A stretch of 64,000 bases of DNA, from contig JAFXMK010000004.1 in the NCBI GenBank assembly GCA_017530365.1, positions 1 to 64,000 on the forward strand. The letters are read 5' to 3'. The position numbers and the translations under genes are program-made. This DNA comes from Bacteroidales bacterium. Lineage in GTDB: Bacteria; Bacteroidota; Bacteroidia; Bacteroidales; F082. Below the pieces are notes generated by a model. It was not told the origin of the DNA. It was given only the letters and a program-made list of their open reading frames with translations, and searched no databases. This document shows positions 1 to 64,000 of this stretch, piece by piece (position 1 is the stretch's first letter; each line of letters starts with the position of its first letter).

Positions 1-1
1 C

Positions 2-1279
2 TATAAAGTTTACAACCATGAAACCGGAGAAGAGCTGACGGATGTCGTCTTTACTGAGGATTATCCACAAGTGGCTTACCAACCAAACGACCAATACGGT
101 AATGCCCGTACTCCATGGTTTGTGTATTTCGTTAGATCTAATAACGGCTACACCCTCGACGTCACCCCCTACGGCTCTGGCGAAGGCAACTACTACCTCA
201 TCGCCTCTCCCGTCGGAGCAGTGAGTCCAGCGGATGTGGACAATATGCTCTCGAATGCATACGACCTCTACTATTTCGATCAATCTGCCGAGGATGGCCT
301 GGAGTGGATCAACTACCAGGGCCCTGATGGAGGTTACAGCCTCCAACCTGGCAAAGGCTACCTCTACGCCAACAGCGGCGATGAAACTGGCGAGGTCGTC
401 ACCCTTACCTTCAACGGGGACGCTTATACTGGCACCGGCACCTTCGATTTGGATTATGACGCAAACGCTGAATTTCCTGGCTGGAACCTCGTCGGCAACC
501 CCTACGCCGTGCCCGCCACTGTGAACCGCGACTTCTATGTGATGAATGAAGAAGGCACCGAAATCATAACTGGAGAAGGCAACACCGTTGCTGCTATGAC
601 AGGTATTTTCGTGAAAGCTAACGGAGAAGGAGAGTCCGTGACCTTCAACAATGAACAAACCGAAGTAAAACACATGCAGCTTACTCTTAACCTCAGCAAT
701 GGTATCAACATCATCGACCGTGCCATTGTGCGGTTCAACAACGGCAGTCAGCTGCCTAAGTTCATGCTCAACCAGAACAACACCAAGCTCTACATCGCTC
801 AAGGAGAAGATCAATACGCCGTGGCTTGCAACGACAACAGAGGGGAGACAAATGTCAACTTTGAAGCCGCTGAAAACGGCATCTACACCCTCTATGCCTC
901 TGTTGAACATGTCAATCTGGATTACCTCCATCTCATTGACGTCATTACAGGCACGGACATCGACTTGCTTGCCACGCCGAGCTACACCTTCGAAGCCACT
1001 ACCAACGACAATCCAGCACGTTTCCGCATTGTACTTGGAATCGCTACGGCAGTCAACGAAGAGAACTCCAGCAACTTCGCCTTCTACAACAACGGCAGCC
1101 TCATCCTCAACATCGAAGGTAACGCCACCCTCAACATCGTTGATGTCCTTGGCCGCACCATCAGCAGCCAAAGCATCAACGGCAACGAACACGTCGGCAT
1201 CAATGTCAAAGCTGGTGTTTATACACTTCAACTGATTCAAGGCAACAAGATCCAAACCCAAAAGATTGTCATTGAATAA
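2..1279 (+). CDS. T9SS cargo protein, 5' end cut by window
   Basis: The frame is open from the first bases of the window, so the N-terminus lies upstream; 425 codons are visible. It holds a beta-rich module with a GWNLVGNPY segment, a type common in secreted Bacteroidales proteins. The last 70 or so residues read as a T9SS type A sorting domain: a LNIVDVLGRTISSQ strand, then AGVYTLQLIQGNK and a terminal KIVIE. By family knowledge this domain directs export through the outer membrane by the type IX system and is then cleaved. No catalytic domain is visible in the retained part, so the activity is unknown. A strong hairpin follows the stop. Confidence 0.85.
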   Translation, partial: YKVYNHETGEELTDVVFTEDYPQVAYQPNDQYGNARTPWFVYFVRSNNGYTLDVTPYGSGEGNYYLIASPVGAVSPADVDNMLSNAYDLYYFDQSAEDGLEWINYQGPDGGYSLQPGKGYLYANSGDETGEVVTLTFNGDAYTGTGTFDLDYDANAEFPGWNLVGNPYAVPATVNRDFYVMNEEGTEIITGEGNTVAAMTGIFVKANGEGESVTFNNEQTEVKHMQLTLNLSNGINIIDRAIVRFNNGSQLPKFMLNQNNTKLYIAQGEDQYAVACNDNRGETNVNFEAAENGIYTLYASVEHVNLDYLHLIDVITGTDIDLLATPSYTFEATTNDNPARFRIVLGIATAVNEENSSNFAFYNNGSLILNIEGNATLNIVDVLGRTISSQSINGNEHVGINVKAGVYTLQLIQGNKIQTQKIVIE

Positions 1280-1319
1280 GTAAAGCTGACGAAAAACCCG
1301 TCTGACTTCATTAACTCAT

Positions 1320-1348
1320 AAGAGCCTCGCCCTGCGAGGCTCTTATTA
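1320..1348 (+). terminator. Hairpin after the first T9SS cargo gene
   Basis: A perfect 10-bp stem (1320-1329 with 1335-1344) has a 5-base loop and is followed by an AT-rich but not purely T tract. It lies 40 bases after the stop and 20 bases before the next start. Confidence 0.7.
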
Positions 1349-1364
1349 AAAACAGCCCACCCAA

Positions 1365-4300
1365 ATGAAAAAACGCCTACTCATCTTCTTGTTTGCATTA
1401 GTCGGAACTACCATCCAAGCTCAAATCCCCAATGGCTACTATAACAATGCCAATGGAAAAACCGGTGACGAACTGAAAACAGCACTGCATGATATCATCA
1501 AAGACCACCATGTGGTCAGTTATAACGGCTTGATCAATGCCTTTGCCTACACTGATTGCAAGCCTAACGGAAAGATCTGGGACATCTATTCTAATATTGA
1601 GTATAGTCCGAGTACAGGATTATGTGGCGAATACGAAGATGAAGGCGACTGCTGGAACCGTGAGCATACTTGGCCACAGAGTTGGTTCAACGAGAGCACG
1701 ACGCCCCGAAGCGACCTCTTCCATGTGTATCCCACCGATGGCTTTGTCAATGGGCAACGCAGCAACTATCCTTACGGCGAGGTCAACCGTCCTATTTATA
1801 CTTCGGGCAATGGTTCCAAATTGGGGCCTTGCGTCACATCAGGCTATTCGGGCAGGGTGTTTGAACCTATTGATGAGTACAAAGGTGACATTGCACGCGG
1901 CTATTTCTACATGAGCGTGCGCTACTACAGCGAGGATAGTGACTGGGGCACGAGTGGCATGACCAATAAGTCGGAGATTCTTCCTTGGGCCATGAACATG
2001 CTGCTGCGTTGGAGTGATGAGGACCCTGTAAGCGACAAGGAAATCGCTCGCAACAACGCTGTTTATGGCTACCAGAACAACCGCAACCCTTTCATTGACC
2101 ATCCGGAATATGCCCACATGATTTGGGACGAGAATTGGCAAGGCGGGGTGTACTACAATATCACTTGCGCATCAAGTTTGTCTCATGGTAGCGTGACGGC
2201 ACCCGAAACTGCCATGGAAGGAACTACGGTCTCCATCACAGCTACACCTGAACCTGGTTATATGGTTGACACTTATACAGTGTATAAAACGGGTAGTCCG
2301 AGCACTACAGTCACGGTGAGCAGCAATGGCACCTTCATTATGCCTGGCTATGCGGTTACCATTAGTGCAACCTTTGTGCAGAATAACAATTATTATGACA
2401 TCACTTTGGGCACTGTTAGCCATGGCACGATAACTGCTTCTGAAACGAGTGCGAGGTCGGGCATGACCATCACTCTGACGGCTATACCCAATTCGGGTTA
2501 CAGCCTCTACTCGTGGTATGTCTTCAAGACAGGCGACATGAATACCACTGTCAATGTTAGCGGTAACAGATTTGTTATGCCTGCTTTCAACGTGACCGTG
2601 ATGGCTACCTTCGTGCAAGGCAGTGCCAATGGCGATTTTGTGAAAGTAACCTCTGCGCCTACGGATTGGAGCGGGGAATACATTTTGGTCTATGAACAAA
2701 GTACTACTACGGGCTATGTTTGGACGGGGGTTGATGCCGTGAATAGTTATGTCTCGAAAACAATTTCAAACAACACCATTGCAGATGATGGTGTTGTCTT
2801 TATTACCATAGCCCCAATGTCGGGTGGATATTCCATAAAAATTAATGGAGGCACTAATAACGGAAAGTACATATATGGCACTTCGGGCAGTAATAAGATC
2901 AATTTTGGCACCAGTCCTACATTGAACACGCTTTCTTATGAATCTAATAGTGTGAAAATAGTCTCAAATACTTCTGTGATGCGGTTCAACAATAATTCAG
3001 GTCAGAATCGTTTCCGTTATTTCCAATCAAGTACTTACACCAACCAGCAACCCGTTCAGCTTTATAAACGGGTACATGCCGCACAAACCCACAGCATCCA
3101 TTTTAACCCCAACGGTGGCTCAGGAACGATGGGTGACCAAACCGTAAACGAATTTGAGCCTACGGCATTGCAGGACAATATCTTCACGCGAGAAGGCTTT
3201 GTTTTTGAAGGCTGGAACACTGAAGCTGACGGCACAGGCGATTACTACGCCGATGGCGCCACTGTTACCTTGCTCGACGACTTGATGCTTTATGCCCAAT
3301 GGAATCAGCTGTTCACCATTACATTGGTTCAGGCAAATCATGGCAGCATCAGTGCCAGCGCCTCGCAGGCTTTTGAAGAAACTGAAATCGTGTTAAGTGC
3401 TACTCCTGACCCGCTCTTTGCCTTGAACCAATGGACCGTGACTGATGCCCAAGGCAACAACATCACTGTCACTGAAAACTCCTTTGAGATGCCCGCCAGC
3501 GATGTCACCGTGAGTGCAGTTTTTAGTTATTCGTCTCAGAGTTTCGTGCAGGAATACCAACTTGTCACTTCAGTTGACCAACTTATTGCTGGCCGCACCT
3601 ACCTCATAGTCAACGTAGCCAGTGGCAAGGCGCTGGGAACGACACAGAACAACAACAACCGTTCTGCGTCAGATGTTACGATCGAGGATGGAATCATCCA
3701 TAGTATCGGCAACACCGTTTGCGAGCTAACTTTAGGCGGAAGCACAGGCACATGGACTCTCAAAGACGGAAACAATGGTTATCTTTATGCCGCTGGAGGA
3801 GGCAACTATCTCAGAACCCAGACAAATCTAACTGACAAGGGGAAATGGCAGATTACAATGAATAATGGGACAGCCTCAATAGTATCGAATGGTGATGTCA
3901 GCCAAAACACCATCAAATTTAATCTCAACAACGGTAATCCAATTTTCAGCTGTTATGCCTCTAATTCGACACAGTTGGATGTCTGCCTTTTCCGTCGCAC
4001 CGAGATTTACGATTACCCAGCAGAGCAGTCTTTCAACCTTGTCCAAGGTTGGAGTTGGTGGAGCACTTTTTTCGACATTACCCTTGATGACCTTCAGACC
4101 GCCCTCGTCGCAGCACTGCCAGGCTCACAGATCACCATCAAGTCGAAGAATAACGGCAGCACCATCTATTATGTGAGCAGCAACCAATGGAGAGGATCAT
4201 TGGAGTCCTTGGATGTCGCACAGATGTACGAGATCTATGTCAGCGCAGCATGTACCATCAACCTGACTGGCACTCCTGTTGATCCCTCTGCATATCCCAT

Positions 4301-4511
4301 TACCGTCCACAACGGCGCCAACTGGATCGGATTCCCACATAGCGAAGGCATGGCTCTCAACGATGCCTTGGGCTTCACTCCTACCAACGGCGACATCCTC
4401 AAGTCGAAGAACAATGGCAGCACCATCTATACCAATGGCCGATGGAGAGGTGATCTTACCACCCTAGTTCCTGGACAGGGCTATATCTATGTATCGAAAG
4501 CAAGAGATTGA
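1365..4511 (+). CDS. Secreted endonuclease I family protein with InlB-like repeats
   Basis: 1048 residues. A signal peptide (about 1-20, ending TTIQAQ) precedes an endonuclease I domain (about 20-265) with the motif NREHTWPQSWF near residue 98 and DLFHVYPTDGFVNGQRSN after it; this family (EndA/NucM) makes non-specific cuts in DNA or RNA, using the motif His. Then follow two InlB B-type repeats (about 267-425), a beta domain, a Listeria-Bacteroides repeat ending LYAQW (about 580-650), another InlB-like unit and a second beta domain. The C-terminal 160 residues hold two related modules, each with an SKNNGSTIY core and a WRG.L segment. No T9SS sorting domain is visible after them. The stop overlaps the 3' end of convergent coaE by 25 bases. 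Likely role: extracellular nucleic acid scavenging (inference). Confidence 0.85.
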   Translation: MKKRLLIFLFALVGTTIQAQIPNGYYNNANGKTGDELKTALHDIIKDHHVVSYNGLINAFAYTDCKPNGKIWDIYSNIEYSPSTGLCGEYEDEGDCWNREHTWPQSWFNESTTPRSDLFHVYPTDGFVNGQRSNYPYGEVNRPIYTSGNGSKLGPCVTSGYSGRVFEPIDEYKGDIARGYFYMSVRYYSEDSDWGTSGMTNKSEILPWAMNMLLRWSDEDPVSDKEIARNNAVYGYQNNRNPFIDHPEYAHMIWDENWQGGVYYNITCASSLSHGSVTAPETAMEGTTVSITATPEPGYMVDTYTVYKTGSPSTTVTVSSNGTFIMPGYAVTISATFVQNNNYYDITLGTVSHGTITASETSARSGMTITLTAIPNSGYSLYSWYVFKTGDMNTTVNVSGNRFVMPAFNVTVMATFVQGSANGDFVKVTSAPTDWSGEYILVYEQSTTTGYVWTGVDAVNSYVSKTISNNTIADDGVVFITIAPMSGGYSIKINGGTNNGKYIYGTSGSNKINFGTSPTLNTLSYESNSVKIVSNTSVMRFNNNSGQNRFRYFQSSTYTNQQPVQLYKRVHAAQTHSIHFNPNGGSGTMGDQTVNEFEPTALQDNIFTREGFVFEGWNTEADGTGDYYADGATVTLLDDLMLYAQWNQLFTITLVQANHGSISASASQAFEETEIVLSATPDPLFALNQWTVTDAQGNNITVTENSFEMPASDVTVSAVFSYSSQSFVQEYQLVTSVDQLIAGRTYLIVNVASGKALGTTQNNNNRSASDVTIEDGIIHSIGNTVCELTLGGSTGTWTLKDGNNGYLYAAGGGNYLRTQTNLTDKGKWQITMNNGTASIVSNGDVSQNTIKFNLNNGNPIFSCYASNSTQLDVCLFRRTEIYDYPAEQSFNLVQGWSWWSTFFDITLDDLQTALVAALPGSQITIKSKNNGSTIYYVSSNQWRGSLESLDVAQMYEIYVSAACTINLTGTPVDPSAYPITVHNGANWIGFPHSEGMALNDALGFTPTNGDILKSKNNGSTIYTNGRWRGDLTTLVPGQGYIYVSKARD

Positions 4512-5089
4512 AAAATCTCTGAATGAATCCGCTGCACCTGCTCCTTTAAGTATTCATCCTCGTCATCTTTCTCATGGACGATGACATAATCGGCTTTCGT
4601 CAACTTCTCAGATTGAGGCAGCTGCATCGCCATGCGGGCAAGCACCTCCTCCTCGGTACAATGATCACGGGTCATGACCCTGCGGATTCGAACTGGCTCC
4701 GAAGCGGCTACCACGATGACCGCATCGAACATCGTCTCGATGTGTTTTTCGAAGATCAAAGCCGATTCATAAAGCACATAAGGCATATTTTGCTGTTCGG
4801 TCCACTCAGCAAACCACTCGTTCAATGCAGGATAAAGCACCGACTCCACATAACCCAAGGCACAGGCGTCGGAAAAAACACATCCAGCCATCCGAGCACG
4901 ATCGAGCGTACCATCCTCATGATAGACGTCTGAACCGAAGCGGCTCACCATCTTCGCTTTGACCTCTGGACGGTAATACAGTTGCTTGGCTTCATAATCG
5001 GAATCGAACACAGGAATACCCAGCTCCTTAAATAAGGAACACACGTAACTCTTCCCCGAGCCAATATTTCCCGTGATTCCTATCCTCAT
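4487..5089 (-). CDS. coaE: Dephospho-CoA kinase
   Basis: 200 residues. It carries out the last CoA step, ATP-dependent phosphorylation of dephospho-CoA. The P-loop GITGNIGSGKS lies at residues 3-13, and length and order fit the family. I chose the ATG at 5089, which puts the P-loop at the usual place. An upstream ATG at 5119 would add ten residues overlapping ybbR and the repeat array. It is the last gene of a leftward operon (DUF1573-yajC-ybbR-coaE), an order common in Bacteroidota. CoaD is encoded elsewhere in this window, at 36081. Confidence 0.95.
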   Translation of the reverse strand: MRIGITGNIGSGKSYVCSLFKELGIPVFDSDYEAKQLYYRPEVKAKMVSRFGSDVYHEDGTLDRARMAGCVFSDACALGYVESVLYPALNEWFAEWTEQQNMPYVLYESALIFEKHIETMFDAVIVVAASEPVRIRRVMTRDHCTEEEVLARMAMQLPQSEKLTKADYVIVHEKDDEDEYLKEQVQRIHSEIFQSLAFDT

Positions 5090-5090
5090 C

Positions 5091-5111
5091 CTTCTGACTT
5101 CTGTCTTCTTA
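5091..5111. repeat. Heptad array, ybbR/coaE junction
   Basis: Three 7-base units of the form CTTCTGA, CTTCTGT, CTTCTTA on the plus strand. The array includes the ybbR stop (5109-5111) and reaches to one base before the coaE start. Confidence 0.7.
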
Positions 5112-6074
5112 ATTAACAATAAGGTATTCCACCTGCTTCGGCTCCGTCTTCAACACGTGGACATGCTCTGGCACCTGATCGAGCCTGATGTCGAGTAGTG
5201 GCAAGCGCTGATGCAGCTGAGCGGTATCGACCAGCACGCGAAAAGACGCTCCTGAAATATTGGCGTAATCCTTGATAGGCACCATACACTTCACTTTCAT
5301 GGTCTCAGGGAAGAAACGCAAGGTCAAGGAATCAGTGGTCTTCACAGGAACCTCAATATCGATTTCGGTGTATTGTTCCACTTCCACCAGCACCTGTGCC
5401 GATTCAACCTCGGCCCTTACAGCACCACCATAATAGTCGATCTTCATTGTACGCATGATGTTTTCATTGGCATCGACGGCATGAAGCGGTTCGGTATAGA
5501 CTGCCGTCATGGTATCGAGCAAGTTCTTGGGACCAAACACCGTCACCGTCGCCGGAGTGACCTTAGGCGCACCATAAACGCTAAACTGTCGTTGTGTCTT
5601 GACATCCAGCGGCACCAACACCGCGACTTCCTTTGACTGCAAGTCCTCCATATTGAAAAACTGCTTGTCTTCATTCATCGTGATGTTGCTAGACGGTATG
5701 CCGAGCCAATCTGCGATGCGCTCTGCAACATACTGTGAGCTATAGGAGTATGTGACGCCTCCCTCCAAGCGATAAGGCACCTCGACCAAAGAAAGCTCTA
5801 CAACCCTCTTATGCTCACGCACCAAGTTATGCCGCAAAGTGGCAAAACCATCAGCGACAAATGAGCACTTCACCTGTTGTTCAGGCGTAGAAACCCATTT
5901 GTTGACAGGCACCCCGGAATAAGTCACGGTAAAGACAGTTTGCGAAGAATAATCCTTCGTAAGCTTGATCAAAAACCATAATGCGGTGGAAATCAACAAA
6001 AAAACCAAGAAGGTCAAGAGTTTGGCCTTGTCCTTCTTGCCTATTTCCCCTGTGATCTCTTCGACAGGTTTCAT
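5109..6074 (-). CDS. YbbR-like membrane-anchored protein
   Basis: 321 residues. An N-terminal charged segment is followed by one membrane helix (about 20-38, LLTFLVFLLISTALWFLI), then a large extracytoplasmic region with YbbR-type beta repeats. In Firmicutes, YbbR (CdaR) regulates the diadenylate cyclase CdaA; no such partner is visible here, so the role is open. The ATG at 6074 sits one base after the yajC stop, giving a tight junction. An earlier start at 6125 would overlap yajC by about 50 bases and add a segment without family character. Confidence 0.85.
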   Translation of the reverse strand: MKPVEEITGEIGKKDKAKLLTFLVFLLISTALWFLIKLTKDYSSQTVFTVTYSGVPVNKWVSTPEQQVKCSFVADGFATLRHNLVREHKRVVELSLVEVPYRLEGGVTYSYSSQYVAERIADWLGIPSSNITMNEDKQFFNMEDLQSKEVAVLVPLDVKTQRQFSVYGAPKVTPATVTVFGPKNLLDTMTAVYTEPLHAVDANENIMRTMKIDYYGGAVRAEVESAQVLVEVEQYTEIDIEVPVKTTDSLTLRFFPETMKVKCMVPIKDYANISGASFRVLVDTAQLHQRLPLLDIRLDQVPEHVHVLKTEPKQVEYLIVN

Positions 6075-6075
6075 A

Positions 6076-6399
6076 TCATTGTCCGCCAACTTGCGATGCA
6101 TTTTGCACCAAAGCTGACTTCTCAAGCTCGACCTCTACATCGGGAGCCAATGACACCATGACGGTGTGCTCCTTCACTTCGGTGATCTTGCCATGAAATC
6201 CTCCGATGGTGACGACTTTGTCGCCCTTCTTCAACTCATCGCGGAATTTCTGCTGTTCCTTGGCTTTCTTAGACTGTGGACGAATGAAAAACAGCCAGAA
6301 AACAACGATCAATAAACCAATCAACAAAAGACTGGATGCCATACCACCTGCCTTACCAGGTGCCTGTTGTGCTGCTTGTAATAAAATAGTCAGTAACAT
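6076..6399 (-). CDS. yajC: Sec translocase accessory subunit YajC
   Basis: 107 residues. A single membrane helix (about 23-41) is followed by the conserved FFIRPQSKKAKEQQKF segment and a soluble domain with GDKVVTIGGFHGKITEV. YajC associates with SecDF and SecYEG at the inner membrane. It lies between the DUF1573 lipoprotein gene and ybbR, and its stop is one base from the ybbR start, so the genes are probably co-transcribed. Confidence 0.96.
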   Translation of the reverse strand: MLLTILLQAAQQAPGKAGGMASSLLLIGLLIVVFWLFFIRPQSKKAKEQQKFRDELKKGDKVVTIGGFHGKITEVKEHTVMVSLAPDVEVELEKSALVQNASQVGGQ

Positions 6400-6413
6400 A
6401 TTCTTAAAATTAA

Positions 6414-6441
6414 CTTTTATCTCTTATCTTTTAACTCTTAC
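6414..6441. repeat. Heptad array, DUF1573/yajC junction
   Basis: Four in-phase 7-base units: CTTTTAT, CTCTTAT, CTTTTAA, CTCTTAC. The DUF1573 stop codon (6438-6440) lies in the last unit. Confidence 0.75.
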
Positions 6442-6896
6442 AACTGTCCCGGAGTCCTCACCTCAGCCTTGATACGAATTGCTGTTTGCGAAGGCATGGT
6501 GTTTGACTTCACAATCAACACCTTCGACTGAAAGCCATGATGTCCCTTGCTGTCGTACGTAATCTTTATTTCACCTGATTCACCAGGTTGGATGGGCTCA
6601 CGAGGATAATCGCTAGCTGTACAGCCGCAACTCTTCTCAACATTGGTAATCAGTAGCGGTGCATTTCCAGTGTTTTTAAAATGGAAGGTATAGGACACCA
6701 CCTCGCCTTGGAGGATCTTCCCAAAGTCAAATTCGTTTTTGTCAAAGGTAAGCACAGGCTTCTTGTCGGAAGAAGACTCTGCCGACTTGGGACTGGTCAC
6801 CAAATTACCAGACAATTGTTTGTTGCCATCACTCTGACACGAAAACATGACTATTGTCAGGCAAAACAATAACGCGATTCTAAAATACTTCTTCAT
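6438..6896 (-). CDS. DUF1573 lipoprotein
   Basis: 152 residues. A lipoprotein signal ends at MFSC with Cys20 as the likely lipidated residue. The rest is an Ig-like DUF1573 domain with FDFGKILQGEVVSYTFHFKN, then NVEKSCGCTASDYP and QPGESGEIKITYD. The family is common in Bacteroidota, usually upstream of yajC as here; its molecular function is unknown. It is probably envelope-located and facing the periplasm. Heptad arrays flank it on both sides. Confidence 0.9.
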   Translation of the reverse strand: MKKYFRIALLFCLTIVMFSCQSDGNKQLSGNLVTSPKSAESSSDKKPVLTFDKNEFDFGKILQGEVVSYTFHFKNTGNAPLLITNVEKSCGCTASDYPREPIQPGESGEIKITYDSKGHHGFQSKVLIVKSNTMPSQTAIRIKAEVRTPGQL

Positions 6897-6901
6897 TCTT
6901 T

Positions 6902-6929
6902 CTTCTTGCTTCTTGCTTCTATCTTCTAC
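6902..6929. repeat. Heptad array, T9SS-B cargo/DUF1573 junction
   Basis: Four in-phase units: CTTCTTG twice, CTTCTAT, CTTCTAC. The stop codon of the upstream cargo gene (6926-6928) is in the last unit. Confidence 0.75.
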
Positions 6930-7909
6930 CTTGATTTCGTCAAGATCATCACCACCCCTTCATATTGCACTTCTTCTTTCAAGCCCTTGCATTTCAACAC
7001 ATAATAGTAAGTGCCATCGGAAAGGCCGCCACCATCCCAATCATTCTGATAGTCAGTGGAGTGATAGACGATGCGCCCCCAACGGCTCATTACCATGAGT
7101 TCAGCCGACTTGTAATAATCGTTAAGCGGCTTCTCGTTAGGGTTGTTATCTTTGGCATTACGGGTGCCACTATTATCACCAGGAGAGTCACTGCCACTCG
7201 ATAGGGTGATCACGAAAGTGTCATTGATGCCATCACCATTAGGCGTGAACACACTAGGAATCTTTAATTTGACGGGATTGACGAACACATCTTTGATAAA
7301 AATGGTGTCACATCCAAAATCATCATAAACCGTCAACGTGGCATGATAAGTACCCGATTCGACATACGTGAAAACAGGTTGTTCTTGGGTTGAAGTCAAA
7401 CCATGCTCAAAGGTCCAGAAGAAATGATCGATGTTGATATCGCTGGAGAGGTTCTCGAACGAAAACGTTGCATCGGGATTCTGCAGGTACACCGTATCAC
7501 CCGGATCACAATAGATCTCAATTTCAGGGGTGGGATATGCCTGGGTAAAGATGCTGTCGCGCACCACGCACCCATCACCATCACTAATGGTGACACGGTA
7601 CCAAGCGTATGCCTTCAATCCAATAGCCACCGAAGGATCAGTGGGAGCAATATGCATGGGTTGAAGCTCCGTCCAATGGCCAGGCGTCCCTTTCTCCCAA
7701 AAATAGGAATAAGGTGCCACACCATCTGTAACATTGACCTTGATCTGGGCAGTATTGCCGTTATCAGCTTCATTGTTGTTGCAAGTCAATCTCATTTGAG
7801 TCATGTCGGTATGGATCTGGCAAGGGCTCTGCGCCTTCAGCCATCCCGTATTGACAAGCAAGAACAACATGAAAAGTAGGGACAATATACTTGAAAATGC
7901 TTTTTTCAT
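6926..7909 (-). CDS. T9SS type B (gliding-motility C-terminal) secreted protein
   Basis: 327 residues. A signal peptide (about 1-26, ending LKAQ) leads into a SprB-like segment (GVAPYSYFWEKG...) and a PKD-like domain (about 165-215, ATFSFENLSS, FGCDTIFIKDV). The C-terminal domain begins IPSVFTPNGDGINDTF and ends ELMVMSRWGRIVY...GTYYYVLKC, the type B (CHU_C) sorting domain used by T9SS. That domain is interrupted by about 30 hydrophilic Ser/Gly/Asp/Asn-rich residues between NDTFVI and the MSRWG strand, longer than usual. It is the first gene of the leftward operon leading to coaE. Substrate or ligand unknown; an adhesin-like surface protein is likely. Confidence 0.88.
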   Translation of the reverse strand: MKKAFSSILSLLFMLFLLVNTGWLKAQSPCQIHTDMTQMRLTCNNNEADNGNTAQIKVNVTDGVAPYSYFWEKGTPGHWTELQPMHIAPTDPSVAIGLKAYAWYRVTISDGDGCVVRDSIFTQAYPTPEIEIYCDPGDTVYLQNPDATFSFENLSSDINIDHFFWTFEHGLTSTQEQPVFTYVESGTYHATLTVYDDFGCDTIFIKDVFVNPVKLKIPSVFTPNGDGINDTFVITLSSGSDSPGDNSGTRNAKDNNPNEKPLNDYYKSAELMVMSRWGRIVYHSTDYQNDWDGGGLSDGTYYYVLKCKGLKEEVQYEGVVMILTKSR

Positions 7910-7935
7910 GGATGATCCTTATTTCAATAAGATTG

Positions 7936-7943
7936 CAAAGATA
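7936..7943 (-). promoter_or_regulatory. -7 element TATCTTTG for the T9SS-B to coaE operon
   Basis: An exact match to the Bacteroidota -7 consensus TAnnTTTG, followed by C, 26 bases before the start codon. It is divergent from the hutU promoter 35 bases away, so the two polymerases would compete for the same short region. Confidence 0.75.
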
Positions 7944-7976
7944 ACACTTTTTTGTCAGTCCAATGAACAAAAATCG

Positions 7977-7984
7977 TAAATTTG
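7977..7984 (+). promoter_or_regulatory. -7 element TAAATTTG for hutU
   Basis: TAAATTTGC with a TTTG at 7951-7954, 22 bases upstream, serving as a -33 element. The predicted leader is about 40 bases and AT-rich. Confidence 0.7.
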
Positions 7985-8029
7985 CGAGGTAAAACAATTT
8001 TGAATCTTTAATTTTTTAAATCTTTAAAC

Positions 8030-10030
8030 ATGATCGAATATAACGATTTCCAAAAAGAGATCCTCGCCGGCATCCCCGATGAGTTACCCGAAGTGAAGCC
8101 ATACGACAACACCATCAACCATGCGCCCAAGCGCAAGGACATCCTGACGAAAGCCGAGAAGAAACTTGCCATTCGCAATGCCCTGCGTTATTTCCCCGAG
8201 AAGTGGCATGCAACCTTGGCTCCGGAGTTCGCCGAGGAGCTGGAGAAATATGGCCGTATCTATATGTACCGTTTCCGTCCCTCTTATAAGATGTACGCCC
8301 GTCCGATCGAAGAGTATCCAGCCCTGTGCCAACAGGCTGCAGCCATTATGCTGATGATCCAAAACAACCTCGACCCCGCCGTGGCGCAGCATCCACACGA
8401 GCTCATCATCTACGGGGGCAATGGTGCCATCTTCCAAAACTGGGCACAGTACCGTCTGGTGATGCAATATCTCGCCAACATGACCGAAGAGCAGACACTC
8501 GCCATGTACAGCGGTCACCCCATGGGGTTGTTCCCATCGCATAAAGACGCTCCGCGCGTGGTGGTCACCAACGGCATGATGATCCCGAACTACAGCAAAC
8601 CTGACGACTGGGAGCGTTACAACGCCCTCGGCGTGACACAATACGGCCAGATGACCGCTGGCTCCTACATGTATATCGGCCCCCAAGGCATTGTCCACGG
8701 CACTACCATCACGGTACTGAACGCTGCTCGCAAACACGGCGGCAGCACCGCTGGTAAGCTGTTCATCACCGCCGGCCTCGGTGGCATGAGCGGTGCCCAG
8801 CCAAAGGCTGGCAACATCGCCGGCGTAGTGAGCATCACCGCTGAGATCAACCCCGCTGCCACCCAAAAACGTTACGATCAAGGTTGGGTGGACGAGATTT
8901 ACGATAATATCGAAGAGCTCTTCAAACATGTCAACGAAAGCCTCGCCAAGAAAGAAGCCCGCTCGTACGCCTACCAAGGCAATGTCGTCGATCTCTGGGA
9001 ATACGCCGCCGAACACGACATCCACGTGGATCTCGGCTCCGACCAGACCTCGCTCCACAACCCGTGGGCAGGCGGATATTATCCCGTCGGACAATCGTTC
9101 GAGGAATCCAAGACCATGATGGCCGAGAACCCTGATCTCTTTAAGGAAAAAGTGCAGGCTTCACTGCGTCGCCACGTGGCAGCCATCAACAAGCTTACCG
9201 CCAAAGGCATGTACTTCTTCGACTACGGCAACGCCTTCCTGCTGCAGAGCAGCCGCGCCGGCGCCGACATTATGAAAGAAGACGGCACCTTCCGTTATCC
9301 GTCCTACGTGCAGGACATCATGGGTCCCATGTGCTTCGACTACGGCTTCGGCCCCTTCCGTTGGGTCTGCGCCTCCGGCAAGCCTGAGGATCTCGCCGTT
9401 ACCGACGATATCGCCTGCAACGTGCTTGAGGAGATTGCTCGTACGGCTCCTGCCGAGATTCAGCAGCAAATGCGCGACAACATCCAGTGGATCCGCGGCG
9501 CCCAAGCCAACCACCTCGTGGTCGGCTCACAGGCCCGCATCCTTTACGCTGACTGCGAAGGCCGCACCAAGATCGCTGCCGAGTTCAACAAGGCCATCGC
9601 TGATGGCCGTCTGAGCGGTCCTGTCGTCCTCGGCCGTGACCACCACGACGTTTCCGGCACTGACAGCCCGTTCCGTGAGACCTCCAACATCTACGATGGC
9701 TCAAGCTTCACCGCCGACATGGCTGTGCAGAACGTCATCGGCGACGGTTTCCGTGGTGCCACCTGGGTCTCCATCCACAACGGTGGCGGCGTAGGCTGGG
9801 GCGAAGTCATCAACGGCGGCTTTGGCATGGTTCTCGACGGCTCTGCCGACGCTGACCGCAGGCTCCACAGCATGCTGCACTGGGATGTCAACAACGGCAT
9901 CGCCCGCCGCAACTGGGCACGCAACGAAGGCGCCACCTTCGCCATCAAACGCGCCATGGAGCGTGAGCCCAAGCTCAGAGTCACTCTGCCTAATTTGGTA
10001 AAGGATAACATTTTGGAAAACCTATTTTAA
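8030..10030 (+). CDS. hutU: Urocanate hydratase
   Basis: 666 residues, a full-length member of the longer, divergent urocanase branch found in Bacteroidota and Firmicutes. The enzyme uses tightly bound NAD+ to convert urocanate to imidazolone propionate in histidine degradation. Visible family segments include YGGNGAIFQNWAQYRL, GMMIPNYSKPDDWERYNALG, YGQMTAGSYMYIGPQG, FDYGFGPFRWVCASG and the C-terminal HNGGGVGWGEVINGGFGMV region. hutH, hutI and ftcD are not nearby, so the rest of the pathway must lie elsewhere. It has its own promoter and is followed 27 bases later by a small lipoprotein gene. Confidence 0.95.
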   Translation: MIEYNDFQKEILAGIPDELPEVKPYDNTINHAPKRKDILTKAEKKLAIRNALRYFPEKWHATLAPEFAEELEKYGRIYMYRFRPSYKMYARPIEEYPALCQQAAAIMLMIQNNLDPAVAQHPHELIIYGGNGAIFQNWAQYRLVMQYLANMTEEQTLAMYSGHPMGLFPSHKDAPRVVVTNGMMIPNYSKPDDWERYNALGVTQYGQMTAGSYMYIGPQGIVHGTTITVLNAARKHGGSTAGKLFITAGLGGMSGAQPKAGNIAGVVSITAEINPAATQKRYDQGWVDEIYDNIEELFKHVNESLAKKEARSYAYQGNVVDLWEYAAEHDIHVDLGSDQTSLHNPWAGGYYPVGQSFEESKTMMAENPDLFKEKVQASLRRHVAAINKLTAKGMYFFDYGNAFLLQSSRAGADIMKEDGTFRYPSYVQDIMGPMCFDYGFGPFRWVCASGKPEDLAVTDDIACNVLEEIARTAPAEIQQQMRDNIQWIRGAQANHLVVGSQARILYADCEGRTKIAAEFNKAIADGRLSGPVVLGRDHHDVSGTDSPFRETSNIYDGSSFTADMAVQNVIGDGFRGATWVSIHNGGGVGWGEVINGGFGMVLDGSADADRRLHSMLHWDVNNGIARRNWARNEGATFAIKRAMEREPKLRVTLPNLVKDNILENLF

Positions 10031-10057
10031 ACTTTAACTTCTTAAAATAATAAAATC

Positions 10058-10414
10058 ATGAAAAAAGTAATTCTTTCTGCAATTGCCGTGATCATCATGG
10101 CCTTTGCATTTGTTTCCTGCGGCAATAGCGGTAACAATGGTGGTAACAACAAAGAGCAACAAGGTCTCGTCGGTAACTGGTATTACAACGACAACACCTA
10201 CTACACCTTCAACGAAGACGGCACAGGTCTTTACATGGCTTATGGAGTTTTGGTCGGCAACTTCACCTACTCTACGAGCAATGGCAAACTCACCCTCAAC
10301 TACGAAGATTTTACCGATCCTACCATTTTTAACTACAAAGTGGAAGGCAAGACCCTGACTATTCTTTCTGGCGAAGGTAACATCGGCAGTGACACGGAAT
10401 ACAAACGTAAATAA
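10058..10414 (+). CDS. Small lipoprotein, lipocalin-like fold
   Basis: 118 residues. A lipoprotein signal ends FVSC with Cys21, then a Gly/Asn linker. The mature part (GNWYYNDNTYYTFNEDGTG...GNFTYSTSNGKLTLNYED) has the alternating pattern of small lipocalin-like domains common in Bacteroidales lipoproteins. The function is unknown. It lies 27 bases after hutU with no terminator between, so the two are probably co-transcribed. Confidence 0.75.
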   Translation: MKKVILSAIAVIIMAFAFVSCGNSGNNGGNNKEQQGLVGNWYYNDNTYYTFNEDGTGLYMAYGVLVGNFTYSTSNGKLTLNYEDFTDPTIFNYKVEGKTLTILSGEGNIGSDTEYKRK

Positions 10415-10438
10415 ACGCAAATAAGCGTTTAATGATAC

Positions 10439-10467
10439 AAGGGCGCACCTAACGATGCGCCCTTTAT
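10439..10467. terminator. Bidirectional terminator after the lipoprotein gene
   Basis: A 9-bp stem AAGGGCGCA (10439-10447) pairs with 10456-10464, followed by T/A. A weaker hairpin (10413-10418 with 10425-10430) precedes it. It separates two convergent genes and could serve both. Confidence 0.75.
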
Positions 10468-12036
10468 TTATTTTTTAAACTCATAACTGACACTTTTCAA
10501 ATTCTCAGCGTAATCCCTGTCAAAATAAAAGGGATAATATCCGTATCCTCCAACACAATAACTAGGCTCAACTCTCTCAAACACTACGGGCTCATCACGT
10601 TGATAGCAATCAATGGTAAAGACGACATGGCCGCCTTCTGCTTGCAAACGTTCTTCTTCAATCCTTATCACTAATACGACCACGCTCCCAGGAACATCGG
10701 GATCATCTGCATAATAATCGTAGGCAACATAGGCATTCTCCAAGGGAGAATCCTGATCATAGTACTTATCAAGACAATAGTAAGGATATACACAAACGGT
10801 ATCCAGATCAAGTATTTTTGTCAAATAACGCTCTGTAGAAGGTCCGTAAATTGGAGCGTATGCCATACGATGTGAGGAAAGCGCTTGGTCCAACACTACA
10901 ACTCCTCCAGATTCCACTATTTCCTTCATTGATGCTTCATGGATTTCTCGTAACCTAAGGGTTTCACGAATCGCAAAAACCGAATCCACAGAAAACAAGA
11001 CAAATAAAAGCGCTATCACTACATTTCTGGCAATCCCCTTCAAGTCAAAATTATCATACAAGAACTTCAAAGCCAAGACAATCGACAAGGTTTCAGTGAA
11101 AAAGAAAGCTCGCTTTATAGGTCTGAAAACCAAACTACAAGCAATAACACTCCATCCCAACGACAACAATAGGACCGAATTGTTCTTCACCCAATCCTTA
11201 ACAATTGTCTTGTTTTTAATCAGCCCAAAAACCAAAACAGCAAAAAACAACCATAAAGCCCTGTACTTTGCAATCTCCCAAAGAGGATGGTGCAACAAAT
11301 TACCAACATCCAAAAGGGAAGCACTTTCATGGTCCCATGCAGCTCTCCGGAAATTACCTGGTGCAAGCAACAAAAACAAAGATCCTACGATAAAACCAAC
11401 CACCAGCGGAACCGCATTCCCCTTCAGCTTTTTGATATTGAAGGCATAATACACCACGAATGCACCACTAATGGAAGCAGCAGTGATGAATTCGGAAGCA
11501 GCCAAAAAAGCCAAGACAAACAATCCCAGTTTCCCAGATCTACTGAAGTTGCCATCCTGATACCTGAGGTAAAACAACAAAAAAAGAAAAGACAAGGTGT
11601 TTGCCCACATATAGGTAGGTGAACCTGCAATCCAAAACAGCGTGTTCTTGGGAACGGGACACAGAAACCAGAACAGCAAGGCAAACAACAAGACAACTCC
11701 AACAGATCCTTCTTTTTTATCCTTTATTAGCTTTCCGCAAGTCAGCATGCACAAAACGAAAAACAACGTGTTCACTATAGCATACCAAATTCTATGGTCG
11801 CCAAGCAGCCCGCTAAACAAATACTGACAAGCCACCGAAAATAGTCGTCCACCACTATAAAAATAAAATGCTCCAGTATATTTTACCAAGTCATACAGAG
11901 TGGACACGTCGCTCTTCATCCAATAATCATCACCCATTAGAAAACCACAATATGAAATGATAAAAAACACAACTGCGATCATGAGAGCAGCTACATAACC
12001 AACCCGTGACAAGCTGTTTGTTCTACGTTGATTCAT
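10468..12036 (-). CDS. Polytopic membrane protein, third gene of a Gtr-type triad
   Basis: 522 residues with about 10-11 predicted membrane helices and a soluble C-terminal tail of about 130 residues. The first loop has GDDYWMKSD and, further on, YFYSGGRLFS, acidic and aromatic loop motifs seen in membrane proteins of the DUF6056/GtrII kind that use polyprenyl-phosphate sugars. It lies downstream of gtrB and gtrA homologs in one leftward unit. In phage and bacterial gtr operons this slot holds the acceptor-specific transferase, so it is inferred to transfer a sugar on the periplasmic side. Acceptor and sugar cannot be read from sequence. Confidence 0.6.
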   Translation of the reverse strand: MNQRRTNSLSRVGYVAALMIAVVFFIISYCGFLMGDDYWMKSDVSTLYDLVKYTGAFYFYSGGRLFSVACQYLFSGLLGDHRIWYAIVNTLFFVLCMLTCGKLIKDKKEGSVGVVLLFALLFWFLCPVPKNTLFWIAGSPTYMWANTLSFLFLLFYLRYQDGNFSRSGKLGLFVLAFLAASEFITAASISGAFVVYYAFNIKKLKGNAVPLVVGFIVGSLFLLLAPGNFRRAAWDHESASLLDVGNLLHHPLWEIAKYRALWLFFAVLVFGLIKNKTIVKDWVKNNSVLLLSLGWSVIACSLVFRPIKRAFFFTETLSIVLALKFLYDNFDLKGIARNVVIALLFVLFSVDSVFAIRETLRLREIHEASMKEIVESGGVVVLDQALSSHRMAYAPIYGPSTERYLTKILDLDTVCVYPYYCLDKYYDQDSPLENAYVAYDYYADDPDVPGSVVVLVIRIEEERLQAEGGHVVFTIDCYQRDEPVVFERVEPSYCVGGYGYYPFYFDRDYAENLKSVSYEFKK

Positions 12037-12072
12037 ATTTGTTTTGTTTTTAGTAATCAGAATGCCTAGGCA

Positions 12073-13005
12073 CTATATCTGTTTCTCTATAATATAACGA
12101 GGCCGCCTTTTAACTTCTTTATAGATTTTTCCTACATACTCACCGACCACACCAATTGAAAACAAAAGCAAACCTCCCAAAAACCACATTGAGAACAACA
12201 GAGAAGCCCAACCTGGGATGGTATGCCCTTGGAAATAAGCAACTAAAATATAGACCATTTCAGCGATGGCAATACCCAAGCACACCACTCCTATCACAGT
12301 TATGATTCTCAATGGTCGTATCGAGAATGAAGTGATGCCATCCATCGCAAATGCAAACATTTTTTTGGTAGTATATTTTGATTTCCCAGCAAATCTCTCA
12401 TTACAGTCAAAATACACATTGGTTTCCTTGAACCCTACAAGTCTCACCATCCCGCGGAGAAACAGGTTCCTCTCAGGAAACTCCAACAAGGCTTGCAAAG
12501 CATTCTTCCCCAACAGCCTGAAATCAGCATGATTGGGTATAAGATCCACTCCCATCTTGTGCATCAGTCTGTAAAAGGACAGCGCCGTTCTCTTTTTAAA
12601 ACCAGAGTCAGTGTCCCTGGTATTACGGACTCCATACACAACTTCATATCCGTCCTGATAGGCCAACACCATATCCCGAATTTTATTAATATCATGCTGC
12701 AAGTCAGCATCGATCGTCACCACAGCGTCGCACTTGCCTGCAGACTGTTCCATTCCTGCCCACAGCGCATTTTGATGACCAACATTGTGCGATAACTTCA
12801 AGCCGTGGACGCATGCACTCATGCCCTGCAGCTCCTCTATGACTTCCCATGTCTTGTCATTGCTGCCATCATCAACAAACAATATAATGCATTCTGACAA
12901 CAATTTTTCGTTGATCATTGTTTCAACAAGTTCTGTTAGCTGACGGCTGGTTTCGCGAAGGACTTCTTCTTCATTAAAGCATGGTATGACAATATTCAGT
13001 TTCAT
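12073..13005 (-). CDS. GtrB-like polyprenyl-phosphate glycosyltransferase (GT2)
   Basis: 310 residues. A GT-A domain (about 1-230) starts IVIPCFNEEEVL, with FVDDGSNDKTW, the metal-binding stretch TIDADLQHD and later NHADFRLLG. Two C-terminal membrane helices follow (about 232-262 and 268-290). This matches GtrB/DPM1-type enzymes, which move a sugar from a nucleotide donor to undecaprenyl phosphate on the cytoplasmic face. The start overlaps the gtrA-like stop by four bases, so translation is probably coupled. Confidence 0.85.
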   Translation of the reverse strand: MKLNIVIPCFNEEEVLRETSRQLTELVETMINEKLLSECIILFVDDGSNDKTWEVIEELQGMSACVHGLKLSHNVGHQNALWAGMEQSAGKCDAVVTIDADLQHDINKIRDMVLAYQDGYEVVYGVRNTRDTDSGFKKRTALSFYRLMHKMGVDLIPNHADFRLLGKNALQALLEFPERNLFLRGMVRLVGFKETNVYFDCNERFAGKSKYTTKKMFAFAMDGITSFSIRPLRIITVIGVVCLGIAIAEMVYILVAYFQGHTIPGWASLLFSMWFLGGLLLFSIGVVGEYVGKIYKEVKRRPRYIIEKQI

Positions 13006-13418
13006 TCTTCTTGATTTTTGAATCGTTTTGACTTAAACACAAACCTAACAAGCAGAAAATTAATGGGTACGACCACGGCATACACAAACAGCGGTGCGAT
13101 TGCTTCGGATGCTCCCAACGCAAGGAACAGATTCAGGAAAAGTATATGCAGTAGATAATTGACGAGATGTGAAAGAGCAAAACCAACTCCCTTTTTGAAG
13201 GACAATCCGCTCTTGAATGTGAAATGCGCTGTCAAATACAAGTTCACAAACCATGAAACCACATAGCCGATCGTGTAGGCAACATTAACATTGATATACA
13301 GATTGAGAAGATAGTATATGCCGTAATGTATGACTGTGGCAATCAGACCAACGATGGCAAATCTGACAAACTCCCTAACCTTTGGGGAGTCATACAATCG
13401 CTTGAACATTCCTGCCAT
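13002..13418 (-). CDS. GtrA-like membrane protein
   Basis: 138 residues with four membrane helices: VREFVRFAIVGLIATVIHYG, then a YTIGYVVSWFVNLYLTAHFTF segment typical of the GtrA family, followed by two more. The family is proposed to flip polyprenyl-phosphate sugars across the inner membrane. The -7 element lies only five bases before the ATG at 13418, so an in-frame ATG at 13409 (MFKRLYDS) may be the true start. First gene of the triad. Confidence 0.85.
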   Translation of the reverse strand: MAGMFKRLYDSPKVREFVRFAIVGLIATVIHYGIYYLLNLYINVNVAYTIGYVVSWFVNLYLTAHFTFKSGLSFKKGVGFALSHLVNYLLHILFLNLFLALGASEAIAPLFVYAVVVPINFLLVRFVFKSKRFKNQEE

Positions 13419-13423
13419 GATTG

Positions 13424-13431
13424 CAAAGATA
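13424..13431 (-). promoter_or_regulatory. -7 element TATCTTTG for the gtr-like triad
   Basis: Exact TAnnTTTG followed by C, 5 bases from the first possible start codon and 14 from the second. It is back to back with the mfd promoter about 45 bases away. Confidence 0.75.
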
Positions 13432-13474
13432 CGTTTTTTTTGATTGAGAGGATAATAACGGGCGTTTTTTGAGT

Positions 13475-13482
13475 TATCTTTG
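13475..13482 (+). promoter_or_regulatory. -7 element TATCTTTG for mfd
   Basis: TATCTTTGC ends nine bases before the mfd ATG at 13492. With a start site a few bases downstream, the transcript would be nearly leaderless. Confidence 0.75.
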
Positions 13483-13491
13483 CGGCCTCAA

Positions 13492-16400
13492 ATGGAATCG
13501 AACAACAAACACCTTCTTTATTCCGGCCTTGTAGGCTCAGCCAAGGCCTTCGCCGTAGAAGAGCACTTCCGCCAAAACGGCGGACAGCATCTTGTGATTT
13601 GCGCCTCAAAAGAGGACGCAGCCTATTTCTATAACGACCTCGAAGCCCTCTTCGGGGAAAGAGAGATGGACTACAGCAAGAAGCAGATCCTCTTCTACCC
13701 CACCTCCTACAAACGCCCCTACGAGCCCGAACGGCCTGACAATACCTACATCCTCTCGCGCACCGAAGTGCTCCAACGTATCTCCACCAGCGAGCGTCGC
13801 ACGGTCATCGTGAGTTATCCTGAAGCCTTGAGCGAAAAGGTCTTCACTAGAAAACTGCTCGCCAAGAACACCTTCAAGGTGAAACAAGGCGACAAGATCA
13901 ACCTCGACTTTCTCACCGACCTGCTCTACGAATACGGCTTCGAGAACGTCGACTTCGTGGTGGAACCGGGACAGTTCGCCATCCGTGGCGGCATCATCGA
14001 CGTGTATTCCTTCGCCAACGACAACCCCTATCGTATTGAGTTTTTCGGCGATGAAGTGGACAGCATCCGCAGCTTCGACATCGCCAGCCAGCTCTCCATC
14101 GAACGGTTCAACAACATCGTTCTGCTGCCCAACATGCAGCAGCAGGCCTTCATCGAAGAACGCGAGTCGATACTGGAATACCTGCCCAATGCCACTACCA
14201 TCTGGATCGAGCAGATGAATTTCTTTGCTTCGCAAATCGACAAGGAATACGAGAGAGCTGTTGAGGCGTGGGAGAAGTTGAATAGTGAGGAGTTAGGAGT
14301 GAGGAGTGAGGAGTTAACAATTACTCCTGGGAAGTTGTTTGCCAAGTCGGAAGAGTTGCTGAAGCATTTAGAGGAGCATAACACCATAGAATTCAGGAGT
14401 CAGGAGTCAGGAGACAGAATCTTCCATACGACGGCACAGCCTGTTTTCAACAAGAACTTCAACCTGCTTATCGAGAACATTAACGATTACAAGTCGAAGG
14501 GCTATAGCATCGTCCTCTACTCGGAGAGTTCCAAACAGCTGGACCGGATCCAAGCCATCCTGAACGACATCCAGCATCACGATGAGCTGCATAGCGATTT
14601 TGAAAGGAAACTCATCGCCATCCATGCGGGATTCATCGACCACGATAAGAAGGTGTGCTGCTACACCGACCACCAAATCTTTGAACGTTACCACCGCTAT
14701 CACCTGCGCGACAATTTCAGCACCAAGCAGGCCATCACCCTTAAGGACCTCTACGACCTGAAACCAGGTGACTACGTGACCCATATCGACCACGGCATCG
14801 GACGGTTCGAGGGACTGATGACCATCGAGTTGCACGGCAAGGAGCAAGAGGTATTGAGAATAACCTATAATCACGGCGACACACTCTATATTAGTGTTCA
14901 CTCGCTCCACCAGATTGCCAAATACAGCTCCAAAGACGGCGCTGAGCCTTCGTTGAGTACCTTAGGCTCCAACGCATGGAACCGCTTGAAGTCCAAAACC
15001 AAGAGCAAGGTCAAGGACATCGCCCGCGAGCTCATCAAGCTTTATGCGGAGCGCAAACGCAGCAAAGGCTTCCAATTCGCCCCCGACAGCTACCTGCAGA
15101 CGGAGCTTGAGGCCTCCTTCCTCTACGAGGACACCCCCGACCAACTCAAGGCCACCAACGACGTGAAACGCGACATGGAAAGCGAGAGTCCCATGGACCG
15201 CCTCGTCTGCGGCGACGTGGGCTTCGGCAAGACCGAAGTGGCCATCCGCGCCGCCTTCAAAGCCGCCACCGACAGCAAACAAGTGGCTGTGCTCGTGCCC
15301 ACCACCGTGCTCGCCTTGCAACACTGCCAGACCTTCAAGAACCGTTTGGACGGTTTCCCCGTCAACATCGAATACCTCAATAGGTTCAAGACGGCCAAAC
15401 AGCAGAAGGAAATCCTAAAAAAGCTGGAAGAAGGCCATATCGACATTATCATCGGAACGCATCGACTCACCGGTAAAGACGTCAAATTCAAGGATCTCGG
15501 CCTGCTCATCATCGACGAGGAACAGAAGTTCGGCGTCGCCGTGAAAGAGAAACTCAAGGAGATGAAGGCCAATGTCGATACCCTCACCTTGACCGCTACG
15601 CCGATACCTAGGACATTGCAATTCTCGATGATGGGTGCCCGCGACCTCAGCGTCATCAACACCCCACCACCCAACCGTTATCCTGTGCAGACCGAACTCA
15701 GGACCTTCGATGGCGAATTGATCCGAGAAGCCATTATGTTCGAAATGTCGCGAAACGGGCAGGTGTTCTTCATCCACAACCGCGTTCAGAACATCATGGA
15801 CGTGCACGACATGATCCTGAGTTACGTGCCTGGCTGCCGCGTCGCCGTAGCTCACGGCCAGATGGAAGGATCGAAACTCGAGGAGATCATGCTCGACTTC
15901 ATCGGCGGCGAATACGACGTACTGCTCTGCACCACCATCGTTGAGTCGGGACTTGACATCCCCAACGCCAACACCATCATCGTCAACGATGCCCACCGCT
16001 TCGGCCTCAGCGACCTGCACCAGCTGCGTGGCCGAGTGGGACGTTCCAACAAGAAAGCCTTCTGCTACCTGCTGACGCCACCTTTGAACACCCTTACCGA
16101 GGAAGCCCAGAAGCGCCTCCGTGCCTTAGAAGAGTTCTCCGACCTCGGCAGCGGCATTAACATTGCCATGCGCGACCTCGACATCCGTGGCGCAGGCAAC
16201 CTCCTCGGCGCCGAGCAGAGCGGCTTCATCAATGATATCGGCTTCGAGACCTACCATAAAATCCTTGACGAGGCCATTGCTGAACTCAAGGAGAACGAGT
16301 TCTCCGACCTCTTCGACAAGGAGACCGAGTTGGTCTATGTGACCGACTGCGCCATCGAGACCGACATGGAGGTGATGTTGCCCTCCGATTACGTCAGTTC

Positions 16401-16818
16401 TACGGCCGAGCGTATCAGCCTCTACACCGAACTCGACCATATCAAGACTGAAGAACGATTGGTGGAGTTCACAGGCCAACTCATCGACCGCTTCGGTCCA
16501 CTGCCCAAGCCCGTCAACGACCTGCTCAACACCGTGCGTTTACGCTGGATCGCGAAAGACCTTGGCTTTGAGAAGATCGCCTTGCGCGACAACCTCATGA
16601 CCGTCCATTTCGTAAGTAACCAGGAGTCGCCTTATTATGAGACGGAGACTTACCATCAGGTGATGCAGTACATCATCAGCCATCCCAAGCGTTGTGCCCT
16701 CAAGCAGACCGAGAGCAAACTCATCCTCACCATCAAGGAGGTAAGTACGGTGACACAGGCGCTGACCATTGTTAGAGAGATGGGAGAGATATATCCAACA
16801 AAAGAAGAAGAGCGCTAA
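13492..16818 (+). CDS. mfd: Transcription-repair coupling factor Mfd
   Basis: 1108 residues. It removes RNA polymerase stalled at lesions and recruits UvrA. An N-terminal UvrB-like module is followed by the RNAP-interacting domain (LKPGDYVTHIDHGIGRFEGL), the RecG-like translocase with Walker A GDVGFGKTEVA and Walker B-type IIDEEQKFG, motif TATPIPRTLQFSMMG, and a C-terminal TRCF domain. I chose the ATG at 13492; the codon at 13480 is TTG and lies in the promoter. Two 7-base repeat arrays sit inside the frame (residues about 265-276 and 300-309), making a linker rich in SEEL after the UvrB-like module. The last codons form one arm of the terminator. Confidence 0.97.
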   Translation: MESNNKHLLYSGLVGSAKAFAVEEHFRQNGGQHLVICASKEDAAYFYNDLEALFGEREMDYSKKQILFYPTSYKRPYEPERPDNTYILSRTEVLQRISTSERRTVIVSYPEALSEKVFTRKLLAKNTFKVKQGDKINLDFLTDLLYEYGFENVDFVVEPGQFAIRGGIIDVYSFANDNPYRIEFFGDEVDSIRSFDIASQLSIERFNNIVLLPNMQQQAFIEERESILEYLPNATTIWIEQMNFFASQIDKEYERAVEAWEKLNSEELGVRSEELTITPGKLFAKSEELLKHLEEHNTIEFRSQESGDRIFHTTAQPVFNKNFNLLIENINDYKSKGYSIVLYSESSKQLDRIQAILNDIQHHDELHSDFERKLIAIHAGFIDHDKKVCCYTDHQIFERYHRYHLRDNFSTKQAITLKDLYDLKPGDYVTHIDHGIGRFEGLMTIELHGKEQEVLRITYNHGDTLYISVHSLHQIAKYSSKDGAEPSLSTLGSNAWNRLKSKTKSKVKDIARELIKLYAERKRSKGFQFAPDSYLQTELEASFLYEDTPDQLKATNDVKRDMESESPMDRLVCGDVGFGKTEVAIRAAFKAATDSKQVAVLVPTTVLALQHCQTFKNRLDGFPVNIEYLNRFKTAKQQKEILKKLEEGHIDIIIGTHRLTGKDVKFKDLGLLIIDEEQKFGVAVKEKLKEMKANVDTLTLTATPIPRTLQFSMMGARDLSVINTPPPNRYPVQTELRTFDGELIREAIMFEMSRNGQVFFIHNRVQNIMDVHDMILSYVPGCRVAVAHGQMEGSKLEEIMLDFIGGEYDVLLCTTIVESGLDIPNANTIIVNDAHRFGLSDLHQLRGRVGRSNKKAFCYLLTPPLNTLTEEAQKRLRALEEFSDLGSGINIAMRDLDIRGAGNLLGAEQSGFINDIGFETYHKILDEAIAELKENEFSDLFDKETELVYVTDCAIETDMEVMLPSDYVSSTAERISLYTELDHIKTEERLVEFTGQLIDRFGPLPKPVNDLLNTVRLRWIAKDLGFEKIALRDNLMTVHFVSNQESPYYETETYHQVMQYIISHPKRCALKQTESKLILTIKEVSTVTQALTIVREMGEIYPTKEEER
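14284..14318. repeat. Heptad array inside mfd (first)
   Basis: Five in-phase units: AGTGAGG, AGTTAGG, AGTGAGG, AGTGAGG, AGTTAAC. They are translated in frame as SEELGVRSEEL without a stop. The same AGTGAGG and AGTTAGG units occur after frr at 51638. Confidence 0.75.
14391..14418. repeat. Heptad array inside mfd (second)
   Basis: Four in-phase units: ATTCAGG, AGTCAGG twice, AGACAGA. Translated as part of FRSQESGDR, about 70 bases after the first array in the same linker. Confidence 0.7.
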
Positions 16819-16846
16819 AGTCTTAGCGCTCTTCTTCTTTTGTTTT
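16801..16846 (+). terminator. mfd terminator overlapping its coding end
   Basis: A perfect 18-bp stem (16801-16818 with 16823-16840) with a 4-base loop, followed by a T-rich run. The left arm is the last six codons of mfd including the stop. Confidence 0.85.
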
Positions 16847-16851
16847 TCCCG

Positions 16852-16924
16852 TGGAGATTACCGGACTCGAACCGGCCACCTTCAGATTGCGAACCTGACG
16901 TTCTACCAGATGAACTAAATCCCC
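16852..16924 (-). tRNA. tRNA-Ala (anticodon CGC)
   Basis: A 73-nt cloverleaf can be drawn by hand: acceptor GGGGATT with AATCTCC, D stem GTTC/GAAC, anticodon stem TCAGG/TCTGA with loop TTCGCAA, and T stem GCCGG/CCGGT with loop TTCGAGT. The G3:U70 pair, the main alanine identity element, is present, with A at the discriminator position. CCA is not encoded. It reads codon GCG. It sits between the mfd terminator and the promoter of the next gene, on the opposite strand. Confidence 0.9.
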
Positions 16925-16955
16925 TTTTGTGGCTGCAAAAGTAAGAATTTATTTT

Positions 16956-16963
16956 TATCTTTG
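16956..16963 (+). promoter_or_regulatory. -7 element TATCTTTG for the kinase-like gene
   Basis: TATCTTTGC, 25 bases before the ATG at 16989. It rules out a longer reading from 16929, which would start upstream of the promoter. Confidence 0.75.
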
Positions 16964-16988
16964 CGCACTTTTTAAAAACAAACCTAAA

Positions 16989-17846
16989 ATGAACGTCGAA
17001 GACTATATCATTACTAGGGTTAACGCCCTGTTACACACTCAAGACACTCGCATCGTCATGCGCCTCGAGGGCGGCATGAGCAACTACACCTACGTCGTTG
17101 AAACCCAAAACAAGAAATACACCTACCGCGTCCCTGGCAAGTTCGCCGAAAAGTTCGTGGACCGCGTGGACGAATGGCATAACATCCAGGAAGTGGAGCG
17201 CCTCGGCCTCAACAACGTGACCACCTACGTGGAGATTCTCTCGGGTGAAAAGCTGGCCGAATACGTTGAAGGCACCATCATGAGCACTACGGACGTGATC
17301 TCGTTCAACGAGATGTCGGTTAAAGCTTTGAAGAAAATCCACGGCAGCGACCTGAAATTCAAGGACTACAACGCTTTCGGCCGTCTGGATGACGACGAGC
17401 GCTACTGCCGCGAGACGGGCTTCATCCATCCTCAGGAATACCTTGATCTAAGAGCCAAGCTGGAAGAACTGCGCAAGACCTATAAGAGCGTGAAAATGGT
17501 CCCCTGCCACTGCGACTACCAGCCCACCAACCTGGTCATCAGCGGCGACAAGCTCTATGTCCTCGACTGGGAGTTCGCCGGCATGAACGACCCCTTCTAC
17601 GACATCGCCTGCTACGGCAACGCCGGCTTCGACAAAGCCCTCGCCCTGCTGGAATGCTATGTCGGCCATAAACCCACCGGTGAAGAGCTGCACCGCCTCT
17701 ATTTCCACCGCGCCTTCCAATGCCTGCAGTGGTACAACGTGGCCATCTTCAAGGATCGCGTGGGACTTAGCAAAGACCTAAACATGGACTTCAACGCCGT
17801 GGCACTGATGTTCCTCGGAATGGCGAAAGACTTATTGGAAAAATGA
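16989..17846 (+). CDS. Choline/ethanolamine kinase-like phosphotransferase
   Basis: 285 residues with the protein-kinase-like fold of choline kinase/APH enzymes. The catalytic loop CHCDYQPTNLVI (about residues 174-185) and the metal-binding stretch VLDWEFAGMNDPFYDIA are intact; the N-terminal GGMSNYTYVVE corresponds to the nucleotide-binding loop. LicA-type members phosphorylate choline for surface decoration, but other small alcohols are possible. The stop overlaps the start of the DUF59 gene by four bases (ATGA). Substrate uncertain. Confidence 0.8.
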   Translation: MNVEDYIITRVNALLHTQDTRIVMRLEGGMSNYTYVVETQNKKYTYRVPGKFAEKFVDRVDEWHNIQEVERLGLNNVTTYVEILSGEKLAEYVEGTIMSTTDVISFNEMSVKALKKIHGSDLKFKDYNAFGRLDDDERYCRETGFIHPQEYLDLRAKLEELRKTYKSVKMVPCHCDYQPTNLVISGDKLYVLDWEFAGMNDPFYDIACYGNAGFDKALALLECYVGHKPTGEELHRLYFHRAFQCLQWYNVAIFKDRVGLSKDLNMDFNAVALMFLGMAKDLLEK

Positions 17847-18202
17847 ACGAAGAAGAACGCAACCAACTGAAAGAAACCGTCATCAGCGTGCTGAAGACGA
17901 TATACGATCCAGAAATCCCTGTGGACATCTGGACCTTGCACCTCATTTACGGCATCGATGTCGATGAGGAAGGCAACGTAAAAATTGTCATGACGGTCAC
18001 GGCACCCAACTGTCCCGTGGCAGAAGTCCTGCCTGCCGAAGTGCAACAACGGGTGCAAGCCATCATGGGCGTAAAAAAAGCCGAGGTCGAACTGACGTTC
18101 GACCCCGTATGGGATATAAGTATGTTATCAGACGAAGCCAAGGCTGAGTTGGGATTGGATGGCGACTACGCCAATTATTCGGCTAGCGATTTTCTTTATT
18201 AA
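17843..18202 (+). CDS. DUF59/MIP18-family Fe-S assembly protein (SufT-like)
   Basis: 119 residues. The DUF59 core is clear: YDPEIPVDIWTLHLIYGIDV, then MTVTAPNCPVAEVLPAEVQ with the conserved Cys, and VELTFDPVWDISMLSDEAK. Members assist maturation or transfer of iron-sulfur clusters and usually sit in suf operons. Here the gene converges on sufE, the last gene of the leftward suf operon, with 32 bases between the stops. A heptad array fills that gap. Confidence 0.88.
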   Translation: MNEEERNQLKETVISVLKTIYDPEIPVDIWTLHLIYGIDVDEEGNVKIVMTVTAPNCPVAEVLPAEVQQRVQAIMGVKKAEVELTFDPVWDISMLSDEAKAELGLDGDYANYSASDFLY

Positions 18203-18258
18203 ACGGAAAAGGGAGAACGGAGAACGGAAAGTTTTCAGTTTTCAGTTTTCAGTTCCCT
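18203..18258. repeat. Heptad array between DUF59 and sufE genes
   Basis: Eight units in unbroken phase, starting right after the DUF59 stop: ACGGAAA, AGGGAGA, ACGGAGA, ACGGAAA, then GTTTTCA three times and GTTCCCT. Two different unit families abut at 18230/18231 without loss of phase. The second half encodes the last residues (LKTEN) and stop of sufE. Confidence 0.85.
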
Positions 18259-18663
18259 AAACGCTTCCGCGTAAAGCATCATCTGCTTCAGCATGGAAAG
18301 CAAGCCGTTTGAACGGGTGGGGCTCAAGTGTTCCTTAAGGCCTATTTCATCAAGGAAAGAAAGGTCGGCGGACAAAATATCCTCTGGAGTTTGACCTGAG
18401 AACACCTTGATCAGCAGATTGATGATGCCTTTGGTAATGACGGCATCGCTGTCGGCGGTATAATAGACCTTGCCATCCTTGAGCTCGGCATGAAGCCACA
18501 CCCGCGATTGACAGCCATTGATCAGATACTGGTCGTTGCGATACTGCTCGTCAATAAGTGGGCACTCCTTCCCCATCTCGATCAACATGGCATAACGATC
18601 CATCCAATCGTCAAACATCGAGAAATCCTCAATGATTTGGTTTTGTATTTCCTTGATGGTCAT
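18235..18663 (-). CDS. sufE: Cysteine desulfurase activator SufE
   Basis: 142 residues. SufE accepts sulfane sulfur from SufS and passes it to the SufBCD scaffold. The conserved NGCQSRVWL motif with the acceptor Cys is at about residues 49-57, with SDAVITKGIINLLI after it. It is the last gene of the leftward suf operon. The C-terminal tail is written by the heptad array and is unlikely to be conserved. A 148-base gap with palindromes and an array separates it from sufS. Confidence 0.93.
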   Translation of the reverse strand: MTIKEIQNQIIEDFSMFDDWMDRYAMLIEMGKECPLIDEQYRNDQYLINGCQSRVWLHAELKDGKVYYTADSDAVITKGIINLLIKVFSGQTPEDILSADLSFLDEIGLKEHLSPTRSNGLLSMLKQMMLYAEAFRELKTEN

Positions 18664-18711
18664 TTTAATATGTTTTTTTCAATTTCGTCATTGGGTTCCT
18701 TGTCATCCCAG

Positions 18712-18775
18712 GGTAGGGTTCGCTTCGCTCACCCAACCCTAGGCTACCGAGCTTGAACCCCTACGGGGTCCTCCT
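18712..18775. repeat. Palindromic intergenic element between sufS and sufE
   Basis: A GC-rich run with nested inverted repeats: AGGGTT with AACCCT, and AACCCC-TA-CGGGGT near its right end, plus the stretch TTCGCTTCGCTC. It looks like a REP-type element of Bacteroidales intergenic regions and lies in the transcribed operon. No reading frame of note crosses it. Confidence 0.5.
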
Positions 18776-18780
18776 ATAAC

Positions 18781-18815
18781 TTCTTACTTCTTTCTACTTT
18801 CTTCTTTCTTCTTAC
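18781..18815. repeat. Heptad array at the sufS 3' end
   Basis: Five in-phase units: TTCTTAC, TTCTTTC, TACTTTC, TTCTTTC, TTCTTAC. The sufS stop (18812-18814) is in the last one. Confidence 0.8.
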
Positions 18816-20020
18816 CTCAACATATTCGCGGCACGTTCTACCGCCTTCACCAAAACCTCAACCTCTTCCAAGGTATTATATACAGCGAACGAAGCTCTCA
18901 CCGTCCCAGGAATCCCGAAACGGGTCATGACGGGTTCAGCGCAATGGTGACCGGTGCGGACAGCCACGCCCATCTTGTCAATGATCGTGCCAAGATCGTA
19001 AGGATGGATGCCTTCGATGATGAAACTAACCAAGCCACTCCGTTCAGGCGCCTGACCGATGAAACGCATGCCTTCAATCCTCGACAAGCCCTCGATGGTT
19101 GCAGACACCAAAGCGTCTTCGTGCTCAGCTACTTCTCGCCGATCCAGACTTTCAATGAAATGAATTGCCGTTTCCAAACCCAAGGCAGCACCCACATTCG
19201 GCGTCCCAGCCTCGAACTTGAAAGGCAACTTATTGAAGGCGGTCTTCTCGAAACTCACCGTATCCACCATCTCACCACCAAACTGGTAAGGAGGCATTTT
19301 TTCCAGCCACTCCGTCTTGCCATACAAGCCACCGATGCCCATGGGGGCGTACATCTTATGGCCTGAAAACACAAAGAAATCGCAATCCAAGTCCTGCACA
19401 TCGATGGGCAAATGAGCCATCGACTGGGCACCGTCAACCACCGTCACTGCACCGTATTGATGAGCAAGACGGATCATCTCCTTAATGGGATTGATGGTCG
19501 CTAAAGTGTTCGAGACATGGGCCATAGCCACAATTTGAGGGCCTTGCTTCAACAGTTCCTCATAGGCTTGAAGGTCGAGGACACCGTTGTCGTCCATTGG
19601 TGCCACGAGTAACTTGCCAGCTTGACGCTGCACCATTTGTTGCCAGGGAACAAGGTTGGAATGGTGTTCCATAGCAGTGATCAAAACGGAAAACGGAGAA
19701 CAGAGAACGGAGAACGAAGTCGCCAATAGGTTCAGCGACTCGGTAGTACCTCTCGTGAAAACGATTTCATGCGCCTCTTTGGCGTTGATAAACCTGGCGA
19801 CAGTCTGCCGGGCGTGTTCGTAGGTTTCCGTAGCCATCTGGCTGAGGTAATGTACCCCACGATGAATGTTGCAGTTCTCGTGAAGGTAATAGTCACGCTC
19901 CCGATCAATGACGCACAACGGCTTTTGGGTAGTCGCCGCATTGTCAAGATAAACCAAGGGCTTACCATAGACCTGCTGGTCAAGGACTGGAAACTGTTTT
20001 CTTATTTCGTTAATATCCAT
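18812..20020 (-). CDS. sufS: Cysteine desulfurase SufS
   Basis: 402 residues, a PLP enzyme that takes sulfur from cysteine for Fe-S assembly. Visible are VYLDNAATTQKP, the FTRGTTESLNL segment, MEHHSNLVPWQ, the PLP lysine in FFVFSGHKMYAPMGIGG and the catalytic Cys loop TGHHCAEPVM. Between LNLLATSF and ITAMEHH, residues about 102-113 are encoded by a 7-base repeat array and read SVLCSPFSV; most homologs have a GD-containing loop there. The core motifs are intact, so the enzyme is probably active. The start is 34 bases after the sufD stop. Confidence 0.95.
   Translation of the reverse strand: MDINEIRKQFPVLDQQVYGKPLVYLDNAATTQKPLCVIDRERDYYLHENCNIHRGVHYLSQMATETYEHARQTVARFINAKEAHEIVFTRGTTESLNLLATSFSVLCSPFSVLITAMEHHSNLVPWQQMVQRQAGKLLVAPMDDNGVLDLQAYEELLKQGPQIVAMAHVSNTLATINPIKEMIRLAHQYGAVTVVDGAQSMAHLPIDVQDLDCDFFVFSGHKMYAPMGIGGLYGKTEWLEKMPPYQFGGEMVDTVSFEKTAFNKLPFKFEAGTPNVGAALGLETAIHFIESLDRREVAEHEDALVSATIEGLSRIEGMRFIGQAPERSGLVSFIIEGIHPYDLGTIIDKMGVAVRTGHHCAEPVMTRFGIPGTVRASFAVYNTLEEVEVLVKAVERAANMLR
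19684..19718. repeat. Heptad array inside sufS
   Basis: Five in-phase units on the plus strand: AAACGGA twice, GAACAGA, GAACGGA, GAACGAA. This unit type lacks stop codons in the sufS frame and matches the ACGGAGA units at 18203. Confidence 0.8.
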
Positions 20021-20028
20021 TTCAAATC

Positions 20029-20047
20029 CCCAAGGCGTCGCCTTGGG
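20029..20047. repeat. Perfect palindrome between sufD and sufS
   Basis: CCCAAGGCG, T, CGCCTTGGG: a 9-bp perfect inverted repeat, eight bases from the sufS start. A TATTAGCTATTGCCCC stretch next to it contains the sufD stop. Probably a REP-like element in the transcribed junction. Confidence 0.6.
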
Positions 20048-20054
20048 CTATTAG

Positions 20055-20894
20055 CTATTGCCCCTGCTGGGCGGTTAATCCTTTGGGATTTTTGCAATGT
20101 AAAACGCAACGGTCGCAACTGGAGAGCTCGCCACGGAGACGGCGTTTGATCATATCCTCAATGGTGTCGCGCAAGCTGTCAATCTTGATGTGGTTGCTGA
20201 TCTCAGCAGCGAAAGCATACATCAAAAGCATACGGGCGTTGGCCTTGCTGATGCCACGTTGGCGCATGTAGAACATAGCTTCTTGGTCGAGCTGACCCGT
20301 GGAGGTGCCATGGGAGCACTTCACGTCGTCGGCATAGATCTCCAAAAAAGGCTTCGTGTCGATCTTGGCCGTCGGGGTGAGGATGATGTTGGCATTGTTT
20401 TGCTGGGCATCGGTTTTCTGCGCTCCAGGAGCCACATACACATGGCCGTTGAACACTGCCGAAGCCTCATCGTCCATAATGCCCTTGAAGCGGGTATCGC
20501 TGGTGCAATGCGGCACGTTGTGGTTGATCTTCAAGTAATTCTCAACATGCTGCTTTTTATCCACCAGATAGAGGCCATACACCTGGGTTTCACAGCCTTC
20601 GCCGTCGATATCGACTTCGATATGGTTGCGAAGGTCGCCGGCATTGAAGCTGACTACCACGAAATGCACCCGGCTGTCACGTCCCTGATGGATGTGGAAA
20701 TGCGTCTTCAATCCTGTCGTTTCATCGAGGTTCTGGATGCGGTACATTTCCAACGAGGCATTCTCTTTGACCACGATGTCGCAATGCTCCTCATTGGCCT
20801 GAAGATGCTCCATGTCGTCCGAGAGGACAATCTGGCGATACTGCCCGCTTTCGACGACGATATTGTTTTCAAGAAGTTCCATCGCCGTATGCAT
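20055..20894 (-). CDS. sufD: SufD, short form
   Basis: 279 residues; usual SufD proteins are above 400. The beta-helix core is present (HFHIHQGRDSRVHFVVVSFNAG, EIYADDVKCSHGTSTGQLD) and so is the C-terminal domain (YMRQRGISKANARMLLMYAF, KRRLRGELSSC). The N-terminal helical domain is absent and no lost part is visible upstream, because sufC ends there. The start ATG at 20894 overlaps the sufC stop (TAATG). The last residues (PKGLTAQQGQ) are encoded by a REP-like element. SufD forms the scaffold with SufB and SufC. Confidence 0.9.
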   Translation of the reverse strand: MHTAMELLENNIVVESGQYRQIVLSDDMEHLQANEEHCDIVVKENASLEMYRIQNLDETTGLKTHFHIHQGRDSRVHFVVVSFNAGDLRNHIEVDIDGEGCETQVYGLYLVDKKQHVENYLKINHNVPHCTSDTRFKGIMDDEASAVFNGHVYVAPGAQKTDAQQNNANIILTPTAKIDTKPFLEIYADDVKCSHGTSTGQLDQEAMFYMRQRGISKANARMLLMYAFAAEISNHIKIDSLRDTIEDMIKRRLRGELSSCDRCVLHCKNPKGLTAQQGQ

Positions 20895-21646
20895 TACAGG
20901 TTCATTTCCTTGATCCATTCGTAGCCCTTCTCTTCCAACTCGATGGCGAGATGTTTGCCGCCCGACTTGACGATGCGGCCGTCATACATCACATGCACGA
21001 AATCGGGCACGATGTAGTCGAGGAGACGCTGGTAGTGAGTGATCACCACAAAGGCGTTATCCTTGTTGTGCAGTTGGTTGACGCCATTAGCCACGATGCG
21101 CAAAGCATCGATGTCCAGACCCGAGTCGGTCTCATCGAGGATGGCAAGGCTGGGCTCCAACATGGCCATTTGGAAGATTTCGTTTTTCTTCTTTTCGCCG
21201 CCTGAGTAGCCAACATTGACAAAGCGGTTCTGCAGCTTTTCGGTGATCTCCACCATAGCTTGCTTTTCCTTCATCTTCTTCATGAAGTCGATGGTGGACA
21301 AGGCAGGAAGGCCTTGATATTCGCGTTTGGAGTTGACGGCAGTACGCATGAAGTTCTGGATGCTCACGCCTGGGATCTCCACTGGATATTGGAAACTCAG
21401 GAAAATGCCTTCATTGGCGCGGTCCTCAGGTGACATGGCAACGATGTTCTTGCCTTTGTACCAGATCTCGCCCTCGGTGATCTCGTAGCCTTCACGACCA
21501 GTGATGGCCGCAGCAAGCGTACTCTTACCAGTACCATTGGGTCCCATGATGGCGTGAATCTCACCTTCGTTGACGCCCAAGTTCAAGCCTTTCAGGATTT
21601 CTTTTCCCCCAACGGATACATGGAGGTTTTTGATATTTAACAACAT
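20894..21646 (-). CDS. sufC: SufC ATPase
   Basis: 250 residues, an ABC-type ATPase of the SufBC2D scaffold. Walker A is GPNGTGKSTLA (about residues 35-45), the signature region is NVGYSGGEKKKNEIFQ, and Walker B is LAILDETDSGLDIDA, with the usual D-loop and the switch His in VVITHYQRLL. It ends in the sufD start by a one-base overlap. A 62-base gap with a heptad array separates it from sufB. Confidence 0.97.
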   Translation of the reverse strand: MLLNIKNLHVSVGGKEILKGLNLGVNEGEIHAIMGPNGTGKSTLAAAITGREGYEITEGEIWYKGKNIVAMSPEDRANEGIFLSFQYPVEIPGVSIQNFMRTAVNSKREYQGLPALSTIDFMKKMKEKQAMVEITEKLQNRFVNVGYSGGEKKKNEIFQMAMLEPSLAILDETDSGLDIDALRIVANGVNQLHNKDNAFVVITHYQRLLDYIVPDFVHVMYDGRIVKSGGKHLAIELEEKGYEWIKEMNL

Positions 21647-21690
21647 GTCGTTATATATTTTTTATTATTATTTCTTTTCAATTCAACCTT

Positions 21691-21711
21691 ACTCCTAACT
21701 CCTAACTATTA
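21691..21711. repeat. Heptad array at the sufB 3' end
   Basis: Three in-phase units: ACTCCTA twice, ACTATTA. The sufB stop (21709-21711) closes the array. Confidence 0.7.
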
Positions 21712-23160
21712 CCCCACGCTGCCCTCTAAGGTAATCGACAAAAGTTTCTGCGCTTCTACGGCAAACTCCATAGGCAAGCGGTTCAGCACATCCTTGGCAT
21801 AGCCGTTGACAATGAGGCCGATGGCTTTCTCGGTGGGGATGCCGCGCTGCTGACAATAGAAGAGCTGATCCTCAGAAATCTTCGAGGTGGTAGCCTCATG
21901 CTCGAGAATGCTTGACTCATTGCCGCACTGTACGTATGGCCAGGTGTGGGCACCGCATTTATCACCCATCAACAACGAATCGCACTGCGAGTAGTTGCGA
22001 GAGTTGACTGCTTTCGGAGCCACCCGAACCAAGCCACGGTAACTGTTTTGGCTGTGGCCGGCAGAGATGCCTTTCGAGATAATAGTGCTACGGGTGTTCT
22101 TGCCCAAATGAATCATCTTGGTACCAGTGTCGGCTTGCTGGTAGTTGTTGGTGACAGCCACAGAGTAGAACTCACCCACAGAGTTATCACCCATCAGCAC
22201 ACAACCCGGATATTTCCATGTGATGGCGGAACCCGTCTCCACCTGTGTCCAAGAGATCTTGGAACGGTCGCCACGGCACAAACCGCGTTTCGTAACCAGA
22301 TTATATACACCACCTTTACCTTCTTTGTCGCCTGGATACCAGTTCTGGACCGTGCTGTATTTCACCTCGGCGTCGGTCTCGGCAATGATCTCCACTATAG
22401 CGGCATGCAACTGGTTCTCGTCACGCATCGGGGCAGTACATCCTTCCATATAACTCACGTAGGCGCCTTCGTCGGCGACAATCAACGTGCGCTCGAACTG
22501 TCCAGTGTTGGCCGCGTTGATACGGAAATAGGTGGATAGTTCCAACGGGCAATGCACACCTTTGGGTATGTAACAGAACGAGCCATCGCTGAACACAGCA
22601 GAGTTCAAGGCAGCAAAGAAATTGTCGGTATAAGGCACCACCTTGCCCAGGTATTTCTTCACTAAATCCGGATGCTGTTTCACCGCTTCACTGAATGACA
22701 TGAAGATGACGCCATGCTTCGACAGTGTCTCTTGGAAGGTCGTTTTCACCGATGTGCTGTCCATGACAGCATCCACGGCTACGCCAGAGAGCTTCTTTTG
22801 CTCGTCAAGCGAGATACCAAGCTTGTCAAAAGTGGCCAACAACTCAGGATCGACTTCGTCCAGGCTCTGTTTCTCTTGACGTTTGCGCGGAGCGGCATAG
22901 TAGATGATATCTTGATAATTGATCTCCGGCAGATCGAGGTGGCCCCAATTGGGCTGCTTCAACGTCAACCAATGCCTAAAAGCCTTCAGGCGAAACTCCA
23001 GCAGCCACTCAGGTTCCTCTTTCTTTTTGGAAATCAAGCGGATGATGTCCTCGTTCAAGCCTTTCGGCACAAAATCGGTCTCAATATCAGTCACAAAACC
23101 AAATTCGTAGTCCTTGTTAGTGACTTCATTGATAATATTATCCTTAGGATTTGACTCCAT
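21709..23160 (-). CDS. sufB: SufB scaffold protein
   Basis: 483 residues, full length. SufB is the main scaffold subunit on which Fe-S clusters are built. Visible segments: [33 protein letters not shown], the conserved EGCTAP motif, [21 protein letters not shown] and the C-terminal [19 protein letters not shown]. First gene of the leftward sufBCDSE operon, driven from a promoter shared back to back with the next rightward operon. Confidence 0.98.
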
Positions 23161-23195
23161 TTTTTACGTAATTAAGAATAATTTTAAATAACGTG

Positions 23196-23203
23196 CAAAA
23201 ATA
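23196..23203 (-). promoter_or_regulatory. -7 element TATTTTTG for the suf operon
   Basis: TATTTTTGC on the minus strand, 35 bases before the sufB start, with a TTTG about 23 bases further upstream. No clear Fur- or IscR-type operator was recognised. Confidence 0.65.
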
Positions 23204-23240
23204 ACCATAATTTGGGAATTGGCAATCAAAAAGAAAGAAT

Positions 23241-23248
23241 TACATTTG
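23241..23248 (+). promoter_or_regulatory. -7 element TACATTTG for the PHP-GT39-pepT-sulfatase operon
   Basis: TACATTTGC, 16 bases before the start of the PHP-domain gene. Confidence 0.65.
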
Positions 23249-23264
23249 CAATTATTTTAATGAA

Positions 23265-24491
23265 ATGTACAAAAAGATCAAGAACAAAGTCCTTCGCTCG
23301 CTTTTAATTGTCCTCACAATCTTGTTTGGGCTATTGATAGGCTATTGGCTGGTGGTTTATCTCATCACGCCACGCTATCAGTTCAGGGAAGGCCGGCCTT
23401 TCAAGGGCGAGTATCTGTACAACCCCTACCAAAACATGAATCCCGACCAATGGAAGCAATACAATTTCCATTGCCATTCTCGCAAGCATTTTGGCATCAC
23501 CAATGGCCGTTTAAGCAAAGAGAAGGACATCGACAGCGTCTATCAGGCTTTGGGATACGACCATTACGGCATCTCAGATTATATGCACATCAATACGCAC
23601 GGCAACGACCGTCACGATTATATCCCTGCATACGAGCATGGTTACGGTTTCTTCCGCAAGACACATCAGCTCTGCATCGGTGCAGAGAAAGTGCTATGGA
23701 TGGACTATCCTTTCATGCAAAGCCTCGACATGAAGCAACACATGCTGAATGTGTTGGGTGAACACAGCCGTTTTGCCATTCCTGCACATGCTTCTTTCAC
23801 CAACGGCTACAAAGTCAGCGACATGCATTACCTGAGCGGCTATCGTTTGTTGGAGGTCGGCAATCCCTACGGCACAGCTTTCGAACATTGGGACGCTGCC
23901 CTTTCCACAGGCCATCTCGTATATGGCATCGGTAATGATGACACACACAACGTCTTGAATCCCAATGAGTCAGGACGATTCTTTACCATGATCAACACCG
24001 CTGAAATGGCAGCCGACAGCGTCTATGCGGCCCTAGACCGCGGCTGCGCCTACACGGTGGAGTTCCATCCCCATTACAACGAGCCTTTCGAGGATAAAGT
24101 GGAGAAGATGCATACTGAGCTCTATCACCTGACCCGTTGCGAGCTGGTCGGCGACAGCCTCATCATCGAGACCGATGCGCCTAGCATTCAGACCACCGAT
24201 TTCATCGGCCAGGATGGCAAGATACTGAAGCATCTTGACCGCTGTCAGCAGGCTGTTTACGTCATACGGCCCGAGGACACCTACGTCCGGGTGAAGCTGA
24301 GAGTGCATAACATGACCTATTTTTACCTCAACCCCATCACCCGTCACAACACGCCTGAACCTACCGGCCAAATCACGGCCACCATTAATACGACACAGAC
24401 GATCATGTTCTATATCGTTTACGTGATTGTCATTATTTTATGTTTCTACAGAGTGATTCACAATGCCCGACTCAAAAAAGACAAGGATTAA
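23265..24491 (+). CDS. Membrane-anchored PHP-domain protein
   Basis: 408 residues. A membrane helix near the N-terminus (about 10-34) and another near the C-terminus (about 375-398) bracket a soluble domain. That domain has PHP-like metal motifs: NFHCHSRKH (H-x-H), DHYGISDYMHIN, a later HASF and the GNDDTHN segment. PHP proteins are metal-dependent phosphoesterases. The topology places the catalytic part outside the cytoplasm. It overlaps the following GT39-type gene by 29 bases, so a joint role in processing a lipid-linked or surface glycan is a reasonable inference. Substrate unknown. Confidence 0.7.
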   Translation: MYKKIKNKVLRSLLIVLTILFGLLIGYWLVVYLITPRYQFREGRPFKGEYLYNPYQNMNPDQWKQYNFHCHSRKHFGITNGRLSKEKDIDSVYQALGYDHYGISDYMHINTHGNDRHDYIPAYEHGYGFFRKTHQLCIGAEKVLWMDYPFMQSLDMKQHMLNVLGEHSRFAIPAHASFTNGYKVSDMHYLSGYRLLEVGNPYGTAFEHWDAALSTGHLVYGIGNDDTHNVLNPNESGRFFTMINTAEMAADSVYAALDRGCAYTVEFHPHYNEPFEDKVEKMHTELYHLTRCELVGDSLIIETDAPSIQTTDFIGQDGKILKHLDRCQQAVYVIRPEDTYVRVKLRVHNMTYFYLNPITRHNTPEPTGQITATINTTQTIMFYIVYVIVIILCFYRVIHNARLKKDKD

Positions 24492-26067
24492 GCTGACGTT
24501 GCTGTTGTTGGCAAGTGCCTTGGTTCGAGCTTTCCTGGCTGGATGGATCGAATTGGGCACCGACGAGGCCTACTATTGGACCTTTGCCAAATACCCCGAC
24601 TGGAGCCATTTCGACCATCCCGGCATGGTCGGCTGGTTAATTCAGCTTTTTAGCCTCAACCTGCTCTATGACAGTGAGCTCTTCATGCGCCTTGCCTCTG
24701 TAATCTTCATGACACTCAACACCTGGATCATGTTCCGTATCGGGAAAGAGATCAAAGACGAGCAGACAGGTCTTTGCGCTGCCTTGTTATACACTGGATC
24801 GATCTACGCATTTGTCATCACAGGCATCTTCATTCTCCCCGACACCCCACTCAACTTTTTCTGCCTCTTGGCCTTCTGGCTGTGCATCAGATATCTTAGG
24901 GGGAAGAGCAGTTGGAATCTCTTGGGAATGGGTTTGATGATCGGCCTTGCCGTCCTTTCAAAATACACCGGCGCCTTCCTCTGGGCTGGATTCCTGCTGT
25001 ACCTTTTGTTTTTCGATAGGAAACACTTCAAGAATCCCGTTCTCTATCTCTCTATCCTCATTACGGCGGCATGCTGCCTCCCCATCCTCTATTGGAACCT
25101 CCAGAACGACTTTATCAGCTTCCGATTCCACGGCAACAGAGTGAGCTTGTTTGACAAGCCCGACTTTCTCAGCTTACTCAGGGAATTATCAGGAGAGTTT
25201 TTCTATAACAACCCGATGAATTTTGCCGTTGCCGTTGCCGCTGTCATCGCCGCTTTTAAGAAGAAACTGCAGATGGACAAACCCATGATGCGCCTGACCC
25301 TGATCACCACCTTGCCTTTGATCTGCCTGTTTTTGCTTTTCTCCCTCAACCGAGAGACCTTGCCACACTGGTCGGCACCAGCCTTCGTCTTGCTCATCCC
25401 TCTCATGGCTTGCTGGACCACTTCATACAGTAAAAGACGCATCCGTTCCATCCTCTCTATCTCCATCGCTTTTCTAATAGTGACCCTTGTGGTAGGTGTG
25501 ACAGAAATCAAAACAGGATTTTACCCATTGGATAAAAACACCGAAGCGACGCAAATAGGGCGAAACGACATTACCCTCGACATGTATGGATGGAGACAAG
25601 CCAATGAAAAGTTCAACGAAATCCGAGCTAACGCCATCGCCGAGGGCGAGATGCCAGAAGATGCAGGAATCATCGGCAACAACTGGTTCCCCACTGCTAG
25701 CATCCATTATTACATCGCTCGTCCTTTGGATTTGAAAGTCAAAGGGTACGGACACTTTGAAAAGATACACAAATACCAATGGATCAACGAGTTGGAAGGC
25801 GGCTTTACCAAAGGAGAAGATTATTGGTACATAGCTGATAGCCATTACTTTATCGATCCAGACGAAGCATACGCCTACACTAATTTCAAAGAAATATGCA
25901 TTGCCGACACCATCCCCATCGAACGCAATGGCAAGACTGTTCGAAATCTATTCGTTTACGAATGCAAATCTCTCGTTTATGGTCCGCTCACATTAGAAGA
26001 GGTATTGGCAAAAAACAAAGAAAAAAGAGAATCATATAAACATAAGAAACCATGGAAAAGCTATTAG
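24463..26067 (+). CDS. GT39-type membrane glycosyltransferase (ArnT/PMT-like)
   Basis: 534 residues. The N-terminus has a membrane helix, then GTDEAYYWTFAKYPDWSHFDHPGM, the family signature whose DE pair and HP motif bind donor and metal. About ten more helices follow, then a soluble C-terminal domain of about 170 residues. These enzymes transfer a sugar from a polyprenyl phosphate to an acceptor on the periplasmic side. The start lies inside the PHP gene and the end overlaps pepT by 16 bases, so translation is tightly coupled. Acceptor unknown. Confidence 0.85.
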   Translation: MPDSKKTRIKLTLLLLASALVRAFLAGWIELGTDEAYYWTFAKYPDWSHFDHPGMVGWLIQLFSLNLLYDSELFMRLASVIFMTLNTWIMFRIGKEIKDEQTGLCAALLYTGSIYAFVITGIFILPDTPLNFFCLLAFWLCIRYLRGKSSWNLLGMGLMIGLAVLSKYTGAFLWAGFLLYLLFFDRKHFKNPVLYLSILITAACCLPILYWNLQNDFISFRFHGNRVSLFDKPDFLSLLRELSGEFFYNNPMNFAVAVAAVIAAFKKKLQMDKPMMRLTLITTLPLICLFLLFSLNRETLPHWSAPAFVLLIPLMACWTTSYSKRRIRSILSISIAFLIVTLVVGVTEIKTGFYPLDKNTEATQIGRNDITLDMYGWRQANEKFNEIRANAIAEGEMPEDAGIIGNNWFPTASIHYYIARPLDLKVKGYGHFEKIHKYQWINELEGGFTKGEDYWYIADSHYFIDPDEAYAYTNFKEICIADTIPIERNGKTVRNLFVYECKSLVYGPLTLEEVLAKNKEKRESYKHKKPWKSY

Positions 26068-27275
26068 ACAAATTCTTGAGGTATGTCGCCGTCGAGACGA
26101 CCTCTGATGAAAACTCGGAAACCCAACCCAGTGCTGCCAAGGAACTCGATTTGCTGCGTTTGCTTCGCGACGAGCTCCAACAGATGGGCATCAAAGCCGA
26201 GCTGGACGAATACGGCTACGTGATGGCCACCATCCCTGCCAACACCCGCAAAAAGATTCCAACCATCGGCTTCATCGCCCATGTCGATACCGCCCCAGAT
26301 GCCTCTGGCAAAAATATCAAGCCCCAGATCATCCCTAATTGGGACGGCAAGGACATCATACTGAACAAAAAGAAAAATATCGTGCTGCGCACATCCGAAT
26401 TCCCTGAGATGCTTCAATACAAAGGCCAGACCATGATCACCACCGACGGCACCACCCTGTTGGGCGCCGACGACAAGGCGGGCGTGGCTGAAATCATGTA
26501 TGCAGCACAATACATGATGGAACACCCTGAGTTCAAGCACGGCGAGATCAAGATTGGCTTCACCCCCGATGAAGAGATCGGTCGCGGTGTCGTCAAATTC
26601 GACGTCAAGAAATTCGGCGCCCAATACGCCTACACCATGGATGGCGGCGAGATCGGCGAGCTGGAGTATGAGAACTTCAACGCCGCAGGTGCCAAGATTC
26701 ACGTCCAAGGCAGCAACATCCATCCCGGCTATGGCAAGGACAAGATGGTGAACTCCATGCTCATCGCCATGGAACTCAACGCCATGTTACCCGAGGAGCA
26801 GAAGCCACGCTACACCCAAGACTACGAAGGCTTCTTCCACCTTACCGCCATCAACGGCACCGTCGAGGAAACCACGATGAGCTACATCATCCGTGACCAC
26901 GACCGCGACAAGTTCGAGGAAAAGAAAGCCTTGATGAGCTCCATCGTCAAATTCCTCAACCAGAAATACGGCAAGGTTGTCAAACTAGAGCTCAAGCATC
27001 AGTACTACAATATGCGCCAGGAGGTGGAACCCCACTTCTTCATCGTGGAGAGAGCCATCAAAGCCATGGAGATGGCCAATATCAAACCGAAGGTGCAACC
27101 CATCCGTGGCGGTACCGACGGCGCCAACCTCTCGTTCATGGGTCTGCCCTGCCCCAACATCTTCGCCGGCGGGCACAATTTCCACGGAAAGCTGGAATAT
27201 GTGCCGCTTGAGAGCATGATGAAAGCTTCGGAAGTAATTCTGAACATCATCACCCTGTTCCAAGTGGAAGGCTGA
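26052..27275 (+). CDS. pepT: Peptidase T (aminotripeptidase)
   Basis: 407 residues, M20B metallopeptidase that removes the N-terminal residue from tripeptides. Metal-binding and catalytic segments are present: IGFIAHVDTAPDASG, TTLLGADDKAGVAEIMYA, FTPDEEIGRGVVKFD, MDGGEIGELEYE and the C-terminal GGHNFHGKLEYVPLESM. Length is normal. It is a cytoplasmic housekeeping enzyme embedded between a glycosyltransferase and a sulfatase-family gene, so operon membership here may not reflect function. Confidence 0.97.
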   Translation: MEKLLDKFLRYVAVETTSDENSETQPSAAKELDLLRLLRDELQQMGIKAELDEYGYVMATIPANTRKKIPTIGFIAHVDTAPDASGKNIKPQIIPNWDGKDIILNKKKNIVLRTSEFPEMLQYKGQTMITTDGTTLLGADDKAGVAEIMYAAQYMMEHPEFKHGEIKIGFTPDEEIGRGVVKFDVKKFGAQYAYTMDGGEIGELEYENFNAAGAKIHVQGSNIHPGYGKDKMVNSMLIAMELNAMLPEEQKPRYTQDYEGFFHLTAINGTVEETTMSYIIRDHDRDKFEEKKALMSSIVKFLNQKYGKVVKLELKHQYYNMRQEVEPHFFIVERAIKAMEMANIKPKVQPIRGGTDGANLSFMGLPCPNIFAGGHNFHGKLEYVPLESMMKASEVILNIITLFQVEG

Positions 27276-27290
27276 CGCAATTAATCAGGA

Positions 27291-29207
27291 ATGAAAACCA
27301 CGCTCTACAAACGTCTGCTGCGTTTTTACGGCATCAGCATGGCCGTACTGACCCTGCTACGCATTGTTTTTATCGGTGTCCATCACAAGACGGGATTGCC
27401 CATTCTGGAGATCCTGAAAACCTTGGGAATCGGTATTGTCATTGACTCGAGCGTGATGTCGTGTTGTATTGTGGCCTGCTTCCTCTTGGGATTGCTGGCG
27501 TCACTGTTGAGCGAAAAAGCAGGCAATAAGACGCTGACCATCAGCCTGACAATAGCCTTGCTTTCCGTATCAGCCATCAACGTGGTTGATTTGTTTTACT
27601 ACAAATACTACAACACCCGGTTGAGTTATAATCTGGTACGTTATTTTTTCGAAAACATCAGTGAAAACTTCAAGATGCTGTGGAACAGCTTCCCGCTGTT
27701 TTGGATCATCCTTGGATGTATCATCGCCTTGATCCTATTGTGGATGTTCGTCGAACGTCTTTTCAAAGACGCACAGATACGGCAACGGTGGACTATCATT
27801 CCAGCAGTAATCCTGACTTTTGGCATTTTGTCCTTCTTATATTACGGCCCTCCGTTTTGGCGGCTTACCACTTTTTCCTCGGAAGTCATGCTGAATCAGG
27901 CAGCCAGCAACGGTGCCTATACCTTGGCCAAGTCGTACAGCGTCATGCGGAATTACCATAACGACCTGTTCCCCTTTGACGAACAGGCTGTCCTCCACGA
28001 CTTGGAAAACAACCTGGCTTTCCTACGTTCCTCCGAGGAAACGTCCGTGTCTTCCATCATGCCCACCATGCGCAAGTTCAAACAGCCCAATGAGCTAGCG
28101 GCACCTGAAAACGTAGTCATCGTCATTTGTGAGAGTTTCAGCGCCACCCTGACAGGGGTTATCGGCCAGGACGAAAGGTCTTATTCTCCCTATTTTGACT
28201 CGATCTGCAAGGAAGGCGTGTTGTTCACCCATTGCTTTTCAAACGGCCCGAGAACCCAACACGGACTCGTCTCGGTGTTGTCAGGCTTTCCTTCGGTCAT
28301 CGGGAGCTCGCTTATACGCCGACGTGAGACCAACGCTTTTTTCACTATTGCCGATGCTCTAAGGCCAGAAGGATACGAGACCAATTTCATCCATGGCGGG
28401 GATGTGAATTATGACGACATGGACGACTATTTGAAGCAAGGTAATTTCCAACATATCTACGGGGTTGATGATTTCGACAATTGGAGATTCAAGAACGACT
28501 GGGGTGTTTGTGACGAGGACCTGTTCGACTTCGCCTTCCATAAGATCAGCGAGGCACAAAAACCACATCTCACAGTGATTCTGACCATGAGCAACCATTT
28601 GCCTTTCGACATTCCACCCTATTACGCCGAAAGCCATCCCGAAGTGCTCGATTTCCAGGATTCGAAAGCCTCCTATTATTATGCCGATTACGCCTTTGGC
28701 ACCTTCATGGATAAAATGAAGACCTTGCCCAATTACGAAAACACCCTGATCTTGCGCATCGCCGATCACGGCGAGGTGTATTCCCAAGCCGACCATCAAT
28801 TCAGGATGTTTCACATTCCCGCCTTGCTGTTGAACGGAAGCCGACATGACACGGTCTTCGACGCCATTTGCTCCCAAATGGACTTCGTGCCGACCATCCT
28901 ATCGGAAATCGGATACAATGGCAACTTCCCTTGCATAGGAAGGAACCTCTATGCAAAAGACTACCGTCCCTTTGCCACGATGAACACCTACGACAACCTC
29001 CATATCTGGATGGAGAACGACAAAGTGATTACTTGGGATCTCATGACCGATGAGGCTAAATGCTATCGAATGCAAGACGATTTCTTGCTGGAGCCATCGG
29101 AATTACCCACCGAACCAGAAGCAAAGAAGGCGAAGTCATACCTCGCCTTCCTAAGTTATATTTACCAAAAGGGCCTTTATTCTGCGGCGCCTTCCAGCTT
29201 GCCGTGA
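27291..29207 (+). CDS. LtaS-like sulfatase/alkaline-phosphatase superfamily membrane protein
   Basis: 638 residues. Five membrane helices (about 1-190) precede an extracytoplasmic catalytic domain with [16 protein letters not shown], a probable nucleophile Thr in [38 protein letters not shown] and [11 protein letters not shown]. LtaS and EptA-type relatives transfer phosphoglycerol or phosphoethanolamine from lipids to surface polymers; which one applies here cannot be told. It starts 15 bases after pepT and converges on secA with a 31-base overlap. Confidence 0.85.
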
Positions 29208-32200
29208 CAGTTCTTGTACTTCTTTCCTGAACCACACGGGCACGGGTCGTTACGTCCCACCTTCTTTTCCACACGAATCGGCTGGGTAATCTCACGCTGC
29301 TGAGTGTTGCTGTGAGCCTGTGAGAGCAGGTCGTTGCGCTGCTCCTTGATCTTGGAACGGTCGATGCCACGGGCACGGTGCTCACGAACGTTGTCGGCAT
29401 CCTGAACGGGAATGTCGGCACGCATCAGGAAGGAAATGACCTCCTCGTTGATCTTCTCAATCATGGCACTGAACAGGTTGAACGACTCGAGCTTGTAGAT
29501 CACCAACGGGTCTTTCTGCTCGTATGTGGCATTCTGAACCGACTCCTTCAAATCGTCGAGCTCACGTAGATGTTCTTTCCAAGCGTCGTCAATGAGGCCC
29601 AAGGTGATGCTCTTCTCGATGCAAAGACTTACCTCACGGGCGCCGTTTTCCACTGCTTTCTTGAGGTTGACAATGACGTTCATGCCGTGCTTGCCGTCAG
29701 TGATCGGGATGGCGATGTTCTCGAAATGGGTCTCGCGTTCATACACGTTCTTGATGACCGGCATGGTCTTCTCACCGATGATTCGTGACTTCTCACGATA
29801 ATGCTCCAAGGCAGAGTCGAAGATCTTTTGAGCCAAATCGTCGGTTCTGCCGCGGTCGAACTCTTCCTCATCAAACGGCACATCGATACCCATCTTGGAA
29901 AGCAAATCCATCTTTAGGCCCTCGTAGTCCTTGACGTCGCGGGAATCAAGCAAAATCTTCTCACCGAGGTCATACATCATGTTGTTGATGTCAATGGAGA
30001 GACGCTCTCCGAAGAGGGCGTGGTGACGCTTGCTGTAGATCACAGTACGCTGTGAGTTCATCACGTCATCGTATTCGAGCAAGTGCTTACGTACGCCGAA
30101 GTGGTTCTCTTCGACCTTCTTCTGTGCTTTCTCGATCTGCTTGGTAATCATCGGATGCTGGATCACCTCGCCTTCCTTCAAGCCGAGACGGTCCATGAGC
30201 GGTGCAATACGCTCGGAACCGAACATACGCATCAAGTCGTCTTCGAGGGAGACATAGAACTGGGAGCTACCAGGGTCGCCTTGACGACCAGAACGACCTC
30301 TCAGCTGCCTATCGACACGACGTGACTCGTGACGCTCGGTGCCAATGATGGCGAGACCGCCAGCTTCCTTGACGCCGGGGCCCAGCTTGATATCGGTACC
30401 ACGGCCTGCCATGTTGGTGGCGATGGTGACGGTGCCAGCCTGACCGGCCTCACGGACGATCTGTGCTTCCTTGAAGTGCAACTTTGCGTTCAACACATTA
30501 TGCGGGATGCCCTTACGGGTCAGCATGCGGCTCAGCAACTCGGAGATCTCCACCGAAGTGGTACCTACCAGCACCGGACGGCCTTCCTTGACCAACTGTT
30601 GGATCTCGTCGATGACGGCGTTGTATTTCTCACGCTTGGTCTTGTAGATCATGTCCTCGTGGTCGATACGGGCGATGGGGCGGTTGGTCGGGATGACCAC
30701 CACGTCGAGTTTGTAGATATCCCAGAACTCGCCTGCTTCCGTCTCAGCGGTACCGGTCATACCGGCCAGCTTGTGGTACATACGGAAGTAGTTCTGCAAG
30801 GTAATGGTGGCGTAGGTCTGCGTGGCGGCTTCCACCTTCACGTTTTCCTTGGCTTCCACTGCCTGGTGGAGACCATCACTCCAACGGCGGCCTTCCATCA
30901 CACGACCGGTCTGTTCATCCACGATCTTGACCTTGTTGTCCTGGATGATATAGTCTTTATCCTTCTCAAACAAGGTGTAAGCCTTCAGCAGCTGACGGAC
31001 AGTGTGCAGACGCTCCGATTTCTCTGAGAAGTTACGCATCAACTCGGCCTTGCGCAGCACTTTCTCATCGTTGCTGAGGTTTTGATGTTCTAACTCGGCA
31101 ATCTCGGCACCCACGTCGGGCATTACGAAGAAGTCGGGGTTGTTATAGGCAGCGCAAAGAGCGTCGATACCTTTTTCAGTGAGATCAACAGTGTTGAGTT
31201 TCTCATCAATGACGAAAAACAGCTCATCGTCGATTTCATGCATTCTCTCGCCACGGTTCTGCATATAGATGCCTTCTGTCTTCTGGAGCAGCGTCTTCAT
31301 GCCTTCCTCACTGAGGAACTTGATGAGAGCGTTGTTTTTGGGCAAACCACGGTAGGCACGGAACAGCAGCTCAGCGCCATGGATCTTCTGCTCGTCGGAC
31401 GAGGTAGGATCGTTGAGGATTTGCTTGGCTTCGGCCAAAATCGTGGTTACCAAACGTTTCTGGTTTTCGTACAGACGAACCACATCGGGCTTCAGCTGGT
31501 CGAACTCCTGCAGATCGCCACGCGGCGTGGGACCACTGATGATCAAAGGTGTACGGGCATCGTCGATCAACACGGAGTCAACCTCGTCAACGATAGCATA
31601 GTGATGCTTACGCTGCACCAGCTCTTCAGGATTGCCCGTCATGTTGTCACGCAGGTAATCGAAGCCGAATTCGTTGTTAGTACCGTAAGTGATATCGCAG
31701 TTATAGGCACGACGACGGGCGGCCGAGTTGGGCTCGTGCTTGTCGATGCAATCCACGGTAAGGCCGAGGAACTCATACATGGCGCCCATCCATTCGGAGT
31801 CACGTTTGGCCAGGTAATCGTTGACGGTGACCACGTGGACACCTTTACCAGCCAGGGCATTCAGATACACTGGCAAAGTAGCCACAAGGGTCTTACCTTC
31901 ACCGGTGGCCATCTCGGCAATCTTGCCTTGGTGCAGCACGATACCGCCAATGATTTGGCAGTCGTAGTGCACCATGTCCCAAGTGACCATGTTGCCGCCA
32001 GCCATCCAACTGTTCTTGAAGTAAGCCTTGTCACCTTCGATGGTGACATGCTCGTATTTGGCTGCCAATTCACGGTCGAGGTCGGTGGCTGTCACTTCCA
32101 CGGTCTCATGCTCGCAGAAATATTTGGCGGCAGCTTTTACCACGGCGAAAGCCTGAGGCAAGATCTCGTTCAAAGCCTCTTCGATCTTCTCCAGCTCGCG

Positions 32201-32479
32201 CTTTTCGATCTTATCGACTTCGGTATAAATCTTTTCTTTTTCATCGGGATCCATATCCGGATTAGCTTCGACGCGAGACTTCAGCTCTGTAATCTCAGCG
32301 ACTTCGGCAGCGGTCTTGTTCTTGATGTATTCTTGGAATTCCACCGTCTTGTGACGGATAGCATCAATGTCTAATTTTACGATATCGTCGTATGCGGCGA
32401 GTGTCTTTTGGAGTATAGGTTGCAAAGCCTTGTTGTCACGCGTAGCCTTGTCACCGAATAGTTTCTTTAGAAAACCCAT
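29177..32479 (-). CDS. secA: Preprotein translocase ATPase SecA
   Basis: 1100 residues, in the longer size range found in Bacteroidota. Walker A is [14 protein letters not shown], followed by [35 protein letters not shown] and [19 protein letters not shown] of the helicase core. The C-terminus ends in a zinc-binding SEC-C motif ([14 protein letters not shown]). SecA drives protein export through SecYEG and supplies the periplasm with T9SS cargo. It has its own promoter at 32553 and a leader of about 70 bases occupied by a heptad array. Confidence 0.98.
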
Positions 32480-32485
32480 TTTATT

Positions 32486-32527
32486 CAGTTTGCAGTTTGA
32501 AGTTGATAGTTGTCAGTTAATAATTGA
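32486..32527. repeat. Heptad array in the secA leader
   Basis: Six in-phase units: CAGTTTG twice, AAGTTGA, TAGTTGT, CAGTTAA, TAATTGA. Unlike the others it does not follow a stop codon but lies between the secA promoter and start, so it is in the 5' leader. Confidence 0.8.
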
Positions 32528-32552
32528 AATCTGCATTCAGGCAAAATTCGTG

Positions 32553-32560
32553 CAAAGGTA
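32553..32560 (-). promoter_or_regulatory. -7 element TACCTTTG for secA
   Basis: TACCTTTGC on the minus strand, 73 bases before the secA start. Confidence 0.65.
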
Positions 32561-32598
32561 GGGATTTTCCTTTAAATAATAAAATATGTGCCAAAAAG

Positions 32599-33807
32599 TC
32601 AGATGTATTGTTGTCGCGAATCCGCCATGATCATCATCAAGCATGCGATAGTAACAGCTTGCAGCCGGAAAGTGAACCACCAATGCAAATAGCTATGGTT
32701 GGATAAGATGAAATACCAAACGTATGGCATCAAAGCGATGATCAAAAACAAAATGGCTTTTTTATAATTGAAACTCCGGTATTTGACCAGTTTGAAAACA
32801 AGCATAACTACGGCCACGATTCCGACAATCCACCAGTTGAGCATCTCGAGATTCATCGTGACGGCATCCCAACGAGTGAATTCATCAGCCTCCATGCGAT
32901 ATAGACTCACTTCGTAGGCGTCAGCGAAGATGTTTTGGCCCAAGATAAGACTAGCCAATGCCCATTTTGTGACAAAAGTCAAGGCAAAACCGAGACCCCA
33001 TAACAGAATCAATTGAATGCACTCAACAAAACCTTTTTTGAGTAAAAACCCTTCGTCAGGTTTCAATGAAAGCATGACGGCCAATGGAATACCCAACGTA
33101 AGCAACGGCGTAGTGAGCAAGTCGAAATAGCAAGTCAAAGAGCCAATAAGGAAAAACAACAAGCCAAAGCCTTTCGATTTATCTCGCTTGATCACCAATA
33201 GACTTCCTATGATGGTGATTGCCAGCACAGGAAAGAATTGCATGGAAAACTGGGTTATGAAACCGTATGTCATCAGTAATCCCATCGACAAAGCCAAGGT
33301 CTTCAGCCATCCAGCTTTTTGATAGTAAACACAAGCCAATAGCAGCAGCAATACCGAACTCGCAAGCAATAGCACAAAACGCAAGGTGGCGTAATCCATC
33401 AACAGGAACAACAACCTATAAAGAAAAGAGCCACCATGCCAATAGCGCGAATAGTGTTGCTCTTCCAAGGTCTCACCATTGACGCGTCTTACCAACAGCC
33501 CTGGTTGATCCCAATCGCGACCCTGCTCGCTGCTACGAATCATCTTCATGGCCGCCTTTACAGGATGCTTCCGATCAATGTTGTAGATCTGGTTCATCAT
33601 CAAGGCATCGGTGAAGTTGTCCAACCGGTATTGTTCCATGTCATTGAGAAGCCTTGGATAGAGGCCTTCCGCGGCAATCACGGGTGCCGACTCGGCAATA
33701 TGACGCTTGATAGCCTTGTCGGGCAACCAACTCGACAACACGCCAAAAACAAAATAAGCGGCGATGAGTGTTATAAATACGATACTATATTTCGTTATGT
33801 TTCTCAT
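32599..33807 (-). CDS. Polytopic membrane protein, probable GT-C-like partner of a GT2
   Basis: 402 residues with about ten predicted membrane helices and a first periplasmic loop of about 100 residues (ending ...RYWHGGSFLYRLLF). No family was recognised with certainty. The layout (large first loop, many helices) and its place downstream of a GT2 enzyme, overlapping it by 23 bases, suggest a polyprenyl-phosphate-sugar-dependent transferase or a glycan-processing membrane protein. I chose the ATG at 33807 (MRNITKYS); one at 33819 is also possible. Last gene of the Nudix-coaD operon. Confidence 0.6.
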   Translation of the reverse strand: MRNITKYSIVFITLIAAYFVFGVLSSWLPDKAIKRHIAESAPVIAAEGLYPRLLNDMEQYRLDNFTDALMMNQIYNIDRKHPVKAAMKMIRSSEQGRDWDQPGLLVRRVNGETLEEQHYSRYWHGGSFLYRLLFLLMDYATLRFVLLLASSVLLLLLACVYYQKAGWLKTLALSMGLLMTYGFITQFSMQFFPVLAITIIGSLLVIKRDKSKGFGLLFFLIGSLTCYFDLLTTPLLTLGIPLAVMLSLKPDEGFLLKKGFVECIQLILLWGLGFALTFVTKWALASLILGQNIFADAYEVSLYRMEADEFTRWDAVTMNLEMLNWWIVGIVAVVMLVFKLVKYRSFNYKKAILFLIIALMPYVWYFILSNHSYLHWWFTFRLQAVTIACLMMIMADSRQQYI

Positions 33808-34735
33808 TCTCAAAGGCAATCAGGCTGAGTTCGAAAATCTTTCTGTTGTTGCTTCCGATAGTATCGAGGCAAAGGCCAGTAAAGAAAGACAACAATCCAG
33901 CGATAGCTAAGAAACCAGCGGTAATCAAGGTGGGGAAACGGGGCACCAAGCCGATCTTGAAATACTCGACCAGCACAGGAATGAAGAGAATCAACGAGAT
34001 GGCAATCAGCACAGCTGCCAAGATGCCGAAGAACAGCAAAGGCCTGTAATTCTTGAACAAAGAGAAAATGATCCTCAATATCTTGAACCCGTCACTGACA
34101 GTGTTGAGTTTGGATTCCCCTTCTTTTCTATCGCTGTATTCAATGGGCTTTTCCTCTATGACGAAACGCTTGTCCAAAGCATGGATGGTCATCTCGGTCT
34201 CAATCTCGAAGCCTTCCGACATGACAGGGAACAACTTAACAAACTTTCTGCTGAAGGCACGATAGCCCGTCATGATGTCATGGATGTTGACATGCCACAA
34301 ACGATTGATGAGCCCCCGCACCAGCTTGTTGCCCGAGTTATGGAGAGGCCGCTTGTTTTCCTTGAAATACGTCGTGGATAGGCGGTCTCCGATGACCATA
34401 TCCACACCATTGTCCATGACCGGTTGTAGCAACGTCATGGCGGCATCTGCAGGATAAGTCCCGTCGCCATCGACCATGAGATAGCAGTCCGCATCGATCT
34501 CTCTGAACATACGCCTCACCACGTTGCCCTTGCCTCGTCTGGATTCTTTTCTCACTACAGCGCCTGCCTCGGCTGCTATCCGAGCGGTATCATCAGTTGA
34601 ATTGTTGTCATAGACATATACCGTTGCCTCTGGCAGCACTTTCTTAAAATCGGCCACCACGGCACCAATGGAGGGCGCCTCATTGAAGCACGGAATCAGC
34701 ACGGCGACACGTTGTTGCTGGATCGGATTTGTCAT
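33785..34735 (-). CDS. GT2 polyprenyl-phosphate glycosyltransferase
   Basis: 316 residues. The GT-A domain starts VAVLIPCFNEAPSIGAVV, with YDNNSTDDTARIA, the metal motif MVDGDGTYPADA and DIMTGYRAFSRKF. Two C-terminal membrane helices follow (about 235-258 and 270-292). This matches dolichyl/polyprenyl-phosphate sugar synthases. The ATG overlaps the upstream stop by one base (TAATG). With the next membrane gene it forms a second GT2-plus-membrane pair similar in plan to the gtr-like triad at 10-13 kb. Confidence 0.85.
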   Translation of the reverse strand: MTNPIQQQRVAVLIPCFNEAPSIGAVVADFKKVLPEATVYVYDNNSTDDTARIAAEAGAVVRKESRRGKGNVVRRMFREIDADCYLMVDGDGTYPADAAMTLLQPVMDNGVDMVIGDRLSTTYFKENKRPLHNSGNKLVRGLINRLWHVNIHDIMTGYRAFSRKFVKLFPVMSEGFEIETEMTIHALDKRFVIEEKPIEYSDRKEGESKLNTVSDGFKILRIIFSLFKNYRPLLFFGILAAVLIAISLILFIPVLVEYFKIGLVPRFPTLITAGFLAIAGLLSFFTGLCLDTIGSNNRKIFELSLIAFENEKHNEI

Positions 34736-36036
34736 TATGGTTTTGTTTTATTAATGCTTCTCACATACTCATCTAAGGTCTGGTCGGGTGATGGAGCCGG
34801 AGCCATCCCAATCTTAGTGTCTTTATTGATAATGAAATATTCCGGGAACGTCCTCACCTCGTATTGCTCCAACAACAAAATCTCGTTGCCGAGATTCAAC
34901 AGTGGCCAATCGTATCGGTGATCCTCGAAACGCTTACGATGACTCGAAAGCTGGTCCTTGGTAGTAATAGTGATAAGTTGTACTTGATCCTGCCACTGAT
35001 GATGCAGGTCAGCCAAGACCTCAAACTGGTGCTCCACGGTTCGGGAAGTGCCTTCAACGAATTGTAACACGACCACCTTATCCTTATAATCAGAAAGCTT
35101 TACCGCATTGCCACTCACATCTTTCAACTCAAAATCCACGGCTGGAGAACCAGGAGCGAACTTATCGAAACGGGTTAACATGTTCGATATCATCAGTTGT
35201 GTTTCAGGATACTTGCTACGGGTCTTGAAAGCTTGAATCTTTTTCTTGACGGCACCTCTGAGACGAGGTATCTCATTATAATACTCTCCTCTCAAGTGAT
35301 AAATCGCTATCAACTCTGCCAGTTTCGGGTTTCGTCTTTTAAACTCCTCAGTCACCTCGTAATTCTTAAACAAATCCTTGAATAAATCCATGTATGCCAA
35401 GCAGTGGTAAAGCACTGGTTTCCCATCATAATACTCCTTGATTACTTTCAGCCCCCCATCGGCATTCAATGCCACCTGGATGGAGGCTATCTTATAGGCA
35501 TTGTGCTGGATGACATAGTCGTTCTTGATGTCCATCTCCGCATCGATGGTTGCCATGATGGAATCGAGATACCGCAACTGCCGGCGACGGAAAAGCTCAT
35601 CGAAATAGTTCAGCACATAGCCGTCGATGATTTCCTCCGACAGGATCAGTTGCCTATAAACGCCCTTGTCAGTGGCAGTCTTGACTCGCATGGCGGGAGA
35701 AGGACGATCGAAATATGAGGCATGGGGATCTACATCTGGAATGGTAATGCTCACTTCATACGAGGCACCCGGTGTGATCACCAGATCAACACTTTCCAGT
35801 CCAACATAAATGCTGGCTGGCAAGATCTGATCAACTTTTCCCTCCAAGAGGAAAAAGCCCTTTGCATCGGCATTCGTTTCTGCCACCATCGTCTCATGCA
35901 TGTTGAGAAGGTCATCGTAAACCATCAACCGCATCAAGGCATTGGGCCGGTTGACGCGACCAGTAACGGTGACGTTCTGAGCTATGAGTGACGTCCACAG
36001 GAACAACAATACTATAGATAAAAAATAACGTTTCAT
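34735..36036 (-). CDS. Thioredoxin-fold envelope protein without CxxC
   Basis: 433 residues. A signal peptide (about 1-19, ending LIAQ) leads to a DUF4369-like N-terminal domain (VTVTGRVNRPNALMRLMVYD...), a helical middle, and a C-terminal TlpA/AhpC-type thioredoxin fold (about 295-425: PAVDFELKDVSGNAVKLSDYKDK...). Where active members have a WCxxC, this protein reads FVEGTSRTVEHQF and has no cysteine. It cannot act as a thiol oxidoreductase by the usual mechanism; a binding or structural role is inferred. It overlaps the GT2 gene downstream by one base. Confidence 0.75.
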   Translation of the reverse strand: MKRYFLSIVLLFLWTSLIAQNVTVTGRVNRPNALMRLMVYDDLLNMHETMVAETNADAKGFFLLEGKVDQILPASIYVGLESVDLVITPGASYEVSITIPDVDPHASYFDRPSPAMRVKTATDKGVYRQLILSEEIIDGYVLNYFDELFRRRQLRYLDSIMATIDAEMDIKNDYVIQHNAYKIASIQVALNADGGLKVIKEYYDGKPVLYHCLAYMDLFKDLFKNYEVTEEFKRRNPKLAELIAIYHLRGEYYNEIPRLRGAVKKKIQAFKTRSKYPETQLMISNMLTRFDKFAPGSPAVDFELKDVSGNAVKLSDYKDKVVVLQFVEGTSRTVEHQFEVLADLHHQWQDQVQLITITTKDQLSSHRKRFEDHRYDWPLLNLGNEILLLEQYEVRTFPEYFIINKDTKIGMAPAPSPDQTLDEYVRSINKTKP

Positions 36037-36053
36037 CTTTTCTACCGATAGCC

Positions 36054-36069
36054 CATCCCTAACGGGATG
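36054..36069. repeat. Short palindrome upstream of the coaD 3' array
   Basis: CATCCC, TAAC, GGGATG inverted repeat between the thioredoxin-fold gene start and the heptad array. It may be a fragment of the same REP-like class seen in the suf operon. Confidence 0.45.
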
Positions 36070-36070
36070 C

Positions 36071-36098
36071 CTTCTTACTTCTATCTTCTTACTTCTTC
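36071..36098. repeat. Heptad array at the coaD 3' end
   Basis: Four in-phase units: CTTCTTA, CTTCTAT, CTTCTTA, CTTCTTC. They write the coaD C-terminal residues EVRR and the stop (36081-36083). Confidence 0.75.
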
Positions 36099-36554
36099 CA
36101 AATCAACCTCTTCAGGCACAAACTTGGAAGTGTCTCCTCCATTTTTATAGATGTCGCGCACCACGCTAGAACTGACTCCGACCAGCTCGCTTTCGGTCAG
36201 CAAAAACACCGTTTCCAACTCGGGATGCAACCGCTTGTTGGCATGGCAGATCATGTTCTCATACTCGAAGTCGCTACCGCTGCGGAGACCTCGGATAATG
36301 AACCGGGCGCCCACTTTCTTGCAGAAATCTGCGGTGAGGCCATCGTAGCTCTCCACAATAATGTTGGGATAATCGGCAAACACACGTTTTGCCCACTGGA
36401 TACGGTTCTCCAGGGGGAAGGTGGAGCGTTTCTCCATGTTAACGCCAACGGCGACATAGATGACATCAAACATAGGGAGAGCTCGCAAAACAATGGAGCG
36501 ATGCCCCAACGTGATAGGGTCGAACGAGCCCGGGAATACAGCTATTCTTTTCAT
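36081..36554 (-). CDS. coaD: Phosphopantetheine adenylyltransferase
   Basis: 157 residues. It joins phosphopantetheine to AMP in CoA synthesis; CoaE at 4487 performs the next step. The nucleotidyltransferase motif PGSFDPITLGH is at residues 8-18, with RGLRSGSDFEYE and the C-terminal SSSVVRDIYKNGGD. Second gene of a leftward operon starting with a Nudix gene, five bases after its stop. Confidence 0.97.
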   Translation of the reverse strand: MKRIAVFPGSFDPITLGHRSIVLRALPMFDVIYVAVGVNMEKRSTFPLENRIQWAKRVFADYPNIIVESYDGLTADFCKKVGARFIIRGLRSGSDFEYENMICHANKRLHPELETVFLLTESELVGVSSSVVRDIYKNGGDTSKFVPEEVDLEEVRR

Positions 36555-36596
36555 AGTTATCAGTTGTTCAGTTTGTAGTTTTCAGTTATCAGTTTT
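36554..36596. repeat. Heptad array, Nudix/coaD junction
   Basis: Six units with one single-base slip at 36568: TAGTTAT, CAGTTGT, CAGTTTG, TAGTTTT, CAGTTAT, CAGTTTT. It covers the coaD start's last base, the gap, the Nudix stop (36560-36562) and its last residues. Confidence 0.8.
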
Positions 36597-37207
36597 TCGT
36601 TTAACACAGTTCCAAGAGTTTCGGCAAGGGATCGGTAAGTGTTTTTCAAAAACCATTCCACATCGTATGCGCCAAGGAAGGTGACCTCGGTGATATCTTC
36701 GTCGAGTTGAGGTTGGACATGACTGTCATCGGCTGTGGCCATCAAAAACCATGAGGTCTGTTTCAGACGCCATTCGTCGTTATACAGGTAGCAATGCCAT
36801 GAAGACGGCAGCTGCTGGAGGATCTTCAAGTCGTTCAACCCAGTCTCTTCTTCCACTTCACGGACGGCTGCATCGGCAACCGACTCTCCTTCTTCGACAT
36901 GTCCTTTGGGAAGGTCGGGGATGCCATGACGCTGTATGGCAGCGAACTGACCGTCGAACAGCACCACGCCACCTGCGGCTGGAGCCATCACGAAGGTACG
37001 GCAAAGCGCAGCCGACAAGACTTCCGTGGAGACATGGTCAATGACAACATCATCTTGTATGTTTACGACCAGCCACTGTCGAAGAAAATTATGGATTTTT
37101 TCAACCTCGTATGTCTCTAATTGTGGGGAAGTTGCGTCAAGATCCAGATCTTTTTCCTCGATATTCGGAAAAATCAATGCCCGATTTTCATAGAAAATTT
37201 TATACAT
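36560..37207 (-). CDS. Nudix hydrolase
   Basis: 215 residues. The Nudix box GHVEEGESVADAAVREVEEETGL-type pattern (G-x5-E-x7-REUxEExGU) is complete near residues 115-137, so it should hydrolyse a nucleoside-diphosphate-linked substrate using Mg2+. An N-terminal region of about 90 residues precedes it. I chose the ATG at 37207; a reading from 37234 would begin with TTG. The C-terminal residues LITENYKLNN are encoded by the heptad array. First gene of the operon to the membrane protein at 32599. Substrate unknown. Confidence 0.88.
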   Translation of the reverse strand: MYKIFYENRALIFPNIEEKDLDLDATSPQLETYEVEKIHNFLRQWLVVNIQDDVVIDHVSTEVLSAALCRTFVMAPAAGGVVLFDGQFAAIQRHGIPDLPKGHVEEGESVADAAVREVEEETGLNDLKILQQLPSSWHCYLYNDEWRLKQTSWFLMATADDSHVQPQLDEDITEVTFLGAYDVEWFLKNTYRSLAETLGTVLNEKLITENYKLNN

Positions 37208-37210
37208 TTG
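37203..37210 (+). promoter_or_regulatory. -7 element TACATTTG for pyrE
   Basis: An exact TAnnTTTG 44 bases before the pyrE start. It overlaps the start codon of the divergent Nudix gene. Confidence 0.5.
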
Positions 37211-37238
37211 TAACCTGAATAAAACGTATTTCAAACCG

Positions 37239-37246
37239 CAAAATTA
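37239..37246 (-). promoter_or_regulatory. -7 element TAATTTTG for the Nudix-coaD operon
   Basis: TAATTTTGC on the minus strand, 31 bases before the Nudix ATG. It lies between the pyrE promoter and the pyrE start, so the two divergent units overlap. Confidence 0.6.
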
Positions 37247-37254
37247 TACATTTT

Positions 37255-37905
37255 ATGAAATATGACGACTCCGCGCTGATTTTAGCAGCACATCTTTTGC
37301 AGATCAAAGCCGTAAAACTCAGTCCTAAACAGCCATTTACCTGGGCTTCCGGATTGCATAGCCCGATCTATTGCGATAATCGCGTCACCCTCTCCTATCC
37401 TGCTGTGAGGACCTTCATCCGCCAACAGTTTGTGGAGAAGATCATGCAAAACTACGGCAAGCCCGATGTCATCGCCGGCGTGGCCACAGGCGGCATCGCT
37501 CAAGGCGCCTTGGTGGCTCAGGAGATGGGACTTCCTTTCGTGTATGTGCGCTCCGAGAAGAAATCGCACGGCATGCAGAACCAAATTGAGGGTGTCATTA
37601 GCGCAGGTCAGTCGGTGGTCGTCATCGAGGACTTGGTATCAACTGGCAAGTCAAGCCTATTGGCCGTGGATGCCCTCCTTGAAGCTGGCGCCGAGGTGAA
37701 AGGCATGGTGGCCATCTTCACCTACCAGATGGAGATTGCCAAAAAGAACTTTGAAGACAAAAACTGCAAACTGGTTACCTTGTCGAATTACGAGACCCTG
37801 ATTCACAAGGCCATCGAGGAAAAATACATCAGCGAAGAAGACCAGCAGTCGCTCATGGAATGGCGCAAGGACCAACAGGCGTGGTCGGATAGATTTGGCA
37901 GTTAG
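37255..37905 (+). CDS. pyrE: Orotate phosphoribosyltransferase
   Basis: 216 residues. It converts orotate and PRPP to OMP in pyrimidine synthesis. Visible segments: FTWASGLHSPIYCDNR near the N-terminus, VIAGVATGGIAQGALVAQ, YVRSEKKSHGMQNQIEG and the PRPP-binding loop VVVIEDLVSTGKSSL. The stop falls in a heptad array shared with convergent birA. PyrH, a later step in pyrimidine nucleotide synthesis, is at 48406. Confidence 0.97.
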   Translation: MKYDDSALILAAHLLQIKAVKLSPKQPFTWASGLHSPIYCDNRVTLSYPAVRTFIRQQFVEKIMQNYGKPDVIAGVATGGIAQGALVAQEMGLPFVYVRSEKKSHGMQNQIEGVISAGQSVVVIEDLVSTGKSSLLAVDALLEAGAEVKGMVAIFTYQMEIAKKNFEDKNCKLVTLSNYETLIHKAIEEKYISEEDQQSLMEWRKDQQAWSDRFGS

Positions 37906-37927
37906 CAATTGGAAGTTGAGAGTTATA
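37900..37927. repeat. Heptad array, pyrE/birA convergent junction
   Basis: Four in-phase units: AGTTAGC, AATTGGA, AGTTGAG, AGTTATA. One array carries the stop codons of both convergent genes (37903-37905 plus, 37923-37925 minus). Confidence 0.8.
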
Positions 37928-38660
37928 GGAACTTGATCTCTTTGATGTCGTAAACACATTTGTGTTTCGATTCGTCGAGTGTTTCCAAACGTCCGAATCC
38001 ATCGATTCCAGTAATGAATCGTCTTACCTTTTGTCCGTTAACTTCATAATCGGACCAAATATGGTATCGGTATAACCTATTCAAATAGTCCCGCTGTATC
38101 TTAGCCGCACCTTCTTCCGTTCTCAACAGCTGTACCCGACGATCCACGGCACCCACAAGACGCTTCATCAATGGCTCAAGTCCCACTTCTTCGTCAAGAA
38201 TCATCTTTATTGAAATAGGATGGGTAGGCCATTCTTGAAATTGCATCTGATTGACATTCAACCCGATGCCTATAACAGAAGTCCCCATATCCATGCCATG
38301 GATAGTGCTGTTGATCAAGATCCCGCAAAGTTTCCGGTCTTGAAAAAAAAGGTCGTTTGGCCATTTTACGGACAAAGAAAGAGAAGGCAGTATCTCATCA
38401 AGCACATCGAGCAAGCCCAATGGCACCGCTTGTGAAAGTAAAAATTGGTTGGAGGCTTTCATGAATGACATGTCCACTCCCATACTAAAAGTCAGATTCT
38501 CTCCTGGATGACTCTCCCAGCAATTGGTTCCCATACCCTTCCCCGCCGTTTGTTCATGCGCAAAAACCACGGCTCCAACGCGCTTGTTTTCTGGCATCTC
38601 AGCCATGAAAGCATTAGTCGAATCAATTTTTTTCAAAAACGTGTAAGAAAAAATCGTCAT
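37923..38660 (-). CDS. birA: Biotin-[acetyl-CoA-carboxylase] ligase (no DNA-binding domain)
   Basis: 245 residues, the catalytic and C-terminal domains only; there is no N-terminal helix-turn-helix, so it is a class I ligase without repressor function. Family segments: STNAFMAEM, QTAGKGMGTNCWES at the usual GRG-type biotin/ATP loop, SVKWPNDLFFQDRKLCGILI and IGIGLNVNQ. It attaches biotin to the carboxylase carrier protein. The promoter lies about six bases from the start, so the message is nearly leaderless. Confidence 0.95.
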   Translation of the reverse strand: MTIFSYTFLKKIDSTNAFMAEMPENKRVGAVVFAHEQTAGKGMGTNCWESHPGENLTFSMGVDMSFMKASNQFLLSQAVPLGLLDVLDEILPSLSLSVKWPNDLFFQDRKLCGILINSTIHGMDMGTSVIGIGLNVNQMQFQEWPTHPISIKMILDEEVGLEPLMKRLVGAVDRRVQLLRTEEGAAKIQRDYLNRLYRYHIWSDYEVNGQKVRRFITGIDGFGRLETLDESKHKCVYDIKEIKFL

Positions 38661-38666
38661 TTAGTG

Positions 38667-38674
38667 CAAAAATA
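38667..38674 (-). promoter_or_regulatory. -7 element TATTTTTG for birA
   Basis: TATTTTTGC on the minus strand, six bases before the birA ATG at 38660. Confidence 0.7.
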
Positions 38675-38743
38675 GCATTTTTTTTGCAATATTTGCAGTT
38701 TGAAAACAATTAGTGAATATTAAAAATTAAAAAATCTATAGAT

Positions 38744-39469
38744 ATGTTTAAAAAAGTTTTACTTACTTTATCACTTATGGCTGTGGTTGGCATGATCACC
38801 GCTCAATCATTGCAGTTCGAATACGAAGGAACTGTTTACGAAGATGGTCAGACCATTGTCTGCGAATATAGCGAGGACTTTGGGGAATATCATCAGGAGA
38901 ACATCAGAATTAAAAATCTTACCAACGACCCTTTGGATGTTATGGTTGAAAAAGAGATCATTGAAAGTCTGCCAGGCTCTAGCAATTGGTTCTGCTGGGG
39001 ACTATGCTATAATCCTGAACAAATGGTGAGTAGTAATCCAGTTTCAGTTCCTGCCCAAACTCTTTCCAGCGAACCCCTTTCATTCCATTTCATGTTTGAC
39101 GAAGGTGTCATCGGCCGAACTAGTGTGAAGGTCTATGCGTTCGCTAGATCCAACCCAGAAGAAAGAATCAGCTTGGTTTTCGTGGCTGACAACGTCACCA
39201 ACACAAAAGAGAATTATCTCAACCTTGGCCACGCCTATCCGAACCCGGCTTCCTCACAAGTGCATTTCGAATACAATGCTGACGACAACGCCGATATCAA
39301 TGTGGTGGTTTACAACCTGCTTGGCCAAGAAGTCAAATCACAGCTTATCAGCGGCAACCAAAACCGCATCAGCATTGCCGTGGACGACATGCAGCCCGGC
39401 ATTTACTTCTGCCGTTTCTCCGTCAATGGCGAAGTCGTGAAAACCGAGAAGTTCATTGTTAAACGCTAA
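38744..39469 (+). CDS. Secreted protein with T9SS type A sorting domain
   Basis: 241 residues. A signal peptide (about 1-20, ending MITAQ) is followed by one beta-sandwich-like domain (about 21-150, LQFEYEGTVYEDG..., with Cys in VCEY and FCWGLCYN). The C-terminal 75 residues are a type A sorting domain: AYPNPASSQVHFEYN, VVVYNLLGQEVKS, GIYFCRFSVNGEVVKTEKFIVKR. No enzyme motif is visible. It ends two bases before folE, in the same direction. Confidence 0.88.
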   Translation: MFKKVLLTLSLMAVVGMITAQSLQFEYEGTVYEDGQTIVCEYSEDFGEYHQENIRIKNLTNDPLDVMVEKEIIESLPGSSNWFCWGLCYNPEQMVSSNPVSVPAQTLSSEPLSFHFMFDEGVIGRTSVKVYAFARSNPEERISLVFVADNVTNTKENYLNLGHAYPNPASSQVHFEYNADDNADINVVVYNLLGQEVKSQLISGNQNRISIAVDDMQPGIYFCRFSVNGEVVKTEKFIVKR

Positions 39470-39471
39470 TA

Positions 39472-40062
39472 ATGATTACTGAAGAACAAGCCAAGAAGGA
39501 CATTCAGGAACTCTTGGAATACATAGGTGATGACCCCACCCGAGAGGGACTGAGAGCCACACCTGATCGCATGCTGCGGATGTTCAAGGAAATGTTCCGC
39601 GGCTACGACCCCGCCCAAAAGCCCATCATCACCACCTTCCCTAACGGACAGGACGGCATCATCTATGACAACATGGTCATCGACAACGGCCCCTTCTATT
39701 CCGTTTGCGAACACCATTGCCGTACCTTCTTCGGCGAGTATTGGTTTGCCTACATCCCCAACAAGAAAGGCCGCATCCTGGGACTCTCCAAGATCGGCCG
39801 TGTCATCGACTATTGCTCTTCCAAACTGCAAGTGCAGGAAAGGCTAGTGCAGGAAGTCGTCGAAGTCCTTACCGAAGCCCTCGGCACCGAGAACCCACCA
39901 CGAGGCATGGCCCTCATGATGAAAGGCCGCCACATGTGCAAGGAGAGCCGCGGCGCCCGCAAGGAAGGCTATATGATCTCGACTTACCTTACAGGTGTGT
40001 TCAAGTCGGACCTCCGAGTCAGAAACGAATTTATGTCCTACATCAAAGAATGGCGCCCATGA
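39472..40062 (+). CDS. folE: GTP cyclohydrolase I
   Basis: 196 residues. It turns GTP into dihydroneopterin triphosphate for folate or pterin synthesis. The zinc site is intact: CEHH in FYSVCEHHCRTFFGEYW and the later Cys in GRHMCKESRGARK. KIGRVIDYCSSKLQVQERL is the usual substrate-binding region. It lies between a T9SS cargo gene and a GIN-domain lipoprotein gene, overlapping the latter by four bases (ATGA). Confidence 0.96.
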   Translation: MITEEQAKKDIQELLEYIGDDPTREGLRATPDRMLRMFKEMFRGYDPAQKPIITTFPNGQDGIIYDNMVIDNGPFYSVCEHHCRTFFGEYWFAYIPNKKGRILGLSKIGRVIDYCSSKLQVQERLVQEVVEVLTEALGTENPPRGMALMMKGRHMCKESRGARKEGYMISTYLTGVFKSDLRVRNEFMSYIKEWRP

Positions 40063-40838
40063 AAAAAACATTGACAATCCTTTCCTGCTGCCTGCTCATC
40101 GCTTTGTTCAGCTGCACCAAACCCTCTGGCGTTGAGGTTACTGAGTATTTCTCCGTCCCGAACAACTATTATAGTCTTTACATCAGCGATGGCATGGAAG
40201 TCACTGTCTCTAATCAAGTGGACGAAATCGTCATCACTGCTGACGAGAACGTCATGGAGAAAGTCAAAGTCTCTTGCAAAAACGGCAGACTGAGAATTAC
40301 CAGAAGCGACTTCTCCGTTTATCACCTGATGAAGGCCAAGGTGCTGATACCGTACAACATCCATCTCCATGAGCTCGACGTGGAGTCAAACTCCTCTTTT
40401 ACATCTTCCTATGGTCTTGAAGGAGAAGACATTAAGATCACTGCCAACTATTTTTCGGAAATCGATATCAACTATATCCTTGCCGACAACCTTAGGATGC
40501 ATCTTGAGTTTAATTCGGAATTTGAAGGTGATCTCGATGTGATGAAGCAAATGGATTTGATCATGGAAGACAGTGACGCCAAAATCAGCGGTGCAGCCGC
40601 CATACTCAACCTGAAGATGAGTGACGACTCAGAGATAGATGAGGAATGGTACAACGGAGGCTACGCTTTTGAATGCAACGAGTGTAACGGCACCATGACA
40701 AAAGATTGCAAGGCCTATATCCACTGCTACGACAATATCGCAATGAGGCTTACCGACAATTGTTTCCTTTACTGCACTGGAGAACCCGACTTGCAAGGTA
40801 GCGACTGGGATAACACCTCAGGCATCATCTTCAAATAA
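40059..40838 (+). CDS. GIN-domain (DUF2807) lipoprotein
   Basis: 259 residues. A lipoprotein signal ends ALFSC. The mature part is the right-handed beta-helical GIN/DUF2807 domain: YYSLYISDGMEVTVSNQVDEIVITADENVMEKV, then repeating strands (LDVESNSSFTS, ANYFSEIDINYI, DLIMEDSDAKISG). The family is frequent in Bacteroidota and of unknown function. A reading from 39705 in the same frame is only the shadow of folE; the ATG at 40059 overlaps the folE stop and starts the signal peptide. Confidence 0.85.
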   Translation: MKKTLTILSCCLLIALFSCTKPSGVEVTEYFSVPNNYYSLYISDGMEVTVSNQVDEIVITADENVMEKVKVSCKNGRLRITRSDFSVYHLMKAKVLIPYNIHLHELDVESNSSFTSSYGLEGEDIKITANYFSEIDINYILADNLRMHLEFNSEFEGDLDVMKQMDLIMEDSDAKISGAAAILNLKMSDDSEIDEEWYNGGYAFECNECNGTMTKDCKAYIHCYDNIAMRLTDNCFLYCTGEPDLQGSDWDNTSGIIFK

Positions 40839-40847
40839 TCTTTTCCT

Positions 40848-42416
40848 TTATTTGATTGTCCAATTCCCGATAGGTTCGCTGTCGAGTGTACCTTTGGCTT
40901 TGGCCCATTCGATGAACAGCGAACGGAGATCCTCCTCACTGTTCCAGATTACATGATCAGGGATATCTTCCTGACGCCAACCCATGCCGTTAACGAAATG
41001 GTTGCCGCCACCCATGGACCGATAGGAGTTCAGCACCACCTGATAGGTGGCATCCATATCAAACGGGGAACCGTCCTCCATACTGATCACGGTAACCCTT
41101 TCGCCGTATGGCTTTTCAGGGTCAATTTGATACCGAATGCCTGCCGCGCAGTCAAAATTATAGATGGTGTGACTGATTTCGTAGGAATACTCAAGGTGCG
41201 CCTTCACATCCCGACCAGTCATCTTCATTAAAGCCAGGGAGTTCTCAAAAGGATACCATTTAAAGAAATCTTCCACCTTCAACATGCCCGGTGCAAGTTC
41301 ATCTCTCCGCGACAGCGGTGCCGCCAATGAAATGTCAGCATACATCCCGTTCTTTTCAATCACATCGAATTGGCAACGGTGTATTTCGTCCACCCAGAGG
41401 CAGGATCCTTTGTACATGTCTTGAGGAGATATCTTCACAGGCAAAATGGCCACCTCCTGCTCTTGGTACTGCTGGGCGCGATCCTGATAGGGCTTCAACA
41501 TGGCCAAAAAAGCAGTGTCTATCTCCGTGCCGTCAGTAGGTACTAGAGAGGCCTCTATCTTAGGGCGACTATCCTTTGAAAGCTGCACCTCAGCCTTGGC
41601 AAGTTTGACACCTCTAGCCCCAGAATTAAGCACATACACTGTGTCACCTGCCACGTTGACGACATAATCGTCCTTGGGACGATGGTCGTGACCATAAAAT
41701 ATCAGGTCGAAGCCTGGGACATTCTCAGCAATCCATTTTGTCGAATTCTCTCGGCCTAAGGGCGCATCCTCCGGCAGGTTCTGCTCTTGAGGTTCCCAAC
41801 CTGAATGGAAAAGACCCACCATCAGATCGGGATGCTCCTTTTCTTGGATCAATTTCACCCAATGCTGAGCGGCAGATTCAGCCTGTTCGAAGCGCAGACC
41901 AGGACGCAGTCGTTCTGGCACCCATGTCACCACGTATGGGGTAAGCAAGCCCAAAACAGCAATCTTGAAACCGTCACGGTTCAATATGACGTATGGTTGC
42001 CAATAAGGCTGACCCGTGCTTTCGTCGATGACATTGGCACAGACCACTGGCATCTTCACCTCTGAATACAACCTATCAAACACTTGCCGTCCCGCTTCGA
42101 TGTCATGGTTCCCGACACCGATAACATCGTACGGGAAATAATTCAACACCGCAGCAGCAACGTTGGGATGATCAGCGTCATGGTTCGAGCAATACTGATA
42201 GGGAGTTCCCTGAAGGTTGTCGCCATTATCCAATAAAATCAAGCGATTACCTAGGTTTTCCTTCATCTGTTGTATGACCAGGGCATCGTTGCCCATCTCA
42301 TGGTAGGAGCCGTGCGTGTCGGTAGTCTCAATAAAAGTCAAAGTGGTCGTTTTGGAAGAGCAAGCGGCCATAACAATAGGTAAAATGATCATAAGTAAAG
42401 CAAAACGTCTCATCAT
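40848..42416 (-). CDS. 5'-nucleotidase/2',3'-cyclic phosphodiesterase family lipoprotein
   Basis: 522 residues. A lipoprotein signal ends VMAAC. The metallophosphoesterase domain has TFIETTDTHGSYHE, LLDNGDNLQGTP, GVGNHDIEAG, GLFHSGW and FYGHDHRP. The C-terminal 5'-nucleotidase domain includes ISLAAPLSRRDELAPG, VEDFFKWYPFENSL and SYRSMGGGNHFVNG. It would release phosphate and nucleosides from nucleotides in the periplasm. I chose the ATG pair at 42416-42411; a longer reading from 42584 would cross the promoter region of the divergent gene. Confidence 0.92.
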   Translation of the reverse strand: MMRRFALLMIILPIVMAACSSKTTTLTFIETTDTHGSYHEMGNDALVIQQMKENLGNRLILLDNGDNLQGTPYQYCSNHDADHPNVAAAVLNYFPYDVIGVGNHDIEAGRQVFDRLYSEVKMPVVCANVIDESTGQPYWQPYVILNRDGFKIAVLGLLTPYVVTWVPERLRPGLRFEQAESAAQHWVKLIQEKEHPDLMVGLFHSGWEPQEQNLPEDAPLGRENSTKWIAENVPGFDLIFYGHDHRPKDDYVVNVAGDTVYVLNSGARGVKLAKAEVQLSKDSRPKIEASLVPTDGTEIDTAFLAMLKPYQDRAQQYQEQEVAILPVKISPQDMYKGSCLWVDEIHRCQFDVIEKNGMYADISLAAPLSRRDELAPGMLKVEDFFKWYPFENSLALMKMTGRDVKAHLEYSYEISHTIYNFDCAAGIRYQIDPEKPYGERVTVISMEDGSPFDMDATYQVVLNSYRSMGGGNHFVNGMGWRQEDIPDHVIWNSEEDLRSLFIEWAKAKGTLDSEPIGNWTIK

Positions 42417-42494
42417 AATTGGATTTGAGGCGGTAAAATTAAACAATTCGTGAAAAAATATGGCAAGATAAAGTCTGAATTCTGAAAAAAGACG

Positions 42495-42502
42495 TATCTT
42501 TG
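42495..42502 (+). promoter_or_regulatory. -7 element TATCTTTG for the coiled coil-zapA unit
   Basis: TATCTTTGC, 26 bases before the first ATG of the coiled-coil gene and 12 bases before a very short upstream frame. Confidence 0.75.
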
Positions 42503-42514
42503 CACTACAATTCC

Positions 42515-42541
42515 ATGACTGAAGAACAATGGCTGAAATGA
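42515..42541 (+). other. Possible 8-codon upstream frame
   Basis: ATG at 42515 encodes MTEEQWLK and a TGA whose first two bases overlap an in-frame ATG (42538) of the coiled-coil gene as ATGA. It could couple translation to that second ATG, or be chance. Confidence 0.25.
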
Positions 42542-42825
42542 GCATCATATTGTCCGAGATTGAGGTCAAAGTGAGGAAACTCATTGAAGTTCAGCGTCAG
42601 CTCATTGAAGAAAACAGGCGGTTGGCAAGCGAGAACGTGACGCTTCGCAACGAGAACGAGACGTTAGTGAACGCAAGCCAGGAGTTGCACGATAAATTAA
42701 ATAAAACTACAATTGTTAACGCACTCGGTAGCAACGAGGAAGAGATTCAAGAAGGAAGAAAGCTCATCAAGGAGTTGATCAAGGAGATCGATCAGTGCGT
42801 TTCGATTTTGAACACGAAAGAGTAA
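42529..42825 (+). CDS. ZapB-like coiled-coil protein upstream of zapA
   Basis: 98 residues, nearly all coiled coil (about 5-65: ILSEIEVKVRKLIEVQRQLIEENRRLASENVTLRNEN..., written here in part), with a short charged C-terminus. Small coiled-coil proteins of this kind are encoded next to zapA in many Bacteroidota and are thought to work at the division ring. Start may be 42529 or 42538. ZapA begins 23 bases downstream. Confidence 0.7.
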   Translation: MAEMSIILSEIEVKVRKLIEVQRQLIEENRRLASENVTLRNENETLVNASQELHDKLNKTTIVNALGSNEEEIQEGRKLIKELIKEIDQCVSILNTKE

Positions 42826-42847
42826 GCAAGATAAAAACGTCAGCGAC

Positions 42848-43132
42848 ATGGATGAAATCACAATCAATATTGTCATCGCCGACAAGTCGTACAAATTGAC
42901 TGTGGCCAGAGCTGACGAGGAAAAGGTGAGAAAGGCGGCGGCCTTGATCAACGATAGGATCAAATCATACTCTGCACATTACGCATTCAAAGACATGCAG
43001 GATTTGCTGTCGATGACTGCGTTGCAGTTTGCCACCTCCACCGTGAAATATGAAGCGGAACTTGCCTACAGAGATCAAAATCTGGGACAAAAGCTCGATG
43101 AAATCAACGCTTTGTTGAGCGAACAGTTATAA
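42848..43132 (+). CDS. zapA: Cell division protein ZapA
   Basis: 94 residues. The N-terminal ZapA domain (ITINIVIADKSYKLTVARADEEKVRKAA) and the C-terminal coiled coil (DLLSMTALQFATSTVKYEAE) match the family, which bundles FtsZ filaments at the division site. It follows the ZapB-like gene and precedes the 6S-like RNA. Confidence 0.92.
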   Translation: MDEITINIVIADKSYKLTVARADEEKVRKAAALINDRIKSYSAHYAFKDMQDLLSMTALQFATSTVKYEAELAYRDQNLGQKLDEINALLSEQL

Positions 43133-43133
43133 T

Positions 43134-43141
43134 GTTCTTTG
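43134..43141 (+). promoter_or_regulatory. Promoter of the 6S-like RNA
   Basis: GTTCTTTG is a near match to the -7 element (first two bases differ), with TTTG at 43111-43114, 19 bases upstream. It predicts a transcript start near 43148, exactly where the closing stem begins. Confidence 0.55.
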
Positions 43142-43147
43142 AAAATT

Positions 43148-43347
43148 TAGAGTCTGTCTGTCTGAACGCATCAGGTAAACTCAACATTAAAATCAAATAA
43201 ATCGGTTTACTCGTGTAATGTAAAAACAGGCCTCATCCTCTTCGGAGGAGCACTTTGGTGCCAGTGGACGTTTGCGCAGCGCGGTGACCACAAGCGTGTC
43301 TTTTAGGGTTTATTCTTTTCCCTTTAGGACAGACAGATTCTTTTTTT
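43148..43347 (+). ncRNA. ssrS: 6S-like RNA
   Basis: A 249-base gap between zapA and rny has no frame but a clear RNA layout. The ends form a 15-position stem (43149-43163 with 43327-43341, core TCTGTCTGTC with GACAGACAGA, two G-U pairs), followed directly by a run of Ts. The middle holds a TCCTC-TTCG-GAGGA hairpin (43236-43249) and long weakly paired stretches, as in 6S RNA, which mimics an open promoter and binds RNA polymerase. Length (about 200 nt) and the zapA neighbour, often next to ssrS, support this. It could be another Bacteroidales structured RNA. Confidence 0.65.
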
Positions 43348-43381
43348 CTCTCCCACTGCCTCCGAGTAAAACAGAAGTAAA

Positions 43382-44944
43382 ATGTTATTACTCTCAATCA
43401 ACCTAACCGTAATCCTCCCCATAGCAGGCCTTATTGTCGGCCTCGCCATAGGATATTTCATCACGGCCACCTTGCTGAGAAAGGCCGTGACCAAGGAGGC
43501 CGATGCCTACTTGGAAGAAGCGAAGGAAAAAGCTGAAGTTATCAAGAAAGAGCGCATTCTGCAGGCCAAGGAAAAATTCCTGCAGCTGAAAGACGAACAT
43601 GAAAAAGCTTGCAACGAACGCAAGCGCGAGCTCCAGAAGACTGAGAACAAGGTCAATCAGATGCAGCAGCAGGCCAACCAGAAGATGGAAGAGATCCAAC
43701 GCAAGAGCAAGGAAATCCAGAACGTTCAAGAAAAGCTGGCCAGCCAACAGGAAGCCATCACCAAGCGCAAGGCAGAACTTGATCAGGTGTACGAAGAAGA
43801 ATCCAAGAAACTCGAGACCATCTCTGGACTCTCAGTCAAAGATGCCAAAGAGCAGCTCATCGAGCTCATCAAGGACGACGCCAAGGCCGAGGCCATGGTA
43901 TATGTGAAGGAGATCACAGAAGACGCCAAGATGAGCGCCAACCAAGTGGCCAAGAAAGTAGTGTTGGAGACCATCCAACGCACTGCTGCCGAGACCGCCA
44001 TCGAGAACACCGTGAGCGTGTTCAACATCGAAAACGACGAGATCAAGGGCCGCATCATCGGTCGTGAAGGCCGTAACATCAGGGCCCTCGAAGCCCTGAC
44101 CGGCGTAGAGATCATCATCGATGACAGCCCGGACGCCATCCTGCTCTCTGGCTTCGACCCAATCCGTCGTGAAATCGCCCGCCTGTCGCTCCAAAAACTT
44201 GTCACCGACGGCCGCATCCACCCAGCACGTATCGAAGAGGTGGTCCACAAAGTGGAAAAGCAAGTGGAACAAGAGATCATCGAGACCGGTAAACGCACCG
44301 TCATCGACCTCGGCATCCACAACATGGCTGCCGACCTTATCAAGATGATCGGCCGCATGAAATACCGTTCCTCATACGGACAGAACCTGCTGCAGCACTC
44401 TATCGAGGTTGCCAAGCTGAGTGCCACCATGGCCGCCGAGCTTGGGCTGAACCCGAAGACCGCCAAACGCGCCGGTCTGCTCCACGACCTTGGAAAGGTT
44501 GCCGAAAACGAGGAAGAGCTGCCGCACGCTATCCTTGGCATGAAGGTCGCCGAGCGATTCAAAGAAAAGCCCGATGTCTGCAACGCCATCGGCGCCCACC
44601 ACGATGAGATTGAAATGGAAACGCTTATCGCGCCTATCGTTCAAGTGTGCGATGCCATCTCTGGTGCCCGTCCTGGTGCCCGCCGCGAAGTCGTAGAGGC
44701 CTACATCCAACGCCTTAACAAGTTGGAAGAGATGGCCATGAGCTACCCAGGCGTGGTGAAGACCTACGCCATCCAAGCCGGCCGCGAGCTGCGCGTCATC
44801 GTTGGCGCCGACAAGGTCACCGACCAAGACGCTGACCGTATCGCCTACGACCTCTCGAAGCAGATCCAAAACGAGATGACCTATCCGGGACAAATCAAGA
44901 TCACCGTGATCCGCGAGACCCGTGCGGTGAGCTTCGCCAAATAA
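43382..44944 (+). CDS. rny: Ribonuclease Y
   Basis: 520 residues. An N-terminal membrane helix (about 5-30), a long coiled coil (about 35-165), a KH domain ([25 protein letters not shown]) and an HD domain ([29 protein letters not shown]) in the standard order. It is an endoribonuclease that starts mRNA decay at the membrane. Placed directly after the 6S-like RNA and ended by a strong terminator. Confidence 0.97.
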
Positions 44945-44979
44945 ACATCATAAAACGACAGAATTGATTTTGATGTGTT

Positions 44980-45013
44980 TAGGGGCAGATTTGCGTCTGC
45001 CCCTATTTTTTTT
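44980..45013 (+). terminator. rny terminator
   Basis: A perfect 10-bp stem TAGGGGCAGA with TCTGCCCCTA (44980-44989 and 44996-45005), 6-base loop, then eight Ts. It shows that the next gene starts downstream of it, not at 44964. Confidence 0.92.
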
Positions 45014-45074
45014 GTCTTTCGATGAAACATTCCTGAAAAAGCGATACTTCATCACGGATAACAACACATCAACA

Positions 45075-46337
45075 ATGAATGAACGCTTTTTATATTATTT
45101 GTGGGAGAACCGACTCGTTTACAGAGACCTGCGAACGACTTCCCAATCGCCCGTGGAAATCATCAATCCAGGATTCAGGAACACCGATTCGGGCCCTGAT
45201 TTTCTAGAAGCGAAAATCAAAATTGGAGAGCAAGTATGGGCTGGCCATGTCGAAATCCATGTAAAGACATCGGATTGGAACCGGCACAGGCATCAATACG
45301 ACAAAGCCTATAACAACGTAATACTTCATGTAGTTTTTGAAAACGACACGAAAGTAAACGACATACCAGTTTTGGAGGTGAAAGATCATTTCGACGCGTC
45401 GCTCTATTGTCGCTATGAGAAGATTCTGATGTCACAGCACTGGATAGCTTGTGAGCGGCAACTGCGACAGGTAAAGTCTCTTACCATCAACAGTTGCTTG
45501 GAACGTATGGCTGTCGAACGGCTGGAGCAGAAAGCAGCGTTCGTGTCCAAACTGCTGATTTCGAATAAATACGATTGGGAAAGCACTTTCTACCAACTTT
45601 TGTTACGCTACTTCGGCATGAAAGTCAACAGCGAGGCCTTCGAAACGCTGGCCTCCATCCTGCCCTTAAAAATCCTGCTGAAGCATGCCGATAACCTATG
45701 CCAACTGGAAGCCATGTTACTAGGATGCGCTGGCTTTCTCGAAATTGAAAGCGACGAAGACTATCCATTGCTGTTGAAGCGTGAATTCGCCGTGATGCGA
45801 TCTAAATTTAACCTGCTGACCATGCCCATTGAAAGATGGAAGCTGTTGAGAATGAGGCCTGTGAATTTCCCCACCATACGGCTGGCACAACTGGCGCAGA
45901 TGATCTATCAAAACGGTTGCCTGTTTTCCAAAATCAAAGAAGCCCAAACCGTGACTGAAGCCAAAAAATTGTTTGACGTGGAAGCCTCCCCCTACTGGGA
46001 TACCCATTACCGTCTCAACGTTGAAGGTCCGTTCAGGCCAAAACACCTCGGTGAAAGCGCTGCCGATGTGTTGATGATCAACGCCGTCATCCCCATGCTG
46101 TTCTGTTACGGACAATTCCACAAAGATCCATCTTGCTGCGAAAAGGCCTTACGTTTCCTAGAAGAGACTTATGCTGAAGACAATACCATCATCCGGCATT
46201 TCACAGCGATCGGCATAACTGCAAACAACGCCATGCAATCACAAGCATTGCTATATCTCTACAACTTTTATTGCAAACGAAAACGCTGCTTGGAATGCAG
46301 TATCGGGAATTATTTATTGCGCACCAATTGGGATTAG
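45075..46337 (+). CDS. DUF2851 family protein
   Basis: 420 residues. The family start is clear: MNERFLYYLWENRLV, then NPGFRNTDSGPDFLEAKIKIG, WAGHVEIHVKTSDW and YNNVILHVVFEND. The N-terminal part (PDF, E-x-K, HVEIH) resembles a restriction-endonuclease-like fold, with acidic and basic residues placed for metal catalysis, but the function of DUF2851 is not established. The ATG at 45075 lies after the rny terminator. No promoter of the usual type was found. Function unknown. Confidence 0.85.
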   Translation: MNERFLYYLWENRLVYRDLRTTSQSPVEIINPGFRNTDSGPDFLEAKIKIGEQVWAGHVEIHVKTSDWNRHRHQYDKAYNNVILHVVFENDTKVNDIPVLEVKDHFDASLYCRYEKILMSQHWIACERQLRQVKSLTINSCLERMAVERLEQKAAFVSKLLISNKYDWESTFYQLLLRYFGMKVNSEAFETLASILPLKILLKHADNLCQLEAMLLGCAGFLEIESDEDYPLLLKREFAVMRSKFNLLTMPIERWKLLRMRPVNFPTIRLAQLAQMIYQNGCLFSKIKEAQTVTEAKKLFDVEASPYWDTHYRLNVEGPFRPKHLGESAADVLMINAVIPMLFCYGQFHKDPSCCEKALRFLEETYAEDNTIIRHFTAIGITANNAMQSQALLYLYNFYCKRKRCLECSIGNYLLRTNWD

Positions 46338-46348
46338 GTTTTTTTTCT

Positions 46349-46356
46349 TACTTTTG
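46349..46356 (+). promoter_or_regulatory. -7 element TACTTTTG for the OPT-pyrH unit
   Basis: An exact TAnnTTTG, 29 bases before the transporter start, with TTG at 46328-46330 as a possible -33. Confidence 0.6.
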
Positions 46357-46385
46357 TTCGTTTTTGAAAGTCAACGAACTGAGTT

Positions 46386-48389
46386 ATGGAAAACGACCAA
46401 TTCAAACTGCCCGAGAACGCGCAGCGAGAGCTGAAGCCGGGCGAGGAGTATGAACCCATCCTATCGAAAAACAAGAGATACCAAGAAGTCACCGTGTGGT
46501 CCGTCTGCATCGGCCTTTTAATGACCATCTTGTTTTCGGCTGCCGCCGCTTACCTTGGCTTGAAAGTCGGTCAGGTTTTTGAGGCTGCCATCCCAATTGC
46601 CATCATCGCCATCGGGTTGACAGGACTGGCACGCAAAAACGACGCCTTGTCGCAAAATGTCATCATCCAGTCCATCGGAGGTTGCTCTGGCGGCGTGGTG
46701 GCAGGCGCCATCTTCACACTACCTGCCCTTTACATCCTGCAAGGTAAAGGCTACCAAATCGAGATCAACTTCTGGCAGGTGTTCATCGCCTCGTTGTTGG
46801 GTGGCATTTTGGGCATCTTGTTCCTCATTCCCTTCCGCAAATATTTCGTAAAGGAGCAACATGGCAAGTTTCCCTTCCCTGAAGCCACTGCCACCACACA
46901 GGTGCTGGTCAGCGGACAGAAGAAAGGCAAAGACTCTTTACTGCTGGTTGTCAGCGGATTGATTGGCGGCTTGTATGACTTCATCGTCTCCACCTTTGGT
47001 TGGTGGTCTGAGACCATCACCACACGCATGATGGGCTGGGGCGCCGCCATGGCCGACAAAGCCAAGCTGATGTTCAAGGTAAACACCGGCGCCGCTGTCC
47101 TTGGTCTAGGATATATCATCGGTCTGAAATATGCCTTCATCATCTGTTGCGGCTCACTGTTGGTTTGGTTCATCATCATCCCGGGCATGAACCTCATTTG
47201 GGGTGACCAGATCATCGACTTGATGAACACTGGTGTCAATCTCACCATCGGTGAGATGGCACCTGAGCAGATTTTCAAAGACTACGCACGCCATATCGGC
47301 ATCGGTGGTATCGCCATGGCCGGTATCATCTCGATCATCAAGTCATGGGGTGTCATCAAGTCATCGGTAAGCCTTGCCGCCAACGAGTTCAAAGGCAAGA
47401 AAGGGCCCAAAGAAGTGGTGGAACGCACCCAACAGGACATTCCAATGAAGTACGTGGTCATCGGCATCGTTGCCGTACTGATCATCACCTTCCTGTTCTT
47501 CTGGCTCTTCGTCGTCCATAATGTATGGCACGCCTTGATCGGCATCTTGGTTGTCGCCGTCATCGCCTTCCTGTTTACCACCGTGGCCGCCAACGCCATC
47601 GCCATCGTAGGCAGCAACCCTGTAAGTGGCATGACCCTGATGACCCTAATTCTAGCTTCCATCGTGATGGTCGCTGCAGGTCTTACGGGACCACAAGGTA
47701 TGAGCGCGACCTTGATCATCGGTGGCGTGGTTTGCACAGCCTTGGCTGTGGCAGGAGCCTTCATCACCGACTTGAAGGTCGGTTACTGGATCGGCACGAC
47801 GCCCAAGAAGCAAGAGCTCTGGAAGTTCATCGGCGTAGCCGTCGCTGCTGCCACTGTGGCTGGTGTCATCATGATCTTGAACAAGGCTTACGGTTTCGTA
47901 GGAGATGGCGCTCTAGTCGCTCCTCAAGCCAACGCCATGTCCGCCGTCATCGAGCCCATGATGTCGGGCGGCAACGCACCTTGGCTGCTCTATGGCATCG
48001 GTGCCGCCATCGCATTGATCCTCAACTTCTGCAAGGTGCCGGCTTTGCCTTTCGCCTTGGGTATGTTCATCCCCATTGACCTCAACATCCCGTTGCTCAT
48101 CGGTGGTGCCGTCTCATGGTTCGTCAGCTCACGCAGCAAGGACAAGGCCCTCAACGACGCCCGTTACAACCGCGGCACCCTCATCGCCTCTGGCTTTATC
48201 GCCGGCGGCGCCTTGATGGGTGTGGTGAGCGCCATTCTGAAGTTCGCCAACGTCGATCTGATGGCACGTACTGCCGACGGCGGATTCTTCAACGAAATCC
48301 CGTTGGCCGGCCTCATTGCCCTGGTCATGTATATTATCATTATCATCTATATGATCTGGGATTCAAAACGCGCAAAAATCGAAGAATAA
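46386..48389 (+). CDS. OPT family oligopeptide transporter
   Basis: 667 residues with about 15-16 membrane helices. The N-terminus (ELTPGEEYEP-like KPGEEYEPILSKN, then SAAAAYLGLKVGQVFEAAIPIAII, written in part) and the IIQSIGGCSGGVVAGAIFTLPALYI segment are OPT hallmarks. OPT members import small peptides or metal-chelate compounds with protons; which substrate applies cannot be told. It is 16 bases from pyrH and probably shares its transcript. Confidence 0.93.
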   Translation: MENDQFKLPENAQRELKPGEEYEPILSKNKRYQEVTVWSVCIGLLMTILFSAAAAYLGLKVGQVFEAAIPIAIIAIGLTGLARKNDALSQNVIIQSIGGCSGGVVAGAIFTLPALYILQGKGYQIEINFWQVFIASLLGGILGILFLIPFRKYFVKEQHGKFPFPEATATTQVLVSGQKKGKDSLLLVVSGLIGGLYDFIVSTFGWWSETITTRMMGWGAAMADKAKLMFKVNTGAAVLGLGYIIGLKYAFIICCGSLLVWFIIIPGMNLIWGDQIIDLMNTGVNLTIGEMAPEQIFKDYARHIGIGGIAMAGIISIIKSWGVIKSSVSLAANEFKGKKGPKEVVERTQQDIPMKYVVIGIVAVLIITFLFFWLFVVHNVWHALIGILVVAVIAFLFTTVAANAIAIVGSNPVSGMTLMTLILASIVMVAAGLTGPQGMSATLIIGGVVCTALAVAGAFITDLKVGYWIGTTPKKQELWKFIGVAVAAATVAGVIMILNKAYGFVGDGALVAPQANAMSAVIEPMMSGGNAPWLLYGIGAAIALILNFCKVPALPFALGMFIPIDLNIPLLIGGAVSWFVSSRSKDKALNDARYNRGTLIASGFIAGGALMGVVSAILKFANVDLMARTADGGFFNEIPLAGLIALVMYIIIIIYMIWDSKRAKIEE

Positions 48390-48405
48390 ATCAACATCTA
48401 ACATT

Positions 48406-49113
48406 ATGAAATACAAAAGAGTATTATTGAAACTTAGCGGCGAAGCCCTCATGGGCAGCCAGCAATATGGCATCGACCCGCAACGTTTGAACGAATATGC
48501 AGACGAGATCATTGAAGCTGCCAAAACCGGCGTGCAAATCGGCATTGTAATCGGTGGAGGCAACATCTTCCGCGGACTGCAAGGTGCCTCCCAAGGCATG
48601 GACCGCATCCAAGGCGACTACATGGGCATGCTTGCCACTGTCATCAACTCCATGGCCATGCAAAGCACCCTGCAAGGCAAAGGCCAAAAGGCCACCTTGC
48701 TCTCCGGTCTCTACATCGACCGCATCGCCGACACTATGAGTAGCGCCAAAGCCATCCGTCTCCTTGAGGAAGGCCATATCGTCATCATGGGTGCCGGCAC
48801 GGGCAACCCCTTCTTCACCACCGACACAGGCAGTGCCCTCCGTGCCGTGGAGATCAAGGCCGACATCATCCTCAAAGGCACCCGCGTCGATGGCATCTAC
48901 ACCGCCGATCCCGAAAAGGATCCCAACGCAACGAAGTTCAGCGAACTGACTTACGACGAGGCTTACAATCGCAACCTCAAGGTCATGGACATGACCGCCT
49001 TCACGATGTGCAAGGAAAACAACATGCCGATGTATGTATTCGACATGAACACCCGCGGGAACCTGCTCAAGGTGCTCCAAGGAGAGCATATTGGGACGTT
49101 GGTGACCAAGTGA
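48406..49113 (+). CDS. pyrH: UMP kinase
   Basis: 235 residues, bacterial amino-acid-kinase type. It phosphorylates UMP to UDP. Segments: KRVLLKLSGEALMG, IVIGGGNIFRG, DYMGMLATVINSMAMQ, GAGTGNPFFTTDT and LKGTRVDGIYTADPEKDP. In many Bacteroidota frr follows directly; here a glycosyltransferase gene and a REP-like element lie between. Confidence 0.98.
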   Translation: MKYKRVLLKLSGEALMGSQQYGIDPQRLNEYADEIIEAAKTGVQIGIVIGGGNIFRGLQGASQGMDRIQGDYMGMLATVINSMAMQSTLQGKGQKATLLSGLYIDRIADTMSSAKAIRLLEEGHIVIMGAGTGNPFFTTDTGSALRAVEIKADIILKGTRVDGIYTADPEKDPNATKFSELTYDEAYNRNLKVMDMTAFTMCKENNMPMYVFDMNTRGNLLKVLQGEHIGTLVTK

Positions 49114-49115
49114 TT

Positions 49116-49145
49116 TTGGATTGCTTCGCTACGCTCGCAATGACG
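49116..49145. repeat. REP-like element after pyrH
   Basis: Starts three bases after the pyrH stop. ATTGC (49120-49124) and GCAAT (49137-49141) bracket TTCGCTACGCTC. I recognise this kind of unit from intergenic regions of many bacteria, but could not check copy number here. Confidence 0.5.
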
Positions 49146-49146
49146 A

Positions 49147-51036
49147 ATGGATAGAAAACATCATCTAAGAACTGTCAGAAACAAGACCAGCCTCAAGCTG
49201 GATTACATCCTATTGGGTGTGATCCTGTTGGTGGCTGCAGTGCTTCGACTATGGAAGCTGGGGCAAGTGCCTTTTATGCACGATGAGTTCAGCGCCTTGT
49301 TTCGGCTTAAATTCGACAGTTTCCATGATTTGATCCAATACGGAATCAAAGTTGACGGTCATCCTGCTGGAGTTCAGACTTTTCTATACTATTGGACCAA
49401 GCTTGTGGGCTGGAATGAGTTCTGGGTAAAGCTCCCCTTTGCCTTGATGGGTATTGGTTCTGTTTATCTGATCTACGTTATCGGCAAGCAATGGTTCAAC
49501 CGCAAGGCCGGGTTGTTGGCAGCGGCTTTCTTCGCTGTAAGCCAATTCACCGTGTTTTACAGTCAAATCGCACGACCCTATGCCGCAGGATTGTTTTTCG
49601 TGCTGCTGATGGCCTATTTCTGGGACAAGCTTTTGTTCGGCACCAAGAAACCCTCCACCGGAACAGTAGTCGGCTTCGCCATTACTGCCTGTCTCGCCGC
49701 ATTAGCGCATAATTTCTCCGCGGCACAGGCAGGAGTGATATTTCTAACAGGTCTGTTCTTCCTAACAAAAGAACGCCGCCTCGCCTATTGGCTTGGCGGC
49801 ATCGGTGCCTTGATCCTTTATAGTCCGAACCTTCCTATCTTTTACCAACAGACCTTCGTCAACGGTGGTATTGGAGGCTGGCTGGCCAAACCACAAGCCT
49901 CATTCCTCACCGACTTCCTGCAATATACGATGAACTATGCGCCCCTCTTCATCTTTACTACAGGGCTGCTTGTCATCCTCCCCTTCATTCTTCAGAAGCC
50001 TGAAAAACGCCGCCGTCCCGTCCGTTGGGCCGCCATTGCCTGGTTTGTCATCATCTTTGCGCTCGCCTTCGTATATTCATTGCTCCGAGAACCCATCATC
50101 CAGTTCAGCACGATGATCTTCTGCTATCCTTTCTTGATCCTCGTCGCCTTCTCCTTCTACCGTAACAACACCATGACCAAGACACAGACAGTTGTTGCTG
50201 TCTTGACGATGTTGTTTGTGGGTTCCATGTCGCTCATCCTCCAACGCCAGCACTATGATTTGATGTACCACCAAGGATACGACCAAATCGCAGTAAGGAT
50301 GGCTGAAGACAACGGAAGCTCAGAGGACATCTGTTTCGCCACCTATACCACCTGTGGAGATTACCCTGAGTTTTACCAGGCCCAAACCGATGTCCACAAC
50401 CGTCGCATATTCAGCATGAACGACCAACGTCATTTGGGTGACTTCCGTCAATGGCTCAATGAAAAAAGCACAAGTAAGCTGGGCTTCGGTTGGACCGACT
50501 ACGTCGATCCTGCCTGGGAGGCACAAGCCGTAGGTTATTATCCATGGCAAATCAAGTCTGACACATGGTTCACCTCAAAATATTTCACTTTGTCGAAAGA
50601 CTCCGTCCCTGGAGCGGAATATGTTTTACATCCTCTTTCCGACGAGCCCATCACATTCATCAACACGGAATGGGGAAGTGCCCGATACCTTTATGGCGAC
50701 TCTCTCGACAACGACATTGACTTATTGGGGGTTGTCGCCAACATCCAAGCCATTGATACCATCAAACGTTGCGTATTCGTCATGGAAGTCCATGATGCCA
50801 CCACCGATTCACTTTTGCTGTGGCATGGCAATACTGATGAAAGCGGGATCCTCCTTCCTGGAGAAAACACCATGGCAATCGCACTACGTTTCGACCCCAA
50901 GAAAAACCCTTTGCATGGAAAAAAGATCAAAATCCACCTTTGGAACAAAGAAAAAGGCACAATGATTGTAAAAGAGTTGGACTATTATTTCACAAAATTC
51001 AACAAACGGCTTTCCGGATTATATGAGCCTTTATAA
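49147..51036 (+). CDS. GT39-like membrane glycosyltransferase
   Basis: 629 residues. A basic N-terminus, then about ten to eleven membrane helices and a C-terminal extracytoplasmic domain of about 240 residues. The first loop has MHDEFSALFR and GHPAGVQTF, the DE and HP pair of GT-C transferases using polyprenyl-phosphate sugars; SQIARPYAAG follows. It sits between pyrH and frr. The C-terminal domain (a beta-rich part ending KELDYYFTKFNKR) was not recognised. Acceptor unknown. Confidence 0.8.
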   Translation: MDRKHHLRTVRNKTSLKLDYILLGVILLVAAVLRLWKLGQVPFMHDEFSALFRLKFDSFHDLIQYGIKVDGHPAGVQTFLYYWTKLVGWNEFWVKLPFALMGIGSVYLIYVIGKQWFNRKAGLLAAAFFAVSQFTVFYSQIARPYAAGLFFVLLMAYFWDKLLFGTKKPSTGTVVGFAITACLAALAHNFSAAQAGVIFLTGLFFLTKERRLAYWLGGIGALILYSPNLPIFYQQTFVNGGIGGWLAKPQASFLTDFLQYTMNYAPLFIFTTGLLVILPFILQKPEKRRRPVRWAAIAWFVIIFALAFVYSLLREPIIQFSTMIFCYPFLILVAFSFYRNNTMTKTQTVVAVLTMLFVGSMSLILQRQHYDLMYHQGYDQIAVRMAEDNGSSEDICFATYTTCGDYPEFYQAQTDVHNRRIFSMNDQRHLGDFRQWLNEKSTSKLGFGWTDYVDPAWEAQAVGYYPWQIKSDTWFTSKYFTLSKDSVPGAEYVLHPLSDEPITFINTEWGSARYLYGDSLDNDIDLLGVVANIQAIDTIKRCVFVMEVHDATTDSLLLWHGNTDESGILLPGENTMAIALRFDPKKNPLHGKKIKIHLWNKEKGTMIVKELDYYFTKFNKRLSGLYEPL

Positions 51037-51043
51037 AAAATAT

Positions 51044-51051
51044 TATATTTG
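51044..51051 (+). promoter_or_regulatory. -7 element TATATTTG for frr
   Basis: TATATTTGC, 22 bases before the frr ATG, so frr need not depend on the pyrH transcript. Confidence 0.7.
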
Positions 51052-51073
51052 CATTTTAAATCTTGAATGACCT

Positions 51074-51637
51074 ATGACAGATGAATCTCAATTTGTATTA
51101 GATGAAGCCTCTGAGAGCATGGATAATACCATCAAGCATCTGGAGCATGAGTTTCAGGGCATCAGAGCTGGCAAGGCCAGTCCGGCCATGCTGAACGGCG
51201 TTATGGTTGAATACTACGGCGCCACCGTGCCTATCGAGCAAACCGCCAACATTGGCTGCCCAGATGCCCGCATGATTGTCGTCGTGCCTTTTGACAAAAG
51301 CGCACTCAACAACATTGCCAAGGCCATCTTGAATGCCAATTTGGGATTCAACCCAATGAACAACGGGGAACTGCTTCGTATCTCTGTGCCGCCATTGACT
51401 GAGGAGCGCCGTCGCGAGCTCGTCAAACGCACGAAAACCGCCGCAGAAGATGCCAAAGTCGGCATTCGCAACATCCGCCGCAGTGCCAACGACGAAGCCA
51501 AGAAACTCGAGAAGGACACCATTTCCGAAGATGAGTCAAAACTCCTTCAGGAAGAGATCCAAAAGCTCACCGACAAGTACATCAAGAAGATTGACGACTT
51601 GACCGAGCTCAAATCAAAAGACATACTCACAGTTTAA
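51074..51637 (+). CDS. frr: Ribosome recycling factor
   Basis: 187 residues. RRF releases ribosomes from mRNA after termination. Segments: LEHEFQGIRAGKASPAML, VPFDKSALNNIAKAIL, LGFNPMNNGELLRISVPPLT and EERRRELVKRTKTAAEDAKV. Length is normal. A heptad array begins at the base after its stop. Confidence 0.98.
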   Translation: MTDESQFVLDEASESMDNTIKHLEHEFQGIRAGKASPAMLNGVMVEYYGATVPIEQTANIGCPDARMIVVVPFDKSALNNIAKAILNANLGFNPMNNGELLRISVPPLTEERRRELVKRTKTAAEDAKVGIRNIRRSANDEAKKLEKDTISEDESKLLQEEIQKLTDKYIKKIDDLTELKSKDILTV

Positions 51638-51672
51638 AGTGAGGAGTTAGGAGTTGGAAGTGAGGAGTAAAA
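51638..51672. repeat. Heptad array after frr (left half of a pair)
   Basis: Five units: AGTGAGG, AGTTAGG, AGTTGGA, AGTGAGG, AGTAAAA. Complementary in sense to the array at 51679. Confidence 0.8.
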
Positions 51673-51709
51673 AAAGGTACTCCCAACTCCTCACTCCACA
51701 CTCCTAACT
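51638..51709. terminator. Hairpin formed by two opposed heptad arrays, frr/ddl
   Basis: 51638-51669 can pair with 51678-51709 at 24 of 32 positions, with an 8-base AAAAAAGG loop. It lies between convergent genes and could end transcription from both sides. It lacks a clean T run, so the terminator role is inferred. Confidence 0.5.
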
Positions 51710-51713
51710 ATTC
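51679..51713. repeat. Heptad array after ddl (right half of a pair)
   Basis: Five units: ACTCCCA, ACTCCTC, ACTCCAC, ACTCCTA, ACTATTC. The ddl stop (51704-51706) is inside. Same unit type as at 21691. Confidence 0.8.
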
Positions 51714-52681
51714 AAAGCGTTCTCTATCGCCATTCCAAACAGTTGTTCCAATGTCAGGCCGAAACAACGTGCCTGTGATGGGATGATGCTTGCATCCGAC
51801 ATGCCTGGGACAATGTTCGCCTCAATGAAGAACGCACCTTCTTTGCTGACAATGTAGTCCATACGGACAAAGCCTTTGCATTCCAGTTTCTCATACAGCA
51901 TAGCTGTCGTCGCTTTGATATCAATTTCGATGTCTTCATCCACTTGTGCAGGTGTTATCTCGTCACACTTGCCAGCAGTATATTTAGCTTCATAGTCGAA
52001 AAATTCATTCTTGCTGCAAATTTCAGTCAAAGGGAAGACCATCATCTTACCTTTGAACTCCATGGCACCACAACCAAACTCACGTCCGTCAACGAACTTC
52101 TCACACATCACCTGACGGCCAGCAGCCCTCGCCGTATAAATGGCAGGAGCAAGCTCCTCGGCAGTCTTCACCTTGGTCACACCCACGCTGGAGCCGTTGC
52201 AAGTCGGCTTGACAAACAAGGGCAGACCCAATAGTTTAATGATATCATCTGCATCATATTTCTCACCCTCATTAATAAGAACTGAGGGTGCAACCTTGAC
52301 ACCGTAGGATGCCACCAAACGCTTGCAAAAATCCTTGTGGAATGTTAGGGCACAAGTGGTCAAAGGCGAAGAGGTGCAAGGGATACCCAATAGCTCCAAA
52401 TAGCCTGAAAGCGGACCATTTTCACCTGGTTCTCCATGTACTGCGTTGAAAACCACATCGAATTTCGTCCTGTGTCCGCCTACCGAGATGGAAAAATCGT
52501 TTTTGTCAACGTCCACCCTGGTACCGTCCTTCAAGAGCCCGTACCACCCTTTTTTCGAAACTACGATGATCTTGGAATTATACAGTTCAGGATTCAGATT
52601 GTTTTTCACCACCTGGGCACTCTTGATAGAGATCTCAAATTCACCGGAATCTCCACCACAAACTATCGCTACATTCTTCAT
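51704..52681 (-). CDS. ddl: D-alanine-D-alanine ligase
   Basis: 325 residues, ATP-grasp enzyme making the D-Ala-D-Ala dipeptide for peptidoglycan. Segments: VAIVCGGDSGEFEISIKSA, FNAVHGEPGENGPLSGYLE, FVKPTCNGSSVGVTKV, EKFVDGREFGCG and FIEANIVPGMSDASIIPSQ. Divergent from the PASTA gene with 40 bases between, and convergent with frr. No exact -7 element was found for it; TAATTTAG is one mismatch away. Confidence 0.96.
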   Translation of the reverse strand: MKNVAIVCGGDSGEFEISIKSAQVVKNNLNPELYNSKIIVVSKKGWYGLLKDGTRVDVDKNDFSISVGGHRTKFDVVFNAVHGEPGENGPLSGYLELLGIPCTSSPLTTCALTFHKDFCKRLVASYGVKVAPSVLINEGEKYDADDIIKLLGLPLFVKPTCNGSSVGVTKVKTAEELAPAIYTARAAGRQVMCEKFVDGREFGCGAMEFKGKMMVFPLTEICSKNEFFDYEAKYTAGKCDEITPAQVDEDIEIDIKATTAMLYEKLECKGFVRMDYIVSKEGAFFIEANIVPGMSDASIIPSQARCFGLTLEQLFGMAIENALNS

Positions 52682-52696
52682 GTTTGAAATTTTTAT

Positions 52697-52704
52697 TAAA
52701 TTTG
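52697..52704 (+). promoter_or_regulatory. -7 element TAAATTTG for the PASTA-rluD operon
   Basis: TAAATTTGC, 17 bases before the PASTA gene ATG at 52722. Confidence 0.65.
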
Positions 52705-52721
52705 CCGCTAAATTACTAAAT

Positions 52722-53627
52722 ATGGGAAAACTATCGTTTCTAAAACAAAAGAAATTCTATATCCACCTGCTGTTGATTATCCTCCTGAGTTTCATACTCT
52801 TATGGCTAACCATCAAGTTACTGAACCTTTATACGAGGCATGATAAAGTCTATGAAATGCCTGATTTCACCGGCATGACCACCGAAGAAGTTGAAAAAAC
52901 TTACGGCAGAGACTACCATTTTATCCTTATCGACAGCATTTATTCAAAGACGCAGACCCCAGGAAGCATCGTTCAGCAAGACCCACTGCCAAACTCCAAG
53001 GTCAAACGCGGACGAAATGTCTATTATATCATCGTTGCCAAAACGCCAGAGAGGACTACCATGCCCAACCTCAACAACCTTTCGCTACGTCAAGCTCTAG
53101 TACTACTTGAATCCAGCGGTCTTTTGGTGAAAGAGCTACAATACGTGAAACATTTTGCTCGCAACGCTATCCGCGAACAAAGGTATAACGGCACCGTCAT
53201 CAAACCGGGAACCGAACTCAACAAAGGCAGTAAAATAACACTCTACGTGGGCCTGGGCACTGACGAAAAGAACATGCAACTGCCATCCTTATATGGCCTT
53301 CCCGCCAGTGAAGTCCAACATGTGCTCAACATGGCAGGATTGAACCTGGGGGAAGAGATTTACGAAGACCGCGATAGCATCCAATACATGAAAGTGCACA
53401 AAATGGAGCCTCATTTCAGCAAGAAAAGTGTAAGGCCAGGCACCTTTGTCAACGTATGGTACCGCTCCAGCAGGTCTTTCAATTTCGACAAAGAAAAGAA
53501 CAATGCCGCGAAAGAAGACTCCATAGCGAACGCCTTGGAACAGCAAGCTGCACTAGATACCATCGAAATACCACAAGACTCCTTGAACCCTTCAGACATC
53601 GAAGATAATTATGAAGACGACTTTTAA
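52722..53627 (+). CDS. PASTA-domain membrane protein
   Basis: 301 residues. One membrane helix (about 15-37) precedes three PASTA repeats (about 45-110, 111-180 and 182-255); openings such as VYEMPDFTGMTTEEVEKT, TMPNLNNLSLRQALVLL and QLPSLYGLPASEVQHVL show the pattern. PASTA domains bind peptidoglycan fragments. There is no kinase domain. A longer frame from 52446 would run through ddl; the ATG at 52722 follows the promoter. It overlaps the next gene by 17 bases. The ddl-PASTA-rluD grouping suggests a cell-wall role. Confidence 0.88.
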   Translation: MGKLSFLKQKKFYIHLLLIILLSFILLWLTIKLLNLYTRHDKVYEMPDFTGMTTEEVEKTYGRDYHFILIDSIYSKTQTPGSIVQQDPLPNSKVKRGRNVYYIIVAKTPERTTMPNLNNLSLRQALVLLESSGLLVKELQYVKHFARNAIREQRYNGTVIKPGTELNKGSKITLYVGLGTDEKNMQLPSLYGLPASEVQHVLNMAGLNLGEEIYEDRDSIQYMKVHKMEPHFSKKSVRPGTFVNVWYRSSRSFNFDKEKNNAAKEDSIANALEQQAALDTIEIPQDSLNPSDIEDNYEDDF

Positions 53628-55482
53628 AACAATGGGACTGGCACTCTTGATGTGTTTAATCCCAAGCATCTTTTCTGCACAGGAAGTCCTTTTAGGATGC
53701 TATAATAACGACAGATCCTCCGTGACGACACGAGAGCAACGGGCATTGACTTTGCCTTTTTTTGACGACTTCTCCGGCACCAAAATCTATCCTGACAGCA
53801 TAAAATGGATGGATCAGGACGCTTTTGTCAACCCCGGCTTCCCCCTGAATCCTGTCACCCGCAATGCCGCCACTCTTGATGTTCTTGACGCTCGCGGAAA
53901 CGTCTATCCATACGCCATCAGCAATCCATTCATAGCAGAGCATCTCACCTCTATGCCCATCCGCCTTGACTCCATTTTTGAGCCCAATGCAAGAGCCCTC
54001 ACCCCAGCTGATTCACTCTATCTCAGCTTTTTCTACCAACCACAAGGAAACGGGAACCCACCCGAATCACAAGATTCACTTGTCTTGGAATTCGGATTAC
54101 CCAATGACATCGACACCAGCTGGTTCCATGTATGGAGTGCTCCGGGACAGACTTTAGCTCAATTCTTGGCAGAGAATGATAGCAACTATTTCAAACAAGT
54201 CATGATCCCCATTACCGAAGAGAAGTTTTTCACTTCCAATTTCCTATTCCGTTTCTACAACTACGCCAGTATCGTTAGCCAATCCCAACCTTCCAGCCGT
54301 GGCAACGAGGACAATTGGAACATCGACGTTGTCTATCTCAACTATGGAAGAAGTTTTCAAGATCTTTCCTATCCGAAAGTCTGCTTCACAGGAGCAACGC
54401 CTTCCTTCCTAAAGCGCTACCAGTCTATGCCCTACAAGCACTACCGTGCCAATCCGACAGCAAGCATCGCCGAAGAATACGAGTTACAGGTCTCCAATCT
54501 CGACAACCAAGCGCACACCATGAGACACCGCTATACCGTTGAACAAGTCAACGGGAATCAGTCCTATACCTATCCCAGCACCTACCCCATCATGCTGAAT
54601 GCACAAACATTCAACTATGCCAAGACGGCTTTTGTCTCACAGCTCTTCTCTTTGGACTATGACCGAGACTCCACCTCCTACATCATCCGTCATTACATCA
54701 GCGATTCCACCTGTAATCCTCCCATGGTTGACTCCATGATCTACCGACAAGGCTTTTATAACTATTTCGCATACGATGACGGCATTCCAGAGTTAGGCTA
54801 TGGTGTGGAATCATCGGCTGGCGGCGCATTTGCAGTCCAATTTGAGCTCTCTGAAATGGATACACTTCGTGGTGTGCAAATCCTCTTCAACCATACCTTA
54901 AGGGATGCCAACAACAAGTATTTTGACATCGTGGTGTGGAAAGACAACAACGGCAAACCAGGCGATGAAGTCTGTCGCTTATCAGGGAAAAGACCACAAT
55001 GGGAAGATCAAATCTATCGATTCGTCTATTACCCGTTTAAGCAGCGGATCCGCCTCAACGGGGTCTTTTACATAGGTATCGAGCAACAGAGTTCCGGCCT
55101 AATCAACGTTGGTTTTGACGCTTCCAACGACAACTCCCAGTACAACTATTTCAACGTTACAGGTGCATGGCAACCAAGCACTAAACCAGGTTCCATCATG
55201 ATCCGCCCCGTTGTCGGTGCCAATTATTATATCGGAGTTGACGACAACCAAATCAACGACCATGTTACCGTTTATCCCAACCCCACCTCCACTGCAATCC
55301 ATATTGACGGTGTGACCAACGGCATTTCCATCGTCATGTATGACATCACTGGACGAAAAGTCTTGGAAAGGTCATTCACCGATGCGCTCTCCATCGACGA
55401 TCTTCGCAACGGGCTCTATCTCATGAATATCACTACGACTGAAGGCAACATCATCAGCAAAAAAATCATGGTTAGCAAATGA
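53611..55482 (+). CDS. Secreted T9SS type A cargo protein between PASTA and rluD genes
   Basis: 623 residues. A signal peptide (about 1-23, ending IFSAQ) is followed by a large all-beta extracellular part of unrecognised family (LPFFDDFSGTKIYPD near the start is shared by many Bacteroidota surface proteins). A type A sorting domain closes it: VTVYPNPTSTAIHIDG, SIVMYDITGRKVLERS, NGLYLMNITTTEGN, KKIMVSK. Both ends overlap neighbours (17 bases with the PASTA gene, four with rluD), so it is fixed in the operon. Confidence 0.88.
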   Translation: MKTTFKTMGLALLMCLIPSIFSAQEVLLGCYNNDRSSVTTREQRALTLPFFDDFSGTKIYPDSIKWMDQDAFVNPGFPLNPVTRNAATLDVLDARGNVYPYAISNPFIAEHLTSMPIRLDSIFEPNARALTPADSLYLSFFYQPQGNGNPPESQDSLVLEFGLPNDIDTSWFHVWSAPGQTLAQFLAENDSNYFKQVMIPITEEKFFTSNFLFRFYNYASIVSQSQPSSRGNEDNWNIDVVYLNYGRSFQDLSYPKVCFTGATPSFLKRYQSMPYKHYRANPTASIAEEYELQVSNLDNQAHTMRHRYTVEQVNGNQSYTYPSTYPIMLNAQTFNYAKTAFVSQLFSLDYDRDSTSYIIRHYISDSTCNPPMVDSMIYRQGFYNYFAYDDGIPELGYGVESSAGGAFAVQFELSEMDTLRGVQILFNHTLRDANNKYFDIVVWKDNNGKPGDEVCRLSGKRPQWEDQIYRFVYYPFKQRIRLNGVFYIGIEQQSSGLINVGFDASNDNSQYNYFNVTGAWQPSTKPGSIMIRPVVGANYYIGVDDNQINDHVTVYPNPTSTAIHIDGVTNGISIVMYDITGRKVLERSFTDALSIDDLRNGLYLMNITTTEGNIISKKIMVSK

Positions 55483-56531
55483 GCGAAGACATTCTTGACG
55501 AATTATTGGAGAACGACAACACCGAGGAAGAAAACGGTGAACTGTACGAGCATATACGTATTGTGGTCGATAAAGGACAGGCCCAAGAGCGCATTGATAC
55601 TTTTCTGACCAACCACATTCAGAATATCTCACGCAACCGCGTACAGAATGCTGCCAAGGCTGGCAATATCCTTGTCAATGACAAGGCCGTGAAACAAAAC
55701 TACAAGGTGAAGCCCAGCGATGTCATCTCCATCGTATTCAGCTATCCGCCACGTGAGATCAACATCACTCCCCAGGAGATCCCGCTAAACATCGTGTATG
55801 AAGACGATGACATCATCGTGATCAACAAGCAAGCGGGATTGGTAGTACACCCTGGACACGGCAACTTCGAAGGCACGTTGCTTCATGGTTTGGCCTGGCA
55901 TTTCCAGCAAACCCACCAAAACGTGGAAAACAAGTTCGGGTATCTGGTGCATCGTATTGACAAGGACACCACTGGGCTGATGATCGTAGCCAAGAACGAG
56001 ACCGCCCAAGCCATCCTTGCACATCAGTTTTTCGAGCACACCATTCACCGTAGATACCATGCCTTGGTTTGGGGTGATTTCAATGAAGATGAAGGTATCA
56101 TTGAAGGCAACATTGGACGCAGCCCGAATGACCGGCGAAAAATGGCTGTCTATCCTAATGGCGACCACGGCAAAGAGGCCATCACCCATTGGCATGTCTT
56201 GGAACGGTTCGGTTATGTCACCTTGAACGAGTATCGTTTGGAAACTGGACGCACCCACCAGATCCGTGTCCACTCACAATATATCGGGCATCCTCTCTTC
56301 AATGATGCCACTTACGGCGGCGACCAGATTCTGAAAGGCACCACCTTCTCAAAATACAAACAGTTCATTGACAACTGTTTCAAACTACTGCCCCGTCACG
56401 CACTACACGCCAAAGAACTGGGTTTCGTACACCCCACAACAAAAAAAGAGATGCTGTTTACCTCAGCATTGCCAGAGGATATGACCGCTGTGCTGGAAAA
56501 ATGGCGGAGATATGTTAAAGTGGAGGGTTGA
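55479..56531 (+). CDS. rluD: RluA-family 23S rRNA pseudouridine synthase
   Basis: 350 residues. An acidic N-terminus, an S4 RNA-binding domain (about 30-85, ERIDTFLTNHIQNISRNRVQ) and the synthase domain with HRIDKDTTGLMIVAKN carrying the catalytic Asp, plus LETGRTHQIRVH. Which rRNA uridines it modifies (RluD-type sites are likely) is inferred. The last residues and the stop lie at the edge of a heptad array. Confidence 0.9.
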   Translation: MSEDILDELLENDNTEEENGELYEHIRIVVDKGQAQERIDTFLTNHIQNISRNRVQNAAKAGNILVNDKAVKQNYKVKPSDVISIVFSYPPREINITPQEIPLNIVYEDDDIIVINKQAGLVVHPGHGNFEGTLLHGLAWHFQQTHQNVENKFGYLVHRIDKDTTGLMIVAKNETAQAILAHQFFEHTIHRRYHALVWGDFNEDEGIIEGNIGRSPNDRRKMAVYPNGDHGKEAITHWHVLERFGYVTLNEYRLETGRTHQIRVHSQYIGHPLFNDATYGGDQILKGTTFSKYKQFIDNCFKLLPRHALHAKELGFVHPTTKKEMLFTSALPEDMTAVLEKWRRYVKVEG

Positions 56532-56561
56532 GAGGTTAAAGGTTAGAGGTTAGAGGTTAAG
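56527..56561. repeat. Heptad array, rluD/hldD convergent junction
   Basis: Units GTTGAGA, GGTTAAA, GGTTAGA twice, GGTTAAG in phase. It contains the rluD stop (56529-56531) and writes the hldD tail LTSNL and its stop (56543-56545). Confidence 0.8.
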
Positions 56562-57499
56562 AAATCAACATAGTCCTTGACGCCTTCCTCGAGGCTGGTG
56601 AAAGGTTCAGAGTAGCCTGCTCGACGTAATTTGGCCATGTTGGCTTCCGTAAAATATTGGTATTTGTCACGGATATTCAGCGGTGTGTCGATGAATTGAA
56701 TAGCAGTTTCCCTACCCATAGCTTTAAAAGTATTGTCGGCCAAATCATAAAACGATCGAGCCTTCCCAGTGCCCACATTGTACAATCCGCTTTGTGGCTG
56801 ATGACTCATCAACCATAAAATTACCCTGGCGACATCTTTCACATACACAAAGTCACGCAATTGCTGTCCATCCTGATAGTTGGGATTGTGGGAACGGAAC
56901 AATTTCACTTGCCCTGTCTCTTGTATTTGGCGGAAGGAATGCAGAATCACTGAAGCCATCTTCCTTTTGTGAAACTCGTTGGGTCCATAAACATTGAAAA
57001 ACTTCAAACCCGCCCAAAAAGGAGGCTGTTTCGCCTGACTCAAAATGTATTTGTCAATCTCATTCTTGGAGCGGCCGTAAGGATTCAGTGGCTTCAGGTC
57101 ATAGACGATGTCATGTCGGTCCTCATAGCCCAATTCACCCATACCATAGGTGGCGGCAGAGGAAGCATAGATCAATGGTATCTTATATTCAACACACAAG
57201 GTCCAAACACCGATTGTATAATCAACATTTAGTTTTTGAAATACATTGTAATCGAATTCCGTCGTATCGGTACGAGCACCAAGATGAATGACAAAGTCGA
57301 TGCGCTGGTGGTTTTCCTTGAAATAATCCATGAACGTATCACGGTTCACCATGCTATGAAAAAGCTTATCCTCGTAGTTTCGCTTTCTTTCCGGCTTGGA
57401 AAAGTCATCCACCAATACCAGATCGTGACGACCTGTTTCGTTGAGGGCCTGTATCACATTACTTGCGATGAACCCTGCTGCTCCAGTAACAACTATCAT
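56543..57499 (-). CDS. hldD: ADP-L-glycero-D-manno-heptose 6-epimerase
   Basis: 318 residues, SDR-type epimerase for the heptose of lipopolysaccharide. The NAD(P) loop is VTGAAGFIASNVIQAL, with GARTDTTEFD, YASSAATYG and the YGRSKNEID catalytic Tyr/Lys, then FNVYGPNEFHKRKMASV typical of HldD. C-terminal residues FLTSNL come from the repeat array. Last gene of a leftward unit with the MerR-type and M23 genes. Confidence 0.95.
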   Translation of the reverse strand: MIVVTGAAGFIASNVIQALNETGRHDLVLVDDFSKPERKRNYEDKLFHSMVNRDTFMDYFKENHQRIDFVIHLGARTDTTEFDYNVFQKLNVDYTIGVWTLCVEYKIPLIYASSAATYGMGELGYEDRHDIVYDLKPLNPYGRSKNEIDKYILSQAKQPPFWAGLKFFNVYGPNEFHKRKMASVILHSFRQIQETGQVKLFRSHNPNYQDGQQLRDFVYVKDVARVILWLMSHQPQSGLYNVGTGKARSFYDLADNTFKAMGRETAIQFIDTPLNIRDKYQYFTEANMAKLRRAGYSEPFTSLEEGVKDYVDFLTSNL

Positions 57500-57520
57500 C
57501 TCTTAACTCCAAACTTAACC
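57500..57520. repeat. Degenerate heptad array, merR-type/hldD junction
   Basis: CTCTTAA, CTCCAAA, CTTAACC: three units, more degenerate than the rest, again covering the upstream stop (57515-57517). Confidence 0.45.
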
Positions 57521-57862
57521 TTTGATTTTCTCACCCAAGGCCTTGTCGAGATCAACAAGGAATCTACGTGTCTTATCGAGGGTCTCCAACATGATCACGC
57601 GCTCTTCATACTCAGAGAATTTCTCTTTCAACGCCTGCTTTGCACCTGCCAAGGTGTAACCCTTCACTTTGGTAAGATGGTAGATGACATGGACATATCT
57701 GACGTCACGTTGGGTGAACAAACGGTTGCCTTTCTTGTTTTTTCGGGGTCGCAGCACGTCGAATTCATTTTCCCAATAACGAATCATGGAAGTGTTGACG
57801 CCAAACATCTTGGCCACTTCCCCAATGCTGTAGTAATACTTTTCCAACTTGTTCTCTTCCAT
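57515..57862 (-). CDS. MerR-family transcriptional regulator
   Basis: 115 residues. The winged-helix MerR domain is clear: YYSIGEVAKMFGVNTSMIRYWENEF, then LRPRKNKKGNRLFTQRDVRYVHVIYHL. A short coiled-coil dimerisation part follows, with no effector-binding domain. It lies between the M23 gene and hldD with short gaps, so it is transcribed with them. Targets unknown. Confidence 0.9.
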   Translation of the reverse strand: MEENKLEKYYYSIGEVAKMFGVNTSMIRYWENEFDVLRPRKNKKGNRLFTQRDVRYVHVIYHLTKVKGYTLAGAKQALKEKFSEYEERVIMLETLDKTRRFLVDLDKALGEKIKG

Positions 57863-57865
57863 AGT

Positions 57866-58801
57866 TTAATCCATAGTTAGTGAAGGCATTGCCGCTTGTT
57901 TCAAAATCGACTCATATTCCTCTGGGGAGAGGTCATTAAAGAAAAAATTGATTGGATCCACTGGTGTGTCATTTTTCAAGACTTCATAGTGCAAATGTGA
58001 TCCAGTGGACTTGCCTGTGCTACCGACGTAACCGATCAATTGTCCACGTTTCACCTTCTGTCCCTTCTGTGTGGCAAATCTTGAAAGATGAGCATATTGA
58101 GTCTTGTATCCGTAACCGTGATCAATGGTGATCAGATTACCATATCCCCAATAATTGCTTTCCACCTTTTCGACCACGCCGTCCCCTGTTGCAAATATCT
58201 CAGTTCCAAGAGGCGCTGCGAAATCCATACCACTGTGAAATTTTTGCACCTTGTAAATAGGATCAGAGCGATAGCCAAAATAAGATGAAATCTGACGTAT
58301 CTCACTCTCTTTCAGTGGGATGATAGCAGGGATACAGGTCAGCATCTGTGATTTGTTCTTAGCCAGCACAAACAACTCGTCATACGATTTTGATTGAAAA
58401 TAAAGCTGACTTGCAACCATATCCAGTTTAGTAGCCACTTTCAGAATCAATTCCGAATCCTTATATCCATACAGATTCTCGTAGCGATTAGCACCTGCAA
58501 ATCCAGACACCCTCACGGCGGAAGGAATCGGCTCGGCTTCGAAAATCATCCGATACACGTTGTTATCCCTTTGTTGCATATCCTGAACCAAGACTTCCAT
58601 ATCGTCCAACCTGTCTTCGAGGATTTGATATTGAAGTTTCATGAACTCAATCTCACGCGCTTGCATTTTTTCCTTGGGAGATCCAAAGAAAAAGAAAATC
58701 AAAAGCACGATCAAAAAGGCAAAGGCTACCGTGGTCAATAAAAACACGAAAACACGACCGGCTCTTCTATTATCTTTATTGCGCTTTACCATTTTCAACA
58801 T
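57866..58801 (-). CDS. M23 family metallopeptidase
   Basis: 311 residues. One membrane helix (about 18-40), a coiled coil (about 45-80), then a LytM/M23 domain with HSGMDFAAPLGTEIFATGDG, YAHLSRF and GSHLHYEVLKND, which supply the zinc ligands. Such proteins cleave peptidoglycan cross-links or act in cell-shape control. The -7 element is nine bases from the first ATG; the ATG at 58792 (MVKRNKDN) is an alternative start. Confidence 0.92.
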   Translation of the reverse strand: MLKMVKRNKDNRRAGRVFVFLLTTVAFAFLIVLLIFFFFGSPKEKMQAREIEFMKLQYQILEDRLDDMEVLVQDMQQRDNNVYRMIFEAEPIPSAVRVSGFAGANRYENLYGYKDSELILKVATKLDMVASQLYFQSKSYDELFVLAKNKSQMLTCIPAIIPLKESEIRQISSYFGYRSDPIYKVQKFHSGMDFAAPLGTEIFATGDGVVEKVESNYWGYGNLITIDHGYGYKTQYAHLSRFATQKGQKVKRGQLIGYVGSTGKSTGSHLHYEVLKNDTPVDPINFFFNDLSPEEYESILKQAAMPSLTMD

Positions 58802-58810
58802 TAAAACTTA

Positions 58811-58818
58811 CAAAATTA
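58811..58818 (-). promoter_or_regulatory. -7 element TAATTTTG for the M23-merR-hldD unit
   Basis: An exact TAnnTTTG nine bases before the first ATG; divergent from the alaS promoter 11 bases away. Confidence 0.6.
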
Positions 58819-58829
58819 CAAAAAAAGCC

Positions 58830-58837
58830 TAAATTTG
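58830..58837 (+). promoter_or_regulatory. -7 element TAAATTTG for alaS
   Basis: TAAATTTGC, 24 bases before the alaS ATG at 58862. Confidence 0.7.
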
Positions 58838-58861
58838 CATGTTTTTTTGAAAATTCATCCC

Positions 58862-61471
58862 ATGAACGCTTACGAGATCAGAAATAGCTTCTTGGACTTC
58901 TTCCGTTCGAAGGAGCACACCATCGTGCCGTCGGCACCCATCGTCGTCAAGAACGACCCCACCCTGATGTTCACCAACGCTGGCATGAACCAGTTCAAAG
59001 ACATCTTCTTGGGCAACCAACCCTCGAAGTGGAAACGCGCCGCCGACTCACAGAAATGCCTACGTGTGTCGGGCAAGCACAACGATTTGGAGGAAGTCGG
59101 CCACGACACCTACCACCACACCATGTTTGAGATGTTGGGCAACTGGTCGTTTGGCGACTACTTCAAGAAAGAAGCCATCGCCTATGCCTGGGAGTACCTC
59201 ACCGAGGTGGTAAAGATCGACAAGGACCGTCTCTACGTCACCGTCTTCGGCGGCGACGAGAAGGACGGTCAGCCTGCCGACATGGAAGCCTACGGCTACT
59301 GGAAGGAACATGTCGCTGAAGACCGTATCATCTACGGCAACAAGAAGGACAACTTCTGGGAGATGGGCGAGACGGGTCCCTGCGGTCCCTGCTCGGAGAT
59401 CCACATCGACCTGCGCGACGACGAAGCCCGCAAGCAAGTGGCTGGACGCGATCTCGTCAACATGGACGACCCGCAGGTGATCGAGATCTGGAACCTCGTG
59501 TTCATGCAATACAACCGCATGGCTGACGGCCATCTAGTGGAACTCCCCGCCAAGCATGTGGACACGGGCATGGGCTTTGAGCGCCTCGTTCGCGTGCTGC
59601 AAGGCAAGACCTCAAATTACGACACTGACGTGTTCCAGCCCATCATCCAGGCCATCGCCAAGATGTCGGGCATCGAATACGGCAAGGCTGAGAAGACCGA
59701 CGTCGCCATGCGCGTCATCGCCGACCACCTGCGTGCCGTGAGCTTCGCCATCGCCGACGGGCAGCTGCCGTCGAACAACGGCGCCGGCTATGTCATCCGC
59801 CGTGTGTTGCGCCGTGCCGTGCGCTATGGGTTCACCTTCCTCGGTTTCGAAGAGCCGTTTGTGTGCCAGCTCCTGCCCATCCTGGTGCAGCAGATGGAGC
59901 ACAACTACCCCGAGATCAAGTCGCAGCAAGAGCTCGTCAGCAAGGTCATCCGCGAAGAGGAGGCCTCGTTCCTGCGCACCTTAGCGCAAGGCATCAAGCG
60001 CTTTGAAGGCTACGTGGAACAACATCCCGGCCAGGACATCGACGGCAACTTCGCCTTCGAGCTGTTCGACACCTACGGCTTCCCCATCGACCTTACCCAG
60101 CTAATGGCCTCAGAGAAGGGCATCAACGTCGACATGGAAGGCTTCAAGGCCAACCTCGAAGAGCAGAAGAACCGCTCACGCAAAGCTGCCGAGAAAGCCA
60201 ATGGCGACTGGGTGGTGGTGAACGAGAGCGAGCAGCCCACCGAGTTTGTCGGCTACACCGACATGAGCAGCGAGAGCCACATCCTACGTTTCCGCGAGGT
60301 GGTGGCCAAGAAGAAGACCCACTTCGAGATCGTCCTCGACAAGACCCCGTTCTATGCCGAGATGGGCGGTGAGGTGGGCGACACCGGCACCCTGACTTCC
60401 GAAAACGAAACCATCAAGATTGTGAACACCATCAAGGAAAACAATCTTGTCATCCATATCACCGAGCAGTTGCCGCAGAACCCCGAGGTGGCCTTCACTG
60501 CCTCCATCGACGTGGAACGCCGTCAGCGCATCGCAAACAACCACAGCGCCACCCACCTGATGCACGCCGCCTTAAGGCAGGTGCTGGGTAGCCATGTCGA
60601 GCAAAAGGGCTCGTTGGTCGACGACCAGCGTTTGCGCTTCGACTTCAGCCACTTCGCCAAGATGACACCTGAGGAGATCCAAAAGGTGGAGAAGATCGTC
60701 AACCAAAAGATCCGCGAGAACATCCCGAATGTGACCTACGCCGAGATCCCAATCGACGAGGCCAAGGCCATGGGTGCCACGGCGTTGTTTGGCGAGAAAT
60801 ATGGCGACAAGGTGCGCGTGGTGGTCTTCGACAAGGACTACTCCATGGAGCTCTGCGGTGGCTGTCACACCAGCGCCACGGGCAACATCGGCATGTTCAA
60901 GATCGTCAGTGAAGGCGCCATCGCTGCCGGCATTCGCCGTATTGAGGCCATCACTGGCGAGGCCGTAGAGCAATACCTCGACGAACAACTGAACCTGATC
61001 GGACAACTACGCGAATGTGTCAAATCTAACGATTTGGTAAAAGGCGTTATTACCCTCAATGAACAGAACGCTGCCCTACGAAAAGAAGTGGAGCACCTAA
61101 TGCAAGAGAAGGCCCAAAGCTCTGCCGAAACACTGCTTGCTAAAGCGGTTGACTATGAGAGCTGCAAACTGATTATCGAAAAACTTACTGTTGCTGGCGA
61201 CCAGTTGCGCAATATCGCCTTGCTCCTCAAGCAGATGAACGAACGCACCATCGCCATCCTCGGCTCCGTGTCGGACGGCAAGCCTTCGCTCTGCCTGTTG
61301 CTGCCCGAGGCATTCGCCGATGCCAAGGGTTTGGATGCCACCAAGCTCATCCGCGAGGTGGCCAAGGAGATACAAGGCGGTGGCGGCGGACAGAAAACCC
61401 TCTGCGTGGCCGGTGGACGTAATGCTGATGGATTGCCGAAGGCAATGCAGATGCTGAGAGAGAGAATCTGA
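58862..61471 (+). CDS. alaS: Alanyl-tRNA synthetase
   Basis: 869 residues, near the usual 875. Class II core: SFLDFFRSKEHTIVPSAPIV, TNAGMNQFKDIFLG, then GPCGPCSEIHIDLR and TGMGFERLVRVLQGK. The editing domain has HSATHLMHAALRQVLG and CGGCHTSATGNIG, and the C-Ala domain ends GGGGQKTLCVAGG. It charges tRNA-Ala; a tRNA-Ala gene is at 16852. The ATG at 58862 follows the promoter; a reading from 58835 would start with TTG inside it. It converges on rdgB with two bases between stops. Confidence 0.98.
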   Translation: MNAYEIRNSFLDFFRSKEHTIVPSAPIVVKNDPTLMFTNAGMNQFKDIFLGNQPSKWKRAADSQKCLRVSGKHNDLEEVGHDTYHHTMFEMLGNWSFGDYFKKEAIAYAWEYLTEVVKIDKDRLYVTVFGGDEKDGQPADMEAYGYWKEHVAEDRIIYGNKKDNFWEMGETGPCGPCSEIHIDLRDDEARKQVAGRDLVNMDDPQVIEIWNLVFMQYNRMADGHLVELPAKHVDTGMGFERLVRVLQGKTSNYDTDVFQPIIQAIAKMSGIEYGKAEKTDVAMRVIADHLRAVSFAIADGQLPSNNGAGYVIRRVLRRAVRYGFTFLGFEEPFVCQLLPILVQQMEHNYPEIKSQQELVSKVIREEEASFLRTLAQGIKRFEGYVEQHPGQDIDGNFAFELFDTYGFPIDLTQLMASEKGINVDMEGFKANLEEQKNRSRKAAEKANGDWVVVNESEQPTEFVGYTDMSSESHILRFREVVAKKKTHFEIVLDKTPFYAEMGGEVGDTGTLTSENETIKIVNTIKENNLVIHITEQLPQNPEVAFTASIDVERRQRIANNHSATHLMHAALRQVLGSHVEQKGSLVDDQRLRFDFSHFAKMTPEEIQKVEKIVNQKIRENIPNVTYAEIPIDEAKAMGATALFGEKYGDKVRVVVFDKDYSMELCGGCHTSATGNIGMFKIVSEGAIAAGIRRIEAITGEAVEQYLDEQLNLIGQLRECVKSNDLVKGVITLNEQNAALRKEVEHLMQEKAQSSAETLLAKAVDYESCKLIIEKLTVAGDQLRNIALLLKQMNERTIAILGSVSDGKPSLCLLLPEAFADAKGLDATKLIREVAKEIQGGGGGQKTLCVAGGRNADGLPKAMQMLRERI

Positions 61472-61473
61472 TT

Positions 61474-62055
61474 CTAACCCAATTCTTTTAAAAACGCTAT
61501 CAGCTTCTGCGTGGCACGTCCACGATGGCTGATGGCGTTTTTCACTTCATGGCCAAGTTCGGCGAAAGTCCGGTCGTAGCCGTCGGGCTGGAAGATAGGA
61601 TCGTAGCCGAAGCCTTCGGTGCCACGCTGCTGTTCGGTGATTTGTCCGTCACAGCGGCCTTCGAAGTAATACGATTTGCCATCAAGGTTCAGTGCGATGC
61701 AGGTTCGGAAAGCGGCCTTGCGGTTGTTCTGTCCCTTCATGGCGGCCAGCATCTTGTCCACGTTGTCCTGGTAGCTGCAATGCTCGCCAGCATAACGCGC
61801 CGAATACACGCCCGGAGCACCGCCCAAGGCCTCCACCTCGAGGCCAGTGTCGTCGGCAAAGCAGTCCACGTGGTACTTGTTGGTGACGAAGTCCGCCTTG
61901 ATCTTGGCGTTGCCCTCGATGGTGTCGGCATCTTCGACGATGTCCTCGTGGCAGCCAATCTCTTCGAGGCTCATGACCTCATAGAGGCCTTCCATGATTT
62001 CGCGCATCTCGCGCAGTTTGTTCTTGTTGTTAGTGGCAAATACGATTTGTTTCAT
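61474..62055 (-). CDS. rdgB: Non-canonical purine NTP pyrophosphatase (HAM1/RdgB)
   Basis: 193 residues. It hydrolyses dITP and XTP to protect DNA. Segments: [40 protein letters not shown] (the central motif, in part), [12 protein letters not shown] and [11 protein letters not shown]. The ATG at 62055 overlaps the ung stop (ATGA), coupling two genome-protection genes. Confidence 0.96.
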
Positions 62056-62729
62056 AAACTCCAATCAATAGGTTCTATCCCGTTTTGTATCAAATAATTG
62101 TTCGTTTGAGAGAAATGGTGGCAGCCGAAAAAGCCACGGCTAGCCGAAAGTGGCGATGGATGCACTGACTTTAGAATTAGATGCTTGAAAGGATCTATCA
62201 AGGCTTGCTTGGCAATGGCGTAGTTGCCCCAAAGGATAAAGACAAGATGCTCGCGTTGCTCCGACAGAGCTCGTATGGCAGCGTCAGTAAACTGTTCCCA
62301 TCCATGGCGCGAGTGAGAGGCGGCTTGTCCGGCTCGCACCGTCAGTGAAGCATTGAGCAGCAGCACCCCTTCCCTCGCCCACTTCTCGAGGTTGCCCGAG
62401 CGCGCTATTGGCACACCGAGGTCATCGTGCAGCTCCTTGAAGATGTTTTGAAGGCTGGGCGGAAAAGGCACACCGTCGGGCACCGAGAACGAAAGACCAT
62501 GGGCCTGTCCCGGACCATGGTAAGGATCCTGTCCCAAGATAACCACCTTTACCTTGTCGAAAGGCGTGAGGTTGAAAGCATTAAAGATCAAGGGACCTGG
62601 GGGATAGACGGCATATTGTCGCTTCTCGCTTACCAAAAACGACTTTAAATCGGCGAAATACGATGCTTCAAACTGTGGACGCAGCACTTGGTACCAACTG
62701 GCATCAATGTCTGGCTTTTTTACTTCCAT
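62052..62729 (-). CDS. ung: Uracil-DNA glycosylase
   Basis: 225 residues, family 1. Catalytic loop [20 protein letters not shown], then [17 protein letters not shown] and the [13 protein letters not shown] loop that grips DNA. The ATG at 62729 ([12 protein letters not shown]) gives normal length; a longer frame from 62918 only mirrors the small lipoprotein gene on the other strand. An AATATTTGC lies upstream but differs from the promoter consensus. Confidence 0.96.
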
Positions 62730-62805
62730 GGCTTTAAAATAATTTGCAAATATTGGAAATAAATCCGAGAAAATTGCGTTATTTTGCAAATCAAATTCTA
62801 TCAAA

Positions 62806-62943
62806 ATGAAAAAAACCGCGAAAATTATCGCTATTGCCATGTTAATCGCACTTGTCTCGGGCATCCTTACCTCGTGCAGATCTTCGAGCACCTGCCCCGC
62901 ATACGGTGAGACCAGCAAGTACCAAATTGAAACTCGCTATTGA
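62806..62943 (+). CDS. 45-residue lipoprotein
   Basis: ATG at 62806, TGA at 62941-62943. A basic start and hydrophobic segment end ILTSC (Cys24), then a short mature part with [11 protein letters not shown]. Very small lipoproteins with a CPAYG-like motif occur in Bacteroidota next to outer-membrane protein genes. The stop overlaps the TTG start of the next gene as TTGA. It is too short for a length cutoff of 60 residues. Function unknown; perhaps an accessory of the following protein. Confidence 0.7.
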
Positions 62944-63719
62944 GACTCAATCGCCTTTTCATTGCGATAAGCTTTGCCCTGTCGCCCGTCATCCTTGACG
63001 CGCAGGAGATTTCTATTGGCAACGACGACAATCGACCAATAGAGGAGCGGATTATATACAGCAACGAGACCACCTTGCACGCCACCTTGCACACTCGAGG
63101 ACTCGGCGTGGGATTCAAGACTGGCAGAATCCGAAGCATTTACAAGACAACAAACTGGGATTTTGAGGTTTCCTACCTAAAATCACAGAAACAAATCCAG
63201 TTGTTGGGGCCATATTTCAGCTCCACTTCCTTTGTCTATGGAAAACTCAACGATGTACTGGTGTTGCGGGGAGGTTATGAAGTAGAAAACAGGATTTTCG
63301 GCAAGCCTTACTGGGGAGGCGTGGAATTACGTTGGCTTTATGGATTTGGCGGCTCCTTGGCGTTATTGAAGCCCTATTATTATACTGTAATTGTAGCCGT
63401 CCCCTCTTCTACGGGAGAGTACATCCAAGCCACAGAGTATCAAACTTACGACAACCATTCCCAATGGATTGAGATTATTGGAAAGGCTCCATTCAGATAT
63501 GGTTTTAACGAAATGAAATTGCGGCCTGGCATTTATGCAAAAGGCGGATTGAGCTTTGAGATGGGAACCAGCAAAACAAGCGCCCAGTCCTTAGAAATCG
63601 GCATGGTTGCAGAATACTATCCGCAAGGAATGCCGTTAATGGCCGAAAACCCAAAAGAGTATTTCATTCCGACCTTGTATTTGTCATTTAGTTGGGGCTC
63701 GCGTTATAACAAGTACTGA
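62940..63719 (+). CDS. Probable outer-membrane beta-barrel protein
   Basis: 259 residues if it starts at TTG 62940. A signal peptide (about 1-22, ending VILDAQ) needs this start, since no ATG follows before the mature part. The rest alternates polar and hydrophobic residues in strands (GVGFKTGRIRSIYKTTNWDFEVSYLK..., LYLSFSWGSRYNKY at the end) and closes on an aromatic residue, as beta-barrels do. No family was recognised. Coupled to the 45-residue lipoprotein by a four-base overlap and ended by a strong terminator. Confidence 0.72.
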   Translation: MRLNRLFIAISFALSPVILDAQEISIGNDDNRPIEERIIYSNETTLHATLHTRGLGVGFKTGRIRSIYKTTNWDFEVSYLKSQKQIQLLGPYFSSTSFVYGKLNDVLVLRGGYEVENRIFGKPYWGGVELRWLYGFGGSLALLKPYYYTVIVAVPSSTGEYIQATEYQTYDNHSQWIEIIGKAPFRYGFNEMKLRPGIYAKGGLSFEMGTSKTSAQSLEIGMVAEYYPQGMPLMAENPKEYFIPTLYLSFSWGSRYNKY

Positions 63720-63735
63720 TGTGGACAAGACACAA

Positions 63736-63770
63736 AAAAAATGGGGAGGCTCACGTCTCCCCATTTTTTG
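63736..63770. terminator. Bidirectional terminator after the outer-membrane protein gene
   Basis: AAAAAATGGGGAG (63736-63748) pairs perfectly with 63757-63769; both flanks supply T runs on their strand, so it can serve the two convergent genes. Confidence 0.92.
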
Positions 63771-63787
63771 TTATGCTCCCAATGGAT

Positions 63788-64000
63788 TTAGAAGACCAGG
63801 AACTTCGTGGTAGAAGTATGGTTTCCAGCATTCAGGCGGAGGATGTAGGAGCCGTTAGCCAACCCACTCACAGACACCGAAGCTTCATGTGAACCTTCGG
63901 AGAGTGAGCCGATAACTTCGTTCCTAACCATACGGCCTGTGATATCGAACACTTGATAGGAGACCTTGGCTTCATTATTCAATTCGAAGCTGATCTTGGC
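63788..64000 (-). CDS. T9SS type A cargo protein, 5' end beyond window
   Basis: Only the last 70 codons are inside the window, and the frame is open to base 64000. They read as a type A sorting domain: VSYQVFDITGRMVRNEV, a SEGSHEASVSVSGLANGSYILRL-type stretch and TSTTKFLVF at the end. The functional part lies outside the window. Confidence 0.85.
   Translation of the reverse strand, partial: AKISFELNNEAKVSYQVFDITGRMVRNEVIGSLSEGSHEASVSVSGLANGSYILRLNAGNHTSTTKFLVF

Follow-up and report, generated by a model that had tools for sequence, protein, structure and literature searches.

Heptanucleotide tandem repeats at gene ends of a rumen Bacteroidales genome: placement, polarity and exchange of units

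In the window, by which we mean the whole 64-kb stretch of DNA analysed here, degenerate tandem repeats with a period of seven nucleotides recur where genes end, with units that differ from array to array, and the question arises of what makes them and keeps them there. TRF, run with a minimum score of 30, reports 17 tandem repeats of period 7 for the window, in agreement with the earlier note on this DNA, which had counted at least sixteen. Its count of thirteen at gene ends comes close: judged against the ORF list and the gene calls of our own simple caller, in which stop positions are firm and start positions less so, 12 of them lie over a stop codon or directly against one (5091, 6417, 6888, 18202, 18230, 18779, 21687, 36071, 36555, 51638, 51686 and 56533), while 3 are intragenic. 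The strand given below is that rich in purines. On the minus strand, an array reading CTTCTGA on the plus strand (5091..5109) lies at the stop of gene 5109-6125(-), one of AAAAGTT/AAAAGAT type (6410..6440) at that of the DUF1573 gene 6438-6896(-), and AAGAAGN arrays at those of gene 6926-7909(-), with a type IX secretion signal domain (6888..6932), and of gene 18812-20020(-) (18779..18815; a different family in the relative G034). Also on this strand, AGGAGTT (21687..21707) lies at the stop of the sufB-like gene 21709-23160(-), where relatives have other unit types or none, AAGAAGT (36071..36097) at that of gene 36081-36554(-), and an AAAACTG type (36555..36602) at that of gene 36560-37234(-), where G034 is without an array. 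An AAAACGG array at the stop of gene 17843-18202(+) (18201..18228, plus) belongs to an inverted pair as its left, purine arm; the right arm, pyrimidine on the plus strand, is an AAAACTG array at the stop of the sufE-like gene 18235-18663(-) (18230..18254, minus). AGGAGTK likewise forms a hairpin, with the purine arm (51638..51668, plus) at the stop of the ribosome recycling factor gene 51074-51637(+) and the pyrimidine arm (51679..51709, minus) at that of the D-Ala-D-Ala ligase gene 51704-52681(-). The AGAGGTT/AAAGGTT array (56514..56560, plus) spans the stops of the convergent genes 55479-56531(+) and 56543-57499(-).

The three intragenic arrays, all in frame and with the purines on the plus strand, are AGGAGTK (14284..14314, site A) and AGGAGTC (14393..14417, site B) in mfd, gene 13480-16818(+), and AACGGAG (19683..19719; 19685 in TRF) in the suf-cluster class-V aminotransferase (sufS-like) gene 18812-20020(-). 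The remaining two are a CAAACTG type (32486..32518, minus), 6 nt upstream of the start of secA, gene 29177-32479(-), and identical in G034, and a weak two-copy ATTAAAA tandem between divergent genes (38719..38733), which is probably due to chance. A weak stretch at about 57499-57520 is absent from the TRF table and from the arrays at a lower threshold. Searched against Rfam, the window yields only its tRNA and a single hit far under the cut-off, and thus no known RNA family lies over the arrays.

The observation of period-7 repeats on this rumen Bacteroidales DNA is confirmed at larger scale. In 864 kb of the genome there are 133 period-7 arrays and, at the same threshold, 0-25 for the other periods (4-6 and 8-13). 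In the first 464 kb, 82 period-7 arrays are found at score 11, compared with a mean of 0.8 in five local dinucleotide shuffles, and periods 4, 5, 6, 8, 9, 10, 11, 12 and 13 give 0, 0, 8, 16, 10, 4, 1, 7 and 1 arrays, so that periods 6, 8 and 9 are not equally common; the counts for periods 14 and 21 are high (58 and 31) because period-7 arrays match at multiples too. A further 400 kb, fetched only once the first set was listed, gave 51 period-7 arrays versus 0-9 for other periods. By contrast, the claim that the period is constant does not stand: octamer arrays occur, 25 of them in the 864 kb, and period 8 outnumbers period 7 in the four relatives L037, L046, L050 and L062. With their period excess, their many copies scattered over the genome in several unit types, and their mostly intergenic placement (of the 133, 93 lie at junctions and 40 in genes), the arrays belong to the broad kind of heptanucleotide tandem repeats that includes the STRR. 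It is noted that the degenerate pattern (ARRRSNN)x4 is a poor measure, since in some genomes rich in arrays (G008, G023) its mirror control reaches or exceeds it, and it was used solely for listing unit types.

The STRR of heterocystous cyanobacteria are tandem degenerate heptamers of several unit types, located between genes. The likeness to them in period and placement, with other units, which the earlier note had pointed out, holds, though their hosts belong to another phylum. Six published units, including Nostoc GGGGAYT, TDNGATT and NNTGAGT, Xanthomonas GGGNATC, and TAACTGA, gave no run of three in the examined stretches of our genome, G023, G034 and G051. In kind, the arrays are heptanucleotide repeats as in Nostoc, Xanthomonas and Beggiatoaceae, with units of their own. 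In the part of PMC4692102 available to us, the Xanthomonas GGGNATC and Nostoc GGGGAYT repeats likewise have period 7, this G-rich type overlaps stop codons on the coding strand, and an inverted pair between convergent genes is figured; the same part describes one G4-prone unit type per genome studied, whereas here there are many types, mostly without GGG runs by reading, together with intragenic arrays and family exchange between species. Thus, of the remark that no description was known, what remains is that our literature search found none for this bacterial group. The P6b stem of the Nostoc trnL intron (PMC4476775) also has two heptamer arms (Class I TDNGATT, Class II NNTGAGT), a fixed place and 7-nt indels, and in some lineages the whole stem region is replaced by another repeat class; it is, however, one locus with a structural role within a group I intron, whereas the arrays here are genome-wide, at stops and in proteins, and of many classes. 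According to the portion of PMC4679880 at hand, the TAACTGA repeats of Beggiatoaceae and cyanobacteria, with cases in five Bacteroidetes, are intergenic heptamer arrays that give stops in three frames, as here, but they are of one sequence, are placed, in the main genome, mostly directly before start codons, and related heptamers are rarely repeated. The Borg tandem repeats, in the excerpt of PMC9879509 consulted, resemble the arrays here in being fast-evolving, A-enriched and located in and between genes, but have perfect units (18-21 nt in the examples) that are multiples of three in genes, with no inverted pairs noted in that excerpt.

Turning to the placement, array starts fall at stop codons in 50 of 61 cases versus 30 under a sliding null that counts positions up to 24 nt inside both flanking genes as available, and the preference exceeds this null in three genomes. 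Since there are both a period-7 excess and a stop preference over the sliding null, neither of the outcomes named in the earlier note as speaking against it, other periods being as common or gene ends showing no enrichment, was found; its interpretation is partly supported, as the 40 arrays inside genes mean that stop codons are not the whole story. About 14-18% of genes have an array at their stop. The 102 convergent junctions carry 24 arrays, the 428 codirectional ones 65 and the 104 divergent ones 4, where one junction may hold two arrays. Junctions are short, and for 28 of the 65 codirectional arrays the next start codon also lies within 10 nt of the array end. At stops the purine-rich strand is the sense strand (209:38), and inside genes there is no sense bias (18:22).

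What, then, holds the arrays at stops? One proposal is a translational back-stop, in which a 7-nt unit containing TAA, TAG or TGA gives stops in all three frames and insulates the gene end. The purine-strand unit does contain a stop codon in 69 of the 90 arrays of our genome scored at stops, and TAACTGA repeats in forward orientation produce a stop in every frame (PMC4679880, in the portion at hand). This proposal predicts, however, that stop-less units should be rare at stops, whereas units lacking stop codons keep the sense bias there (63:12) and the commonest unit in G023, AAAACGG, has none, and we regard it as very improbable. The other proposal is a host-useful 3'-end signal, which we consider possible but doubtful. 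The purine-sense array would give, on the antisense RNA, a pyrimidine, C-containing repeat that may resemble a Rho-loading site, or a pair would give a strong RNA hairpin, stopping antisense or convergent transcription while leaving the operon unharmed, and the unit would be free to change as long as the periodic pattern stays. This is consistent with the sense bias, which is independent of stop codons in the unit and absent in genes, with the junction counts, with the keeping of positions while units change (see below), and with the folding as RNA of three pairs, which beat shuffles (z -5.9, -3.0 and -7.5), though one single array is without structure; the folded stretch L091:1-60 (z -0.84) is not an array. 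Non-array hairpins at junctions also lean towards the purine arm first (63:20), and therefore part of the array polarity described below may come from transcription-related selection. Against such a signal stand the intragenic arrays, where it would be useless or harmful, the many orthologous sites that are empty, and the small share of genes with an array at their stop.

The comparison of orthologous sites shows presence or absence of arrays and change of unit type. Orthology was taken from 400-nt flanks, present for 131 of the 133 arrays, of which 51 were placeable in G023, 28 in G034 and 14 in G051, the rest being dropped. In G034 (mean flank identity 90%), 20 of the 28 have the same family, 4 a different one and 4 none; in G023 (80%), the 51 arrays give 7, 29 and 15, respectively. 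If arrays within 100 nt of each other count as one site, the 46 resulting sites give 6, 26 and 14, so that 32 are occupied, 26 of them by another family. At greater distance, a site thus often retains an array but of another unit family. The reverse direction is less occupied, 41 of 76 G023 arrays having a counterpart in our genome. G023 has an array at 14 of the 21 codirectional array sites of our genome, compared with 18 of 126 stops where our genome has none. At shared sites, the same family is found 7 times versus 3.2 of 36 by permutation (p 0.016), which implies that some of the change is gradual. Three of the four different cases in G034 resemble drift by eye, while that at 21687 is abrupt, as is one seen from G034 at the site of 18779. 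Between these close orthologues the unit number differs in 7-nt steps at several sites, with unit variants also present, and exact length differences of the array ends vary; the loop between the arms at 51638/51679 is inverted in G034, with small changes.

The 7-nt steps are as expected if each array grew by local replication slippage alone, starting from a heptamer that arose by chance where nothing constrains the sequence, and among repeats of 5-11 nt heptamers were the most frequent class in most of the genomes that Mrazek 2007 covered, as cited in the available part of PMC4679880. But slippage alone does not account for vocabularies common to many loci, for identical long stretches at several loci, for the exchange of families at held sites or for the purine-first polarity, and it is improbable as the sole cause; the earlier note had likewise held that it would not explain the preference for stop codons. 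Exchange of sequence at a held place together with a constant strand polarity is predicted neither by simple slippage nor by simple transposition models.

The polarity is seen in the inverted pairs. Among strongly purine-skewed pairs the purine arm comes first in 67 of 67, a count that omits 31 neighbouring pairs whose skew is unclear and 9 whose arms share a strand and takes orthologous pairs of different species as separate. In genes it is 15:0 for array pairs and 9:7 for non-array inverted repeats, and it is also found in 6 of 6 pairs whose arms are unrelated. The exceptions, with the pyrimidine arm first, are four complementary pairs of the weakly skewed AGCCATT-like family (L010, L015, L034, L053) and one period-8 pair. 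Most arrays are single arms, outnumbering pairs, and 15 of 52 pairs are intragenic; of intrinsic terminators one would expect a stable hairpin where a gene ends.

Dispersed palindromes, some of them intragenic, are also found as the Rickettsia palindromic elements, and we know of no tandem heptamer arms in these or in the REP/RAYT palindromes. The latter, in the part of PMC3733652 available, are likewise dispersed and sometimes in genes, often those of replication and repair, but have a fixed tagged sequence, the GTAG types being tied to a transposase. A non-autonomous mobile element of MITE or REP type, with arms that are heptamer arrays incidentally and moved by a transposase or reverse transcriptase, would explain the 21 exact matches (two overlapping) of one 23-mer in our genome, the array-loop-inverted-array units at shared in-gene sites, and the whole inverted pair at C22 88600 that is missing from G034. 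A conserved element with fixed ends was not found, however, the flanks being unlike by reading, with the exception of an AGATAAR 30-mer in our genome; most families tested are without shared unit order, some arms are unrelated, and single arms are commoner than pairs. Y1_Tnp and RVT_1 have 1-4 matches each in our genome (2 Y1_Tnp), G034 and G023, and in the genus PF01797 is present in 42 of 60 genomes and PF00078 in 32 of 60, but neither is found in every array-rich genome, with several genomes incomplete; array-rich G036 (90% complete) has no match to either at E 1e-6. Such an element is unlikely. The points given for each thus disfavour a simple mobile hairpin, pure slippage and the insulation of gene ends by stops in all frames, and CsrA, Hfq and G-quadruplex explanations were dropped on reading of the units.

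Each genome has its own unit vocabulary, and families share a unit grammar across loci but mostly not unit order. For AGGAGTK, 29 arrays with 91 units in all show a conservation of 0.87-0.99 at the first six positions, and about half of the units end in T; this pattern is partly built in because arrays were admitted by the consensus unit. In ten tests, order is shared significantly only for AGATAAR in our genome (p 0.004) and for one G023 family of three arrays (p 0.041), which suggests that units spread more than whole arrays.

Based on these results, we propose, with a probability of about 0.42, that the arrays are largely neutral, self-perpetuating heptanucleotide repeats of STRR-like kind, rewritten in place by slippage and by copying between arrays, and tolerated at stops and in protein loops. 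The copying is what we infer: the repetitive purine-rich arrays would be fragile, and a purine-rich 3' end left by a break or a stall may pair over a few bases with the pyrimidine strand of a different array and be extended by a few heptamers copied from it. An existing array would then be both landing pad and donor, families could sweep the genome, and both arms of a pair would have their purines inward. Arrays that harm proteins, promoters or operon read-through would be removed by selection, so that they remain mainly at stops in sense orientation, with no host function necessary. We count in favour the turnover with distance, the kept positions, the 7-nt steps, the loop inversion, the unit grammar, the polarity, and pair-for-pair replacement, one site having an inverted pair exchanged for one of another family; no copying event with an identified donor was caught. 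Note also that the sense bias of stop-less units demands an extra selective cause here. Alternatively, a dedicated, telomerase-like activity might write purine-rich heptamers, or octamers in some relatives, onto 3' DNA ends from species-specific templates; extension and joining of both break ends would give the purine-arm/pyrimidine-arm pair, and a change of template would rewrite the arrays genome-wide while sites persist. We consider this quite improbable. In this clade of uncultured rumen bacteria, genomes rich in arrays are numerous and related, and units are exchanged at conserved sites; comparison can therefore tell apart slippage, inter-array copying, mobility and selection linked to transcription. 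In the literature examined the period-7 preference and stop-codon placement of bacterial simple repeats is an open question.

With the proposed rewriting in place, the same selection would spare arrays in flexible in-frame protein loops. Of the in-gene arrays in our genome, 10 of 16 (9 of 14 merged sites) are matched by an array at the corresponding position in G023, compared with 2 of 452 random in-gene sites. This coincidence could also arise if a small number of loops tolerate arrays in both genomes and were filled independently. With their in-frame sites, Mfd and the sufS-like protein are an example of repeats making new protein segments. The comparison of mfd among relatives covered 17 of 30 loci, the remainder having failed a coordinate filter. 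In relatives, the site at 19683..19719 is empty or occupied by other arrays or palindromes. At mfd site A, TTA stands in the two units where the reading frame would otherwise give TGA.

The source, an uncultured member of the Bacteroidales from the gut of herbivores, has a draft genome of 2.67 Mb (88% complete), and the window is bases 1–64000 of its contig C22. In SecA it shares 98% identity with the uncultured Bacteroidia bacterium RUG14627 and 78% with Candidatus Limimorpha caballi, and the remaining close SecA matches were sampled from the rumen or gut of red deer, water buffalo, yak and horse. In the window TRF gives 17 rows of period 7: 12 touch a stop codon, by overlap or by abutting it, three lie in genes, one lies just upstream of secA and one is a weak two-copy tandem. 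When the scan is widened from the window to 464 kb and then to a further 400 kb of the same genome, there are 82 and 51 period-7 arrays versus 0–16 and 0–9 for each remaining period between 4 and 13, and shuffles of the first set give a mean of 0.8 period-7 arrays. The period-7 arrays that had been read by eye in the earlier note are thus confirmed. Arrays of periods 6 and 9 lie mainly in genes (10 of 14 and 11 of 16), as is expected for codon-phase repeats. Among the SecA-bearing loci of at least 75% identity (67 loci, 1.30 Mb), 157 period-7 versus 52 period-8 arrays are found, and among the more distant ones of 66–67% identity (13 loci, 0.23 Mb) 12 versus 13. The excess of period 7 is therefore a trait of the clade, as far as the SecA loci show.

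The preference for stop codons is also borne out. At codirectional junctions the array starts between −24 and +6 nt from the stop in 50 of 61 cases in the source genome, 52 of 70 in its relative G023 and 30 of 36 in G034, a close relative (RUG14627). Sliding nulls give 30.3, 30.8 and 18.3, and in 2000 draws the observed values are never reached. In these three genomes, respectively, the purine-rich strand at stops is sense rather than antisense in ratios of 77:12, 89:20 and 43:6, with 7/77, 23/89 and 3/43 of the purine-sense arrays starting at position 2 of the stop codon; inside genes of the source genome the ratio is 18:22. The supplying of stop codons is not the reason for the sense bias, because units containing no stop are biased too (18:3, 36:8 and 9:1). 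The sense bias at stops, together with the rarity of arrays at divergent junctions (only 4 for 104 junctions in the source genome), suggests a signal at 3' ends that would act on antisense or convergent transcription, which is the strongest rival to the origin that we prefer, i.e., the rewriting of arrays by copying from one another. It is noted that period 7 and the placement at stops are already known: PMC4692102 describes, for Xanthomonas and Nostoc, a single heptamer type that is placed on the coding strand and overlaps stops, as here. PMC4476775 describes heptamer stems swapped for another class in the Nostoc trnL intron, PMC6749651 a GATAGRA heptamer satellite in Chloroflexus, and PMC4679880 TAACTGA repeats with five Bacteroidetes among the carriers, relaying also the finding of Mrazek that heptamers are the commonest category of longer repeats in most genomes. 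In the literature searched, which included few subscription journals, we found no description of such arrays in rumen Bacteroidales, nor of many families, exchange at kept sites, in-frame protein sites or polarity.

Orthologous intervals, located with 400-nt flanks, show that the sites are kept while the units change. From the source genome to G034 (mean flank identity 90%, n = 28), 20 arrays are of the same family, 4 of a different one and 4 are absent; to G023 (80%, n = 51) the numbers are 7, 29 and 15, or 6, 26 and 14 when merged into 46 sites; and to a third relative, G051 (82%, n = 14), they are 3, 2 and 9. In the reverse direction the source genome has an array for 41 of 76 from G023 (8 same, 33 different) and for 24 of 26 from G034 (21 same, 3 different). 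As controls, G023 has an array at 18 of 126 stops that carry none in the source genome and at 2 of 452 random in-gene sites, but for the in-gene arrays of the source genome it has one in 10 of 16 cases, or at 9 of 14 sites, where the family differs at 8. From this the keeping of sites follows. Alternatively, the shared in-gene sites could be tolerant protein loops, few in number, that are filled repeatedly. The family is the same at 7 of 36 occupied sites versus 3.2 in permutations (p 0.016), so that almost no family memory is left at the distance of G023. Inverted pairs, too, are swapped for inverted pairs of other families, e.g., at 117310/117356 on contig C1b and 40405/40454 on C8. Close orthologues differ by 7-nt steps and reshuffled unit variants; three of the four differing cases in G034 look by eye like drift, and the one at 21687, as well as the G034 array at the 18779 site, looks abrupt. 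The loop between inverted arrays is also flipped between these close species, being the exact reverse complement at C22 120974 and nearly so at window 51662–51678, as by a hairpin-mediated micro-inversion; the loop at 77651 is unchanged.

Inside genes, mfd carries in-frame arrays at 14284–14314 and 14393–14417, the former having TTA in the two units whose frame would give TGA. Among the 17 of 30 mfd loci covered, pronounced heptamer arrays with differing units occur at one or both places in 8, our own included; locus L126 has other stem-loops and the rest have no arrays. The site 19683–19719 in the aminotransferase gene is empty in three relatives (L001 of G034, L063 of G051, and L064). L004 has a different array there, L057 of G023 and L049 have an array followed by a loop and an inverted array, and other repeats or palindromes fill the site in L002, L003 and L006. 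In L002 a GTCATTGCGAGGAGCG-type repeat stands at this site of the sufS-like gene, where other species have heptamer arrays, and such a repeat also stands between two arrays near 18360 of our contig C9.

Where two neighbouring arrays lie on opposite strands and the purine fraction exceeds 0.6 in one and is below 0.4 in the other, the purine arm comes first in 67 cases and the pyrimidine arm in none, with 31 ambiguous and 9 same-strand neighbours left out and orthologous pairs counted apart for each species. Split by context in the source genome, G023 and G034, 26 such pairs are convergent and 10 codirectional, 15 lie in genes and 1 at an edge. The purine-first order is also seen in six pairs whose arms are unrelated, at a unit distance of 3 or more. 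With the purine cut-off lifted, 62 complementary pairs of period 7 are purine-first against 4, and these four belong to a single weakly skewed family in relatives; for period-8 pairs the numbers are 4 against 1. Since perfect inverted repeats outside arrays are purine-first by 63:20 at junctions and by 9:7 in genes, polarity at junctions is in part a general feature, whereas polarity inside genes is particular to the arrays.

Most unit positions are near-fixed across the loci of a family, with one or two free, although closeness of the consensus units is partly built in because families are defined by them; the families are AGGAGTK, AGAAGNN, ARAGGTK and AGATAAR in the source genome and ARAACKG, AGWTAAR, GAATNNR and GGAATNN in G023. 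The AGATAAR 23-mer matches the source genome exactly at 21 places, and 12 of the 60 genomes of the genus contain its degenerate form (38 to 79 overlapping matches in five), with zero throughout for the mirror control. Unit order is shared for AGATAAR in the source genome (AGAA in 8 of 15 arrays, p 0.004), weakly for GGAATKC in G023 (3 arrays, p 0.041) and at p 0.053 for ARAACKG in G023; the remaining 7 of 10 tests, including AGATAAR in G023 (p 0.94), are not significant. A simple mobile element would account for identical copies and hairpin insertions, but not for the mostly unshared unit order or the pairs with unrelated arms, and the array-rich genome G036 has no Y1 transposase or RT matches. 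Slippage alone accounts for the 7-nt steps, but it leaves the shared vocabularies, the exchange at kept sites and the polarity unexplained. We prefer copying between arrays, an inferred step of which no donor–recipient event was seen: the purine-rich 3' ends of arrays would copy from other arrays, slippage would act beneath this, and selection would decide where arrays survive.

The claim of a constant period stands only in part: period 7 dominates in the source genome, but period 8 is second, with 25 arrays in 864 kb, all at junctions, and exceeds period 7 in four relatives. By reading, about 15 of the 25 form one CAACTGAA-like family, e.g., at C8 51793–51847 and C9 21693–21762. Low-GC relatives (L037, L048, L050, L062) have period-8 AAGACTAC and GAGTCACC types, some as inverted pairs, and GAC and GTC, mutual reverse complements, alternate in unit variants of the period-8 arrays of L037, L050 and L062 and the AGAAGWC arrays of genome G004. 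A second dispersed repeat often follows arrays, consisting of a short GC stem-loop (e.g., CCCCGTAGGGG) and then AGCTCGGTAGA or a similar tail. Exact AGCTCNGTAGA copies are absent from the G023 and G051 stretches searched and number 3 in 400 kb of G034 and 6 in 864 kb of the source genome, where stem-loop and tail sites lie at about 36037–36070 and 18664–18778 of the window, at C9 101690, at C1 18773 and on the minus strand of C1b.
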